Part shown: piece by piece, positions 1-64,000 of the stretch | Layout: every line of letters starts with the position of its first letter | Position numbering within the stretch: the stretch's first letter is position 1 | NCBI GenBank assembly: GCA_008330645.1 | Contig: VLTN01000036.1 | Span: forward strand, 1-64,000 | Length of the DNA stretch: 64,000 bases | Origin: Cafeteria roenbergensis | Taxonomy: Eukaryota; Sar; Bigyra; Bicosoecida; Cafeteriaceae | Direction of reading: 5' to 3' | Program-made: the position numbers and the translations under genes | The notes under the pieces: model-generated | Told to the model about the DNA's origin: nothing | Seen by the model: only the letters and a program-made list of their open reading frames with translations | Database searches by the model: none

Positions 1-22
1 GACCTGACGCTGGTGTCGGTGA

Positions 23-871
23 AACCATCCCCCCCTACAGAAGCTCTTGGGGGCACTGGACTCAGTCCGAGCCGGAGGTCGCATCTCCGTCTCGGTCCAC
101 GAACCGATGCTGGGGCGAGCCTATTGGCTCTCCTGCCTGTGCCTGCCCATCAAGGCATGGATTCGACGGCTGGCCCAAGAGATCGTTCCGGCGGCACGTG
201 CGCCTCGTCGCCGGTTTCGCTGGACAAGCCGAGCTGAGAGCGCTGCGAAGGCCTTGTCCAGGCTGCTCCACCGATCTCCCTCAGTGCGGGTCCGGGACGT
301 GGCGGACCGAGCCCGCGGGCCCGACCCTAGGCCGAAGTATCTGCTTGCCACAGACGCCTGTGGGCAAGCGGGCGGAGCGGTGCTGATAGACCTGCATGAT
401 CCGGGATCTCCATGGCAGGTGGCCCGCTTCGAGTGGCCGGAACACATTGGATCGAGTACCCGCTCCGAGCTGCTGACCGCGACGCGTGCGCTCCAGCACT
501 TCAGGCACCAAGTTGCGGGGACGTCCGTGCACCTCTTGACCGACAACGTGGCCACTCAGGCTGTGTCGTCAAGGTTCCGGGCATCGCTCTCGGCCGGGCA
601 CGCCGATGACCTGGCCGAGGAGCTTGCCGAGTTCCTGCTGCACAACCGGGTGCGCCTAGATGCGAGCCACATCGCTGGCGTTGACAATATCTGTGCTGAC
701 CGCCTGAGCCGCCTTTCCCCGCAGGTGGCCATCGAGGGGCCCTTGCGGAAGCTGGGTACGAGTTGTCTTTCGACGGCTGCGAGCTCTTTCTGCGCGACTG
801 CGCCGCCTGCGTGGCCCAAGCTCGTGCTGCCACCGACGGTCGTCCCGGTGGACGAGCCACACGGCTGCTGA
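23..871 (+). CDS. RT C-terminus and RNase H domain of DIRS-like element (partial)
   Basis: The frame is open from 23 to the stop at 871. The N-terminal part resembles the region after the RT palm, ending around WIRRLAQEI. An RNase H-like domain follows: a first Asp in LLATDACGQAGGAV, a Glu in SSTRSELLTATRAL, a second Asp in HLLTDNVATQAV and a final Asp in GVDNICADRLSR. These acidic residues match the catalytic set of the RNase H found in DIRS and related elements. There is no convincing ATG and two in-frame stops lie just upstream, so the upstream RT is either in another frame, spliced or broken. The 3' end overlaps the recombinase frame by about 110 bases, as is common in DIRS elements. Confidence 0.7.
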   Translation, partial: NHPPLQKLLGALDSVRAGGRISVSVHEPMLGRAYWLSCLCLPIKAWIRRLAQEIVPAARAPRRRFRWTSRAESAAKALSRLLHRSPSVRVRDVADRARGPDPRPKYLLATDACGQAGGAVLIDLHDPGSPWQVARFEWPEHIGSSTRSELLTATRALQHFRHQVAGTSVHLLTDNVATQAVSSRFRASLSAGHADDLAEELAEFLLHNRVRLDASHIAGVDNICADRLSRLSPQVAIEGPLRKLGTSCLSTAASSFCATAPPAWPKLVLPPTVVPVDEPHGC

Positions 872-2101
872 GCGTCCTGGACCGGGACGGCAACTCCCAC
901 GTGTTCGCGGCCATGCTGGCCCTCACGGACGTTAGAACAGGCCGGCCCACGGTGGTGGCGGCTGTCAGGGCGTGGCGAGCGCTCTGCGCAGCAAAGGGCG
1001 CGAGGTTTCCCCGCTCGGGGCGGATCACGCTGGCGGCAGCGTCGATCTTCGCCCGGGCGCTAATGGCGGGAGACACGGAATTGTCCCCGTCGAGCCTGGT
1101 CAGCTACCTCTTCGCGGTGAGAAGGTTCGCGCGGTTCGCCTTTGACGAGGCAGACGACCCGATGTCGGACAAGCACTCGGCCATCAAGCTCATCGTGGCG
1201 CGGCATGAATCGCATGGCCGAGCCCAAGTTTGACGCCCGCATTCCCTTCGGCCCTTCCACGATCATGGCTGCGGCGTCAGACCCATACACCGACCTAGCG
1301 ATTCGGACGGTGTGTGCGATAGCCTGGGACGGCCTCTGCCGCCTCGGCAGCCTGTTAGAGGAGGCGTGCCCTGCCGGGCGTCGAGCACTCCAAATCCAGG
1401 CGCTCACGCTGCATGAAGGTTCAAGCTGGCCGGCGTACTCGGTGACGATCCAAGACAAAATGTCACCAAAAGGCGAGCGCGTGACCGTCTCGGCGGATCC
1501 CGCCTCGGCGTTCTACAACCCGGCGTCCTGCGGCTCCCCGTTCCTGGTGCGCGAATACGTCAGGACGCGAGCGAGGCGCGGGCCGGGTCCCGCTTGGCTG
1601 ACCAAGACGGGGCTTGCGGTGACGAAGCGTATGGTGGCGGAGCTGGTGACCCGCCACCGCCGCGACGGCCACCCGACGACGGGGCACGCCTTCCGCATCT
1701 CGGGCGCCACTTGGCTTTACACCTCAAGGAAGGCGTCAGTCATACGCATCGCAAGCCTGGGACGATGGCACAATCCTGCCAGTGTAGTCTCATACATCAG
1801 AGAGAACGCACCGTTTCTCTTACGCGAGGAGGATGCGACCGGGGACGACACCATTTCTGACCCACAGGCGCAACCTCCTCGCCGCTCCGGCGTGCCGCAC
1901 CTCCCGTCCCGGCAGGCAGCGGCACGCGGCACCCTTCTCCGTACCCTCAACCTTGTTCTACGGAGGGTGCCCAGTGGCCATTCAATCAATGGGTGGCGCG
2001 GAGGCAGGCTGGGAGGTGGCTTGCGAGGTTTCAGTGCCCCTGTGGGTGCAGACTCCGAGCAAGGCACTGCCACTCCTAGCCTGCTGGCGCCGGACACCTA
2101 A
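763..2101 (+). pseudogene. Tyrosine recombinase of DIRS-like element, with frame change
   Basis: The N-terminal half (763-1233, frame 1) has the helical SAM-like core-binding pattern seen before phage-integrase domains. The catalytic half continues in frame 2 (about 1204-2101). The active-site pattern is visible: an Arg in the WDGLCRLGSLLEE helix, HAFR (HxxR), then GRWHNPASVVSYIRE carrying the Trp/His position and the nucleophilic Tyr. The two halves are in different frames and join near 1195-1215. This is either a one-base indel that inactivates the copy, a programmed frameshift or a small unrecognised intron; a single indel is simplest. The extreme C-terminus runs into repeat sequence from 2003 onward and may not be original. 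Confidence 0.6.
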
Positions 2102-2188
2102 CAGGTGCCCATTTGGCCACTGCTGGATGCGTGATCACCATTCCCTACGATCACACGCACCAGGGCGAATCGGAGGCGTTGCCGGACA
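2003..2188 (+). repeat. Dispersed repeat, copy 1 (direct repeat with 2532-2717)
   Basis: The block from GGCAGGCTGGGAGG to GCCGGACA recurs with offset 529 at 2532-2717 and appears identical by eye over 186 bases. Here its 5' side is fused to the recombinase reading frame. A diverged third copy lies at about 8935-9165. No protein is assigned to it. Confidence 0.85.
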
Positions 2189-2490
2189 GTTCGGTAACCG
2201 GTTGGGTTCATATTTGTCCGCAGACGTAGATTCTACCCCGACAAAACAGACGAGCCATCTGGCATCGTCACGACACTCTCTTGGGCTACGCGGCTCCCCC
2301 ACAGCGTGCTGGGGGCTGCCCTCGGCGTGACTCAGAGGGTCCCGAGCTCTGGTCTACCCGCCTGCGTCGGCGGCCAAGACAAGCAGCTCGCTGGCAAGGC
2401 GCGCGCAGCGTGCGCTTCGCTTTGCCCGCCGTGCCGTGCGAACGCTCGCACAGCACTCCAGGGCCCGTTGCGGTCGGCTTTGAGGTTGTG
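2189..2490. other. Spacer between two copies of the dispersed repeat
   Basis: About 300 bases without a supportable gene. Short open frames on both strands look like composition artefacts. The stretch sits inside a mobile-element cluster and is probably degenerate element sequence. Confidence 0.5.
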
Positions 2491-2717
2491 TGAGAGCAAA
2501 GCCGCATTCGTGACCCGCCCGCCCATCCCGCGGCAGGCTGGGAGGTGGCTTGCGAGGTTTCAGTGCCCCTGTGGGTGCAGACTCCGAGCAAGGCACTGCC
2601 ACTCCTAGCCTGCTGGCGCCGGACACCTAACAGGTGCCCATTTGGCCACTGCTGGATGCGTGATCACCATTCCCTACGATCACACGCACCAGGGCGAATC
2701 GGAGGCGTTGCCGGACA
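2491..2717 (+). repeat. Dispersed repeat, copy 2 (longer form)
   Basis: This contains the 186-base block shared with copy 1 (2532-2717) plus a 5' extension, starting near GAGAGCAAAG, that it shares only with the diverged copy near 8935. The true repeat is therefore at least about 227 bases and copy 1 is 5'-truncated. It is followed immediately by the 3' tail of a LINE at 2716. Confidence 0.75.
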
Positions 2718-2871
2718 TGGCAGGGATCTGGGATTTGAGACTTGGGATTGTGGGTTTGGCGCGGTTTGTGACTCATCGGTGATGGAGTTGCTGGATTGGT
2801 GATTGGTGAGTCTGTGAATCGAGTGTGTGGTATGGTTACGCGAGTTTTCGACCCCCCCCAACGATGTTCAT
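2716..2871 (+). mobile_element. LINE 3' tail, copy A (3' UTR only)
   Basis: Contains only the 3' untranslated tail of the non-LTR element seen more fully at 42247-43112: a G/T-rich stretch (GGGATCTGGGATTTGAGACT, then GATGGAGTTGCTGGATTGGT), a run of C and the terminus AACGATGTTCAT. The severe 5' truncation and conserved 3' end are typical of target-primed reverse transcription. The end has no poly(A). Copy B begins directly after it. Confidence 0.75.
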
Positions 2872-3168
2872 CATTCGCTGGCTGTCGAGGCTGAACGAGG
2901 TCATCGCCAAGGGACTGGCGACCCAACTGATCGGGCAGACGCAGTACCTGCGACAGCAGGTGGAGCGTATGCGGTGAGCAGGGGCGGCTGAGTGGCGACT
3001 CAAGGCAGTGTGATGGGAGTGATCTGGGACTTGGGATTTGGGATTGCGGGTTTGGCGGGGTTTGTGATTCATCGGTGATGGAGTTGCTGGATTGGTTCTT
3101 GATGAGTCTGTGAATCGAGTGTGTGGCATGGCGACGCGAGCTTTCTCCTTCCCCCAACGATGTTCATT
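2872..3168 (+). mobile_element. LINE 3' fragment, copy B, abutting the TPR gene
   Basis: Begins in the last coding part of the element (TTCGCTGGCTGTCGAGG, codons for RWLSRLNEV) and runs through the LINE stop (GTATGCGGTGA) and the 3' tail to AACGATGTTCATT. It is in the same orientation as copy A, directly head-to-tail. Its last base or bases lie at 3167-3168, where the minus-strand TPR gene ends, and the TPR stop codon (3170-3168) overlaps this junction. Confidence 0.75.
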
Positions 3169-4427
3169 CAAATTGCAAGCAAAGCTTCAATCGCTCGACG
3201 TGCAAGCAAGAAGTTGGGGTGCCCTTCTCCTAAAGACCTCGCGAAGATCACAGAGCACCGAGTGAGCAGATCCAGCGCCGCATCGTACTCCCCCTTGGCA
3301 TGCTGACACTGTGCCATCGTGTACAGCGTGCTCGCGAAGCTCGGGTGCCCCTCGCCCACCGACGAGACCTGGATGTCCCTGCACCGCTCCAGCAGATCCA
3401 GCGCCGCATCGTACTCCCCCTTCTCCTGCCGACACTGCGCCATCGTGTACAGCGTGTTCGCGAAGCTCGGGTGCTCCTCGCCCACCGACGAGGCCTCGAT
3501 GTCCCTGCACCGCTCCAACAGCACCAGCGCCGCATCGTACTCCCCCTTGGCCAGCCGACACTGCGCCATCGTGGACAGCGTGTTCGCGAAGCTCGGGTGC
3601 CCCTCGCCCACCGACGAGGCGTAGATGTCCCTGCACCGCTCCAGCAGATCCAGCGCCGCATCGTACTCCCCCTTAGCCAGCCGACACTGCGCCATCGTGA
3701 ACAGCGTGCTCGCGAAGTTCGGGTGCTCCTCGCCCAGCGACGAGGTCCCGATGTCCCTGCATCGCTCCAGCAGATCCAGCGCCGCATCGTACTCGCCCTT
3801 CTCCTGCCGACACTGCGCCATCGTGAACAGCGTGCTCGCGAAGTTCGGGTGCTCCTCGCCCACCGACGAGGCCTCGATGTCCCTGCACCGCTCCAGCAGA
3901 TCCAGCGCCGCATCGTACTCCCCCTTCTCCTGCCGACACTGCGCCATCGCGTACAGCGTGTTCGCGAAGCTCGGGTGCCCCTCGCCCACCGACGAGGCGT
4001 AGATGTCCCTGCATCGCTCCAGCAGATCCAGCGCCGCATCGTACTCCCCCTTGGCATGCTGACACTGCGCCATCGTGGACAGCGTGCTCGCGAAGCTCGG
4101 GTGCTCCTCACCCAGCAACGAGGTCCCGATGTCCCTGCACCGCTCCAGCAGATCCAGCGCCGCATCGTACTCCCCCTTGGCCAGCCGACACTGCGCCATC
4201 GTGGACAGCGTGCTCGCGAAGCTCGGGTGCTCCTTGCCCACCGACGAGGCATAGATGTCCCTGCACCGCTCCAGCAGATCCAGCGCCGCATCGTACTCGC
4301 CCTTCTCCTGCCGACACTGCGCCATCGTGTACAGCGTGTTCGCGAAGCTCGGGTGCTCCTCGCCCACCGACGAGGCCTCGATGTCCCTGCACCGCTCCAG
4401 CAGATCCAGCGCCGCATCGTAGTCGCC
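3168..4427 (-). repeat. 126-bp tandem array encoding ten TPR units
   Basis: Ten units of exactly 126 bp (42 codons). Nine are nearly identical in DNA. The terminal unit (3168-3293) is diverged and its 42nd codon is the stop. Differences between the nine concentrate at a few positions: the three residues after CRDI (EAS, YAS, GTS, QVS), E/G before HP, S/N after HP, N/S before TL, and the RQEK/RLAK/QHAK linker. High DNA identity implies recent expansion or homogenisation. Confidence 0.9.
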
Positions 4428-6773
4428 TCGTTCCAGCAGGCGGAAAGCACATGCCTGAAGCTTCGAGCCCGCAGCATTGCTCTCACCAGAGTTTTCGCTC
4501 CACCCCGCCGCCACCAACAAGCACAACACCTCCAACCCACCATCTGAAGACGCCCGTGCGCATGTCTCAGACAGCGAGTGCGCTGCGCCGCCACGATGGT
4601 GACGCCACGCCTCGCCGCACAGCCGCTCACTCAGCCGCAAACCGCGCAGCTGCGACGCGATCATGCGCTCTGCCAGTCCCGCTGAGTCGCCCCCGAACGA
4701 CAGCGCAGCGCCTCGCCGCTCGCTCTGCGCGCCGGACCCTGACACCTTCACGCGCCGCACGCACTCTCCCTGCATGGCTGCCCACGCCTGCACAACGGTA
4801 CTTCCAGCTGCGGCGGCTTCCTGGCCCACCAGCACCGCCGTCGCCAGCAGCACGCCGCGCCCCCTGGCTGCCACACCCCGGGCCACGCAGCACGCCAGCA
4901 GCCAGTCCGCATCCGCGTCGACGCCACCTGCAGCTCCCTCTGACACCAGACACTCCAGCGCCGCTGCCCCGCTTGACCCGGGACTCGGCAGGCTGGCACA
5001 TGCCGCAGCGGCGCGCAACACCGACCGTGGCAGCCCCATACCTCCGGGCTCCCCTGCTCGGCTCAGCATCGCGCCCAGCACCCGCCAGGCGTGCCGCAGC
5101 CCCAGCCCGCGGGTGTGAAGGCCGGCCTTGACCACTCGCCGCACCGACGCCACGTCATCGGCCTGCCCCGCTCGCCAGCACGTGACCAAACGCTCCTCCA
5201 CCGCGTCCGCCGCCCGGGCCACGTTGTCGGCGCCCAGCAACGCACCGCCCGCAGCCACAAGCTTGCCCTTCGCAAGGCCCGCTGCATCCCCACCTCCCGC
5301 CATCACGGCGTCCGGTGACACCTGCTCCGCCCCTGCCTCCCGCAGCACGGCCGCCGCCTCGGGTCGGAACAGTGCCGTTAGGTATGTTGCTCGCCAGAAC
5401 TGCCCGGGCCGCGGCAGGAGCACTCGGATCGCCCCGTCGCTCGACTGCAGCACCGCCACCCCGCAGCACGACGCCAGCGGGCCCAGCTCGGCCGCGCTCC
5501 ACACCGGAGCGGCGGCGCCCGTCAGAAGCCCAGCCTCCCGAGCGGCCAGCGTGGCCAAGGCAGCGTCAGCCGAGCCGCCCTCCGGCAGCCCCACCACTCG
5601 CAGCACCGGCGAGGATGAGGATGACGCATCCACAGCTGTCCTGCCGCTTTCAACATCAGCGCCACACGGCCCCCCGGGCGTAGCGGCCCACACGACCGCA
5701 ATCTGGCCATCCGTCGCCGCGCCGCCACCGGACACGTCGGGGATGCACAGCCGGTGCGTGTCCAGCAGCACCACCTCGCCCCACGGCAGCGCGTGCAGCT
5801 CCACGTCGAACGGCAGACGCTGGATGTGGCCACGCAACCTCCGTTGCCGGGATTTAGAGTGCTCCGCGTGCACCGGCCGCAGCGGGTCCAGCACCACGTC
5901 GTGCTCTGCCTCCACCTGCGCGCACACACCCGAGCTCTCGGCCGCATGCCGCCCCGCCCCCACGCTCTCCAGCAGCGCGTCCGTGGCTGGGCCCAGCCGC
6001 GGGAAGCCGTCCGGGTTTCTGTCGCCCCGCACTCTCCGGTACTCGTGCCGCGTGAACAAACCTGAGCTGGGAGTCTTCAGACTCGGGGCCAGGTGCAGCC
6101 CCGCCGCCAGCTCCTCCGCCACGCCGTCCAGCTCCGCGCACACGTGTGCCGTGACTCCGCCATCGCCCGATCCCACCCGCAGAGTTCTGCCACCGACCGC
6201 GTGTCGCGAGAAGCCCTGCACGCGGTACACCCGCTCCGGCCGACCAGCCGCGTCACGCACCGTCACGTCCACGCACGACGCCAGCGGTACCGTCAGCAGC
6301 CGCGCCGCGTCCGCATCGTGGAGGTGCGTGAGCATGGCCAGCTCGTGCTTGGCCGCCTTGTCCGCCATCACCGAGGAGCCCCTGTAGATGCCCACCGTGT
6401 CCTCGGCGATCTTGAAGAAGGCCCCCGTGCTGGGATCGGCCACCTTGACACCCCCTGCAATGCCTGCGTCCACCACCTGGAGACTCTCGCCGCCCCGCAA
6501 GCGGCCCACGCACTCCTGCGTGATGGCCTGAAGCGGCCTGTCGTCGCCGCAGCGCTTGCGCTGCTTGGCGTCGTGGAAAGCCCGGGCGATGGCGTCAGCG
6601 GCGCCCTCCGTGATGCGCTGGAAGGCCTGTCTCACACCCGCCAGCTCCTCCAGGCGCTCCTGGTGGTCGTGGGCGGTGAGCGTGGCCTTGTTGCGGAGGC
6701 GCGAGGCCTTGTCGCCCACGGTCTCCGGGTGAGCCGCGACTGCTGCTGCTGGCCCCTCGGCACGGAGCGGCAT
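3168..6773 (-). CDS. Large TPR-repeat protein with possible Clu-like central region
   Basis: The open frame runs from 7052, but codon 1 there is GTG. The first in-frame ATG is at 6773, giving 1201 residues; an upstream exon cannot be excluded. From residue about 783 to the end are ten 42-residue tetratricopeptide units of kinesin-light-chain/TPR_12 type (core GEYDAALDLLERCRDI, then GEEHPSFASTL and MAQC). Residues about 115-347 weakly recall the Clu domain of clustered-mitochondria proteins (DKAAKHEL..., LHLAPSL, PWGEVVLLDTHRL); Clu proteins also end in TPRs, so this is a hypothesis. The middle is Ala/Gly-rich. No signal peptide or membrane segment was seen. TPRs bind proteins, but the partner is unknown. 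The stop codon lies at the border of LINE copy B. Confidence 0.75.
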   Translation of the reverse strand: MPLRAEGPAAAVAAHPETVGDKASRLRNKATLTAHDHQERLEELAGVRQAFQRITEGAADAIARAFHDAKQRKRCGDDRPLQAITQECVGRLRGGESLQVVDAGIAGGVKVADPSTGAFFKIAEDTVGIYRGSSVMADKAAKHELAMLTHLHDADAARLLTVPLASCVDVTVRDAAGRPERVYRVQGFSRHAVGGRTLRVGSGDGGVTAHVCAELDGVAEELAAGLHLAPSLKTPSSGLFTRHEYRRVRGDRNPDGFPRLGPATDALLESVGAGRHAAESSGVCAQVEAEHDVVLDPLRPVHAEHSKSRQRRLRGHIQRLPFDVELHALPWGEVVLLDTHRLCIPDVSGGGAATDGQIAVVWAATPGGPCGADVESGRTAVDASSSSSPVLRVVGLPEGGSADAALATLAAREAGLLTGAAAPVWSAAELGPLASCCGVAVLQSSDGAIRVLLPRPGQFWRATYLTALFRPEAAAVLREAGAEQVSPDAVMAGGGDAAGLAKGKLVAAGGALLGADNVARAADAVEERLVTCWRAGQADDVASVRRVVKAGLHTRGLGLRHAWRVLGAMLSRAGEPGGMGLPRSVLRAAAACASLPSPGSSGAAALECLVSEGAAGGVDADADWLLACCVARGVAARGRGVLLATAVLVGQEAAAAGSTVVQAWAAMQGECVRRVKVSGSGAQSERRGAALSFGGDSAGLAERMIASQLRGLRLSERLCGEAWRHHRGGAAHSLSETCARASSDGGLEVLCLLVAAGWSENSGESNAAGSKLQACAFRLLERGDYDAALDLLERCRDIEASSVGEEHPSFANTLYTMAQCRQEKGEYDAALDLLERCRDIYASSVGKEHPSFASTLSTMAQCRLAKGEYDAALDLLERCRDIGTSLLGEEHPSFASTLSTMAQCQHAKGEYDAALDLLERCRDIYASSVGEGHPSFANTLYAMAQCRQEKGEYDAALDLLERCRDIEASSVGEEHPNFASTLFTMAQCRQEKGEYDAALDLLERCRDIGTSSLGEEHPNFASTLFTMAQCRLAKGEYDAALDLLERCRDIYASSVGEGHPSFANTLSTMAQCRLAKGEYDAALVLLERCRDIEASSVGEEHPSFANTLYTMAQCRQEKGEYDAALDLLERCRDIQVSSVGEGHPSFASTLYTMAQCQHAKGEYDAALDLLTRCSVIFARSLGEGHPNFLLARRAIEALLAI

Positions 6774-7601
6774 GCCTGCTCCGCGAGCCGCAGCGCCAGG
6801 GCCTGCGCTGGCTTGCGCGGCATGGCCAGGGGCGAGGACGGTTCGCTGAAGCACAGATGCATATTGGCCCGCTCCCGCAGCGCCGGCTTCTGGGGCCGTG
6901 AACGCCCCTGCCGCGGGGAGTATGCCGCTTTCAGTCGAAGCGGTTCTGCAGCCACCATCTGTGCAACGGTGGGCCACTGCGAGGAAGCGGGCGGGCGGCA
7001 AAGGTGAGCGGGCGCAAAAATCGAGATGGCCGCCTGGCAGCTCGCACCACACCGACAGCCCGCTCCCCAGTCACAACGCGCGCCCCCGATGCTGCGCAAA
7101 CGACTTGCGGGTCGACGATGCAGCACCTGGCGCCCCTCACTTGGTCCTCAGGTGCGGATTGGGAAGGCGAATGAGCGAAAGAGTTGTTCCTTTTTTCAGT
7201 GGCGGGCAAGCTCTCAGTTGGGCTCGACTATGCTGGGAACTCAAGAGCCGTGATTCGCTGTCTTCCAAGGACACTGCGGAGCCCGTATCCTGCTGAATCG
7301 CTCGGCCGACGCTAGACTGTTGGAAGGCAGCGCTCGACGGTCGCCCGCCCGTGGCTCCGCCGCCCTGTGCTTGCCGCCCCGTCCCTGTCCTGCGCAAAAG
7401 CTCCCGCAAAACCGGCCGCGAATCTCACGGCTGTCGATAGCGTCGGAAGAGGCGCCCCTCGCCCACCTGCAGGCCGTGCCGCTTCCCTGGAGCCAGCCCT
7501 ACCGCCGGGCAGGTTGACAGGGAGCTATCGCTGCTGCTTGATGGACAGCACGGCGGCAAATGGGCCGTCCTACCACCGCTCCGACACTTGCGCAAGAGAA
7601 T
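6774..7601. other. Gene-free stretch upstream of the TPR gene
   Basis: Lies 5' of the minus-strand TPR gene and should hold its promoter and 5' UTR. The TPR frame stays open to 7052. No conserved domain, RNA gene or clear core-promoter motif was seen. It ends where LINE copy C begins. Confidence 0.5.
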
Positions 7602-8041
7602 CGGCCACAAAAGACAACATGAGCTCCATTGTGCCCTTCGTCATCACGACCACGGGACGCATGGGACCGGCGGCCTTCGCCTTCCTCAAGAAGGTGGCGG
7701 ACACGGCCTTTGGTGACCGGCCGAGGGAGCGTGCGCGCTGGGCCTTCCGCTGGCTGTCGAGGCTGAACGAGGTCATCGCCAAGGGACTGGCGACCCAGCT
7801 GATCGGGCAGACGCAGTACCTGCGGCAGCAGGTGGAGCGCATGCGGTGAGCAGGTGCGGCTGATTGGCGACTCGAGGCAGTGTGATGGCAGGGATCTGGG
7901 ATTTGAGACTTGGGATTGTGGGTTTGGCGCGGTTTGTGATTCATCGGTGATGGAGTTGCTGGATTGGTGATTGGTGAGTCTGTGAATCGAGTGTGTGGCA
8001 TGGTTTTGCGAGTTTTTGACCCCCCCCAACGATGTTCATTC
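7602..8041 (+). mobile_element. LINE 3' fragment, copy C
   Basis: 5'-truncated copy carrying the last 80 or so codons of the LINE ORF (MSSIVPFVITTTGRMGPAAF through the QQVERMR terminus, stop at about 7849) and the complete 3' tail ending CCCCAACGATGTTCATT. Homology to copy D starts at about 7602 (CACAAAAGACAACATG against TACAAAGGACAACATG). Upstream sequence is unrelated, marking the truncation point. Confidence 0.85.
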
Positions 8042-8527
8042 AATGCGCATGCTCTGAGTGGAGCGCGCGAGGCTCAGTCCCTCCCCGTGCTCCTCTGCCA
8101 ACCTGCTTGGGACGTTGGGAGGCCGTTTGCGAGTGAAGGACCGATGATGACGGAATGGCTCAGGTTCAGCAAGACGAGAACCACACGGGGTCGCCCAAGG
8201 GCCAGGGAGGCGGGGTGGGGCGGGGAAACGATCGAATCGAGCACACACAAACCACTCGCGGGGCGCGTGCGTGCGGCGGGTCCGGAGAACGGCCGGTGAG
8301 CCCCACGCGGACTCGGACCCGTGTGCCCGCGCAGCAGGGCGAGCTTGCGAGCGGGTCGGGTGGCCCGCGCTTGCCGTGAGGCAGAGAGGGCCCGGCATTG
8401 TTGCCGAGGCAAGCAGGCGGCGGCCACTCGACTTGGGGGGACAGCACACGAGGCGAAGGGCTTGTTGCTGAAGCCTGAGCTAGTCGCAGCGCCGGCGCAG
8501 TCGCGTGGGCAGGACCCGTCCGGCCCG
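8042..8527. other. Gene-free stretch after LINE copy C
   Basis: Follows the LINE terminus at about 8041. Long open frames on both strands lack recognisable domains and look like GC-driven artefacts. It may be the 3' flank of the minus-strand membrane-anchor frame that ends at 8528. Confidence 0.5.
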
Positions 8528-9000
8528 TCAAGGGCTCGCGGCGCCGTTGACGAGCGGGTTGCGGTTATGAGCAAAAGGCTCCGCGGGGCGGAGGCTCGCG
8601 AGTGACGACAGCGGGGCGAGCCCGGAGCCGGAGTTGGGCCCGGGCGGCCCTTGCGGGCTTGGCGCGCCGCGCTGGGCGTGTGGCGGCTGAGCCCCTGCCA
8701 GCTTGGCCGGGCGGATGGATCGAAGCCCAACGAGCAGGCCGACGACGCACAGGGCTCCGATGACGCCAGCGATGATAGGTAGGGAGCTGCTGGAAGGCTG
8801 CGGTGCCGACGTCGCGGAGTCGAGCTGCGCGGAGAGCAGCGCTGATGGCGATGGCGATGCTGAGAGTGTGGCTGTCATCGATGGCGTGGCGTGTGCCGAG
8901 TGCGTTGGGGATGGCGACACCGAGGAGGATGGCGAGAGAGCAAGGTCGCACTCGTGACCCGCCCGCCAATCCCGCGGCAGGCTGCGAGGTGGCTTGCGAG
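8528..9000 (-). CDS. Orphan C-terminal fragment: Ser/Thr/Pro stalk plus transmembrane anchor
   Basis: A minus-strand frame ending at 8528 encodes a Ser/Pro/Thr-rich stalk (SSSVSPSPTHSAHATPSM), one hydrophobic segment (SLPIIAGVIGALCVVGLLVG), a basic residue (R), then a short Pro/Gly-rich cytoplasmic-like tail. This is the usual C-terminus of a type I surface glycoprotein. No ectodomain and no proper ATG are present in frame; upstream the frame runs into the dispersed repeat (8935-9165). It may be the last exon of a broken surface-protein gene or of one whose other exons I cannot recognise. Confidence 0.4.
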
Positions 9001-9165
9001 GTTGCAGAGCCCCCCGTGGGTGCAGTCTCCGAGCAACGACACCTCCATTCCCACCCCGCTGGCGCCGGACACCTACCAGGTGCACGTTTGGCCACTGCCT
9101 GATGCTCGACTACATTTCTCTTCGATCACACGCACCAGGGCTACTCGGAGCCGTCGTTGGACAGG
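8935..9165 (+). repeat. Dispersed repeat, copy 3 (diverged)
   Basis: Shares with copy 2 the 5' extension (ACTCGTGACCCGCCCGCC), the core (GAGGTGGCTTGCGAGGTT) and the distal parts (CTGGCGCCGGACACCTA, GATCACACGCACCAGGGC), with numerous substitutions. It lies between the orphan membrane-anchor frame and the SulP gene. Confidence 0.7.
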
Positions 9166-9411
9166 TGGCTTCTGTGCGCGAGCGAAACAAGGGTTTTTGG
9201 TTGCAGGCGCTGAGTGTTTGACAGCGGGCTTCGATGTTCGAGCAAGCCCCCTCAGCAGCCCCACCCGCTCCGGCGCCGACTGGTGGGCGGGCTGCTCGGC
9301 ACATGCCGCCGGCTCCAACGGTTGCTCTGGTGTGTTGCAGTTGCGCGAAAAGCGGCCGGCTCTGCCGAGAGGCGGCAAAGAAATTGGGCACCGTCAGACG
9401 CGTTCGTGGCG

Positions 9412-12400
9412 ATGCCCGAGGGAGTGCCCGAGGGATGGCGGGCCTGGGTGCCCCGGGTTGAGCTTCTCCATGTGCTTGCGAACTACGGCGACGACCTGGT
9501 GGGCAAGTTGTCAGGGGACGTGGCGGGCGGGGTTGTGATTGCAAGTGAGACGCCGCACGCAGGCCGAGTGCGAGCAGCTCCCGCGCGTCCTGGGCGGCCT
9601 TGGGGTTGGAGCGGGCCGCGCAGCGCTCAAAGATGCGGGTGCCGCTCCGGCTGGAGACGCGGTGGTGGGTTGGCTGCGCACGGGCTCGTCCTATTGGAGT
9701 CGAGCACTCGCTCGTGCCTTGCCGCTTGCTGCGCAGTCATGCTCATCCCCCAGGGCCTTGCGTACGCGACCCTCGCGGGGCTTCCGCCCCTCTACGGACT
9801 GTACACGGCAGTTATCGGGCTGTTGGCATACCCGTTGTTCGGCTCAAGCCCGCACCTCGCGGTGGGGCCGACCGCAATGCAGTCGCTGCTGGTGGCAGGC
9901 GCTCTCGCCCCGTTCGAAGATGCCCACTGCGATGCGGGCGATTTCGCGAACGTCTCATGCGACCGGTACATACAACTTGCCATGACAATGTCTTTTCTGG
10001 TCGGTAAGTGCCGGCTCGCGCGCCTCGCTGCGCGAACGCCCTCCCCATGTGTCGGGTCGGCGTGCGGCGGCTCTTTCTTGCCGGCAGCGCCCTGATTTCG
10101 TGCCGGCGAGCGCCAGCCTCCGCGCTGGCCCGAACGAGTGTGCAAGACGCGCGGCGGCCGGTCGCTCCCTCCCTCCGCGCCTCCCTCCGCTCGCCCTTCT
10201 CGCTGTCGCCTTGGCTGGGCGAGGAAGGCCCCACGCGTGCGATGCGCGCCATCGCCAGCAATTCATTGCAAGCACGGCCTCTGCTGTTGGACTCGATCGC
10301 TCGCAGGCGTCTCCTCGCTGCTGCTAGGGCTCCTGCGGGCCGGCAACGTGGTGGCCTTTTTGTCTCACCCAGTGCTGAAGGGCTTCACGGCAGCGGCAGC
10401 GTTCATCATTGGCACCAGCCAGCTTCCGGCCGTTTTAGGTTTTCGGATGCCACGGCGCGCGTATGCGTGGCAAACATGGGCCGATGCGGTAGTCGGCATC
10501 GCCGAAGGCAAGGTCCACCTTGTCACACTCGCCCTTACGGCGGAGTCACTGCTGCTCTTCTTCGCGCTCAACTGGGCCAAAAAGTTTGCTCGTTCGATTC
10601 CGGCCGTGTCGGAGAGCCCGGCGCTGCAGCAGGCCATCAACGCCTTCCCCTCGGCCCTTCTGGTCGTTGTAGTCAACATTGTTGTCGTGGGTAGCCTGCG
10701 CCTTGACCAGGAAGGCGTCGGGGTCGTCGGAAAGATTGCTTCGGGGCTGCCGGCGCCGCGACTGCCGTTCGGCCCCGACTTCGCTGGTGAGTGTTGCCCT
10801 TGAGCCTGGCAGCACCGAGTCTGGCGCCGCTAGCGTTGTCAACAGCCCGCGTGACTGCTGTTGGGTCTGTTCCTGCGGGCCCGGCTGCACATGCGGACAA
10901 GGGAGCAGAGTCGTCGACTCTGGTGCCAGTCAGCACAGCCTCCGATTCGTGTCGTGTTGCGAAACTGCTCCCGCAAAGCCTCTTCTCTGTCGTATTGTCT
11001 GTCGAACGTGTCATCAACCTGCGAGCGCAGACGACGCGGGACGCATGTGGCCGTCGGCGCTGGTGTCTGCGCTCATTGGCTTCATGGAGGCGATTAGCGT
11101 GGCACAGGCCATGGCGCTTCGCTTCGGCACGCCTCTGGACCCGAACCAGGAGCTTCTCGGCCTTGGGGCAGCAAACACCCTGGGGGCCTTCTTCAACGCG
11201 CACCCGCAAGCCGGGGCTTTCAGCCGCACTGTCGTGAACGGCGATGCCGGCGCCCGCACCCAGCTGGCCGGTATGGCGTCATCAGCGGTGCTAGCGATTG
11301 TGGTAGTTTTCTTGACTGGGCTGTTTGAGTTCCTCCCCGCCGCCACGCTGGGGTCGATGATTATCTTCGCCGTGATTGGCCTTGTCGAGCTGGGCACGCC
11401 TCGCATGCTCTTCGCTGTGGACAGGTGAGCATGAGGCTGCTCGCGCGTGCTGCCGTGGTGTGACCAGTGCTGGGTTGGAACTGTGCCGGACAGGGCACTG
11501 TCGGCGTTCCCCGCGCCTGTCCCTGCCCGCCCGCTTCCTGTGCTGCTGCCCGCGCTCGCCGTGCAACCCGCCATGTTGTTCTCGAGCGCTGCGCGTCGCA
11601 GGCGGGACCTGTTCGTTTACATCGTCGCGTTCGTTGCCACACTGGGGCTTGGTATTGAGCAGGGAATCCTCATTGGCGCGGCCATCTCCCTAGTCCGCGT
11701 CGTGCAAGAGTCCTCCAAGCCCCACGTGGCAGAGCTCGGCCTGATGCCCGATGACGTCATGCCGGGCGCGTGGCGCTCGGTGAAGCAGTTCCCTGGCCTG
11801 GCCAAGCCGAGGCGCGGCTTGCGCGTGGTGCGGTTCGACGCCCCGATTTACTTTGCGAACGCCCTCACGTTCAAGCAGTGCGTCCTCAACACGGCCGCAA
11901 CGCCCCGCCCCGGCCAGCAGGTTCCTCGCGCCGTCCTCATCGACTGCAGCGCTGTATCCATGCTGGACAGCACCGCCCTCCATGTGCTCGAGGCGCTGCC
12001 AGACGAGCTCTGCAAGGCGGCCGACGCCCGAAAGGCGACGCGCGTTCGCGCTCTCATTCGGCTCGCTGCCAAAGTTGGGGCGCCAGTGGCGCTTCTGCGG
12101 GAGCTCCGCGCCCTTGCCGCGGGGCCCAGCCCGACCGCTGCCGAGTACGAGCCGGCCACCTCGTACCAGCTGATGCGCGGCGTTCCACACAGGGACGATG
12201 ACCTGAGCCCCGCCTCTTCGCCCGAGGAGGTGGCTTTCCGGCTGCGGTTGGTGCTGCAGCATCCACCCCGAGTGCCGCTGCTCTTCTTGGCGTGTGTGCC
12301 CGTGCCTGTGCTCCGGACGCTGCAGCGTAGCGACGCCTTTGACATCGCTGAGAGACTCAGAGAGGAGGCGCGGCGGCCTTCCGCTTGGTCGTGCGAGTAC

Positions 12401-13462
12401 CCTTGCGGCTGCGACAACCCGCTGCACGGCTGCTGTGACGGCTGCCGCCCCCCTCCGGGCGGTCAGGCAGCTGTAGACGCGGAGCTCCAGAAAGACATGG
12501 AGGCGGGCGCAGAGGCGCAGGTGCGCTGGCCGGCATGGAATTCGCCCTCCGACGACCCCAACGGCCCAGAGGACAGCCCTGCCGCCGCGGATGCAGTGGG
12601 CGGGCGTGGCATCCGTGTGGCGGCTGACGCCCTTTCGTCAGAGTCCGTAATGGCGGCAGCTTCTCCCCGGCCGCTTGCGCTTTCGGCGGCGGCATCGTCC
12701 GCGCACTTCACCCCAGGCGTCAACGGAGGCCACAGAGCAGACGCCGACGATCCCCGCGACGATGTGCCCATGCCCGCTCTGTCGGGGTCACAGGTAGCCA
12801 TCAGTCTGCGCACGGCCACCGGTGGGCGCAGCCTTGACACGGCGGGGTTGCCCTCGCAGTCGGTTGGCAGTGCGGCGAGCAGGGCCTCGGTCGCTCCCGC
12901 CGCGGGGGGCGCCAGCCAGCGCGGGCTGGCCCCCACGTCCGGCGCCCCGTCGCCTCGGCACGTGGGTGCATCCGTCGCGCCTGGAGAAGCCATCAGCTTG
13001 CGCCGCGCAGCCTCCGCGGCCGCCATCAGGCTCCGCCGCGTCAACAGCGGAGCAGCCGTCAGCGCGAGCCGCGAGCCGAGTGCTTCAGGCATCCATGCCC
13101 GCAGGGAGGCCACGTTGACGTCAATTGTCGCCCACCGCACTGCCACTGGCATCGATCTCTCGGTTGGCGTGACTGACGAGTCGGCCTTCCACGAGCACGT
13201 TCCCGTGCTGCAGCTCGTGCTCCGGGACAAGGACATTCACGATGCGGTCAAGCACGTGACGCGCATGTTCCGCGAGTTTGACCTGTCAGCAGGCGCGGCT
13301 GCCAAGCGCGAGGCGTGGCGCCAGGCCAAAACTGCGGCCATGCTATCTGCGGCAGACGCTCCCGCTCCCACTGTTGCACCGCCCTCGGCATTACCTCCCA
13401 GGCTAGGAGCCTCTAGCCCTGGCATGGCGAGTGGAGATGCAAGGAGTGGTGGGTTGGCCTGA
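9412..13462 (+). CDS. SulP/SLC26-type anion (sulfate) transporter with STAS domain
   Basis: Five exons in consistent phase: 9412-9544, 9737-10003, 10307-10786, 11031-11424, 11602-13462; 1044 residues. Introns are GTGAG/GTAAG...CAG. The SulP signature spans the first junction (VVIAIMLIPQGLAYATLAG, then LPPLYGLYTAV), and the second signature region SPHLAVGPTAMQSLL follows. Multiple membrane segments end near IEQGILIGAAISLV. A STAS domain follows (RVVRFDAPIYFANA ... RAVLIDCSAVSMLDSTALHV). A Ser/Ala/Arg-rich tail of about 400 residues exceeds the usual length and is of unknown role. Family members exchange sulfate, bicarbonate or similar anions at the plasma or organelle membrane; the substrate cannot be read from sequence. 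An upstream ATG at 9214 is possible, but 9412 fits the usual short N-terminus. Confidence 0.92.
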
Positions 13463-14038
13463 TCGTCCGCGGCCCGAGCTGTGCTCGGTGGGTCAGCGAT
13501 TGCCAACGCCAGCGCCCAAGGGCGGCCTCCGCCGGAGGCTCTCGTTTGTGCCAGGGACGGTCCCGACAAAAGGGCTGTCACGAAGTACGACGGCGAGAGG
13601 GCCGCACTCCATTCATCAGATGCTGCTTGGCCTGCGAAGGGCCTGTGAAGTGCGTTGGTGCTCGTAAACGTTCGGAAACGGCTGCCGGAGTCATAAGCGT
13701 CTGCCATGAGAACCGGCGTGCTCGTGCTACCAGGCAAGGTACCAGCCGGCTGTTGAGGCAGGCGTGGAGCGCATGTCCTGTCACCACTCACCAAGGCACA
13801 CAGCTGCGCAATCGGCCGCGATTGGTGCGCCATCAGATGATGTTCTGGGAAGGTTTCGCTCATGCGCGCAGACGCTGTGGCCCTAATCCTGGCTGGCACA
13901 GCGCGCAACACCCAACACTCAAACATGGCGACAATGGTCACAGAGGCGCTGCCAAAGCAGCCACTCAGCTCGGCCATGCCTGCCGCCTGCGCGAGCGAGA
14001 CGCTGGCACCCAGCCCGCTCCTGGCGGGCGTTGCTGCC
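13463..14038. other. Intergenic stretch between convergent genes
   Basis: Lies between the SulP stop and the ASH2-like stop on the other strand. It should contain both 3' UTRs. No gene, RNA or repeat was recognised. Confidence 0.55.
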
Positions 14039-16163
14039 CTACCGCGCGGAGCCATCAGCCGCGGCTGCTTGGTCATCGGCAGCCTCGCTCAGGGGTCGCC
14101 ACGCTGCAGGGCCCTCGCCCTTTCGGGGCGGACACACGAACTCTGGTCCCGGATTGAGCGTCACAGCGCCGCCCCTGAGGCAAGACGCCGCGGGAAAGTA
14201 TCTGAGCGCGGGCGTCAAGCCAGCAAACGCCACCCCGCAGGGCCGGCCGTTGATGAAGAACCTCACGCTCGAAGCCGGCTCCGCCGCAGCAGCCGGCTCC
14301 GCGAGTCCGCCGTGAAGGAGCTCGTGCCGAGGCGCGATGGCGCGCGGCAGCGGACCAAGAGCACCGGGCAGCTCTTTGGCCAGCGCCTCCGGGGCCGCTG
14401 CCACCAATGCCGCCTTCGGTGCCGACGTCGTGCTTGTCGCTGTCGATGGTGTCCATGCTGTTGCTTCTGGCTTTGCATCGAGCGCGTGGCGGTCGTGCGC
14501 ATTCTCAGCCGATGCATCGGCATTGATCGCATCGCCACAACGGGGCGGCTTCCCATGCGGCCCGGCCGCGCACTCTCCAGCTGCTTCGCAAGGCATGGAG
14601 CGTCGAGGCGTGAGCCCAGAAGCGACCCGGCCCGACGTGGTGGTCCCGCGAAATTCGGCGTTCGGCGCCACTTCGGCCACGGCCGCCAAAACCCCCGCCG
14701 CGGAGGCCGGTGGCTCTGCTGGGCAACGAGGGACCTCTGTCTCTGATTCTTCCGCCGCAGATGATGCAGCGGAGTCGGGCACAGCCGGCGAAGCTGTGCC
14801 AAGAATTCCAGTCGCTGTGGCACTGCAATCAGCGCCCGCCGGCGTGGCTGCCGCGCCCGCTGCCTCGGTGATGGGCCCTGCCTGCGTCTGCACGGCGGTT
14901 CCCTTCGCATCGGCAGCAGCAGCCAGGGGGCCGCACACCTGCTGCTCCCCAGCTGGGCAGCTGTCCGTCGCTGGCGCGGGAGCGGTCCCTGCACCAAGCG
15001 ACGCCCCTGCCGATGCTGCCGCGGGCACCCTGGCCAGCCCGACAGCTCTCGGAGCCTGCAGCGGAAACACGGGGGTCGGTGCGCTGGCCTGCAAAGCCGC
15101 GCCAAAGGCGGTGAATGCGAAGAGCCACGCTTCGCCCGGGACCGCGGCGGTTTCGTGCTGGCCCTCCTGCGTGCCGGCGGCACGAGCTGCCGCGGCGGAC
15201 ATGTCCGCGTCGATGCGGCGGTCAGAGGCGGCCGGCACCAGCCCGTCTGGCGGCAGCGCCAGCAAAACTCCGATGACGTCACCGGGCCGAAGGCGGCGGT
15301 CAGCGTATCCACGCCGGGTGCCACAGTGCACCCGCGCCCCGTTGACGTCGCGCAAGCCGTAGCTGTTCTGGCAGGACCCCACCGGGCCCGCTATGGAAGC
15401 CTGCTCTGATGCGATGCCGATGCGCAGGTTTCCCGGGGGCGCGGGCAAATGCGACGGCAACGCCGGCCATTCGCCCGTGAAGGTGGAAGAGCACGCGCCG
15501 CTCGCGGCCGCTGCCGTCCGCTCTGCCTGCGAGCGGGCGACGTCGGCTCGGCAGGGCGAGCTGCGACTGCCGACGGTCACCTCCCAGAACCACACGCCCC
15601 TGGCCAGGCCATGAGTCGTGCGGACAGTGCGAAACGTCTGCGAGCGTCACGGTGCAACAATGCCTCGCGGGGTGTACAAGCAGGGGGGGGGGGGGCTCGT
15701 CCTGGGGGTGCTGTGGCGTCGCGGCGGCAGCAGCGGCTGAGGCGGCGGCGCGCCGCGCGCCATCGCGGTCTGCCCTGACTGTGCAGCCCTCAGGCGGTCT
15801 GGCACTGGCAGGCACGCACCAGCGGCGTGCGCGCAATCGTTTGACCTCCACCTGGAGCGGACCTCCGTGGCGTTTGGCGCCAGTTTGCAATATCCCTTTG
15901 CTCAGGCTGGGCCATCCCTCTCTGAGTCCCGCTCGAACGGGCAAGCCCAACCGCGACGCCGTGGCCCGGCCGGCCAATTCCGTAGGCAAGCGGGGGCAAC
16001 TCACACGCCCGCCAGTCATCGTGAGGCGGTCCGGGGTCAGGTGAACGGTGGAGCTCTTGTCCGCCGCAGAGAACACCACGCCGAATTCCCGCCGAACGCG
16101 CCTGCGCAAGTCATCAAGATCGAGCCAAAGATCGACACCGTTCAAGACAATGGTGGGCGGTAC
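14039..16163 (-). CDS. ASH2-like SPRY-domain protein (COMPASS core subunit candidate), 5' end unresolved
   Basis: The last exon (15637-14039) is preceded by an intron with matching phase 0 (donor after 16005, acceptor CGCTCGCAG). The join reads LTPDRLTMTGGR/TFRTVRTTHGLARGV, followed by WFWEVTV, the start of an ASH2-type SPRY domain. The first SPRY half continues to RPGDVIGVLLALP. The second half (VRFFINGRPCGVAFAGL ... YFPAASCLRGGAVTLNPGPE) comes only after an Ala/Pro/Ser-rich insert of about 320 residues. ASH2 stimulates histone H3K4 methylation in the nucleus. The PHD/winged-helix N-terminus was not found; upstream of 16005 the frame stays open to 16931 but is not recognisable beyond PPTIVLNGVDLWLDLDDL, so more 5' exons are likely. 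Confidence 0.7.
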
Positions 16164-17282
16164 AGGGGCGCGAGCGCCCCGCAAACGGTGTCGGCTGGCC
16201 CTTTGTCCCACTCTGGCTGGCCGGGGCGCAAACTCACGCTCCGGATCGGCTGCGCTTGGTGCCCCTCCCCGAGTCCCTAGACTTCGCGCCGGCGCTTCGG
16301 GGCCGCTTTGCCGCCCGTTTAGCGGGCATGACTGGCGCCTGCGGCCACCAAGCCAGGGGAGTGCAGATTTCTTTTCAAGCGTCCCCGCAGGCTCTGCCCG
16401 CGGCCGACGCCCCCGCCAGCGCAGCCGACGCTGCTCCCCAGCACAGGGGCCCCCTCCGGCCGAGCGGGCCAGCAGCGTCGCTGACTGCGTTTCCCGGTGA
16501 GCCCTGCTTGCACTGGGGCGGCCCAATGTCCGCGCACCGGCGATTGGCGGCGAGTGACGACAAACCGCTTTCAAGGCAGCACCCCGGCGCGCGCAAGCCG
16601 GCATCTGGCGCGAGGGCGAGCAGTCGCCGAGCAGGGCACAGAGCGCCGCTTGCGCCGGCAAGGCGCCGAGTTTCGGCATGGCTGCCCTTCCCTGTCTGGC
16701 CTCTGCTCCCCTCGCGACAGCGGCTTCGCGGCCGAGGGACAACCCGCAGCCGAGCGCCCGCGTCTCGGCCTGCACGCGGCATCCACTGCCCACCACGGCA
16801 TGTGGCGCGCGAGCGCTGCGGCTGGGTAGTGGCTCTTCCCCGCCCGCCGCCCGGCTGCACGGCGCCAGGCCCGGGGTGTGTGGCCGCGTGCTGGGCCGGC
16901 CACGGGTGCAGCCCATGGCTGACCGAAGCATCTACACGGTAATCCGACGCCGCCACCCCGCCTCCAGCTGGCCCGGGTGCGCAGCTGCGCAACGACGAGC
17001 ACACCCTGCACTTGCATCGCGCGGGGCGTGTGTTCGGCTGCGTGCTCCGCTGTTGCTGCTGCACCCGCAGCCCCGAGCAGCCGCGCCCGTCCCCACCCCG
17101 CCGCTGCAGGCGCCCCCGTCGCCCCTGCGCCCGCTCTCTCGCTTGCACCGCGCAGGCGTGACCCTCCGCGCCCCGGCAGGCGCGCCTGCAGCGCCGTGCG
17201 CCTGTCGCTGCTGGCCTCGGAGTCAGAGCGCGCAACAAGCCCAGCAGCGCGACAGCGAGCGCGCGCCGGGGGGGGGCAGGGC
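16164..17282. other. Stretch upstream of ASH2-like (-) and polyprenol reductase (+)
   Basis: Probably holds the unrecognised 5' exons of the ASH2-like gene and the promoters of the two divergent genes. Several long open frames on both strands carry no recognisable domain. Confidence 0.4.
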
Positions 17283-18584
17283 ATGGGCACGCGCCTCGGG
17301 CCCGTGGACGCGGCTGGGTGGGCGCCCCTCGCCTGCGCCCTGCTGTGCGGCGTCTGGCTGCTGCTCGCTGTCGCCGCGCTGCTCCTGGCCACAGGGGACT
17401 CGTCCACGGGCGTGTACAGCAAGCCCGCCGACGGGCAATCCCAGGGCGCTGGCCAGCCTGCCTCCAGCCCAGGCAGAGGCCCCCTCGCTTCGCCAAGCCC
17501 GTCAGCGGCGGGTGGCCTTGCCTCGGCGGCCGCATTTGGCGGCAGCGCGGCCGCATTTGGCTCGGCGCTGCTGGCGGGGGTCCGCGGGCTGGTTCAGCAG
17601 CTCGACGCCGGGGCGTGCGTCTGCCTGCCCCGGGTGAGCAAACACTGGTTTTGGGTCTTCTACGCGCTCGGCACGCCCCTAGCTGCCGGTGCTCTCGTCG
17701 CCACGCTGGCAGCCGCTGACGGCGGCGCACCTGCCGCCGGCCCGGGCGGAGACGCCACCCCTGCCGCCAGCGCCCGCCTCCGCCTCGCCCAGGCAGCCGC
17801 GGTGCCCTTCATGCTGCTTGTGCACTGCGCTCGCCGCCTGGCGGAGCACGTGGCCTCGGGCGACGTCGGTTCGTCGCTCCGCCCCTGCTGGCGCTCCGCA
17901 CCGGCCGCCGGGCCGGCAAGCGCGCTCGCGACGGCTGGGAGCAGGCCGACGGCTGCAGCGGGCGGTGAGAGCGCGCCAGCGGCGGGCCGCCCAGCCGACG
18001 GCCGCGGACCGGCTACGCTGTCCGTCACTGCGCCGGCTCCTCCATCGATGGGCCCGGTGACGTACATTGGCGGCTTGGCTCACTACGTGCTCGCGGCGGC
18101 GTCTGCGCTAGCGGCAGGAACCGCGGCGCGGCTGCCGTCGGGGACGCCTTCCCCTGCAGCCGAGCAGTGGGCGGGGGCGGCTTGGGCGGCGCTGGCGGCG
18201 GCGGCCATCGGGCTCGAGGCCGCGCAGTGGATGTGCCACAGCCAGCTTCGAGCGCTCCGCCCTAGCAACCAGGCGTCCGCTCAGCGCGGCCGGGTGTATG
18301 TTCTGCCGCACGGCGGGGCGTTTGAGCTGTGCTTGTCGCCGCACTACGCGGCCGAGGCTGCCAGCTACTGGTGCTGGGCGGCGCTGGCGGCGCTCGCAGG
18401 GCGCGACGGGCCACCAGCAGCGGGCTGGGTCTGGGCCGCTGCCGCGCTCTGGGTGTCAGTCAACCTTTCCATCAGCGGGGCACGCACGCGCAAGTGGTAT
18501 GCGCAAAAGTTCGGCGAAGCGCGTCTTGAAGGTCGCGGTGCTATTCTGCCGGCTTGCAGCCGTCCCCGCCCCCACGTGTGCTAG
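17283..18584 (+). CDS. SRD5A3: Polyprenol reductase (SRD5A3/DFG10 family)
   Basis: A single exon of 433 residues from the ATG at 17283. SRD5A3-type features are an N-terminal membrane helix (LLCGVWLLLAVAALLLATG), the VSKHWFWVFYALGTPL segment near residue 120, further helices, and the C-terminal steroid-5-alpha-reductase signature: RVYVLPHGGAFELCLSPHYAA, then NLSISGARTRKWYAQKFGE near the end. The family reduces polyprenol to dolichol in the ER, supplying the lipid carrier for N-glycosylation, GPI anchors and mannosylation. It is longer than the human enzyme (318 residues) because of Gly/Ala/Ser-rich loops near residues 45-105 and 195-260. A brassinosteroid or steroid 5-alpha reductase is less likely given the W-F-W and HGG-FE motifs. 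Confidence 0.82.
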   Translation: MGTRLGPVDAAGWAPLACALLCGVWLLLAVAALLLATGDSSTGVYSKPADGQSQGAGQPASSPGRGPLASPSPSAAGGLASAAAFGGSAAAFGSALLAGVRGLVQQLDAGACVCLPRVSKHWFWVFYALGTPLAAGALVATLAAADGGAPAAGPGGDATPAASARLRLAQAAAVPFMLLVHCARRLAEHVASGDVGSSLRPCWRSAPAAGPASALATAGSRPTAAAGGESAPAAGRPADGRGPATLSVTAPAPPSMGPVTYIGGLAHYVLAAASALAAGTAARLPSGTPSPAAEQWAGAAWAALAAAAIGLEAAQWMCHSQLRALRPSNQASAQRGRVYVLPHGGAFELCLSPHYAAEAASYWCWAALAALAGRDGPPAAGWVWAAAALWVSVNLSISGARTRKWYAQKFGEARLEGRGAILPACSRPRPHVC

Positions 18585-18734
18585 GCACCAGCCCGCTGGT
18601 TCGTCCCTGTCTCTGTTGTGGCTGAGTGGCCCGTTGGCGCGCTGTCAGAGGGCGACGGAAAGCGCTGCAGAGCCCGCGCCAGGCTCAGGGCTGCGCCAGT
18701 GGCGCGCCGGGCTCCAGGCCGCCACTCTGCCAGA

Positions 18735-19201
18735 ATGGCTGCCGCGCACGAGCGCCTGTTCGCGACCACCACAGGGCACCTCCGCGCGGAGCTCAGGGCC
18801 GCGGCGGCGCCGCCCCCACAGGAGACTCCGGGAGAGGCGGCCGTGCGCGCCGCGAACAAATCAGCCCGAGTGCAGCGGGTGTCGGACCACGGGCTGGTGA
18901 TTGTTCAGTACCCCACCGTGAGCCCGCCACCCGAGGGCATTGCAATCCCCACCCTGCAAGCTGCCGCTTGGGGGCGCAGCCGCCCGGGCTCAGGTCTGCG
19001 GCACCGGTCGCTCGGGCCGTGCCAGCTGGCTGCAACGCATCGCTGTCGAGCTTTCTGTCGTGCGACCACCCGCCCGCGCTGATGGCGTGCCGCCTCTTTG
19101 GGGCCTGTCTTCCGCAGGCCAAGGTCGACAACAAGCAGGACACGGAGCTGACGAGCCGCGGCAAGTGCCGCACTGTGTCCGGCGGCTTTTTTTCAAGCTA
19201 G
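18735..19201 (+). CDS. Small two-exon protein of unknown function
   Basis: The ATG at 18735 opens exon 1 (18735-18917), which ends in phase 0 before GTGAGC. The acceptor TCTTCCGCAG precedes exon 2 (19118-19201). The spliced product is 88 residues: a helical Ala-rich N-terminus (MAAAHERLFATTTGHLRAEL), a conserved-looking middle (SDHGLVIVQYPT/AKVDNKQD) and the end GKCRTVSGGFFSS. No family was recognised and there is no signal peptide or membrane helix. Support comes from good splice sites, preserved phase and a compact position 150 bases after SRD5A3. An alternative is that exon 1 reads through; the spliced form is preferred because the read-through continues into intron-like sequence. Confidence 0.5.
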
Positions 19202-19656
19202 GCGCGTGCTCGTCGCCCGGCGCTGGACGCCGCTGCCTCCGTTCCGCGCCTGCGCCACAGGCGCGTGCGTGTTTGCGTTCGTGTGGGCGTGGGCTTGTGT
19301 GTGCGTGTGTGCGCGCGCGCACGCACGCTGTATCAAAACCTGCGTTTCGCTTAGCCTGCTTGGAGCAGCGACCTGCTTCGCAGCGGCCGGCTGCCACGTG
19401 CTGCGACCCGTGAGCGCTCCGCGAGTCCTGCCAGCTGCGCCAGGACTCGCCGAGACAGGTTTGCACGGCGCACGCGGACACGCTGCCAAGTGGCATCGGC
19501 ATCGTACGGCGTGATGCGCTGAGGCGCGCAGGGTCGCCAATGCTCTGCGCACCGGCCCCACGACCCGACCCGGCGCTGTCAAGCACACCGGAGCGCGGGC
19601 GCACACTCTCCATTGCTGGCTGGCTCGCTGTGGCTGGGGCCACGGCGCGCGCTCGC
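19202..19656. other. Intergenic stretch with GT/GC-rich alternating sequence
   Basis: Lies between two convergent genes. About 19262-19328 is an alternating purine-pyrimidine tract (GTGTGTGCGTGTGTGCGCGC type) that could adopt Z-DNA. No gene was seen. Confidence 0.6.
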
Positions 19657-20567
19657 TCAGGCCGTGCGAAGGATGATGTGCACGCCGCTGTCTGTGTCCA
19701 CGGTGCCGCTGAGCTCGCCCACCTTGAGGGCGTACGTGGCCTCCTCGAAGGGACGCTGCATCTGCCCGCGGCCGAACTCCCCCAGATCCCCGCCGCGCCT
19801 CGCAGAGCTGCAGTCGCTCTCCTTGGAGGCCACCTCGGCAAAGTCGGCCTCCCCCGCCACGATGGCGCGCCGAATACCTGCAGGGCTCGCGATCACGGGA
19901 AGGAGGGGGGCGGAGGCACGGGGGGGTGCAAGCTCGAGCCGGCCCGGCGGGAGGAGGAGGGGCGGGGGGAAGGGGGGCCATTGAGCCATCCCGGGCGTAG
20001 GAGCATGCCTGGAGCGGGGGGGGGGGGGCTCGCGTCCCACCAGCGGGGGTCCGGGACGCCACTCAGCTTTCCTGCGTCGACGGGCAGCCCCATGCGTCCG
20101 TCCGTCCGCAAGAGGGCCCGCAGGCTGAGGGCAGATTGCCGCTGCTCTCTGAAATGCAGCGCCCGCACTGACAGAACTCACCGGCAAGCTTTTCCAGGGC
20201 CTCTTCCTTGGAGATGGTGATCGGGTCGGCGCGCCAGGAGGCCGGTCGGCGGCTGCCAGCGTGTTTGACCAGAATGTGCGAGGCGCGAACGGTGGCCGGG
20301 CCGGCCGGTGCTACAGCCGCGCTCGTGGGGGCATCCCACTGGCTCTTGCCAGTTACCGTGTTGAAGTAGTACGCTGCGCAGCGAGGGAGCCGGCGGGGCG
20401 TGGGCAGGTGGCGCGCAGCCGCGCGGCGGGGAGGCAGTTGCTGGGCAAACGGCGCCAATTCGGGCCAAGGGCGCGGCGGAGGCTGGCGCAAGAGTCTCAC
20501 TGCGGCCCTCATGGGACTTGCTGGTCTTTGCGATCCAGCCTGAAGGAAGCGGCGCGGAGTCTGCCAT
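19657..20567 (-). CDS. PIN1: Peptidyl-prolyl cis-trans isomerase Pin1 (WW plus parvulin)
   Basis: Three exons, 20567-20501, 20373-20182 and 19877-19657; phases 1 and 1 match and the product is 159 residues (human Pin1 has 163). The N-terminal WW domain is [29 protein letters not shown], with both signature Trp residues and the first intron inside it. The parvulin domain has [19 protein letters not shown] (phosphate-binding basic patch and first catalytic His), then [15 protein letters not shown] (active-site Cys), [13 protein letters not shown] and [13 protein letters not shown]. It isomerises phospho-Ser/Thr-Pro bonds in nucleus and cytosol. It is head-to-head with the PIG-Q gene, 289 bases between ATGs. 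Confidence 0.95.
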
Positions 20568-20856
20568 CCTCTTGCTTTTCTGCAGTGCGCCCAGGCCCTT
20601 GCCCTTGCCCAGCGTGCGCTGCCGGGCAGAGCCCTGCCAAAACGGCGATTCCCCGCCCCTCCCTGAGCGCGCCCAGAGCGCACGTCTTTTGCACCGGGCA
20701 GCGGATCGTTCGGTCCCATCATCGCGGTTGCATCTGCCGGGGGCCGGACGGGCATCTGGGCGCGAGGAGGGACCCCATCGCGGCGCAAGCGGCCTCGCGC
20801 CTCGCAGCAGCCTCGGCGCAGGTTCGTCGACGGCTGCGCCTCTGCCATTCGTGGCC
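20568..20856. promoter_or_regulatory. Divergent promoter between Pin1 and PIG-Q genes
   Basis: The 289 bases between the two start codons must hold both core promoters and both 5' UTRs unless non-coding exons lie elsewhere. No TATA box is evident. The assignment is positional only. Confidence 0.5.
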
Positions 20857-23800
20857 ATGGCAAGTGACGACAAGATGATTGCTCGAGTCTTTTGGCCGAC
20901 AGGCGACGAGCTTGGTGGCGCTGGGGCACCGCTTTGCGGCAGGGGCTGGCTGGTGGGTTGCAACTTGGGCGGCCTCGACCTGTGCGTGCTCGCCGTCGTG
21001 CCAGCGGAGGTGGCATCGCCTGGGTTCATCCTCGACCGAATCGGTGAGGCTGCGCGCCCCCACCCCTTTGCCCGCTTGCGTGGCGGTGTGCTGGGCTCCG
21101 TCGCGTCCTCAGCACAAACGCCGCTCCGGCGCCGTCCGCCAAGGGCACGCAGCGACAGGGCCCGCCCTATGGCATCGGGTCCCGGCCGCCGCCAGCGCGA
21201 TGCTGGATGGGGCAGCGGCGGGCCGCGGGACAGCGGCGGAAGCCTGCCCGGCGGCTGCTCCGCTGCCGGGACGCGCCCGCTCGGTGCCAGCCCGCTCGGC
21301 GCGCCGGTCCAGAGCGACCCCGCCGCACTGCTCTCCCCCTCTCTACGCCCGCGCACCTTGCCCGTGCGCTATCATGCGAACGCGCGCGCCCGCCGTGCCG
21401 GCTCGCCCCGCCGTGCCGGCTCGCCCCGCCGTGACAGCTCGCCCCGCCGTGACAGCTCGCCTTGCTCCTCCTCGCAGCTGCCTTCTGGGAGTGGCACGAC
21501 CGAGCCAAGGACGGGTACGCCACTGCGTTCGGAGGCGTCAGACCCACCATCGTTGGGGCGTGGGTCGGACCAACCCGGGGACAAATTCCCGGGCGGAGTG
21601 GCTCTGCCGGCTCTGCCAGTGCGTCGCCACGCCGGCCAAGGCACCGGCGCAAGCCTAGTTCCTCGAGCGCCCGCGCATCAGTGGGCGACAGTGCGTCACT
21701 GGACGACTCGCTTCTGAGCTTGGAGGACGAGGAGGACGAGGACAACGACGAGGGCGACGACGACGAGGACGACGAGGACGACGAGGACGACGACGAGCAT
21801 GCCGGAGGCCGCGGGGCTGGTGAGGATCGCGGGGTGACGAGCCCGCCGCCGCTCGCCCGCGCCCCGCTCCCAGCAGGCCGCGCCGCCGCCGCGTTTGGCC
21901 GAGACTGGGAGCAGCGCCTGCGACTGCGCGCCCCGCTCTGGATCGAGGTCGGGCCTGCGGAGCAGCAGCGGCAGGCCGGCCCCGAGGGTTGTGCCGCCGG
22001 CAGCGGGCCGGGCCGCCCGGCCGCCGCAGCCACCGTGGCGGTGGCTGTGAGGGCCGTCTTCTGCAGCGGCGTCCGCCAAACGCCCTCGGTCGTCACGCTG
22101 TCCTACTCGCCGCCCTCCCCGCCGGTTGCATCGCTCATCGGGGAGGGTCTGGCCAGAGCGGGCTGGGCCGAGGCTGGGAGCGGGCTCATCCGCGCGGCCG
22201 TGGCGGCTCTGCCGGGGTGCTGCAGGGCCAGACCCCTGGCAGAGCCGCTGATGATCCCCCACTTCGCGACTGGCGCGCCCCCGCCGCGCTTTGGATGGCC
22301 CGCCGCCATCCGGCTGCTCCGCCGGCTGGCACGGGACGCGAGGCCCCCGCCGACGGCAGCCCGGGAGAGCGCCATGGCCAGGAGGCTGCGGCCGGCGGAG
22401 CAGCCGCTGCACGGCCCGCCCCCGCCGCAGCGGCCTCTGCGGCCTGCCGGCCGCGGCTCGGCCGGGTTCCCATCCTGGCTGGGCGGCGCGGGCGGCCTCC
22501 CCGCCGCTGGGCCGGGCGCAAATGCACGGATGGCTTCTGCAAGGGGGGCCGGGTCGACTGGGGCGCACGGTCGTCTCGGCCCCGCGGCCTGGGCCGGCGG
22601 GCAGAGCCGTGGCCGCACCGCTGGCTCTGCCGGGTCGTTCGCCGATGAGTTCCTGTTCGCCGCCAGGGCAGAGGGCGGCGCGGCAGGGGGCGGGATCGAC
22701 AGAAGCGCTCCGCTGCCGCTCGTGGTGGGGGGCTCGTCCCGGCGCCGCGGCGCCAGTCTCGCCATCGCCGGCAGCCCCCCCCGGCACGGTGGCGCCCGGC
22801 CCCGCCTCAGCACAGCCGGGCAGGTACCCCTGCTTCTGGCGTCCCCGTCGCGGCAGGGCCCTCGGATGTCCCTTCCTGCGTCGGCGCTGCTTTCCGCCGA
22901 CGCAGCGGCGAGCCAAGGTGGCCAGCGGGGCCGACAGAGTCGGTCCCAGCGCCACAGCCCCCGCAACAGCCCCCGCAACAGCCCCCGCAACAGCCCACGC
23001 CACAGCGTCGCAGGGGCGCCGTCAGACGCGCTCCCGGCGCGCGACGGCGCCTCGGCTCGCGGTGCCGATGCGGAAGGGTCCACTTCGTCGTTGGTGTCGT
23101 CGGGGTGGCCGCATCGCCGTGCGCAAGCCAGCGCAAGCGCCTTCGTGGGCGTGCAGCCGCTGGCGCTCACGCCAGCGCTTGAGCCCCTCTCGGCCGACTT
23201 TGCAGAGTCCTTGGACGGCATGGAGGCCCTGCCAGCAGCTGCGGGGCGCCACGGCAGCTCGCCCCATCGCGCGCGTGCAGGCGCCGGCGACCGGGGACTC
23301 GAGAGCGCGAGCGGCTGGGCGGGCGGAGGGGCGCCTCTGCTGCCGCCGCCTCCCTTGCTCGCCCCGCTGTCTGCGGCGGCTCCGCTGTCTGCGGCGGCTC
23401 CGCCGCTGCCGCGGGCCGGGTGCGAGCCAGCCACAAGCTTTTCAACGACCCACACACCAACGCGGCGGCGGCTGGCTGGCAGCACGGGGAGGGCGGGCCT
23501 CGCTGCGTGGTCTCGGGAGGGCGGGCGGGAAGGCGGGTTGGGCCCGGCAGCGGCAGCAAAAACACCGCCGCCACAACCTCCAGCGGCGCAGCCAGCGACG
23601 GGTGTGGGGGCGCCGGCTCAGCGGCTCTTTGCTTCGACCCCAGGCTACGTGGCAGGGGGGAGTGGGTCCGGCAGCGGTGCCGCTCGTGGGGGCGTGGGCG
23701 TGGCATCGACCCAGGCAGCCGCCGAGCGTGCGGCGGGCAGGCGCCGCCGCGGCGTTTCGGACGCGTGGACCGTTGCTGCGGCGTCCACCTCGGACGGCGA

Positions 23801-26800
23801 GGCTCTCAGTCTGAGCCGCCTGAGCGACACGGGCCCGAACGGCGACCATTTCGGGCTCGATCGGAGGGCCGTGCTGCAGCTGCCCGTCGGGCTGGACGCT
23901 GGCTCTCCTGCCGTCGATGGGAGTCCCGCGGGAGGTCGCGAGGCAGGCGAGGGCCTTCCCGCGCGTGTGCGGCGAGAGCCGGCGTGTCCGTCGTCCGCAT
24001 CGGCGAGGCACCAGCGGTCGGCAACGTCGCACTTGCCGGCGGGTGCTGGGCGGGCGGAAGGGGCCGCGAGAGGGCGCGTTGGGTCGTTTGGAGGGGCCGA
24101 GAGCGACCGCCCGACGACCGCCGCTGTGCTGGTCGGGGATTGCCAGGCCGCGGGAGGTGCTAGCGGGCCGGCCAGTCCGGACGCCGCTGGCCTTGGCCGG
24201 CCGGGCGGAGCGCGCGGCAGCGCGGCCGCTGCGCTCCAGGCCGCCCAAACGGCGTACGCGCGCCACGGGACGGGGGGAACGGTGCTGACGCACGCCCAAG
24301 TTGCGGCCCGGGCTCCGGCACTGAGCGCCAGCTTCGACGGTGAGGCGGAGGACGACGACCACGACGCTGCGCACGGAGAGGCCTCTGCCTCGCACCTGCA
24401 CCTGAGCGGGGCTGCGCCGGGCAGCGGAGCCCCGCTAGTGGCCGCCGCAGCCGTGATCAATGCCGGCTACCCGCTGAGGCGCTTCCTCATCGCGGCTGCG
24501 GCGGAGGAGGCAATGCGACTGTCGTCGAATCCAGGCCCGGGCGAGGCGGACGGCTCCGGCGGCACGCCTGGCGCTGCCTCTGGCTGCTGCTGCTGCTGCT
24601 GCTGCTGCATGGCTGACGGGTCGTCCCTGCGGCAGACTGCAGCGCTCGGGGTCTCTGTGCCCCCCTCGCTGCGCGGCAAGGTGTTCACTCTGGCCAACCG
24701 TATCCTGACGCTGCCGCTGCTTGTGCTGGCAATTTTGCTGCGAGTGGTGGGCGAGGCGGCGGCGGCCGCAGCAGAGATGCGGTGGCACTGGGCTCTGCCA
24801 GTCATTGGCGGGCGACTGGTCCGGGACTGCTCGGCCCTGGCGCGGCAAGCGTACAGAAGGGTGTGGGAGCTGTCAGTGCTGCCAGGCGCTCTGCGGGCCG
24901 TGGTTAGGGCGCTGCCCCCGCACCCCGACGACGACGACGGCGACGAGGACGATTTTGACGAGGGCGGTGTTGACAACCACGAGAGCCGCGAGCCAGCCGC
25001 TGGGACTCCGGGTGCGCCCGGCCTCTCCCGCGAGGCCGGGGCCGGTCGGCAGGCGGGGAAGGGCGGGCTTCGCGCCAGAGCCGGGCCCGACAACCGCACC
25101 GGCGAACCGGGCCACAGGCAGGCAGCGCCGCTGGACCCCGCCGTCGGGGCTCCGTCCGGCGGGGAGGCTGCCCCCGGAGGCAGCGGGCAGCAGGGCAGAG
25201 GCGGCGGCAGGGAGGCCGCCTCGAGACCCGGAGGTCCCGGGGCGGCCGCAGCTGGCGTGCGCGCGCGGTGCCCACGCATCCCGGCTGACGTGAAGCGCCT
25301 TTGCGGATGCGGCCGCCGCCGCAGTCGCCAGCGCCGGCCGGCCGGCAGCGGGGCCGCCGCCGCTTTTGCTCGGAGGCCAGCGCCTGTGATCCGGGTGTGG
25401 GAGAGCCCAGCCGCCAGCGCTGCCAGAACGCTCTTCGTCGTGGGGGTGGTCAGCTCGGCCCTGGTGGACGTTCTGCTCGGCGTCGCGCTCAGCCTCGCTG
25501 CGACGAGGCCGGCTGCTCGCGCCTGGATGACGGCCCTCCCAGGAGTGCGCCGCCCCCTGGCCGCTGCGCTGGCGGGGCCCGCAGCGTCAGCCGCTGCTTC
25601 TCTGGCAGGCGCGGCGTGCGGCTGGGTGCCGGGATGCGCGACTTCGCCTGCTGGCGCCGCAGTCTGGGACACCGGGCTGGAGGGGGAGCGCGCGCGCGAG
25701 GCTCGCCATCGCGCTGCAGTGTTGTGGTTGATTGCCGAGCCGCTGCCCGCCTCGCCTGCAGAGATGAGGGGGCTGGCCGACCCAGACGCTTGGTCAACAC
25801 GGCTTGCCGGCGTGCGGTGGCAGAGCAGCACGGGCGGCAGTGCGGGCGACGGCGAGCTTGCAGCGCCGCCCGGCGGGTTCGCCTGCGAACCTGGTGGAGC
25901 CGCTGGGCCTGCTGGCGGCGACGGGGGGACGCCGCCGCTCGCTAGCTCTGGCATGAGCCGCTTTGGAAGCCACGGCGGCGCGGAATCGCCGGCTGGAGCG
26001 GCCGCGCCTCCCCAGACGGAGACGGCGGCGACAAGCGCTCCCGGGCTACAGCGCCCTTCTGCGACCACCGGCTCCGCGTGCAGGCCCGCGCCCAAGGCTG
26101 CGTTGCCGGGGGCCGTGCGGTGGGCCTGGGTGGGCGAGTGGGCCGCGGCGGCTTTGCTGGCCAGGCTTGCGAAGGCAGTCTCGTGGCTCCACGGCCCCAT
26201 GCTGCAGGCGTGGCTGCAGTGGCTGGCAGAGGAGCCAGCCGGGCTCAAGCTCAACCCGGAGCTTGGGCACCTGCTGGGAGGACTGGCTGGCGAGATTGCG
26301 GATGGCTGGGAGAGTGCCGTCGGCGCGGCCGCCGCCGCTGGGGGCCCGCTGCTTGTCGGCAGTGCATTGTTGAGCTGGTGCGGAGTCACATTCGCGCTCG
26401 CCGCCCTGAGCGACACGCTGTCCCTCGTCACCCTGCACTTCTGGGCGCTGCAGGCAGCGCTGGCTTCCCTCCACGGCGCGATGGCCAGCCTGCTCGGCAC
26501 GCTCTGGCAGCTGTTCCGTGCCCGCAAGCGGAACCCGCTTCGCCGTCGAACCGACAGCCTCGACGCAACCAGGCCAGAGGCTGCCCCGCGGCTTCTGGTG
26601 GGAACACTGCTCTTTGCCTGCGCGCTGCTGCTTGCGCCCACCTCTGCCGTCTTTCACGCCTTCCTGTCTGCAGCTTGGGCCCTCTGCCTCGCGGCAGCAG
26701 CCAGCCTGTGGGCGCTGCGCGTCGCCCTGTCCGACCTTCCGCTTGCAGAGGCGGCCGCGCGGCTGACGTGTCCGCTGGCCTTCCCGGCCAATCTGCGCGT

Positions 26801-27617
26801 GCAGCGTGCGACGCTCCTGCAGTACAGCCCAACGCGTTCGTCTGCGCCAACAGGCGCAATCGCGGCTGGGGCCACGGACCAACGGCCTGGCACGGCGGGG
26901 GGGCGCTTCGGTGGGAGCACTGTGGCCAGCGGGGAGCCTGGCCCCTCGCCTGGCATCCCTCAGGCTGCGCCAGGGGCAGCCTCAGCCAAAGCATCGACAG
27001 CAGCAGCCGCAGCAGCAGCAGCAGCAGCAGCGAGTGGATCGCGCCGGGGAGAAGTCAGCGTTTCGCTGGTGAGCGAGCCCACGCCCGTGCTTGAGTGTCT
27101 GTGGACGTACAAGCGAGCGCTGCGGCGCCTGGGAGCGCACTACAAGGGCGCTGCTGTGCTGCGCCGCTTGGCGCGTGGCGAGCAAATCCCAGGCTCGCCA
27201 GACGAGGATGAGGCAATGCTGCGCGGCGAGCGACTTCGGCAGGAAGTGCGGAGGCGGGCATGGGTGCGGAAGCGCACCCACAGCATCGGCGAGGACGACG
27301 CCGAGGACGGCCCGGCTGCGGGCGTCGACGCTGACGCAACCGTCCATTCTGCCGCTGCAGCCGGCTCTGCGGGCGCAACCCTTTCTTCGCACGGGGCACG
27401 GATTGGGGCCGTGGTGGGAGCCAGCGCCGAATGGCTGTCAGGGTTGCGGCACCGCGCCCTCCAGCCTTGGAGGCATCTTCGACGAGAGCTTGTCGCGGGC
27501 GAGCAGCCAGCATACAGAGGGGCGGCAGGCGAGCAAGGCATGCTCGCCAGACCGCCAATTGTGTCGTTTGTTCCCGACAGCGTCGTTGCGTGGCTCGAGT
27601 GCACGCGCACCGATTGA
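20857..27617 (+). CDS. PIGQ: PIG-Q/Gpi1 subunit of GPI-GlcNAc transferase, greatly enlarged
   Basis: Exon 1 is 20857-21043 ([20 protein letters not shown] ...), the intron 21044-21477 is phase 1, and exon 2 is 21478-27617; the join gives [19 protein letters not shown]. The C-terminal region carries the Gpi1 signature: [19 protein letters not shown], then [39 protein letters not shown] and [21 protein letters not shown], with several membrane helices. PIG-Q helps assemble the ER complex that makes GlcNAc-phosphatidylinositol, the first GPI step. At about 2109 residues it is roughly three times the usual size. About 1000 residues after the N-terminal segment are low complexity (acidic run, Ser-Pro-Arg-Asn repeats, poly-Cys from CTG). 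The frame is open throughout; undetected introns in the middle remain possible. Confidence 0.85.
21390..21462 (+). repeat. 18-bp tandem repeat in PIG-Q intron 1
   Basis: About four units of CTCGCCCCGCCGTGCCGG and CTCGCCCCGCCGTGACAG, just before the acceptor of the only PIG-Q intron. Adjacent units come in two types (two of each), pointing to stepwise duplication. Confidence 0.7.
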
Positions 27618-27974
27618 AGCGACAGCGAGTGCTGCAAAGCTTTTCGTACGACGCTGCGTGTGACTCCGACCCTGTGCTTGTGTGCCGTTGAAAAGCGTGT
27701 CGTGCTGGGCCGCGGGGAGAATGTGAACACTGTCCGCCAATGCGGAGCGTGGCCATCGATGTGCGGAACGCTCGCCGAGTGCATGGGGCGTGCGCTCCGG
27801 CTTGAGGCAAGCGGGCAAGTCTTTTCGCATTGATGCGCTCGCTTTGCGGAGCAGCCTGGACAATTCAGAGCCGCAGCAAGGCACCCAGAACCGCACGGCA
27901 GCCAATACGCTCCGACGCGGGGTCATATAAGTCAAACAGTTGCGCTCGTGGCTGCAGCAGCCCCAAGGACGAAC
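27618..27974. other. Intergenic stretch between PIG-Q and LRR copy 1
   Basis: A convergent interval that should hold two 3' UTRs. No gene or repeat was identified. Confidence 0.55.
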
Positions 27975-30900
27975 TCATCGCTTGGAGGCTGCAGCCCGCG
28001 AGCGACGGACGGCGCCGGCCCCGCACCCCTCCCGCAGCACCTTGGTTCCAACCAGTTGCGTGTCCAGCATCGGCAGCTTCTCCCCGGCATACGCCTCGGA
28101 GTGAATGCAGCCCTCCAAGTCGGGATTCAGCTGCAGGCGCAGCACCGACAGCACCGGAAGCGTGTCCGGGTGGAAGAGCTTCTCCGGAATGCGGCCGGAC
28201 AGCCGGTTGTGCTGCAACTGCACCTGGTGGAGCTTCCGCATCAGGCCGAACGACGCCGGGATGCCGCCCTCCAGGCTGTTCGAGTACAGGTCCAGCGTGC
28301 GCATGTTCGGCCACAGCTCGCCCATCCGCTCCGGGAGGCGGCCGTAGGCGAAGTTGCCGTCGATCCAGAACTTCTCCAGACGCGACCACCACCACCACGG
28401 CGCCGCGTCCGGCCCCTCCGTCACATCGAACCGGATCGCCCACCCCTCCGACACCGCCGTCTGCGGGTCGACCTGCTGCGGCCCCTCCTGCGGGAGCGCC
28501 ACGCACTGCCACGCCGGCTCGCCCTTGAAGTCCGACAGCGCCTCGAACAGCGGGCGGCAGCGCATCCGGGTCGGGTCGTACCCCGGCGCCGACGCCGCGA
28601 ACACGCCGGTGCCGGCGAGTGAGCGCTCCGCGCTGCTGCCGCTTCCGCCACCGCCGCCGCCGCCCTCGCGGGTCACCCGCCACGACCGCCAGTCCGGGCG
28701 CGCGCACCACTCGGGCGGGTCCTCGCCGCTGGCCGCTGCCATGGCGGCCGTCAGGGCCACCGCGCCGCCCGACGGGTGCCACATGGACCCCGGAGGCGGG
28801 CACATGCGCGAGCCCTGCTGGAACCCGATGAACGACCGCAGGGTCGCGTTCAGCTGGCGCAGCGCCGGCGGCAGCGGGTGCCGCACCAGCGGGTCGAACC
28901 CGAACCTGCACCCGCGAACATCCAACTCCACCAAGTGACCAAGCCTCCGGCCAAGGCAGCTAGGCAGGCCAGTGACAGACCCCGTCACGCCAAGGCGGCG
29001 CAGCTGACCCAGCGCACACACCCAGGCCACTGCGCGCGGGGGCTGCCCGCCCGGCACTCGGTGCTGGTAGGCCGCCAGCTGGTCGCGCGCCAGCGACAGG
29101 CCCGCCTCCTCACGAGCCCGCTGCTCGGCCGACGGCGACAGCGACTCCACCCCGATCGCCGCCCCCGGAGCATCCCAGCCCCCGCCAGATGCAGCCGCTG
29201 CCGACGCCTCCGCCACCTCGGCCGCGTCTCGCGCCGCCGCAACCGGGTCGGCCGGTGCGATGGCCTGCGGCGCGCACACGTGATCCGCCGACGTGCTCAC
29301 ATCCGTCTGCGTCCGGGCCAGCGTCAGGCCCTCCAAGGCGATGCTCGCGGCGCGCCTCGCCTGGCCCGCGGTCATGTTCTCGTGCAGAGCCCGCGCGACT
29401 GTGGCGCGCACCACAAACGCCATCGGGGCCGGGACCGCCTTCCCGGGAGTCCACCGCCACGCGCCGGCGAACCACGGCGCCGCGACCCCATCGGTGGCCG
29501 CCCCGGCGCCGTCCATGAGGGCCGACAGCACGCGCCACGGGCCCGCCTTCTCGTCCTCGCTGCCCGGCCGCCGAGCCGCCTCCACCGCCGCGCTCGCAAT
29601 GATGTGCGCGGAGTCCAGCAGCTCTGCCGGGGTGACGGACTCGGCCTCGCTGTTCTCCAGCCGCGGCCTGGGCAGGCCCGCGTCGCTGTCGGCCTGCCGC
29701 GTGGCCAGCCACTTGCGCCGCTGCTCCATGTCAGTCAGCGCCGCGTCGTGCCGCAGGTCCGCGTCGGTCATGGCCCGCCCGGCGCTGTCCGTCTGCGGCT
29801 CTGCGCGAAAGGCCATGAGCAGCGCGTCGCCGGAGCCCATGCCGAGCCCCCGCGCTGCGTCGGCCAGCTGCTGGGCGCTCAGCTCCACCACCACTTGAGC
29901 CATGTCCGCCAGGGTGGAGGGGCCCTCGTCCAGTCCGTCCGCATCCAGGTGGGCCCGCATCTCGGCAGCCTCGTGGGAGCCGATGGCCCCTGCTTCGTCC
30001 CCCGCGCTTCCGCCTGCGGCTGCCGCGCCCTCGTTGTCCGCCATGTGCTCCAGGGGCGACCGCGCATCTCGGCGCCGGCGCCTTGCGGCAGAGCCGGCGT
30101 TGCCGCCGTGTCCGCCCTCCCCGCCAGCGTCCTCATCAGCGTCCTCATCATTGTCCTCGTCCTCGTCCTCGTCCTCGTCGATTGCCCATTCAGCGTCCTC
30201 GCCGTAAAAGTCGTGCCCGACCGTTGACGCGTGCACCTGCCCCCCTACCGGCGGCGCTTGGGGGGCCGAGCCCGCCTCGGCCAGGGCGAGCTCCACCATG
30301 GCGCTGGCCGCCTGCCGAGTGCGCTCCCTCGAGAAGGACCACTCCGAGCCGGAGTCAGACGTCGACGACACGCCGCCCAGCTCCACCGACATGGACCGCA
30401 GCCAGCGGAGCAGCGGCAGCTGGGCGGACCGCGCCTTGGCAGCCGCCGCCAGCCCGGTGAGGTGGAAATCGGCGCCGAGGTATCTCAGGCGCAGCCGCCC
30501 GAGCACAGTCGTCGCGAAGCGGCGGCTGCAAGCGTTGCTCACAACGTCGCCCATGTTCGTCAGCACCAGGCCCCGCAGTCCCTCCATGCGCGCCAGAGAC
30601 GCGGGCAGCGCGCCGACCAGCATCGGCTCCTCCACCAGCGTCAGCAGCGTCACGCGCAGCGTCCACCGACTGCCGTCGCGCGACGACCCCGTCCCCGCCG
30701 CCGCCTCCGCGCGCCACGCGAGCCCGGCCTCGTCCGCCTCGGCGTCGTCCGCGTCCTCGTCCTCCGCGAGCGCCGCCTCCGCGGCGGGGTCGGCCAGCGC
30801 GGCGCCGCCCCCCGGCATGCGCCTGGGCGAGCAGAACACGTACGCACACCGGCACGGGTCGTCGCGCAGACGAGCGCACTTGTGCCACTGGCTCCCGCCC

Positions 30901-31508
30901 ATTGCGTCGTGCAGGTCGCGCCAGGCGGCCAGGTCGTCGTGGTGGACGGGCGGCGCAGCCGCCAGCTGCTGCGGCGACACGACGGCGTGCCGCGCGTGGT
31001 ACAGAATCGCCGAGTGCCGCAGCTCGTAGTTGCCGAGCACGGGCTTGAGCATCGGGGAGTGCTTGACAAACTCGGCGAGTGTCCCGATGGCTCGGAGCGC
31101 CGCTTGCACGCGGTCCGGGGAGCTGCCTCGCGACGCGACCATGCTGTCGAGCTGGCTGGCGTCCATGCCCATGGCGTCCACGAAGCCGGCCACATACATG
31201 GGCAGAATCGTGGACCACAGAGACGAGATGTTGCTGGCGACAGCCTCGGCGTGAACGGCCTCAATGGGTGCCGGCATCGCGCAGTCGAGCGGCGAGCTGT
31301 CGCGGTCCGACCAGCACTCAGGCGAGGCGCGAAGCTCGTTGTACACGGCCTCGTTGAGCGGGAAGCGGGCGTTGCAAACCCGGTCGTGCTCCGCAGCCAA
31401 CGCGGTCGGCCGCGCGAGGCTGTCGCTGCCCCGCGCGTTCGCCGACGGCTCGGCAGCGACATGCGCAGCGCCCAAGCACGCCGCGGCAAGCGCAAGCGCG
31501 CGGAGCAT
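27975..31508 (-). CDS. Secreted LRR-family protein, copy 1
   Basis: 1177 residues from the ATG at 31508; the frame is open to 31571 but starts there with TTG. A signal peptide is clear (MLRALALAAACLGAAHVA). A Cys-containing N-terminal domain follows (CNARFPLNE ... LPMYVAGFVDAMGMD), then conserved block A (PPVHHDDLAAWRDLHDAM ... CRCAYVFCSPRRMPGGG, with an LRR-like GALPASLARMEGLRGLVL). Next come an acidic, hypervariable middle, block B (LLDSAHIIASAAVEAARRPG onward) and plant-type LRRs near the C-terminus (MRTLDLYSNSLEGGIPASFG, LHQVQLQHNRLSGRIPEKLF). No membrane helix or GPI signal was seen, so it is probably secreted or wall-associated. LRRs bind protein or glycan ligands. Blocks A and B are nearly identical in DNA to copies 2 and 3. 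Confidence 0.85.
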   Translation of the reverse strand: MLRALALAAACLGAAHVAAEPSANARGSDSLARPTALAAEHDRVCNARFPLNEAVYNELRASPECWSDRDSSPLDCAMPAPIEAVHAEAVASNISSLWSTILPMYVAGFVDAMGMDASQLDSMVASRGSSPDRVQAALRAIGTLAEFVKHSPMLKPVLGNYELRHSAILYHARHAVVSPQQLAAAPPVHHDDLAAWRDLHDAMGGSQWHKCARLRDDPCRCAYVFCSPRRMPGGGAALADPAAEAALAEDEDADDAEADEAGLAWRAEAAAGTGSSRDGSRWTLRVTLLTLVEEPMLVGALPASLARMEGLRGLVLTNMGDVVSNACSRRFATTVLGRLRLRYLGADFHLTGLAAAAKARSAQLPLLRWLRSMSVELGGVSSTSDSGSEWSFSRERTRQAASAMVELALAEAGSAPQAPPVGGQVHASTVGHDFYGEDAEWAIDEDEDEDEDNDEDADEDAGGEGGHGGNAGSAARRRRRDARSPLEHMADNEGAAAAGGSAGDEAGAIGSHEAAEMRAHLDADGLDEGPSTLADMAQVVVELSAQQLADAARGLGMGSGDALLMAFRAEPQTDSAGRAMTDADLRHDAALTDMEQRRKWLATRQADSDAGLPRPRLENSEAESVTPAELLDSAHIIASAAVEAARRPGSEDEKAGPWRVLSALMDGAGAATDGVAAPWFAGAWRWTPGKAVPAPMAFVVRATVARALHENMTAGQARRAASIALEGLTLARTQTDVSTSADHVCAPQAIAPADPVAAARDAAEVAEASAAAASGGGWDAPGAAIGVESLSPSAEQRAREEAGLSLARDQLAAYQHRVPGGQPPRAVAWVCALGQLRRLGVTGSVTGLPSCLGRRLGHLVELDVRGCRFGFDPLVRHPLPPALRQLNATLRSFIGFQQGSRMCPPPGSMWHPSGGAVALTAAMAAASGEDPPEWCARPDWRSWRVTREGGGGGGGSGSSAERSLAGTGVFAASAPGYDPTRMRCRPLFEALSDFKGEPAWQCVALPQEGPQQVDPQTAVSEGWAIRFDVTEGPDAAPWWWWSRLEKFWIDGNFAYGRLPERMGELWPNMRTLDLYSNSLEGGIPASFGLMRKLHQVQLQHNRLSGRIPEKLFHPDTLPVLSVLRLQLNPDLEGCIHSEAYAGEKLPMLDTQLVGTKVLREGCGAGAVRRSRAAASKR

Positions 31509-32024
31509 GCCGGCCCGTCCCAGCGGCCGCAGCTGCCGCAGCCGCGCGGGAGGAGTGGTCGCTCTGGCCAAGATGCAGACGGGGAGACGCGCGCCTCGTC
31601 TCGCCTCCGCAGCAGCCCGGCCGGCAGAGCGCGCCGCGCGCCCGCGCCCGGCTGGCCCCGAGCGGCCGCAGCGCTGCTCCCCTTTGCAGGCTGGCTCAAG
31701 GAGGCGATTTCGCGCGCTGTGCAGCGGCCCTGGGAGCGGGTGTCCTTCCCCCGGCCGCCTCGAGGCTGCAGTCGCGGACCGGCTCTCTGGGCCCGCTCGC
31801 TTGCGCGGTTTTTCCGCCCCCCTCCCCTGCGGCAGGGCTTGCCGGCCGGGCCGGGGCGGTGGGCAGCCGCGGGTCGCCAGCGCGGGGCGTGGCGCGTCGA
31901 ATCCCTCTCGGGGGTCAGGGGCGCGCGAGCGTGCAGGACCTGAGTGGCGTTGGTTCGCTCGCGGAGCAGGCGCTGGCTGACTGGGCTGGCAACCCCGGAA
32001 AATTGTGGCAGGTGTTGTTCTCTC
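31509..32024. other. Upstream region of LRR copy 1
   Basis: Lies between the LRR copy 1 start and the D-glutamate cyclase stop, both on the minus strand. It should carry the LRR promoter. Nothing else was recognised. Confidence 0.5.
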
Positions 32025-33236
32025 TCAAACCGGCGCGCCCAGTGCACGAAGCCGATGCAGCACCGCGGCGTGCTCGCTCCACGCCATCCCGTCGCACATG
32101 GTGCCCGACTGGTCCCCGGTAATGCCGTCTCGCGCGCCGGCCGCGGCAGCTGCGGCCATCACGGCCACCTCCTCCGCCTCCGACGGCACGAGCACGCCGG
32201 GGGCGCTTCCGGCCACCAGCCCGGCGCACCGCGCGGCCTCCTCGCTCGTGCACACGGCTGCGATGGCCTCGTCCGGAGACAGAGCGAGGCCAGGCCGTCC
32301 TGGCGTCGCGGGGGCGGCTGGGACGGCCGCCGCGGCGGCGTCAGCTGACATTCCCGCCTCGGCAGCGGCAGCATCGGCTGCGGCGTAGGCGCTCTCGTCG
32401 CGGGCGAGCTCTCGAAAGAGGGCCTCCGCTCCGGCGCACAGCGCCCACCCGCCCCAGTTGCTGACGCCAGCCGCCACCAGGAAATCGCACTCCTCAACGC
32501 AGGCCACGGTTTCGCCGAGCGCAATGTGCGCGCGCACCTGGTCCACGACGGCGCCCATTCCCATCTCGTTGCCGCCGTCGCCGACGCCGACTACCCTGCA
32601 GCTGAGGGGCCCCGCAGAGCCATCGCGGGCAGCGGCCACGGCCTCTGCCGCCGCCCCCAGCGGCGCCACGATGTGGTCCATGCGAAGGCCACGCATCGTG
32701 CGGTAGCTGCCGTCGGCAGCGCGGCCGGCGCGCTCGATCGCAATGGCGGCGTCGCACCCGGTCGCAACCGCCCTGCTCTCGCGCAGCGCTCGCGCGGCGT
32801 CGGCCTCGTCGCCGGCAGCCGCTGCCGCAACTGCCCTCATCGTCAGAGCGCTTCCAGACGCCTCTCCGCGGCCAGCGGCCAGCGAGTCGGCCTGGCCCTG
32901 CTCCCAAGCAAGCTGGACAACCTTGGACACCACGTCCTCGTTGCATGCGTCGGTTGCGACTGTGACGCTCTTGCCCAGGCGGGCGCACAAGCGCACGATC
33001 GCAGCGGCGCCGGCTGGCCCGTCGTTCTCCGTTGGCGGGTCGTCTGCCAGGCGGCACGGGAAGCCTGTGAGCACGAGGGGGTGCTTGGAGGCTGCCAGCA
33101 CGCATGCCGCGCCCACGAAGGCGCCAGGGAGGAACAGATGGCCGACGCCGCGCTTGCCTGGGTCCTGCGCCGTCACCGACTCCAGCGCCCGGAGCGCCGC
33201 GTCCATCGCACGAGACCTGCCACGGGACGCTGCCAT
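32025..33236 (-). CDS. D-glutamate cyclase-like protein (DUF4392 domain only)
   Basis: A single exon of 403 residues from the ATG at 33236 (a second ATG at 33206 is possible). It matches the C-terminal domain of DGLUCY: LVLTGFPCRLADDPPTENDG, an IAIERAG...GSYRTMRGLRMDH segment, VVGVGDGGNEMGMGAV and AAGVSNWGGWALCAG. In animals DGLUCY converts D-glutamate to 5-oxo-D-proline in mitochondria. The N-terminal DUF1445-like domain of animal DGLUCY is absent. A loop of about 70 Ala-rich residues is inserted before the C-terminus (SGTMCDGMAW). Localisation is not clear from the N-terminus. Confidence 0.8.
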   Translation of the reverse strand: MAASRGRSRAMDAALRALESVTAQDPGKRGVGHLFLPGAFVGAACVLAASKHPLVLTGFPCRLADDPPTENDGPAGAAAIVRLCARLGKSVTVATDACNEDVVSKVVQLAWEQGQADSLAAGRGEASGSALTMRAVAAAAAGDEADAARALRESRAVATGCDAAIAIERAGRAADGSYRTMRGLRMDHIVAPLGAAAEAVAAARDGSAGPLSCRVVGVGDGGNEMGMGAVVDQVRAHIALGETVACVEECDFLVAAGVSNWGGWALCAGAEALFRELARDESAYAAADAAAAEAGMSADAAAAAVPAAPATPGRPGLALSPDEAIAAVCTSEEAARCAGLVAGSAPGVLVPSEAEEVAVMAAAAAAGARDGITGDQSGTMCDGMAWSEHAAVLHRLRALGAPV

Positions 33237-33583
33237 CTTCGTTCCCGGGGTTGCACCCCTCGCCGGGTGTGCTTGGGCGGGCTGTGCGCGCTGGAAGGTC
33301 CGCGCGCGCGCCTGTGAGAGGCAGCGGTCCGAAATATTGGCGTGCCCCCAAAGATGTCCCGTCGCGCGCGGAGGCTTCTTCTTCCCCCCTACCCCGCTCG
33401 ATGTGGCAGCGCATGATGGATTTACAAAACGAACAAGCGTTTGCGGACAGTTTCCAGCCGCGCGAGCACGCTGCCAAGCTCACACAGCACCGCCGGCCGG
33501 TGCATGCCCCGCGCTGCGCTCGAACGGCCAGCCGCGCAAGCAGCGGCGCGATGGCCCTCGAGCCCAGCACCATCGCCGCCACG
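33237..33583. other. Intergenic stretch between two minus-strand genes
   Basis: Contains the 3' UTR of the upstream OB-fold-like gene and the promoter of the D-glutamate cyclase gene. Nothing further was seen. Confidence 0.5.
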
Positions 33584-35070
33584 TCACGCTTTCCGCGTCG
33601 CTCGCTGCACCACGTCCGATCCAGGCAGCAGCGCTGGCGTCCAGACCGGGGCGTGGCCCCACGGCGCGGCAGTCCCCGGCGCCAGCCCGGCGCCCCCTGC
33701 GGCCTCAGCCGGACGCGCTGCCGCCGCATCGTTCGCTGCCGGCGCCGGGGATTGCCGTGCCCACACGGAGGCGCCAGCCCTTGCCGCTGCAGCCTCCGCC
33801 CGGGCCAGCGCGGCGGCCCGCCCGACCGGGCTCGGGCTCCGGCTCCGGCTCCGGCTCCGGCTTCGGCTCCGCTTGGGTGCTCGCGCAGGCCCGCCTGGCG
33901 CGGCCGCCGCGGCCGCCGCAGCCGTGGCAGCCGCTGCGCTCGCCGCCCCCAGTGTGGCATCCGGCCCTACTGGGGCTGCAAGAGCCGGGCGGTTCGCCGC
34001 CAGCCTCGACAGCAGCAGCGGCTCCTCGGCCGGGCGGTCCGTGGGGACGAGGCGGGGGCACCTGCCCTGCAGCCGGGCTTGGAGGATGGCGTGGGAGGCG
34101 GGGTGGAGGGGGGATGCGAATGCACCTGCGGCGGGGCTCGCCTTCGACGCGGACGCTCCGCCCGCGGCAGCGCGCGCCGGTGCGGCGGGCGCCAGCGACG
34201 ATGCCGAGCTGGACGAGGACGACGAGGACGACGACGTGCAGGAGGAGGAGCACGACGACGACGACGACGAAGAGGACGAGGAGGAGGAGGACGACGAGGA
34301 CGAATAGGGGGACGTTGAGGGGGCGCCCGGCGCCGTCGCCGCTGCCGGCATTGACGCCAGCGGCGGTGCCGGCGCTGCCGCGAGGGCCCGCACACCGTGC
34401 GCCGCAGCCGGCGCCGACGCACTCGCAAGCAACCCCGCACTCCGCAGAAACTGCCGGCGGTGAGCGACGCTCTGTCTGAACGCTGTGGCGGACACCCCCG
34501 TGGCGCGCGCCCATGCGCAGCGCACGGCCATGGCGCCCGGACGCGCCCCGGGGAAGCGGGCGAGCTGGGCCAGGGGAATGGCCACGACCTGTCCGGCCAG
34601 CCGCGTGAGGCGGCCGGTGTGGTGAGCGGCGGCCTCCACGTCGGCGCGCCCAAGCAGCGACAGGTCTGCCCACACCTGCGGCAGCCACCGCACCAGCCCG
34701 CCGCTTGCGGGCGCACTGGCGGCCACGTTCTCGGGCTGGTCCCCCTGGATAACGCCAGAGGCCGTCGCTGCGTCTACATCCACGAGCCTGCGGGGCCGGG
34801 GACAGGCGGGGAACGGCGCTGGGTTGGATGCGGGGCAGAGGCACTGCGTTGCCCTGGCCGAGCCACGCCGAGATGCGCGCCGTGGGCCGCCGCGCACGCG
34901 GCCCCGCCGCTGAGAAAGGCAGCCCCGGCTGGGGTCGGAGCGCGCTCGGCTGCCGCTCACCTTCCCACGACCTGCACATTCGAAAGCTCCGGCACTTGCA
35001 CAAGCGCCAGCTCGCTGACGAGCACAAGCTCGCCCACCGCCCCCGCGCGCTCAGACGGGGCCGCCAGCAT
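33584..35070 (-). CDS. Possible TEN1-like OB-fold protein with long low-complexity tail
   Basis: Exon 1 is 35070-34961 and exon 2 is 34787-33584; the phase 2 join is clean (SNVQVVGR/LVDVDAATASG) and the product is 437 residues. The first 145 or so residues read like a small OB fold: GELVLVSELALVQVP, QVVGRLVDVD, VWADLSLLGR, HHTGRLTRLAGQVVAIPLAQL, and a final helix ending AFRQSVAHRRQFL. Order and spacing resemble TEN1 of the telomeric CST complex, but the match is by eye and weak. The other 290 residues are Ala/Pro/Ser-rich, with a long poly-Ser run and an Arg-Ser dipeptide stretch (KRSRSRSRSRSRSPSP) suggesting a nuclear protein. It is divergent from the channel gene. Confidence 0.45.
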
Positions 35071-35305
35071 TTCGCGCCAACGGGGCCAGGTTGGCCGGGC
35101 AGCAGGGGGCGATTGCTATCCTCGTGCGCTGTCCGAGCGGTCGCGCAGCGGCCAGGTCTCGCGCTGTGCGAGGCGCCCCTAGTTAAGTGCCTGCGTCCAC
35201 GCAACTCTGCGGCAGAGCCAAGCTGGGCCAGAGTTGGGGTGGGAAAAAACCGTAACACAAGAAAGGAACAGGGCATCGGCGAACGACTCCGTGCCGCCCA
35301 AGGCC
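35071..35305. promoter_or_regulatory. Divergent promoter between TEN1-like and channel genes
   Basis: 235 bases between two start codons on opposite strands. Assigned by position only; no core motif is clear. Confidence 0.4.
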
Positions 35306-38300
35306 ATGGCGGGGGCTCTTCCGCCCGGGCCGGGGCAGCTGTCCTTGCAGCCCCGAACCCGCAACTCGGGGCTCATCGCCGAGGCGATGGTGGACACGCA
35401 GCGGGCGCGGGACTTGTTGCGGCGCAGGCGCGCGCGCGACGTGGCGGCGCGCCAGGTGCGGTCAGCTGCCGCTGATGCGCGCAAGCGCGAGGCCGAGCAG
35501 GCCGTCGACCAGATGGGCGGGAAGGCCGGAGGCGGCCTCGCGGGAACTGATGGCGACGACGACTCCGACCGCGGCGGCGGCGCTGGAAGCGGCGCCGGGC
35601 CCGCGGAGGGCTCGGCGAGCGGCTCCGACAAGGCGCGGCTGCACTGGAAGGCGCTCCGAACTGCGGTCAAGGCCACCGGCATCATGGGCCGCGGCGGGCG
35701 GGCGGCACGCAAGGCGCGCGGGATGGTCGTGACGCCGGCGGAGGCGGAGCTCAAGGTGCAGCTGCTGCAGCGGTCGGCCCGGCACGCCGACGCGGCGGCC
35801 CTGCTGGCGCAGCACCGCGTGCTCGCCGCCGCGGCGCGGCATGGGTGGGAGCCCGGTGCCGTTGACCCGCGCGTGGTGGCGCGCCGAGCGGCGCTGCTGG
35901 TGCACCTGCAAGCCAGCGCCCAGTCGGAGGTGGCGCCGCACAGCGGTGCGGTGGCGTCGGGGAGCCTGGCCGCGCACAGCCTCGAGGACGGGGCTGGCCC
36001 GAGCCTGCTGGAGCGGCTGCACGCGCTGCAGGCGCGGCGGGTGCGCGCCGGGCAGACGAAGCTGCGGCAGGGCGACGAGGCGGTGGCGGCGGCCGCACTG
36101 GGGGTGCCGGTGGCGGAGGTGGCGCAGCTGATGGGGGGCAGCAGCGCCGCGGCGGGAAGCAGCGCTGCGGCGGCGTCAGGCGGCGGAACTGGAAGCGGGG
36201 AGCGCGGCAGCAGTCTGAGGGCGGCGCGGCGGCCGGCGCACTCCGCCACGGCAGCGCGGGCGGCGGCGGCGGCGCACATTCGGGCTGCGGCGTCGGCGGC
36301 GCTCGCCGCGGCCCGCATGCGGCGGATGTCGATCCTGACGCTGGAGGAGCGGGCGGAGCAGGCGGGGGCCGACCCCGCCGCCGACGACGACCCGGGGGCC
36401 GGCGCCGGCGGGGAGGGCGAGGGCGCGGCGCGGGGCTGCGAGCAGGGTGAGGCGCCCCGGCTGAAGGGCTGGCTGGGGCGGGTGCAGGGCTGGGGCCGCG
36501 CCCTCAAGGAGCAGGTCACCGAGCAGTGGTGGTTCTCCGGCCTGGTGCTCGCAGCCATCGTCATGGCGGGGGTGTCCACCGCCATCGGGTCCTACAGCGC
36601 GGCGCTGGCGGCCACGGAGGGCGGCTCGACGGCCCTGTCCGTGCTGGCCGTGGTGGACGCCAGCGTGTTTTGGCTCTTCTTCGCGGAGCTCGTGCTGCGC
36701 CTGCTCGCGGAGGCGCCGCTCTTCCACCGATTCATATATGACAGGTGGAATATATTCGACATGTGCGTGGTGATCCTGTCCTTCCCCGGGCTCATCGCCG
36801 CCAGCGCCACCAGCGTGGTGCGCGTGATCCGGCTGCTGCGCGTGCTGAAGCTGGTGCGGGTGCTGCCGGGTCTGCGGCGGCTGGTGCACTCTCTGGCCAA
36901 CAGCCTGAGCTCCCTGGCGTACATCGCCGGGCTCATCCTGCTGCTGCTGTACCTGTGGGCGGTTGCGGGCGCGGTGCTGCTGGGGGAGAACGACCCGGCG
37001 CACTGGCAGGGCGTGCACGTGGCGGCGCTGACACTGTACGCGCGGGGGCTGCTGGGCGACGACTGGGGCGAGGTGCTGGACACTTCCATCTACGGGTGCG
37101 ACTCCCCGCGGTCCGTGTACGGCGGGCTGGGGCAGCGCAGCTCCGACGGGTTCCCCGCCGTGTGCGCGCACGTGGTCGAGTCGCCGTGGAGCGGCACCCT
37201 CCTCTTCCTCTCCTGGGAGGTGTTGGGCACCTTCGTCTGCCTCAACCTCCTCGTCGGGTCCATCGTGCAGAGCGTGTCCGACGTCGACAGCAGCGCCAGG
37301 GAGAACGCCGGCTCCTCCGCCGTGGTGGAGGTGCTTCGCTGCGACGACCTGGAGGCGGCCGACCTGCTAGGCACCAGCGACCCCTACGTGGTGGCCACCA
37401 GCTCGCACGCGGACGGCACCAGCGCCAACGAGCTGCGCTTCAAGACAAAGGTGCGGTTTCGCACGCTGTGCCCGCGGTGGGCGAACGAGCGGTTCCTGTT
37501 CCAGCCGCTGGAGGAGGTGGGGGACGTCGTCACGCTGCGGGTGTTTGACTTTGACCGCATCGGCGCGGACGACCCGCTGGGGGAGGCGGTGCTGGACTTC
37601 TCGCTGCTGCCGGAGAACCAGCCGCTGGAGCTGGTGCTGCCGCTGGCGGGCGTGAGCACGGGGACCATCACCGTGCGGGTGGAGCGGCAGCTGTCGGCGC
37701 AGGGCCTGAACCTCGAGCAGCTGTCCCGCGAAGACCGCATGGTGGCGCTGTGCAAGCGGGCGGAGGCGCTGTGGGACCAGGTCCGATGGGAGCTCTCGGC
37801 CGCCGCCACGTCGCGGCAGGCCCTGCGGACGCGGGCGCTGCGGCTGCAGGGGCAGTCGCTCAAGCGGCTGTCGGCCATGGTGGCGGCGCTGGTGCAGGCC
37901 AAGCGAAAGGTCAGGCGCGCCGCCGGCCCGCGACGCGCGCGCGGCGAGGCCGCGGGCGCAGGCGCCGCTGAACGGGACGCGCCCGACGTCAGCGTGGACC
38001 GCGCGCTCGACGGGTGGGTCAGGGCAACAGCCCCCACGGCCGACGGCGGCGTGGCAGTGCGCTGGTTCCGCCTCGACGACCGCCCGGCCTCGCCCGCGCC
38101 GCAGGCAGCGGCGGCCTCGGCGGCGGCGGCCTCGGCGGCGGCGGCCTCGGCGCCACCTCCCCTGGACCCGTCGGCTGCTGGTGGCGAGGCGGGCGCCTCT
38201 CCGCCGTCCGCTCGGTCTTTGGCGGCGAGCCGTTCCCGCCACGACGGCGGTGGCAGCGGCGGGGGACGACCGAATACGGCTGTTTCCGGGCCGAGCGACG

Positions 38301-38461
38301 CCGAGTCGCTCGCGTACAGCGGCACTGCGGGGCAGTCCGCGCAAGGCTCGCCGCCGGACGACCCGGACGCGCTGAAGCTTCGCGGCAGCATGCGACGCCT
38401 CATCGGCGACACGGGCTGGTTCGCCGACCTGGCTGGCGGGGACGACGACGACGACGAGTGA
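35306..38461 (+). CDS. Single-domain voltage-gated cation channel fused to a C2 domain
   Basis: 1051 residues from the ATG at 35306. A basic/Ala-rich N-terminus of about 400 residues precedes one six-helix channel unit: S1 near 407-427 (FSGLVLAAIVMAGVSTAIG), S2 445-470, S3 480-500 (IFDMCVVILSFPGLIA), S4 503-527 with Arg/Lys every third residue (RVIRLLRVLKLVRVLPGLRR), S5 538-560, pore loop with filter GDDWGEV near 582 and S6 ending CLNLLVGSIVQSV. The acidic filter and the W resemble Cav/Nav-type domains and algal single-domain channels. A C2 domain (about 672-792) follows: DLLGTSDPYVVA, then FRTLCPRWANERFLF and FDFDRIGADDPLG, keeping the Ca-binding Asp residues. The tail is coiled-coil-like, then low complexity. 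Four subunits would form a channel. Confidence 0.88.
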   Translation: MAGALPPGPGQLSLQPRTRNSGLIAEAMVDTQRARDLLRRRRARDVAARQVRSAAADARKREAEQAVDQMGGKAGGGLAGTDGDDDSDRGGGAGSGAGPAEGSASGSDKARLHWKALRTAVKATGIMGRGGRAARKARGMVVTPAEAELKVQLLQRSARHADAAALLAQHRVLAAAARHGWEPGAVDPRVVARRAALLVHLQASAQSEVAPHSGAVASGSLAAHSLEDGAGPSLLERLHALQARRVRAGQTKLRQGDEAVAAAALGVPVAEVAQLMGGSSAAAGSSAAAASGGGTGSGERGSSLRAARRPAHSATAARAAAAAHIRAAASAALAAARMRRMSILTLEERAEQAGADPAADDDPGAGAGGEGEGAARGCEQGEAPRLKGWLGRVQGWGRALKEQVTEQWWFSGLVLAAIVMAGVSTAIGSYSAALAATEGGSTALSVLAVVDASVFWLFFAELVLRLLAEAPLFHRFIYDRWNIFDMCVVILSFPGLIAASATSVVRVIRLLRVLKLVRVLPGLRRLVHSLANSLSSLAYIAGLILLLLYLWAVAGAVLLGENDPAHWQGVHVAALTLYARGLLGDDWGEVLDTSIYGCDSPRSVYGGLGQRSSDGFPAVCAHVVESPWSGTLLFLSWEVLGTFVCLNLLVGSIVQSVSDVDSSARENAGSSAVVEVLRCDDLEAADLLGTSDPYVVATSSHADGTSANELRFKTKVRFRTLCPRWANERFLFQPLEEVGDVVTLRVFDFDRIGADDPLGEAVLDFSLLPENQPLELVLPLAGVSTGTITVRVERQLSAQGLNLEQLSREDRMVALCKRAEALWDQVRWELSAAATSRQALRTRALRLQGQSLKRLSAMVAALVQAKRKVRRAAGPRRARGEAAGAGAAERDAPDVSVDRALDGWVRATAPTADGGVAVRWFRLDDRPASPAPQAAAASAAAASAAAASAPPPLDPSAAGGEAGASPPSARSLAASRSRHDGGGSGGGRPNTAVSGPSDAESLAYSGTAGQSAQGSPPDDPDALKLRGSMRRLIGDTGWFADLAGGDDDDDE

Positions 38462-38822
38462 CGCGCGAGCGAGAGTGCCCCAGCGGCCGCGCAGGCGGGC
38501 GCGCTCAGAGCGCCAACGGGATCCAGCGCAGCGCTGCCGTGTTGAACTGCGCCATCAGCCGTGTGGCAGCTGTGTGGCCAGCCGTGTCGGGCGCCCGGCC
38601 AATTTTGCTAGCGGGTCGCGCAAACGGCCACTCGGACACAGGCGCACCAATCCGACTGAACATGCAAACGCAACGTCTAGCAATGCCGGCCGCCGAGTGA
38701 CGCACAACGGCCGCCGAGTGACGCACAACGGCCGCCGAGTGACGCACAACGGCCGCCGAGTGACGCACGACGGCCGCCGAGTGACGCACGACGGCCGCCG
38801 CGGAGCGCCGGCTCGCCCTGGG
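38462..38822. other. Convergent intergenic stretch carrying a minisatellite
   Basis: Lies between the channel stop and the PH-protein stop. Its second half is the 21-bp tandem repeat. No gene was seen. Confidence 0.6.
38689..38799 (+). repeat. 21-bp minisatellite (about 5 units)
   Basis: Unit GCCGCCGAGTGACGCACAACG, with the last two units carrying CACGACG instead of CACAACG. The units are directly adjacent without spacers, so this is a plain tandem repeat. Confidence 0.9.
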
Positions 38823-39992
38823 TCAGGCCGGCGCCTTGCCCTGTGTCAGAAGGTGGACGCGCGACCGACGGTCTGGCGACCCAGCGGCAGGCACGCCCGC
38901 TTGCGGGGGCGGCGGCGGTGGCCCGGTCCCAACGGGTGCTTGCGGGGGCGGCGGCTGCGCCGCTGCCTCGCTGCCGCCCGAGGTGCTATCCACCGCGCTG
39001 GAGACAGCGTTGGTGCCAGCTGCGGAGGCTGCGGGCGCGGGCGGCCCCGGCACTGAGGCGCCCTCAGGGCTGACACCGGCCCGGGCGGCCGCGGCCTCGG
39101 GCACGGGGGCAGGCGGGCTGGGGGCAGCAGTCGGCAAGGGGGGCGCGACCGGCGCGCTGGCGTGGACGCCAGCCGCGGCCGGCGCAAACGCGGCGGCAGG
39201 AGTGCCCGCTTGCCTCCGGCTTCGCGGCAGCGACGCGGAATCGCGCCGCCCGCTCAGGGCGACGGCCAAGGACTCTGCGTCGGCCTCGAACGGCAGGTCT
39301 GGGAGGGGCTCTCCATCGCGCAGACGGGATTCGAGCTCCTGGCGCAGAGCGCGGCAGTGCAGCAGGGCCTTGCCGGCCGCGGCCTTGAGCGCCTCGAGCT
39401 CGTCCAGCGCGACGCGCAGCTCGTCTCCCCGGGAGCTCGCATCCGCCTCGAGGTTCGCAGCACGCACGCGTGCCTGCCCTTGCTGCTTTTTCAGCTTGTC
39501 GATCTGCTGTGAGCCCGCCACCGCGTTCTCAAACGTGATGAACCGGCATGCCTCTATCTGGTGCATCCACTTGTCGCGAGCCTCAGGCGACTCAGCGCAC
39601 AGAACGAGCGCCCGGCCTCCAAAAGAGGCGTGCGAAATCGCAAAGCTGTTGCGGAGGTGACGTGTTGGCCCGTCGTCCACGCGCTCAACGGTGGTGCCGT
39701 CCAGCGGTAACAGGCCCTTGGGGTGGAAATCAAACCGCGTGAGAACCACGCCCCCAGTCCCAGCGGCATCAGCGCACACCGCCCCATCGCTGGCGGTCTC
39801 TCTGGCAGCTGGGTAGTACATGAGGAAGCCGTCCTTGATCACCACGAGGCGCCGCTTCCAGCTCGGCCGGCCCGACGTTGCCTTCTTGTACAGGTTGCCC
39901 GCCATCTGCACGTTCGGGTCGTGCCTCTCGCCCGCCGCCCCGCCATCCTCCTCGAACAGGCCATCCAGGGCCCTGGAGTCCCGCCGAAACAT
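38823..39992 (-). CDS. PH-domain protein with coiled coil and Pro/Ala-rich tail
   Basis: A single exon of 389 residues from the ATG at 39992. The PH domain is at about residues 28-150: [31 protein letters not shown], then [20 protein letters not shown] and the invariant Trp in [13 protein letters not shown] Lys/Arg/Glu-rich helix (about 160-235; [35 protein letters not shown]) looks like a coiled coil. The last 140 residues are Pro/Ala/Gly-rich. PH domains bind phosphoinositides or proteins, so a membrane or trafficking adaptor is plausible. No enzymatic domain was seen. Confidence 0.8.
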
Positions 39993-42246
39993 GGCCTGGA
40001 GCTCCCAAAGGTGTGCGGAAAGGGCACAGTGCCAGAGTTCGGCTCTGCGACCAATCGCAGCTGCAATTGCTGCTCAGCGGAGGCGTTCTTGCACTCGAAG
40101 GCTGGCCTGCCGCCAAACGAGACAGTGCAACAGACCAGACTCCGCGGCGGGGCTTTCACAAACTGTCCTTCGATTGCTGCCCGCAGGCGAATCCATTGAA
40201 ACAGGGCAAAAACAGAGCGGAACACGCCCCGCTGGCACCACTCTCAACTGTTGCCTGCAGGCGGTGCTGCGCAGTGCATTGTCGCTCCGCGAGCAATACC
40301 TCCCTGGCTTGCCAGAGAGCAAATGAACCCAAGTAGGTGTTGTGGAGAGCAGACAGACCGAAGCAGCAATCCCAGGAGGAGACTCGAAACACCGCCGGCT
40401 GCGCTGTGCGCCGGGTGTTTTCGGCGTGGGCTTGGGTGGCGGCCGCAGGGCAAGTCAAACCTTCCCCGCACCCGCTGCGGCAGCGTGACAGCGCCGAACG
40501 AATCACGCAGTTGAAACATGCCTGAGCGGCTGGCCAGTTCGTCGCGCACCGATCGAATGCGATGCGACAGAACAGCGACGCTTGCCATCTACGACAGCCC
40601 GAGGCAGCAGTCGGCACCTTGGGCACATCAGGACGAGACATCGCCGTCAACGTCGAGCTTGAACGCGGACGCTGCCACTCGATGAATGATGAGCGGCTCT
40701 GTCAAAAAAGCAAGCACCGCAGGTACTGTGCATCCTGGCCCACCGACAGAGTGAGCCCAGCTCAATACGTTGCAGACGAGAGGCGAAATATTGAGACCTT
40801 TGCCTATGTTGCGGGGACCTCAACTGTCACACGAGCGGCATCTCACATAACCTCTCGTACGTTCCCTACCATCGATGCAGATGGTCGGCGCCCCTCGTCA
40901 ACTTACAGCAGGACCGAGGCAACACGCAAGCAGAAAGATGCTACTGGTCTCACAGGCACTGCAAGCCATGCCGCGGCTTAGTTTCGGTCCAAGCGGGTAG
41001 TGTGGTTCCTCCCATGGGCTTCGAAGAGCAGAACAAGTCCGGAAGCTCAGCTCCTGACAACTCTCAGTGCATTGGTGCGACTTCAACAAACAAATCCGGT
41101 TGGCAAAGTTGTGTTCAAATGGTTGCCGAGGGTCAACTTCAGACGAAGGCAGCGCGAATTTCTTTCCAGGGTCTTGAGCGAGGCGCAGTACTCAAGCTCT
41201 CGAAAGGAAAGTTGACTGCCATTCAAGCTCGCGAGACACACGACGCACAGCAGTCAATGTCAATATTGGGCAGGCAACCCCCAAAGGGGTCAACCCATCG
41301 TGTCGACATCGACCGGCATGGTTCTGTTCAGAACACCATCGTGAAACGATAGAACACCCGACGACCGGAGGTCAAGTTCACAAACACGAGTGTTGGGGCA
41401 TGTCGCTTGAACCGAGAACATTTGTCAGGGCATCGCTCCAGGAGAGTACTTTGTGATGGTGACGGGAATCACTGCCTCACGCGGCTCGGCTCGGATTGAC
41501 ACTATTCACCTGGCTCCGCGTCTTCCTTGGCTTCAAGGACAGGCAGACGGATGAGTAAGAGGCCTTCACAAACTCTGGAACGCGACACAGCCGGTGATAC
41601 ATCGGGCGATGCTTTGAGATCCAGTTGACCACAACCTGAACCGTGCGCCTCAAAGTCACGTTCGACATCCATGCAGTCATTGTGTTCGTCGGAGCTTTGG
41701 GAATCGCCTTCAAGACTGGGTGCTCAAGGTTCACTTGACTCTTGCAGTGGGTCCTTGGTCGGCCCACGGTCATTGTTCATTGACGGGAACAGCCGTGCCA
41801 CGCCGTCAAGTCGAGAGGAGAAGGCCCTGACGCGAGCGCCCTTGGCGCAAAATCTTCAGCTATGAGAATGCACCTGAAAACTGCTCTTCCTGCCCAAGCA
41901 GAGCTCCTTCGCTGTGCATAGGTCTCTTGTGATCGCGTGCGCTTTCACACGGTGCACCTGAACATTGTGACCTGAGAATCACGTACATCGCTGGACCCCT
42001 TTTTTGGCTTCGTTGCGATTGTCCCACACAGCTTTTGATCAAGCAAACGCTGCTTGGCTGCTAAGGGAGGCAACCACAAACTGCAACAGCAGCAGCTGAC
42101 CTGTGTGTCTCGTGCTGCAATTTGTATCAAGCCTACGGCGGCGCAACTTGGCGCGGGACAAATGGCATGGTGGGAGAGGGAGTCGTCGCCGAAGGGCGCT
42201 CGCAGAACGTCGCTGGAGCCGAGCAGGTCCACGTCCTTTGTCATAC
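39993..42246. other. Lower-GC, gene-poor stretch
   Basis: Base composition falls towards about half G+C in the middle (sampled by eye around 40.7-42.1 kb), well below neighbouring genes. Open frames are short (40562-40981, 41002-41352 plus strand) and lack recognisable domains. It may be old intergenic DNA, decayed mobile-element sequence or an insert of different origin. The right end borders LINE copy D. Confidence 0.5.
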
Positions 42247-43112
42247 CAGGTTTTGTGAACCGCAGTTGACTTCTTGTCCCGTCGTGATCTGCAAGGGCTC
42301 CACATCGGCGGGGTCTCGGGTGTGGCGCACCACCTGGCGCGCTGCCGCTGCGGCAAGGGCTCCACCATCCGGGCGCACAACGACGTCCGCGACGTCCTGC
42401 ACGCGGCGGTGCGCTCGGCGGGGCTGCAGTCGGTGGTGGAGCCCTCCAACTGGCAGGACGGGCAGACGCGCTTCGGGTCCCAGCCGAGGTCCAGCGAGGC
42501 CGCGCGCAAGCGACCGGACCTGCGGGTGCACGTCGACTTCGAGACCACCCGTCTCGTCGACGTGCAGATCACCTCGGCGGTGAGCAAGTCCTACGTGACG
42601 CAGGGCCTGCAGAGCATGGACGCCTTTCTCGAGCGCCGTGAGAATGACAAGATGGGGGAGTACAAGAAGAGCTCAGCTACAAAGGACAACATGAGCTCCA
42701 TTGTGCCCTTCGTCGTCACGACCACGGGACGCATGGGACCGGCGGCCTTCGCCTTCCTCAAGAAGGTGGCGGACACGGCCTTCGGCGACCGGCCGAGGGA
42801 GCGTGCGCGCTGGGCCTTTCGCTGGCTGTCGAGGCTGAACGAGGTCATCGCCAAGGGACTGGCGACCCAGCTGATCGGGCAGACGCAGTACCTGCGACAG
42901 CAGGTGGAGCGCATGCGGTGAGCAGGGGCGGCTGAGTGGCGACTCGTGGCGGTGTGATGGGCGTGATCTGGGACTTGGGACTTGGGCTTGCGGGCTTCGC
43001 ACGGTTTGTGACTCATCGGTGATGGAGTTGCTGGATTGGTGATTGATGAGTCTGTGAATCGAGTGTGTGGTATGGTTACGCGAGTTTTTGACCCCCCCCC
43101 AACGATGTTCAT
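42247..43112 (+). mobile_element. LINE 3' fragment, copy D (longest; RLE domain and 3' tail)
   Basis: The longest copy of the non-LTR element in the window: the end of its ORF (42259-42921) plus the 3' tail ending CCCCCAACGATGTTCAT. It is 5'-truncated with no RT, in the same orientation as the other three copies. It serves as the reference for copies A-C. Confidence 0.85.
42259..42921 (+). CDS. C-terminus of non-LTR retrotransposon protein: zinc knuckle and restriction-like endonuclease
   Basis: The frame is open after a stop at 42256-42258, with no authentic start because of 5' truncation. A Cys/His cluster (RCRCGKGSTIRAHNDV) is followed by a restriction-like endonuclease signature: KRPDLRVHVDFETTRLVDVQ, with the RPD and acidic residues of the PD-(D/E)xK type. 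A conserved helical C-terminus ends QQVERMR. In R2/NeSL/CRE-type LINEs this module follows the reverse transcriptase and nicks the target for priming. Copy C shares the last 80 codons and copy B the last 35. Confidence 0.75.
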   Translation, partial: TAVDFLSRRDLQGLHIGGVSGVAHHLARCRCGKGSTIRAHNDVRDVLHAAVRSAGLQSVVEPSNWQDGQTRFGSQPRSSEAARKRPDLRVHVDFETTRLVDVQITSAVSKSYVTQGLQSMDAFLERRENDKMGEYKKSSATKDNMSSIVPFVVTTTGRMGPAAFAFLKKVADTAFGDRPRERARWAFRWLSRLNEVIAKGLATQLIGQTQYLRQQVERMR

Positions 43113-43686
43113 TTCTGCATGAACGGGCAGTGAGGTGCCCCCAGCTTCTCGGATGGCTGGCTTCGTTGGACCTGCGAGCCAGAGGAGAATCCAAGGAGGG
43201 TCTTGTGCTGCCTAGCGGGTGCTGTCGACTTCCACTCCGGGTTGATGCTGCAGCAGACAACAGCTCCCAGAAGAAGCGAGCGGCAAGCTTCTTGGGGCGG
43301 GTGCTCGGCCCAGATACTTGGCAGACCTTTGGAGGAGACTCGAAACCAGGTCGGCTGCCAGTGTGGGTCCGCTGCTGTCGAGTTGAATCGCACGTCGCTG
43401 ATCGGAATGGGCCAGTCCACCACCCCTAGCTCTCGAAGTCCCTCGATGCGGGCACCACAACGCTGCCGCGACTCCATTGCTCAGCACAGGTGCTGCTTGG
43501 CCGCCGAAGCTGTGGTTCAAGGTGCCATGCACATCTCATCGCGGTGCGCATGAGGCGCCTGGTGGCCCGTGCGGGAAGATGGCGCATGGGGTGGCCACAG
43601 TTGAAGCAGACGCAGACCGGCTGAGTCGAAACTTGTCTCGAGCAGTTGAATCACTCCGACTGCCGCGAGGGCCAGGGCCGCAGGCA
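43113..43686. other. Stretch between LINE copy D and LRR copy 2
   Basis: Moderately lower GC. It should contain the promoter and 5' UTR of LRR copy 2. The LRR frame is open upstream to about 43477 but without a better start. No other gene was recognised. Confidence 0.5.
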
Positions 43687-44148
43687 ATGGGCGGGCGTTC
43701 CCGCCGCCCCCCGTGCCGCAAGAGTTTGCTGTTTATCAGTGCGGCTGCACTGTGCGTGGCCCATGCGGCCAGCAGGCACAGCAAAGCAGCCTTGAGGGCC
43801 GAGCACGACCAAGCTTGCGGCGCACGATTTCCTGTCCGCCTCGACCTGGAGCGGTCGACTCGCCAGAACCCCAGGTGCTGGTCCGCACGAGACGCAATGG
43901 CTGCGCGCGCGTGCGCAATGCCAGAGCCCCTGGAGGCGGTGAGGGCGGCCGCAGTCGCTCGGAACCAGAGCTCGCAGTGGTCAAGCATTGTGCCAATGTA
44001 CGTTGCAGGCTTTCTCGATGCCACGACAGCAAGAGTGGCGCTGATCCACACCTTGCGGACGATGCGGGAGAGTGATGCAGACCGTGCGCAGCGCAGTTTC
44101 GACGAAGACCGCGAGTTGGCGGCGTTTGCAGAGGAATTTCAGCCGCTC

Positions 44149-44718
44149 AAGTCGATGCTCGGCAACCACGAGCTGCGGCACGCCTCCACGGCGTACCACC
44201 TCCGGCATGCGCTTGTGTCGGACAGGCTCCTCGATGCGGCGCCGCCCGTCCATCACGACGACATGGCCGCCTGGCGCGACCTGCACGACGCCATGGGCGG
44301 AAAACACTGGCACCGATGCTCGCGCCTGCGCGACGACCCGTGCCGGTGTGCGTACGTGTTCTGCTCGCCCAGGCGCATGCCGGGGGGCGGCGCCGCGCTG
44401 GCCGACCCCGCCGCGGAGGCGGCGCTCGCGGAGGACGAGGACGCAGACGACGCCGAGGCGGAAGACGCCGGGCTCGCGTGGCGCGCGGAGGCGGCGTCGG
44501 GGACGGGGTCGTCGCGCGACGGCAGTCGGTGGACGCTGCGCGTGACGCTGCTGACGCTTCTGGAGGAGCCGATGCTGGTCGGCGCGCTGCCCGCGTCTCT
44601 GGCGCGCATGGAGGGACTGCGGGGCCTGGTGCTGACGAACATGGGCGGCGTTGTGAGCAACGCTTGCAGCCGCCGCTTCGCGACGACTGTGCTCGGGCGG
44701 CTGCGCCTGAGGATGCTT
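44149..44718 (+). repeat. LRR-family conserved block A in copy 2
   Basis: Nearly identical to 48010-48579 in copy 3 except for a 15-base island at about 44182-44197 (GCCTCCACGGCGTAC here, TCAGGGATTCCGTAT there). Homology ends abruptly after AGGATGCTT. Copy 1 has the same block, somewhat more diverged, on the minus strand near 30490-30960. Confidence 0.85.
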
Positions 44719-45217
44719 GTTACAGACACAATGTTGCCGGGGCTGTGGGCTCACGATGGCACTGACCTGCCTCCCCTGCCGCTAGTGCGATGGCTTCGGA
44801 GCCTGACATTGGAGCTAGGCGCAGCGGCGTCAGTCGATATGTTTCGAACAGCGTGGTCCCCCGAGCGCAAAGCAGCAGCAGAAGCTGGGGCGAGGGTCGC
44901 GGACGATATGGCTGATTTGCTGGCGAAGCAGAGGGGGGCATCGCACGCGCTCGATGGCCCCATCTTGTCGACTGTTGGTGCAGTCGCCGAGATTGACGAC
45001 GAGGAGGACTGGGGGGATGATGAGGCACAAGGCGAAGCCGGCGAGCTTGACGAGGACTTCGAGGATGGCGAGAACCAACGTTTGGGAACAACACAAGGCG
45101 CAAGCCTATTGGTGAGCCACGGGCAAGTGTGCTTGCAAAACGGCCAAAGCCAGTGTGACTGCGACAGCTGCATTCCTAGCCCACCACGGTATTGACTTGC
45201 GCCCCCTCGCCTCTGCT

Positions 45218-47130
45218 GGTTCGCCACCACCCAAGCCGCAGACCCAGGCGCATCCCACCTCGGCTGCCATCGTCCACAGATCGCTCGCGTTGCTGACCGA
45301 GGACCAGCTTCGCCAGGCGGCCAAGGCCATGGGCGTCGGCAGCGCCGAGGCCCTGCGACGCGGTCTCGCTCCTGGCTCGGCCCCAAGCGCCGCGGCCGAG
45401 GCGGTGCTGATGAAGCACGACCTGCCGACCGAGTGGCTCTTCCCTGAGGCATCGTGGATCCGCGAGAACTTCACACGGCCGCGTCGCCACGACGAGACCG
45501 CGGGCGTCCCCTCGGAGGGCGAGGCGGCGTCTCTGCTGGACTCCGCGCACATCATCGCGAGCGCGGCGGTGGAGGCGGCTCGGCGGCCGGGCAGCGAGGT
45601 CGAGAAGGCGGGCCCGTGGCGCGTGCTGTCGGCCCTCATGGACGGCGCCGGGGCGGCCACCGATGGGGTCGCGGCGCCGTGGTTCGCCGGCGCGTGGCGG
45701 TGGACTCCCGGGAAGGCGGTCCCGGCCCCGATGGCGTTTGTGGTGCGCGCCACGGTCGCGCGGGCTCTGCACGAGGGCATGACCGCGGGCCAGGCGAGGC
45801 GCGCCGCGAGCATCGCCTTGGAGGGCCTGACGCTGGCCCGGACGCAGACGGATGTGAGCACGTCGGCGGATCACGTGTGCGCGCCGCAGGCCATCGCGCC
45901 GGCCGACCCGGTTGCAGCGGCGCGAGACGCGGCCGAGGTGGCGGAGGCGTCGGCAGCGGCTGCATCTGGCGGGGGCTGGGATGCTCCGGGGGCGGCGATC
46001 GGGGTGGAGTCGCTGTCGCCGTCGGCCGAGCAGCGGGCTCGTGAGGAGGCGGGCCTGTCGCTGGCGCGCGACCAGCTGGCGGCCTACCAGCACCGAGTGC
46101 CGGGCGGACAGCCCGCCAGTCTTCTGGCCTGGGTGTGTGCGCTGGGTCAGCTGCGCCGCCTTGGCGTGACGGGTTCTGTCACTGGCCTGCCTAGCTGCCT
46201 TGGCCGGAGGCTTGGGCACTTGGTGGAGTTGGACGTTCGCGGGTGCAGGTTCGGGTTCGACCCGCTGGTGCGGCACCCGCTGCCGCCGGCGCTGCGCGAG
46301 CTGAACGCGACCCTGCGGTCGTTCATCGGGTTCCAGCAGGGCTCGCGCATGTGCCCGCCTCCGGGGTCGATGTGGCACCCGTCGGGCGGCGCGGTGGCCC
46401 TGACGGCCGCCATGGCAGCGGCCAGCGGCGAGGACCCGCCCGAGTGGTGCGCGCGCCCGGACTGGCAGTCGTGGCGGGTGACCCGCGAGGGCGGCGGCGG
46501 CGGTGGCGGAAGCGGCAGCAGCGCGGAGCGCTCGCTCGCCGGCACCGGCGTGTTCGCGGCGTCGGCGCCGGGGTACGACCCGACCCGGATGCGCTGCCGC
46601 CCGCTGTTCGAGGCGCTGTCGGACTTCAAGGGCGAGCCGGCGTGGCAGTGCGTGGCGCTCCCGCAGGAGGGGCCGCAGCAGGTCGACCCGCAGACGGCGG
46701 TTTCGGAGGGGTGGGCGATCCGGTTCGATGTGACGGAGGGGCCGGACGCGGCGCCGTGGTGGTGGTGGTCGCGTCTGGAGAAGTTCTGGATCGACGGCAA
46801 CTTCGCCTACGGCCGCCTCCCGGAGCGGATGGGCGAGCTGTGGCCGAACATGCGCACGCTGGACCTGTACTCGAACAGCCTGGAGGGCGGCATCCCCGCG
46901 TCGTTCGGCCTGATGCGGAAGCTCCACCAGGTGCAGTTGCAGCACAACCGTCTGTCCGGCCGCATTCCGGAGAAGCTCTTCCACCCGGACACGCTTCCGG
47001 TGCTGTCGGTGCTGCGCCTGCAGCTGAATCCCGACTTGGAGGGCTGCATTCACTCCGAGGCGTACGCCGGGGAGAAGCTGCCGATGCTGGACGCGCAGGT
47101 TGTTGGAACCAAGGTGCTGCGGGAGGGTTG
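45218..47130 (+). repeat. LRR-family conserved block B in copy 2
   Basis: Starts at GGTTCGCCACCACCCAAGCC, offset 3815 from the copy 3 start at 49033. It is almost identical for about 1.9 kb apart from two islands near 46106-46125 and 46168-46186, and ends at GTGCTGCGGGAGGG. Copy 1 shares it from its LLDSAHII codons to the same end point. Upstream of the start and downstream of the end the copies are unalignable. Confidence 0.85.
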
Positions 47131-47155
47131 TACGCGCAGCCGGCCCTCTGTTTGA

Positions 47156-47544
47156 CGCCCAGCCTTGCAGGGCTGCAGTCATTGCCCTTGTGTCCTTCGC
47201 GCGTTCGCTGCGGCACTCCGGTTCTTGTTCTGCCTTGTTCACGCCCCCGAGTTGCGGCCGCTTCTTTGGCGAGTTGCTCGACTGCATCTGCACTGTAGCC
47301 AGGCTCAGCGTGCACGTCGCACACGCGCAAAAGCTCCTCGCAGTTGAGCCAGTCACAGTTGGCACGCGGTGCCAAAGGCCTGACAACGGATTGCGACGTC
47401 TGGTTTCGATGCTCCGGCGTCCCGCCTGGAATTGTTTGACAGCGGGCAAGTAAAGTCGGGCAGAGGGGGACCGGCAACAGAAACGCTGCGCAGCAACCCC
47501 GAAAGCCGCAGTGCCACTTGGGACTGCCAGCGCGCCCATCCTCG
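47156..47544. other. Spacer between LRR copies 2 and 3
   Basis: 390 bases that should hold the 3' UTR of copy 2 and the promoter of copy 3. No similarity to the flanks of copy 1 was noticed. Confidence 0.5.
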
Positions 47545-50500
47545 ATGGCAAGTCGCCCGAGGGCTCTTGTTGCTGCATTTGCGGCGACACTGGCGGCTGC
47601 TTTGGGGTCTTCGTCTGCTGGCGGTGTCGATGACGCAATGCGCGACATGTCTGCGGCGCGCAATCGCCTGGGGGCCACGTGCGCAGCACGGTTCCCACTG
47701 GCCCGGAGCACGGTGTCTGAGCGGTTGGCAGTTCCGCCATGCCTGGTGGGCTCCAACTGGTTGCCTGCGCACTGCGCAGTGCCTGAGCCGGTCGCTGAGT
47801 TGCAGCGCGCGGCAAAAAAAGCCATCGTGGTTGGGGACTGGCCAGAGCTGCACGCTATGTACGTGGCTGGCTTTGTCGACAACATGGGCATGGACAGCGG
47901 CCGCCTTTCCTCGATTGTTGCGAAGCGCGATGAGTCGACCAGCGGCGTGCAGGCCGAAATCCAATCGCTGCGACGGCTTTTCGCTTTTCTGCAATCGTTT
48001 CCGCTGCTGAAGTCGATGCTCGGCAACCACGAGCTGCGGCACTCAGGGATTCCGTATCACCTCCGGCATGCGCTTGTGTCGGACAGGCTCCTCGATGCGG
48101 CGCCGCCCGTCCATCACGACGACATGGCCGCCTGGCGCGACCTGCACGACGCCATGGGCGGAAAACACTGGCACCGATGCTCGCGCCTGCGCGACGACCC
48201 GTGCCGGTGTGCGTACGTGTTCTGCTCGCCCAGGCGCATGCCGGGGGGCGGCGCCGCGCTGGCCGACCCCGCCGCGGAGGCGGCGCTCGCGGAGGACGAG
48301 GACGCGGACGACGCCGAGGCGGACGAGGCCGGGCTCGCGTGGCGCGCGGAGGCGGCGTCGGGGACGGGGTCGTCGCGCGACGGCAGTCGGTGGACGCTGC
48401 GCGTGACGCTGCTGACGCTTCTGGAGGAGCCGATGCTGGTCGGCGCGCTGCCCGCGTCTGTGGCGCGCATGGAGGGACTGCGGGGCCTGGTGCTGACGAA
48501 CATGGGCGGCGTTGTGAGCAACGCTTGCAGCCGCCGCTTCGCGACGACTGTGCTCGGGCGGCTGCGCCTGAGGATGCTTTGGGTCGACTTTCACCTGGCA
48601 AGCTTGCTCGGGCTGCAAGCGCCGGGAACACGCTCCTTGCCACTGGTTCGGTGGCTCCGTTCAATCGTCGTGAAGACTGGAGACATTGGAATCAGGCACG
48701 AATCCTCAAGGTTTCGAGACAAGCTCACGCCAGAGGTGGCAGCAGCTGCAGCTGAGGTTGCTCAGGCTGCCGTTCGCGAGCAACTGGCCTCGCAAGGACG
48801 TGACAGTACCGGCTTGCCGTCGGCTGATTTGCGGCACCAACATGGCTTGCCAAGTGACAACTGGCTACTGGGCGACCAAGAGAGCAGTGATTGGGGCGAC
48901 GAAGATGAAGACGACGAGGACCCAGACGCCCAGCCGGCTAGCCATGCAGACGTCATGGACGCACGTCAGATTGCCAAGGTTTCGAATCCCCAGCACCAAT
49001 CGCCTTCGCCAGTCGAACGGCCTATTGTGGGCGGTTCGCCACCACCCAAGCCGCAGACCCAGGCGCATCCCACCTCGGCTGCCATCGTCCACAGATCGCT
49101 CGCGTTGCTGACCGAGGACCAGCTTCGCCAGGCGGCCAAGGCCATGGGCGTCGGCAGCGCCGAGGCCCTGCGACGCGGTCTCGCTCCTGGCTCGGCCCCA
49201 AGCGCCGCGGCCGAGGCGGTGCTGATGAAGCACGACCTGCCGACCGAGTGGCTCTTCCCTGAGGCATCGTGGATCCGCGAGAACTTCACACGGCCGCGTC
49301 GCCACGACGAGACCGCGGGCGTCCCCTCGGAGGGCGAGGCGGCGTCTCTGCTGGACTCCGCGCACATCATCGCGAGCGCGGCGGTGGAGGCGGCTCGGCG
49401 GCCGGGCAGCGAGGTCGAGAAGGCGGGCCCGTGGCGCGTGCTGTCGGCCCTCATGGACGGCGCCGGGGCGGCCACCGATGGGGTCGCGGCGCCGTGGTTC
49501 GCCGGCGCGTGGCGGTGGACTCCCGGGAAGGCGGTCCCGGCCCCGATGGCGTTTGTGGTGCGCGCCACGGTCGCGCGGGCTCTGCACGAGGGCATGACCG
49601 CGGGCCAGGCGAGGCGCGCCGCGAGCATCGCCTTGGAGGGCCTGACGCTGGCCCGGACGCAGACGGATGTGAGCACGTCGGCGGATCACGTGTGCGCGCC
49701 GCAGGCCATCGCGCCGGCCGACCCGGTTGCAGCGGCGCGAGACGCGGCCGAGGTGGCGGAGGCGTCGGCAGCGGCTGCATCTGGCGGGGGCTGGGATGCT
49801 CCGGGGGCGGCGATCGGGGTGGAGTCGCTGTCGCCGTCGGCCGAGCAGCGGGCTCGTGAGGAGGCGGGCCTGTCGCTGGCGCGCGACCAGCTGGCGGCCT
49901 ACCAGCACCGAGTGCCGGGCGGGCAGCCCCCGCGCGCAGTGGCTTGGGTGTGTGCGCTGGGTCAGCTGCGCCGCCTTGGGTTGGCTGGAGAGCTGACTGG
50001 CCTGCCTAGCTGCCTTGGCCGGAGGCTTGGGCACTTGGTGGAGTTGGATGTTCGCGGGTGCAGGTTCGGGTTCGACCCGCTGGTGCGGCACCCGCTGCCG
50101 CCGGCGCTGCGCGAGCTGAACGCGACCCTGCGGTCGTTCATCGGGTTCCAGCAGGGCTCGCGCATGTGCCCGCCTCCGGGGTCGATGTGGCACCCGTCGG
50201 GCGGCGCGGTGGCCCTGACGGCCGCCATGGCAGCGGCCAGCGGCGAGGACCCGCCCGAGTGGTGCGCGCGCCCGGACTGGCAGTCGTGGCGGGTGACCCG
50301 CGAGGGCGGCAGCGGCGGTGGCGGAAGCGGCAGCAGCGCGGAGCGCTCGCTCGCCGGCACCGGCGTGTTCGCGGCGTCGGCGCCGGGGTACGACCCGACC
50401 CGGATGCGCTGCCGCCCGCTGTTCGAGGCGCTGTCGGACTTCAAGGGCGAGCCGGCGTGGCAGTGCGTGGCGCTCCCGCAGGAGGGGCCGCAGCAGGTCG

Positions 50501-50979
50501 ACCCGCAGACGGCGGTTTCGGAGGGGTGGGCGATCCGGTTCGATGTGACGGAGGGGCCGGACGCGGCGCCGTGGTGGTGGTGGTCGCGTCTGGAGAAGTT
50601 CTGGATCGACGGCAACTTCGCCTACGGCCGCCTCCCGGAGCGGATGGGCGAGCTGTGGCCGAACATGCGCACGCTGGACCTGTACTCGAACAGCCTGGAG
50701 GGCGGCATCCCGGCGTCGTTCGGCCTGATGCGGAAGCTCCACCAGGTGCAGTTGCAGCACAACCGGCTGTCCGGCCGCATTCCGGAGAAGCTCTTCCACC
50801 CGGACACGCTTCCGGTGCTGTCGGTGCTGCGCCTGCAGCTGAATCCCGACTTGGAGGGCTGCATTCACTCCGAGGCGTACGCCGGGGAGAAGCTGCCGAT
50901 GCTGGACACGCAGGTTGTTGGAACCAAGGTGCTGCGGGAGGGGTGCGGGAGCGATCGCTCGCCGGCCGGTGGCGCGTAA
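47545..50979 (+). CDS. Secreted LRR-family protein, copy 3 (intact)
   Basis: 1144 residues from the ATG at 47545 (the frame extends to a TTG at 47518). The signal peptide is MASRPRALVAAFAATLAAAL. The N-terminal domain has Cys pairs (CAARFPLAR, CLVGSNWLPAHC) and the family motif MYVAGFVDNMGMD. Block A is at 48010-48579 and includes CRCAYVFCSPRRMPGGG. A unique acidic middle follows (48580-49032; DWGDEDEDDEDPDAQ), then block B at 49033-50944 with C-terminal LRRs. The middle of block B is an Ala-rich helical domain (TAGQARRAASIALEGLTLAR). It ends REGCGSDRSPAGGA. No transmembrane anchor was seen, so it is likely secreted or cell-surface-associated through other partners. The frame is intact, which makes it the best candidate for a functional family member on the plus strand. 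Confidence 0.85.
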   Translation: MASRPRALVAAFAATLAAALGSSSAGGVDDAMRDMSAARNRLGATCAARFPLARSTVSERLAVPPCLVGSNWLPAHCAVPEPVAELQRAAKKAIVVGDWPELHAMYVAGFVDNMGMDSGRLSSIVAKRDESTSGVQAEIQSLRRLFAFLQSFPLLKSMLGNHELRHSGIPYHLRHALVSDRLLDAAPPVHHDDMAAWRDLHDAMGGKHWHRCSRLRDDPCRCAYVFCSPRRMPGGGAALADPAAEAALAEDEDADDAEADEAGLAWRAEAASGTGSSRDGSRWTLRVTLLTLLEEPMLVGALPASVARMEGLRGLVLTNMGGVVSNACSRRFATTVLGRLRLRMLWVDFHLASLLGLQAPGTRSLPLVRWLRSIVVKTGDIGIRHESSRFRDKLTPEVAAAAAEVAQAAVREQLASQGRDSTGLPSADLRHQHGLPSDNWLLGDQESSDWGDEDEDDEDPDAQPASHADVMDARQIAKVSNPQHQSPSPVERPIVGGSPPPKPQTQAHPTSAAIVHRSLALLTEDQLRQAAKAMGVGSAEALRRGLAPGSAPSAAAEAVLMKHDLPTEWLFPEASWIRENFTRPRRHDETAGVPSEGEAASLLDSAHIIASAAVEAARRPGSEVEKAGPWRVLSALMDGAGAATDGVAAPWFAGAWRWTPGKAVPAPMAFVVRATVARALHEGMTAGQARRAASIALEGLTLARTQTDVSTSADHVCAPQAIAPADPVAAARDAAEVAEASAAAASGGGWDAPGAAIGVESLSPSAEQRAREEAGLSLARDQLAAYQHRVPGGQPPRAVAWVCALGQLRRLGLAGELTGLPSCLGRRLGHLVELDVRGCRFGFDPLVRHPLPPALRELNATLRSFIGFQQGSRMCPPPGSMWHPSGGAVALTAAMAAASGEDPPEWCARPDWQSWRVTREGGSGGGGSGSSAERSLAGTGVFAASAPGYDPTRMRCRPLFEALSDFKGEPAWQCVALPQEGPQQVDPQTAVSEGWAIRFDVTEGPDAAPWWWWSRLEKFWIDGNFAYGRLPERMGELWPNMRTLDLYSNSLEGGIPASFGLMRKLHQVQLQHNRLSGRIPEKLFHPDTLPVLSVLRLQLNPDLEGCIHSEAYAGEKLPMLDTQVVGTKVLREGCGSDRSPAGGA
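48010..48579 (+). repeat. LRR-family conserved block A in copy 3
   Basis: Counterpart of 44149-44718. The few differences noted by eye include a V/L change in LPASVARM and an ADE/AED change in the acidic stretch. Confidence 0.85.
49033..50944 (+). repeat. LRR-family conserved block B in copy 3
   Basis: Counterpart of 45218-47130. It differs from copy 2 at the two small islands near 49921-49940 and 49983-50001, and at scattered single bases such as GGSGGGGSG instead of GGGGGGGSG. Confidence 0.85.
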
Positions 50980-51404
50980 TGCTGGGTGCGCAACGTGTGC
51001 CTGCCCCCCCTACGAGTTCTTGGGCTCGGAAGTGGACAACCGGCAATCCGTTTAGCGCGTGCTGCTGGCTCACCCGCGCCCTGGTTGTTTTTAATTTATT
51101 TTATTTTTCTGCCTCGTTTGTCGGCCTGGCCTGGGCAGCCGGCATGTGCTGTGTGCGGCAGGCGGACAAGCGAATGAGCCATATGGCCTTTGGGTTCGAG
51201 CCGCGGCGAAATGCACGGGTGCGCGCCGTGCATGCAGGAGATGCGCCAGGCGCGGCTTGGGGAGTGGAACCTGCATTCCACACAGAGACACCCTTACAGC
51301 GATGATGCGCACAGTGCACACCCGCATGCTCCACACGTGATGCTGCAGCTCAGTCAGTTCCGATTTTCAGACTGGCGGATCCGAGGCCCGAGGCGGTCAG
51401 TGGC
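50980..51404. other. Convergent spacer after LRR copy 3
   Basis: Contains an AT-rich patch (TTTTTAATTTATTTTATTTT near 51087-51106) that could act in 3'-end formation of the LRR transcript. No gene was seen. Confidence 0.5.
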
Positions 51405-52677
51405 TCAGCCGTAGTACTCCTTGAGCGTCTTGTCCGAGAAGGTCCCGAAGGTGTCCCCGACCTCGAAGCGCCCAGCAAGGGAGGGCACCCCCTTGGGCAG
51501 CACGCGGCCCTTGGCGTCACGCATCACGTCCTCGTGGGAAATGCCCGACGGAAGCTCCATCTTGCCGTCCCACTCCGGCTCCATGAACACCGCCAGCTGC
51601 GCGCGGCCGATGCCGGGGGCTCCCGCAGCACGCACAGCGTGCGGGGTCGCCTGCAGTACGCCACCGGAACACACCTGCGCCGTTTCGCCGATCTGGAATC
51701 CCATGCAGCCCTCTGGCAGCGTCACGCGCGCAACGGTGCCGTCGCGCGCCCGCGCATAGAGGCCTGCCGCGGGGTCCGTCACAGACGCTTCGTTGCCATC
51801 CTCGTCGACAAACATGGCCCGGCATAGCCCAGTGAGCGATCCGTGGTCATTGTGCCAGCCGCACCAGCTGTCGTCGATCGCACCGTCAAATGCGGTCGCG
51901 CTGTCCGCCGCCGGCTCCTCCACCGGGAAATACCAGAGGAGGCGGCCCTTTGGAACGCGGCTCTGCATCACCACCTCCTCGAGGCTGGAGGTCTCCCCGA
52001 CGCCCGAGGCAGCGACCAGGGCGTCGCAAGCGCGGCCGACGAGCGCGCCGGTGCTGACGATGAGCGAGCCGAGCTGCATGAAGGCGTCCTCCAGCTCGGG
52101 GATGGACTCTGGCCAGCGGTTGGCGGCCAAGAAGGGGGCGTCTGCGGGCACCGCGGGGAGAAGGCGACCCGGCGGGCGTCTTGGAGCAGAGGCGGCTCGG
52201 CGGGCAAGGGAAGGCCTCTCACTGGAAGGGCACGCAGCGGAGGTGGGATGCGCAAGGCGTCCGGCGTGAGAGCAGACGCGCGCAGCAACGAGGAGGGCGG
52301 CGCCAGCGGGTGCGCTCACATTCCTTGCGCAGGCGCGCGGCCTCCTCCTCGCCGAGAGCGGACAGGTCAACCTCGTTGTGCAGCGGGTTGGCGTAGAAGG
52401 AGCCCTTGGCGAGGTCGGGCTTGCCCTGGAACACCTCCTTGCCGTGGCTCCAGCCCACGCTGTAGAACGAGGCCGGGTCCTCGAGCTTGGTCAGCTCGTC
52501 CTCGGGGAGGGAAGCGAGGCGGCGCGCGAGCGGCAGCAAAGCCTTGCGCCTCTCCTCGTAGTCCGGGACGTTGCTCACGGCCAGGATGCCAAGGCCGTTG
52601 GGCCCGTACGCGCGCTGGATGCGCCCGATGAGGGAGGGGGGCGGCGAGGGATCCGTGAGCTCGGCGTAGTCGCTGCG
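51405..52677 (-). CDS. 2OG-Fe(II) oxygenase of the isopenicillin-N-synthase-like superfamily
   Basis: The upstream exon (52677-52320) begins after a long pyrimidine tract and the last exon is 52141-51405; the phase 1 join is clean (ARLRKE, Y, APFLAANRWPESIP). Metal ligands are visible in GWHNDHGSLTGL (HxD) and in QATPHAVRAAG (distal His), followed by an Arg in GIGRAQLAVF suited to 2-oxoglutarate binding. The N-terminal DIOX_N-like part has YGPNGLGILAVSNVPDYEER. The family hydroxylates or desaturates small molecules; the substrate is unknown. No in-frame ATG exists in the first exon shown. A candidate start is the ATG at 52801, spliced from about 52742 to 52677 (MPVAPVATGLAPGSRAWRRH), but that donor is weak. 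RPN12 diverges upstream. Confidence 0.75.
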
Positions 52678-52801
52678 CTTGCGGGGGAGCGGGAGGGGGG
52701 GTTGGGGTGGCTGGGTGGAAGGCTGGTTGCACTCGAGGCACGTGGCGTCGCCAGGCGCGCGAGCCAGGGGCCAGGCCCGTTGCGACAGGGGCAACGGGCA
52801 T

Positions 52802-53194
52802 ATAGGGACTGAATGCGTCCCGCCCGCCGGCGGTTGGCCGCGCGCCGGGCGCGCTCGGGGGCGTGATAGCACGAGCTGGCTCGGAAAAGCAGGCTCACAT
52901 CATCACCACATCGGCTTCAACCGGGGCCGAGGCGAACGCGCGAGCGCCCGCGGGCCGGGAAAGCGCCCTCGCGGTAGCGGACACGACGGAGCGGGCTGCC
53001 AGCATCACGGCTGCGGGGGGCGTGCGCAAGGGTGGCGCCGGGGCGGGCAGGCGCACGCGTTCGGAGCTGCCGCGTCGGGCAGCTCTGCATCGCGAGAGGG
53101 CGCGATGCTTGCGCCGAGCGAACATCTGCGGCGGCCGCGCTTTCGGCAACGAACTGGGATGCGGTGCCGACGCATCACCGTCGCGCCGGTCGCA
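52802..53194. other. Divergent intergenic stretch between oxygenase and RPN12 genes
   Basis: Likely promoters for both genes. The RPN12 frame is open through most of it, with upstream ATGs at 53105 and 53159 that would add N-terminal residues not typical of the family. Confidence 0.45.
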
Positions 53195-54275
53195 ATGGCC
53201 GCCGTTCCAACGGACAAGGCGAACGCGCTCCTGGCGTCCCTCCGCGCTGTGACGTCTCGGTTCGATTCCTCGGCGGTCGTGGGCGACGAGGAGCTTGCAG
53301 CGGCTGCAGCCACGATGAGGGATCTGCGCATGGTCCTCACCGAGTTCCCGTCGCTGCCGCCCACGTCGGTGCCGCATGCAAGCGCCGTGGAGCAGCAGAC
53401 GATCGCGCGGTCGGCCTTCGAGCAGGCCTGCTTGCTCGCGGTCCGGGCGGGCGACGGCGCCGCTCTGGAGCGGGCGTGGTCCCAACTCGTCCCGTTCTAC
53501 GGCGACTTGGCGTGAGCTGGCCGGCCTGCAACCCGGGTGCACTCCTCGCGAGGCTGCTTGCACCCGCGTGCTCTGCGCTGCCCGGGCGGCCGCGAGAGGG
53601 CCGCCTCGAGCGCCACTGCCAACGCCAGCGAGTCCGTGCCGCGCGCCAAGTGCTCCCTTGCCCCCCCCCGCCCCCCGCCTGCTGCGCCGCAGCCGCGCTC
53701 TTGGCCCTTCGGCGGATAAGCCCCGCGTTGCAGGGCTGTACTTGCTGCACCTGCTCGTCAGCGACAAGCTTGCGGAGTTCCACTGCGAGATGGAGCTGCT
53801 GTCGGAGGCCGAGCGAGCCGCTGCCAGCGTTGCCTTCCCTGCGCTGCTGGAGGCGCGCATGACCGAGGGCGCGTACAACCGCGTGCTGGAGGCGGCATCC
53901 TCGCCCCCCTCGTCCCTCTTTGCCCCCATGGTGGCGGCCATCTCGGCCGCGGTGCGCGACGACGCTGCGCGCTGCGCGCAGGCCAGCTACCGATCGCTGC
54001 CCGTGGACGCCGCTGCGGCCATGCTCCACCTGCCCTCCGCGACCGCGCTCCGCGAGTACGCCGCTGCGTCACACCCTGACTGGAAGTTCGAGTCTGCGCC
54101 TGCCGCCGCTGGCGCCGCCTCGTCCACGACTGCGGCTGCCGCCGGTCCCGCACCGCGCAAGGCCGGTCCTCGCGTCGTCTTCCCGGCCTCCTCGGCGTCA
54201 TTGGACGCAATTCCTGCCGTGCCTGTGATCGAGCGCACGCTGCAGTACGCCAACGACATGGAGCGCATTGTGTGA
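53195..54275 (+). CDS. RPN12: 26S proteasome non-ATPase subunit RPN12/PSMD8
   Basis: Two exons, 53195-53511 and 53693-54275; the phase 2 join gives LVPFYGDLARALGPSADKPR and a 299-residue product. The family pattern is clear: LRMVLTEFPSLPPTS, QACLLAVRAGDGAALERAWS, YLLHLLVSDKLAEFHCEMEL, MTEGAYNRVLEAAS and the final helix VIERTLQYANDMERIV, which in yeast and human inserts into the lid helical bundle. The PCI region lies at about 170-265. An Ala/Thr-rich loop is inserted before the C-terminal helix. It is part of the 19S lid that deubiquitinates and feeds substrates to the proteasome. Confidence 0.93.
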
Positions 54276-54562
54276 CGATTCCCGCGGGTGAATGTGGTTT
54301 CTTGTTCGCAAGCCACGTCGCTTGGCTGCGCACTGCACCTCGCCCCGCGCCCCGCGCCCCCGGGGCGAGTAGCACGAAAGCCCCCGTGCGCATGCCGCAC
54401 TGTGTCCGGCTCCCTGGGCGCGCCGCGGCGCGCGGGAGCCGGGCGCTGCATCGCGGCGCGGCCGTTTCGACCGCGCAGGGCAGAGCCTCGGCTCCGGGGA
54501 GCCGCAATGCGCGCGCCACGCGGCACTCACGGCCCCCTGGGCGAGAGTCGGTGCGGGGCACA

Positions 54563-56532
54563 ATGGCGTCGAGGGCGCACCAGATGCAGCCAGCTCTCAT
54601 TCAGGAGATTTGCGCCATGCCCGGCAACGGTGTGAGGGGACGCCGGCTTGCGTTCCAGGGCGCCTCCGCAAGCATTCATTCTCTCGCGGCCGCACGCCAC
54701 GCGTGCCACGCCGGGCCGGCTGAGCAGTCCTCCCAGTCCCCTTTTCATGGCTTTCCCGTGCGCGTCTCGCATGCTGCAGGCTTGCGTGGACTGCTTGACG
54801 CCCAAGCCGCAGTGGGCGTCTGTCTCGTTCGGCACGCTGCTGTGCCTCGACTGCGCTGGGCGGCACCGTGGCCTGGGCGTCCACATCAGCTTCGTGCGGT
54901 CTGTGCAGATGGACGCCTGGAAAGATGCCCAAATCGATGCCATGAAGGTGCGGCCCGCTCTGGGGAGGGCGGCGGCCCTCGCGCAAGCTCGCTGCCTGCT
55001 TCGGCTGCCAGGCCAGGCGGTTGGGCTCCTGCCCCCGCGCTGACACGGGCCCCGCGCGCTTGCCCCCACATGCGTGGCGCCTGTCCTGCTGTTGTGCGTT
55101 CTCAGGTGGGCGGCAACCAAGCCCTGCAAGACTTTTTCCGGCGACAGGGCATCATCGACGAGCCCATCGCGAACAAGTACAACAGCGCCGCGGCGGCATG
55201 GTACCGCGAGCGCATCCGTTGCCTGCGCCAGGGCGACCCGGCCCCCAGCGAGTCCACCATCAAGGACTTCGAGGCGGCGGCCATGTGGCACCCTGGCGAC
55301 GCCGCCCCGTCCAGCGCGCCCCCGCGCCGAGTGGGCCTCGGGGCGGGCGCACCGTCCGGCATCGGGAGCTCCGCTCCGTCTCGCCCTACCCGCGACAGCA
55401 GGGCTGACAGCGACGACGCGCTTGCCCAGACGTGAGACGCGGACCCGCCCGCCATGCCACCACGCCCGCGCCGCAACAAGCGAGGCATCGGCCACGCCAC
55501 GCAGCCCGGCTCGAGTTCCCCCCGCCCTCGCCGCTGCGCCTCCTCCACCGCCCGCGCAGTGCGGCCCAGGCGTGGTCCTTCCTCTCCTCCGCCGTGACCT
55601 CGGGCGCTGCCGTCGTCAGCTCTTCCGCTGCCGTGGCCGCCGAGCGACTCCGCCAGGCCCGCCTGGCGGAGCGTCTCTCAGAGGGCGTGGGCAGCATCAG
55701 CGACCAGGTTCGCTCGGGCGAGGCCGCCCGGACCGTCACCAGCAGCGCCTCCGCTTTCTGGTCCTCCGCCACTGCCGGCGCGTCGTCGCTCTGGACCACT
55801 GCCGCAACGCACGGCTCCACCTTCGTTGACTCGGTCGCCAAAAGCGTGACGGAGATGGAGGGTCCGGGGGACGCGCTGTCGCGCCACTCCGACGTTGCAA
55901 GGGACCGGCGCGCGCGCGAGGAAGCCATGCGAATGGCGCCGCCCCCGGGCAGCAAGCTGCCTGGCATTGATGCCGACTCGCCATTGCCCCAGTCCAGGCC
56001 ACAGGCGGCGGCGGCGGCGGCGGCGGCAGAGCCCGTGGCCAGCGACATGGGCTGGGACGATAGCGGCTGGGACAGCGACGTGGTAGGCGACGACGACGCG
56101 CGCGACGCCGTGGGCCAGCCCGCGCCTCGCTCCGACCCAGCGCCCAAGGGCCCCGCCGCCCCAGTGGCTTCCCCGCCGGCCTCTGCCTCGCCTCAGAGGG
56201 CCGCGACCGCCTCTGGTTCCACGTACGCAAGCAAGGCCGCCGCCCCCGCCCCTGCAGTGGTCGCTGCCCAAACCGCGGCTGCGGAGGCGGGCGGCTTCGA
56301 CGATGACGCCTGGGGCGAGTTCGACCTGGAGGACGAGGAGGCCGGGACAGGCTCCGGAGCTGCGCCTGACGCCGCGAAGCCTGCTGCTCCCACCGCGGCA
56401 GCAGCGCCTGCGGAGAGCGCCCAGAAGGCATCCCAAGCTTCAGGCGCGGGCGATGACGACGATGCCATGTGGGCTGACCTTGACCAGGACATGGCCGATT
56501 TGGGGCTGGATGAGGATGGTGTGGCTCCGTGA
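54563..56532 (+). CDS. ARFGAP1-like Arf GTPase-activating protein
   Basis: Four exons, 54563-54631, 54780-54947, 55106-55431 and 55560-56532, with phases 0, 0, 2; 511 residues. The ArfGAP zinc finger spans the first two junctions: CVDCLTPKPQWASVSFG, LCLDCAGRHRGLGVHISFVR (the C-C-C-C site and the catalytic Arg in RHRGLGVH), then VQMDAWKDAQIDAMK/VGGNQ and YNSAAAAWYRERI. The C-terminal half has Ser/Thr/Ala-rich amphipathic stretches (AWSFLSSAVTSGAAVVSSS, SSASAFWSSATAG) like the curvature-sensing ALPS motifs of ARFGAP1. It ends in acidic Trp motifs (DDDDAMWADLDQDM, GGFDDDAWGEF) resembling coatomer-binding sequences. It acts on Arf1 at Golgi COPI membranes. Confidence 0.92.
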
Positions 56533-57204
56533 GGAGGCGGCGCAGATGCGGTGCGGCTGCGCGGGCCGGTGGGGTGCTGTGCGTGCGGGGAGATGAGCCT
56601 ACCGGGGGTCAATGCGGCCGCTGAACGTGAGGCAGCGAAGGTCACGAACAGCATGCAAAAGAGGTCAATCGTGGTTGAGGCATGCTGCATCGCGGCAGGC
56701 CACACACAGCGGGACGAGCCAGCCAGCGGCACTCTCTTCACAATCTGTCAAGCGGCATACGCAGCTGGCCGAGCAGGTCGGGCCCAACAGGCACGACTCT
56801 CGGGCCAGCAGCACCGGAATGAAGTCGGGACTGGCCGTGGACAGCAGGCGCAGCGCAGCCAAGGCGCGGCGTCGACTCGCCGAAGACCGCGCCGTTGAGG
56901 GGCGCTCCTGCGCACTTCGTCGCACGATCCCGTCCGCAAGCCGCTGCCCCCGTGCCCCCTTCCCCCCCCCCCCCCTGAACACGCCCGCACGTGCCCGACC
57001 AGCTGACACCCGCCTCGTCCAAGCGTTCAGAGCGGAACCCCTCGCGCACTGGGGCGGTGGTGGGCGCGGGCCGGGGGCGCCGAGCTGCGCAGCGGGTCGC
57101 GTGGCTGGGGCAAGCACGCTTGGGCCGCGCAACACCCCTGGCAGCGCAGCAGGGGGTGCCCCAGGAGAACGAAAGGCCGAAGGTAGGGAAGCGCCGGGGA
57201 GAAT
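56533..57204. other. Convergent intergenic stretch
   Basis: Lies between the ArfGAP stop and the methyltransferase stop. It contains a C-run near 56963-56976 but no recognisable gene. Confidence 0.55.
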
Positions 57205-58905
57205 TCAAGCCTTGGGTCCGCGGCTGCGACGGCGTGCGGTGGAGCTGGAGCGGCCGTTGGGCGCGGAGCTGCCCTCGTCCGCCGAGTCGGAGTCGGCGTC
57301 GGCGTCGGAGCTGGCGTCGATGGAGCCGCAGGGGAGGGGGCTAGACTCGGGGCGGCGGGGCGCGCCCTTGGCGTAGTCGAAGGAGCCGGTCTTGGAGCCG
57401 TAGCTGACGTGCTCGGCGTCGCACCAGATGTCGCGGGGGTACTCGTAGGTGTTGGGGTGGGCGAGGATCTGGTAGCAAGTTGCGGAGCCCTGTCCGGAAG
57501 CGATGACCGAGTAGGCAAGGAAGAACTCCCACATGCGGAACAGGCGCTGGCCGCGGAGGCTCTCGCGCTCGGCGTCGAGCTCGCCGGAGAGGATGGCCTC
57601 CTTGTGGCTCATCCAGTTGTCGTACCACTTGTGGAGGGTGTGGGCATAGTGGCGGCCCACCGTCTCCACGCTGTGCACCTCGAAGCCGGCGAGCTCGAGC
57701 TGCTTCACGTACCAGTGCAGCGGGGTGGAGGCGTCGGCGCCCGGGAAGATGTACCGGCTCATGAACAGGCCCCAGGCCACGTCCTGCCAGTTGGCGCCCT
57801 GGCGAAGCCCGGACACTTGCATGAGGAAGGCGCCCTTGTCGTCCTGGAGGAGGTGGCGCACGGTGGAGAGGTACGGGTCGACAAAGTTGGTGATTCCAAT
57901 GTGCTCTGCCATCTCGATGGAGGCGATCTTGTCGAACTTGCGGTCGCGGGGGATGCGGCGGTAGTCCATGCACAGAGTCTCGGTGGGGGTCTTCTCGCGG
58001 GCGGCCGTCTCGTCGCAGTAGCGCTTGCCCTGCTCGGAGAGGGTCACGCCGGTGGCCTTGGCGCCGTACTCGCGCACGGCGTGGCGGATGAGGGTCCCCC
58101 AGCCGCACCCGATGTCGAGGAAGCGCTCGCCCTCCTTGAGCTGAAGCTTCTCGCACACCAGCTGCATCTTGTTGAACTGGGCCTGCTCGAGCGCGCCGTC
58201 GCTGGCGCTGGCCTCGTAGGTCACGGCCTTGGATGTGAGGCCCTTGGCCACTGCGGAGCCGAACTCGGGGATGGACTTGAACACGCCTGAGGTGTACACC
58301 ATCGCGTTGCCGAGGAACGCGCGGAAGAAGGCGTTGCCGCGGTTGTAGTGCTCCTTGATCTCCTTGGCGGTCGAAGCCTCGTCCTTGAGGGACGAGTTGC
58401 CGTGGCCGTGGCCGCCCCACACGGGGAGGAACTGCTGCAGCATCCAGCTGAGCTGGCGCGCCGTGGTCTTGTAGTTGACAAACTCGTCGCGGTGCTTGCT
58501 GAGCACGGCAAGGACGTCGCCGCCCTCGCAGTCGGTGCGGAACGAGAGGTCGCCGTCGGCGTAGAACTCGCACAGCTCGCACATGGGGATGCGGCAGTTG
58601 GCGTACTGCTTGCGCAGGTCCTCGTTGTGGAACTCAATGTACTTTTCCGTGTCAACGCCGAAGTCGTCGGCGCCGCCGTGATACCAGAAGTTCCAGAAGA
58701 TGTACGACACCACCCAGGGGAGCACCAGTAGCGCGAGCGCCGTCTGCACGGTGCACGACTGAGCGAGGCTGGTCAGCGCGCCGAGGATCTGGGCCTGATC
58801 CGAGGGGCAGCCGTCGGCGAAGGCGGCTGTGAGGGGCTCGACGAGCATCCACACGCCAGCAACCTGGCTGGATGCGAAGCCGATCACGAAGGGGATGAGC
58901 AGCAT
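57205..58905 (-). CDS. Sphingolipid C9-methyltransferase (CFA-synthase-like SAM enzyme)
   Basis: The frame is open from 58959 (GTG); the first in-frame ATG is 58905, giving 566 residues. An acceptor-like CCCGCGCAG just upstream suggests a further 5' exon. Two N-terminal membrane helices (LLIPFVIGFASSQVAGVW; LALLVLPWVVSYIFWNFW) are followed by a CFA-synthase-type methyltransferase: EHYNRGNAFFRAFLGNAMVY, the SAM-binding loop ERFLDIGCGWGTLIRHA, CMDYRRIPRDRKFDKIAS, EMAEHIGI, then WGLFMSRYIFPGADASTPL and WEFFLAYSVIASGQGSATCY. The last elements match fungal sphingolipid C9-methyltransferases more closely than bacterial CFA synthases. It would add the 9-methyl branch to the sphingoid base of ceramides in the ER. 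The C-terminus is Ser/Asp-rich and then basic. Confidence 0.85.
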   Translation of the reverse strand: MLLIPFVIGFASSQVAGVWMLVEPLTAAFADGCPSDQAQILGALTSLAQSCTVQTALALLVLPWVVSYIFWNFWYHGGADDFGVDTEKYIEFHNEDLRKQYANCRIPMCELCEFYADGDLSFRTDCEGGDVLAVLSKHRDEFVNYKTTARQLSWMLQQFLPVWGGHGHGNSSLKDEASTAKEIKEHYNRGNAFFRAFLGNAMVYTSGVFKSIPEFGSAVAKGLTSKAVTYEASASDGALEQAQFNKMQLVCEKLQLKEGERFLDIGCGWGTLIRHAVREYGAKATGVTLSEQGKRYCDETAAREKTPTETLCMDYRRIPRDRKFDKIASIEMAEHIGITNFVDPYLSTVRHLLQDDKGAFLMQVSGLRQGANWQDVAWGLFMSRYIFPGADASTPLHWYVKQLELAGFEVHSVETVGRHYAHTLHKWYDNWMSHKEAILSGELDAERESLRGQRLFRMWEFFLAYSVIASGQGSATCYQILAHPNTYEYPRDIWCDAEHVSYGSKTGSFDYAKGAPRRPESSPLPCGSIDASSDADADSDSADEGSSAPNGRSSSTARRRSRGPKA

Positions 58906-60758
58906 CAGGCACACTGGGGGGTCCGACCAGCGGGTGGACACTGCGCGGGCGACGGACACACGGCACGCGTCAAGTGCAGAAGGTGGTGCAGCCGCAAGGC
59001 GACGGCCTTATCGGGAGAAGCGGCGCGCCGGCAGCGGCGCCCGCCGGGAGGCATGACGGGGCGGCCGCTTTGGCCTGAAGGGTGCCACCCGGTGCCGCCA
59101 GGGGGCGAGCGGCGGGGCGGGGCGGGCGACGCGGCTGGCGACGCGGTCGGCGACAGAGTTGAGTGGGACGGCAGAGGCAACCCGGCGAGAGCTGGCGCGA
59201 CCGGTCTCCGCGTGGCAAGGCGCCCCGTTCGGCCCCCGCGCCGCCCCCCCGAGGGCAAGACGGAGCGATGGCGAGAGCGCCTGTCGCGGCCAACGGCCGA
59301 TCACTCCCGCGGGGCGGCGGGTGCAGTGACCAAGCGACAAGGTGAAGTGCTCGTCTGCCGCAATTCAAGCTTCAAACGTGCTGCAACGAGCAGCCGCATG
59401 CCGAAAACGGCGCGCTGAGCGCGAGCTGCTGGCGCGCGGCCAGGGAGCTCACTGGACAAGCCGACTGAGATCTTCTCGCCTCCAGGAATCATGTCGATAA
59501 TGCCCATGGCTCCGAGAGCAAGCCGAGGGAGTTCGGGATCTTGCGGTCGATCGGCTGAAACGCGCGAAAAGCGCGCCGGCGAGCAGCTAGGAAGACTGGT
59601 CCGGAAAGCCCGGCGAGTCGGGGCCCGGCAATCTCCTCCTAGACACCTAGGGAGACTTCACACCACCGGTTTCCCGTGGCGCTGGCGAGTGCGCCACCGG
59701 TCAGCAGCCGCCGTCACACATGTTGCGAAAGCGGCCGGCGAAAAGTTTGAGCTCTGCCAGTCACAACGGCGGGGAGGCCAGCGGGTCGCCACGGGCCAAG
59801 GCCCGCTGCCCGAGACCCCAGCGCCGTGACAACGGTCGTCCGGCGTCCGCTGAAGGCGGCGCTGCTCTCGAGCGCCGTCGGGGAGAGCAGGAGACGGCGG
59901 GCGGTGCCTCGACTGCCAGTGTTTGCCCGCCGCAAGCAATGGCACTTGCAGCAGCTCAGTCGGACCCTGCCAGCGGGCTGCCGTCGCTGCTGGAAGACAT
60001 CGGCTTGCCACCCAGCGTGCGCTCGCCGCACCGCTGCCGGGGGATGGGTGTCCCTGGCGCCGAATGACCCCTCGCGGGCCGATGCACGACCAGGCAGCGC
60101 GACCCGCCCCGGGCAAGCCGAGCACGGGCGGGGTCGGCACCGCGTCGCAGCCGCACCGGCCGCCGCCACGCGCTTGTGGCCCACGACGGGAGTAGCAAGG
60201 CGCTTCCGCCACCGCGCTCTGCCCATGGGAGCAATCTTGAGCTCTGTGGGCCAGAGGGCCGTGAGAGCGGCACGAAGCGCCTCGCGGAGTGCGGCCTGCG
60301 GGCCGGCTGGGAACGGCCGCTCGCGAAGCCCGCCTCGCGCTGATCTCTCTCACGAGAACGCACCCACCTCGACTCGCGTGGCGTCTCAGTCGCCATCCGA
60401 CGCCAACAATGCCCGGCGGCACGGAGCGGGCGGCGCCCCTGCCCCTGGACGGCTTTGCAGGCCGCGCGGCACGGCGCGCTGGGCCACGGGCGCAGCTCCC
60501 TCGCGTTGCGAGGCCGCAGCCTCCGGCGCCCCGCGGCGGCTCTCCGGCCGCATCACGAGCGCTCTGCAGGACACCATGGTGGCCTCCCCCGCGGTGTTGG
60601 CGTGGTGTGCGAGGTACAGGCCTGACTCTTTGCGTCGCTGCGGGTAAACACCTGGAGCTGTGACGCACGCGGGCAGAGCCATCCCGTCGTTGCGGATAAG
60701 GCGCGCACGGTGGCAGCGCGTCAGGCCGCTTGCGCACACCTTCCCGAGCCCGCGAGGC
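58906..60758. other. Long stretch without a supportable gene
   Basis: Begins upstream of the methyltransferase gene (probable 5' exon and promoter) and ends at the MAPEG gene. Many overlapping open frames on both strands lack domains. One plus-strand frame has an ATG at 60227 (MGAILSSVGQRAVRAARS) with an N-myristoylation-like start, but it becomes low complexity and is not called. Confidence 0.45.
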
Positions 60759-61735
60759 ATGGCCACCGCTGCAGCCGCCGCTCTGACCATCCCCCAGGCA
60801 TACGGATGGGTCGGTGAGTCGTGACCGATGCGCTGACCGGAGCCACGGCAGGAACACGTGGACGGGTTCCAGGACTTGAATGTTGCGAGCTCCCTCCGTC
60901 GCGCTTTCCAGAGCTTTGCCCGCCCCGCTGCCGCCTCCGCAGTCGTGGCCGCCTCGGCCATGGGGTTCACTGCCACCGCCCTTGGTGCCGGCATCGGCGG
61001 CGCACGCAAGAAGCTCTTCGGCAAGGTGCGGCTCCGCTGGGGCGCTGCTCGATCAGTCCGCGGTGCGGAGGCCAACCACGCTCGCGAGCAACTGGCGCTG
61101 CCACGATGGTAGGGCGGCTGTCACACCCCGCCGCGCTGCCTCCAGGTCTGGCCATGAACGCCATCCCGCCCCGCTTCCCGAGCTCTGGCCGCGCCGGGGC
61201 CACATCGTGCCGAGCCCCGCTGCCGGTCAGACCACAGTGACGATTCCGCCCAGAGTGGTCGCCGCCGAAGCCCTCCGATCCCCAGCTCCCCCAATCCCTC
61301 GGGCCTCCGCAGGACTTCGATGAGCGCGCCGACGTCAAGGCCATCAAGGACGAGATCAAGAAGGCCTTCCCTGACCACAAACCCATCACCGACGGCTACC
61401 CCGATATGGGCTCGGGCCTGTTCGCCCGCCTCCTCAAGCCCGCCGAGTGGTACGAGTTCAACCTCGCCCAGCGCGCGCACCACAACACGCTCGAGAACCT
61501 GACCTTCGCCATCACCCTTGTGCTCACGGCGGGCCTGTTCCAGCCGGAGGCGGCCGCCGCGTGCGGCGTGGTGTTCTGCGTGGGGCGCGTGATGCTCGCC
61601 CGCGGCTACACCAGGCTCGGCCCCAACGGGCGCTTCCCCGGTGGCCCCATCTCCATGATCCCCATGATGGGCCTGCTGGGCATCAACCTCTTCTACGGCT
61701 TCAAGCACGGCCTCGCCGCCGCCGGCCTGCTCTAA
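60759..61735 (+). CDS. MAPEG-family microsomal glutathione S-transferase 3-like
   Basis: Three exons, 60759-60813, 60943-61025 and 61313-61735; phases 1 and 0 match, 186 residues. Spliced, it reads IPQAYGWV/VVAASAMGFT ... GARKKLFGK/DFDERADVK. The core MAPEG signature follows: EFNLAQRAHHNTLENLTFAI. Membrane helices lie at LALGA-type exon 2 residues, TLVLTAGLFQPEAAAACGVVF, FCVGRVMLARGY and the C-terminal MIPMMGLLGINLFYGF. MGST3 enzymes in ER or mitochondrial outer membranes conjugate glutathione or reduce lipid peroxides. An insert of about 30 residues precedes the EFN motif relative to human MGST3 (152 residues). Confidence 0.88.
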
Positions 61736-62687
61736 TTCGACCGCCCTCCCCGCCTCCCCCCCCTCTCTCACGCCAGCGAGAGTCGCGCTCAGGCCTGTGT
61801 GTGCTGGGTAGGCGGGGGTGCACCGGGTTGCGAGTGTGCGTGGGCGGGCAGGTTTCGCCGGACGAAACCAGCGCTGCTGCTGGTTCCAAGGCATCGCCTC
61901 ATGCGTCATCCGCACACATCGTGGGGTGCTCGTTGAGCGCCTATGCGCAACGTGGAGGCGGGCGACAGAGACCCAGCAGCTGGCCAGGTCTGACCCAATT
62001 TCTCGAACCCGCGGTCCAGTCGCAAGGGTTGCCAACGAGTGAACTGTGCCGCGAGCGATCAAGAAGCGCGCGGGAGTGCCTGGGGCGCTCAAGGCGAGTC
62101 CGGAGCAACGCCGCCTGGTGACGAGTGAGTTTCGCATGATCAGCCAGCCGCCAGAGCTTTACCATCCGGTTGCGGTTTTTTTGAAAAAGTACTGACCGAG
62201 CTGTTCGACTACCCCGTAAACGTCACCAATTCGCAGTCCATCGTATTTCAGGCGCGTAGCCGCAAGGGCTGCCGGTTTGAATGCGGTCCCCACCAGCTAC
62301 GAGGGGAAACATAAAATGCCCCGGCAGAGCACGTGACCATATGGTTACAGTTTGCATTTCTCGCGCCCAGCTCAAGGCCCCGGTCGCGTCTTTTGGTACC
62401 CACGGGTGCCCTTTGCAGTGTAGGTGGCGGCAAGGCTCGAGCGCATGGCCGGGGCAGCGTCCACCGGATGTGGCGATCCGTTTCCGTGGCGCTCGTCACA
62501 GGCAGTTTGAAAAAATGCCCGCCGCTGCGCGTGAGACCCTCCCCTCGGTCTAGCTAGGCAGCGGACATTTGGGCCGAGCGTAATGTGCGTGGGATTGCGG
62601 TGGCAGCCAGGCCGTCAAGCCTTCGGTTGGCGAGTACCGGCCAGGAACAACAGCACAACATTCAAGCACAAAAACCTCAACAACATG
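61736..62687. other. Intergenic stretch before the DDE transposase
   Basis: Contains the MAPEG 3' UTR and probably the terminal part of the transposon whose gene starts beyond the window. GC is lower from about 62100. I could not identify a terminal inverted repeat because the other end is outside the window. Confidence 0.45.
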
Positions 62688-64000
62688 TCAGAGACGCATT
62701 TGTGCGGCCAGTGCCCGTGCTGACGGGCTTCTGGCTCGCTTGCTCGCCCTAACAGTGGGCTCGGGGGAAGGAGACGGCGCGCTGGCGGCTTGTGGACTTT
62801 GCGCGCGCGTTTCCGCCGGTGCAGGCGCCCCACCTGGTGAAGGAGGGGTAGGAGCGAGCGCTCCTGACACGGAGGCAACCTGAAGACCCACGAACACCAG
62901 CTGCTTGACGAGACGGAGCTTGTCCATCACCAGGCTCGCCGCTGGAGAGTCGAGAAGCAGGTCTCGCTTCAACGCCGCCTTGGTCGGTGTTGCCTGGGTG
63001 TTAAGCACAGAATCGATCATCGCCAGGGACGTGGATGCCTGCTGGGCCACATCCGTGCCAGAAATCGTCTTCAAAGTGGTTCGAGCCTTCGCATTGGCCC
63101 GCTTGGCCTGCTCCAGCAACCCCCTGAGCGACTTCAGGACATGGTCAGCACGGGCCTGGGCCTCGATCTGATTGACATGCGCGTCGGTGACGTCGAGCTG
63201 TCTTTGGTGCCGCTCGTAGCGCTCGTTGCCCCTCAAAAAGTCGTCTGTCGTCCGGGCGACTAATTGGCGATTATCTAGGTCTAAAGCCATGCGTTTGGCT
63301 CGATTTGGCCCGTCGACGTCGTCGACGAAACCGTAGTTCGTCGCCACCCGAATGATGTCCAGCTCCTTCTTCATGCGACTGGTGAATTCGGGAGTCAAAA
63401 CAGACTTGTCCGAGATCGACTTCATAGCCCGCTCTACCACCGCAGCGGCGATGGCATCGCGGTCATAGCCGCCACGGTGAGCCTCCATGCGTTCGAGGAT
63501 CTTTTCAGGGTCGCAGGTGGGCTTTGAGTCGGGCGTGAAGCCCTTGGCGAAAGTCCCAGTCCGAACGAAGCCGCCAGCACGCACGGCCGGAGTCGCCGCC
63601 GCGACCCAGGCGTGGTACCCTGCACACAGCGTGTCAGAGGGGTGCACTTTCGTCTTGCGAGCGTCCTTGAGTCGAACAAAAATGCCGCTAGTTTTGCCCT
63701 CGCCCGAATCGACCTCCAGCTCGGCGAACACTTTGGGGCTGGTAACGCCCTTGCGGAGCCCAATAATGGTCGCAGGGCAAGGCACAGCACCCGTAAGAGT
63801 AGCAGCCGCGGCCCCCAAGCGGATTCGCGCGAACTCCTTGCGAAAGACGCCCATCGGCCCGTTGTCCAAAACTTGCCACATGTGCGAGGAGGCGCCAGGA
63901 GGCACGGCACACCGCATGCCTACGTCCTGAAGATGCTTGATAGACGCAACGTCGGTGTGTGCCGCGTGGCCGTCCATCAGCAAGAGTTTGGGCCGTTTCT
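62688..64000 (-). CDS. Pogo/Tigger-like DDE transposase, C-terminal part (runs off the window)
   Basis: The frame continues past the right edge, so the start and N-terminal DNA-binding domain are missing. The DDE_1 pattern is visible: KLLLMDGHAAHTDVA (second catalytic Asp) and VPPGASSHMWQVLDNGPMGV (third Asp in LDNG, where most have LDQG), followed by FRKEFARIR. The remaining 300 or so residues are helical and charged, ending in a Pro/Ser-rich basic tail (RASKRARSPSARALAAQMRL). The ORF is intact within the window, so the element may be recent. It could also be a domesticated transposase. Confidence 0.7.
   Translation of the reverse strand, partial: KRPKLLLMDGHAAHTDVASIKHLQDVGMRCAVPPGASSHMWQVLDNGPMGVFRKEFARIRLGAAAATLTGAVPCPATIIGLRKGVTSPKVFAELEVDSGEGKTSGIFVRLKDARKTKVHPSDTLCAGYHAWVAAATPAVRAGGFVRTGTFAKGFTPDSKPTCDPEKILERMEAHRGGYDRDAIAAAVVERAMKSISDKSVLTPEFTSRMKKELDIIRVATNYGFVDDVDGPNRAKRMALDLDNRQLVARTTDDFLRGNERYERHQRQLDVTDAHVNQIEAQARADHVLKSLRGLLEQAKRANAKARTTLKTISGTDVAQQASTSLAMIDSVLNTQATPTKAALKRDLLLDSPAASLVMDKLRLVKQLVFVGLQVASVSGALAPTPPSPGGAPAPAETRAQSPQAASAPSPSPEPTVRASKRARSPSARALAAQMRL

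Follow-up and report, generated by a model that had tools for sequence, protein, structure and literature searches.

Three linked leucine-rich repeat genes of Cafeteria roenbergensis evolve patchwise, very probably through ectopic gene conversion of shared blocks

Among described systems, the TLR1 and TLR6 genes of mammals appear to be the closest known case to a small family of leucine-rich repeat (LRR) genes in Cafeteria roenbergensis. As described in PMC2077338 (Kruithof 2007), independent conversions have placed the identity of these paralogues above that of the orthologues over approximately 300 residues that include LRRs, and the converted regions are almost identical in position across species; in the N-terminal parts, the orthologues are closer than the paralogues. 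In Tetrahymena, LRR genes carry arrays of 90-bp exons and have nearly identical tracts in common; PMC6564038 proposes ectopic recombination or gene conversion as the origin of these tracts. In the brown algal LRR-ROCO genes, which are stramenopile LRR genes presented in PMC11378527, modules are shuffled and a role as immune receptors is proposed.

The window analysed here is the whole 64,000-base stretch at positions 1-64000 of contig C36, in a high-GC genome of 36,303,456 bases and 167 contigs. A further contig, C160 (11,906 bases), matches window positions 40884-56328 in reverse, at approximately 99% in pieces, and carries one gene where the window has two. The three paralogues of the window lie at the coordinates and on the strands given in the original prediction.

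27975..31508, minus strand: copy 1, a single open frame of 1177 amino acids with a signal-like N-terminus (by eye and hydropathy)
43687..47155, plus strand: copy 2, two frames with a probable intron, 1112 amino acids if the inferred splicing holds
47545..50979, plus strand: copy 3, a single open frame of 1144 amino acids
45112..45241, plus strand: putative GT-AG intron of copy 2, with inferred splice sites whose donor and acceptor bases are identical on C160

Copy 2 is not one open frame (frames 43477-45195 and 45155-47155), and dropping the GT-AG interval would restore a single one. A layout of one LRR per exon is absent, with copies 1 and 3 as single open frames and one putative intron in copy 2; because the genes are nearly intronless, LRR exon shuffling of the Tetrahymena or brown algal ROCO type is impossible. 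All three proteins have a hydrophobic N-terminus (by eye and hydropathy), beyond which no 19-residue stretch exceeds a mean hydropathy of 1.39, and the N-terminal stretch of copy 2 (1.34) lies below that protein's own maximum (1.37). Judged from these sequence features, the proteins are probably secreted.

In Pfam, the LRR profile PF00560 scores 24.4-28.3 bits against a curated cut-off of 20.6, and PF13855 and PF12799 both remain under their cut-off of 27. The Pfam-recognised LRRs all fall inside one constant block (block B, below), and chains of plant LRR receptors are matched in a PDB search. The remaining parts of copy 3 (V1, block A and V2) have no Pfam match over the cut-offs; the best match below them is NUP50 in V2 (17.2 bits, cut-off 22.5). 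An LRR N-terminal cap in block A was an impression gained by eye and is not claimed. Structure prediction for copy 3, with four window translations as input, gave a mean pLDDT of 31.6 and a pTM of 0.24, and a scan of IMG/VR with copy 3 returned nine pattern-matched stretches and no confirmed relative.

The genes resemble TLR1/TLR6, as portrayed in PMC2077338, in being linked LRR paralogues in which a C-terminal LRR-bearing stretch is kept alike and the N-terminal part has diverged. They differ in that there are three copies, one of them inverted, and two homogenised blocks rather than one; additionally, no TIR domain is recognised by Pfam and no strong transmembrane-like stretch is present past the N-terminus, homology to TLRs being judged by Pfam and PDB searches only. 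Near-identical tracts between protist LRR genes are common to Tetrahymena and Cafeteria, whereas the Tetrahymena case in PMC6564038 is one of single-LRR exon shuffling in very many genes, and the Cafeteria family comprises three copies and one distant paralogue. The brown algal genes of PMC11378527 are likewise stramenopile LRR genes; unlike them, the Cafeteria genes have no ROC-COR domain by Pfam and no LRR exon array, and their LRR part is constant. A literature search returned no paper joining Cafeteria, leucine-rich repeats and gene conversion, which is not proof of absence from print.

An alignment of the three genes reveals an alternation of divergent segments (V1 and V2) and constant blocks (A, of approximately 580 bp, and B, of approximately 1.6 kb or, for copies 2 and 3, approximately 1.9 kb).

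43687..44136, plus strand: V1 segment of copy 2, where the three copies are 39-47% identical in protein
30477..31055 (about), minus strand: block A of copy 1, 91-92% identical to copies 2 and 3, with most differences in its 5' third
44137..44718, plus strand: block A of copy 2, 97% identical to copy 3
47998..48579, plus strand: block A of copy 3, 97% identical to copy 2
44719..45217, plus strand: V2 segment of copy 2, acidic; V2a protein identity among the three copies 22-38%
28024..29621, minus strand: block B of copy 1, 98% identical to copy 2 at 45533-47130 and to copy 3 at 49348-50949
45218..47127, plus strand: block B of copy 2, of which 45218-45532 is common only to copy 3 and C160
49033..50942, plus strand: block B of copy 3, 99% identical to copy 2 over the longer block from 45218/49033

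DNA identity between copies, in windows of 100 columns, jumps from approximately 38-65% to 89-100%, and a small number of windows at the borders are transitional. The same contrast is observed at synonymous sites, as expressed by the NG86 dS of the three pairs: 0.99 (0.985), 1.27 and 1.33 in V1; 0.008, 0.072 and 0.081 in block A; 2.24, 2.27 and saturated in V2a; and 0.035, 0.040 and 0.051 in block B, where dN is 0.010-0.011. In the stretch just before B, dS is 0.97-0.98 for copy 1 against either of the others and 0.06 between copies 2 and 3. Within the same gene pair, V1 thus exceeds A and B in dS approximately 16- to 120-fold. The longest high-identity codon fragment measures 282-441, depending on the pair; shuffling the codon columns gave at most 32-51, and none of 2000 shuffles reached the observed length in any of the three pairs. 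Both the near-identical blocks, synonymous sites included, and the strongly diverged segments before A and between A and B had been recognised in the original prediction, and both are borne out. The even dS along the gene that it had named as its refuter is not seen, and uniform divergence after duplication is excluded.

The abrupt borders that it described also stand, with the border words found at 44710/48571, 45218/49033 and 47114/50929. The 3' border word occurs additionally at 28028 on the minus strand (copy 1) and once by chance at 5336 on the minus strand; this border is located as claimed but nearly coincides with the end of the coding region. Two differing sites separate copies 1 and 3 in the first 80 or so bases of block B, as had been noted. 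The account of the shared blocks needs one correction: copies 2 and 3 share about 315 bp beyond what either shares with copy 1.

These patterns are best accounted for by gene conversion that homogenises discrete blocks, as proposed originally, and the dS contrast, the abrupt borders and the mosaic sites described below all point to it. Copy 1 lies 12 kb from copy 2, with the block B arms 16 and 20 kb apart, yet its block B is 98% identical to those of the other copies. Because copy 1 is inverted, unequal crossing-over alone cannot homogenise it, and ectopic gene conversion can. We consider it very probable that the three linked LRR paralogues have evolved patchwise through ectopic conversion of A and B and drift of V1 and V2, conversion being the economical process for a block pattern of this kind. 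In three linked paralogues of long standing, which code for a probably secreted LRR protein, A and B would repeatedly have been copied from one gene to another, the inverted copy included; V1 and V2 would be too unlike to pair and would hence drift independently. Heterology would set the borders, in that pairing limited by mismatches would end at nearly the same places in all pairs, and the tandem copies 2 and 3 would also recombine with each other. A few long-past events would resemble ongoing conversion, the scope here being two haplotypes of one strain.

A single recent spread, in which one gene passed A and B to the others in one step with no continuing exchange, would also produce low block divergences, but we regard it as unlikely. 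Divergence varies by sub-block and by pair: it is uneven in block A, where the 5' part of copy 1 has most of the differences, as expected from tracts of differing age, and for the pair of copies 2 and 3 the 5' border of B differs by about 315 bp from that of the pairs with copy 1. Moreover, incompatible sites imply several events. Fourteen two-against-two sites in A and B (copies 1, 2 and 3 and C160) require at least six recombination intervals, five of them inside B, in a count that leaves out V2 and the stretch before B. As evidence, this site-level mosaic carries less weight than the pattern of blocks, because polishing with short reads can copy single-base variants between near-identical paralogues.

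Differences within block B are clustered.

46108..46180, plus strand: patch of clustered differences in block B, an LRR-like stretch by eye, with a run private to copy 2 (46115-46124) and the counterpart of the run private to copy 3
49980..49995, plus strand: patch private to copy 3 in block B

Copies 2 and 3 are separated in B by 25 substitutions, of which 20 fall within 90 bp around the LRR-like stretch, a clustering that none of 2000 random placements equalled. Four other pairs cluster at the same patch (0 or 1 of 2000), and the pair of copy 1 and C160 is the exception (1714 of 2000). Outside the 90-bp patch, copies 2 and 3 in cis differ by 0.27% and copy 2 and C160 by 0.44%, compared with 1.31% and 0.84% when the patch is included (one strain). 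No donor for either micro-patch was found in the assembly at up to three mismatches beyond its own place. The patches could represent stretches that escaped conversion, imports from a paralogue since lost, or complex mutations.

The gene on C160 tracks copy 2 through V1, A, V2 and most of B and then continues into the 3' flank of copy 3.

47128..50942, plus strand: segment of 3,815 bp missing from C160, where copy 2 joins the 3' flank of copy 3; the switch lies between 47093 and 47128
42299..43113, plus strand: copy of the 3' part of a retroelement found at contig ends; C160 has approximately 1.1 kb of unrelated sequence here

Within B, C160 carries the variant of copies 1 and 3, not that of copy 2, at the 46115-46124 run, and at three single sites it agrees with copy 1. 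A collapsed repeat in the assembly could also account for C160; however, the contig has private variants, and its flanks differ from the window by about 0.6-0.9% substitutions plus small indels, as alleles might show. The contig looks like a second haplotype, and its structure suggests that 3,815 bp were deleted between the tandem copies. A gain is less likely, because copies 2 and 3 differ too much in their V segments to stem from a recent duplication. The deletion would have arisen by non-allelic homologous recombination that fused copy 2 to the 3' flank of copy 3. According to PMC6972860, the organism (strain BVI) appears diploid, its sexual cycle is not known, and redundant contigs, reconstructed as individual alleles, were taken out with Redundans.

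The left end of the window contains pieces of the contig-end retroelement, which is concentrated near contig ends and faces outward in 45 of 46 copies counted genome-wide. The gene family may thus lie approximately 28-51 kb from a possible chromosome end. Chromosome-end regions are often prone to ectopic recombination, and a link between this position and recombination of the family is offered as a suggestion only. Duplication of copy 2 driven by the retroelement was considered and rejected, as the element fragment lies upstream of the repeated blocks, not within them.

Lamprey VLR and trypanosome VSG genes combine constant and variable parts, and VSG genes lie near telomeres. A system of similar logic, diversifying recognition proteins, had been suggested for this locus; we judge it distinctly improbable that V cassettes are swapped between loci onto constant blocks and yield new specificities. 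The genes do share constant and variable parts with VLR and VSG, with sharp borders between the modules, and the locus near a contig end resembles VSG in its possible chromosome-end position; the apparent haplotype with a changed copy number and the clustered differences in the LRR-like stretch fit as well. Codons differing between copy 2 and C160 (synonymous/replacement, leaving out gapped codons, a short stretch between two indels and the tail) number 2/0 in V1, 0/4 in V2, 2/2 in A and 6/7 in B. The V2 count could be counted in favour of diversification and speaks against strong constraint in acidic V2, although it is too small for a test.

However, the V segments differ between the apparent alleles no more than flank DNA does (copy 2 against C160: flank 0.76%, V1 0.83%, A 0.70%, V2 1.0%, B 0.84%; one haplotype pair), which leaves the term hypervariable unsupported. 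In the same haplotype pair, V1 and V2 are approximately 99% identical, whereas the paralogues have approximately 40-65% DNA identity there. When the genome was searched by DNA with each of the three genes and by protein with V1 of copy 3, no V segment beyond this locus and its C160 counterpart was found among the best candidates, which are the ones scored. The family members found, among those matches, are the three linked copies, one on C160 and one distant paralogue on contig C9; short weak matches to block A (64-84 bp) occur on C1, C21 and C29. Unlike the VSG case, no large silent archive was found in the genome searches, among the matches listed; unlike the VLR case, the recognised LRRs sit in constant block B, and neither a genomic pool of variable LRR cassettes nor further copies of the V and patch sequences were found in these searches. 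Comparison of the paralogues gives a dN lower than dS in V1 and V2a, with dS there close to saturation or saturated; for copy 1, in the stretch just before B, the two are about equal. Therefore, no sign of positive selection is readable.

It is also unlikely, in our estimate, that the genes of this free-living stramenopile form a modular locus for the recognition of self/non-self or of prey. In such a locus, conversion would keep a shared LRR chassis, and recombination inside it would join differing N-terminal parts and 3' ends, make copy-number haplotypes and spare a short LRR specificity patch.

An assembly or polishing artefact in the near-identical blocks is very improbable. The assembly described in PMC6972860 is from PacBio data polished by Racon with PacBio and Illumina reads, with contigs split at drops in coverage and redundant contigs removed, and C160 carries one pair of compensating single-base indels, all of which would favour such an artefact. 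Nevertheless, the blocks are shorter than 2 kb and flanked by unique sequence, a separate contig repeats them with variants of its own, and polishing cannot raise an identity of approximately 50% to 98%.

Extreme purifying selection confined to A and B, combined with relaxation in the V segments and no conversion, is scarcely credible: although dN in B is below dS, selection on the protein cannot equalise synonymous sites, and dS, which stays at or below 0.081 in A and B and is 0.985 or higher in V1, already refutes it unless synonymous sites there are under unusual constraint. Compared with the C9 paralogue, A and B are 34% identical and V1 25-29% (93 of 156 and 459 of 533 codons aligned), which points to a mild difference in constraint and indicates that selection alone would not give A and B their 93-98%.

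As far as tested, ectopic conversion of A and B represents a mode of gene evolution already known, and not a diversity machine of the antibody kind. An alternation of near-identical and divergent blocks is not in itself a sign of an adaptive diversity system, and short-read polishing calls for caution in gene families of this type. The conversion claim is directly testable with the four published strain assemblies of PMC6972860. The locus offers a clean protist example, with one copy inverted, in which conversion would hold one portion of a probably secreted LRR protein constant as its other portions diverge, together with a second contig resembling the corresponding deletion haplotype. The likely benefit to the organism, if any, would be a shared LRR part attached to differing N-terminal and middle parts.

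The piece of retroelement DNA upstream of the second LRR gene copy belongs to a family with further pieces in the window and elsewhere in the assembly. The features concerned are as follows.

42299-43113, + strand: retroelement piece of 815 bp, matching the 3' part of the contig-end retroelement
2725-3168 and 7594-8040: retroelement pieces, by sequence match
3265-4421: tandem array of 9.2 copies of a 126-bp unit, within an open frame bearing TPR repeats
L023-L032 and L033-L052 (loci elsewhere in the assembly): retroelement, by sequence match
L055 (C17:525500-534500): open frame of 1916 aa with a match to the telomerase RNA-binding domain

An RVT_1 domain is present in two of the five retroelement frames scanned (two contig ends), and the element appears non-LTR-like. 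On C160, the small contig that apparently represents a second haplotype of this region, approximately 1.1 kb of unrelated sequence (~9400-10494) occupies the position that holds the retroelement piece in the window (42296-43114); this may reflect the patching of a broken site by retroelement DNA on one haplotype, a possible direction of change.

Judged by eye, the contig start (1-2100), next to the contig-end array, resembles the portion of an Ngaro-type element that encodes RNase H and the tyrosine recombinase. PMC8547959 records Ngaro elements from this strain. A second local repeat family occupies 60712-61733 and positions 65671-68029 of the same contig, with tracts of ~420 bp that are 87-93% identical and an adjoining stretch at 76%, perhaps reflecting the same patchy homogenisation as in the LRR genes.

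Across the assembly, at least 73 matches to the retroelement are found, including the window itself and the shared flank of C160; such counts are lower bounds, as the best 40 of 244 candidates were scored. Position and orientation were counted for the 46 listed matches that span nearly the whole 815-bp piece, leaving aside 25 shorter ones. Of these, 44 sit no more than 20 kb from a contig end, and the 5' side faces outward in 45, the sole exception being on C85. The array position could be a product of contigs tending to break at repeats, although such breakage hardly accounts for the outward orientation of the copies.

Three-unit tracts of TTAGGG or TTTAGGG are absent from the whole assembly, as are two-unit tracts from ten left contig ends inspected, and the string "telomer" was not found in two Cafeteria genome papers. 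In the 1916-aa frame, the telomerase RNA-binding domain scores 32 bits against a cut-off of 25 in a profile scan, while a second scan returns it as two pieces, each below the cut-off; comparison with solved structures gives a weak telomerase match (2e-4), ranked after an unlikely enzyme (1e-4).

At the ten left contig ends, the retroelement copies are uniformly oriented and often head to tail, with a common 3' end and, in many, a truncated 5' end. HeT-A and TART form telomeric retroelement arrays, and the contig-end arrays resemble these.
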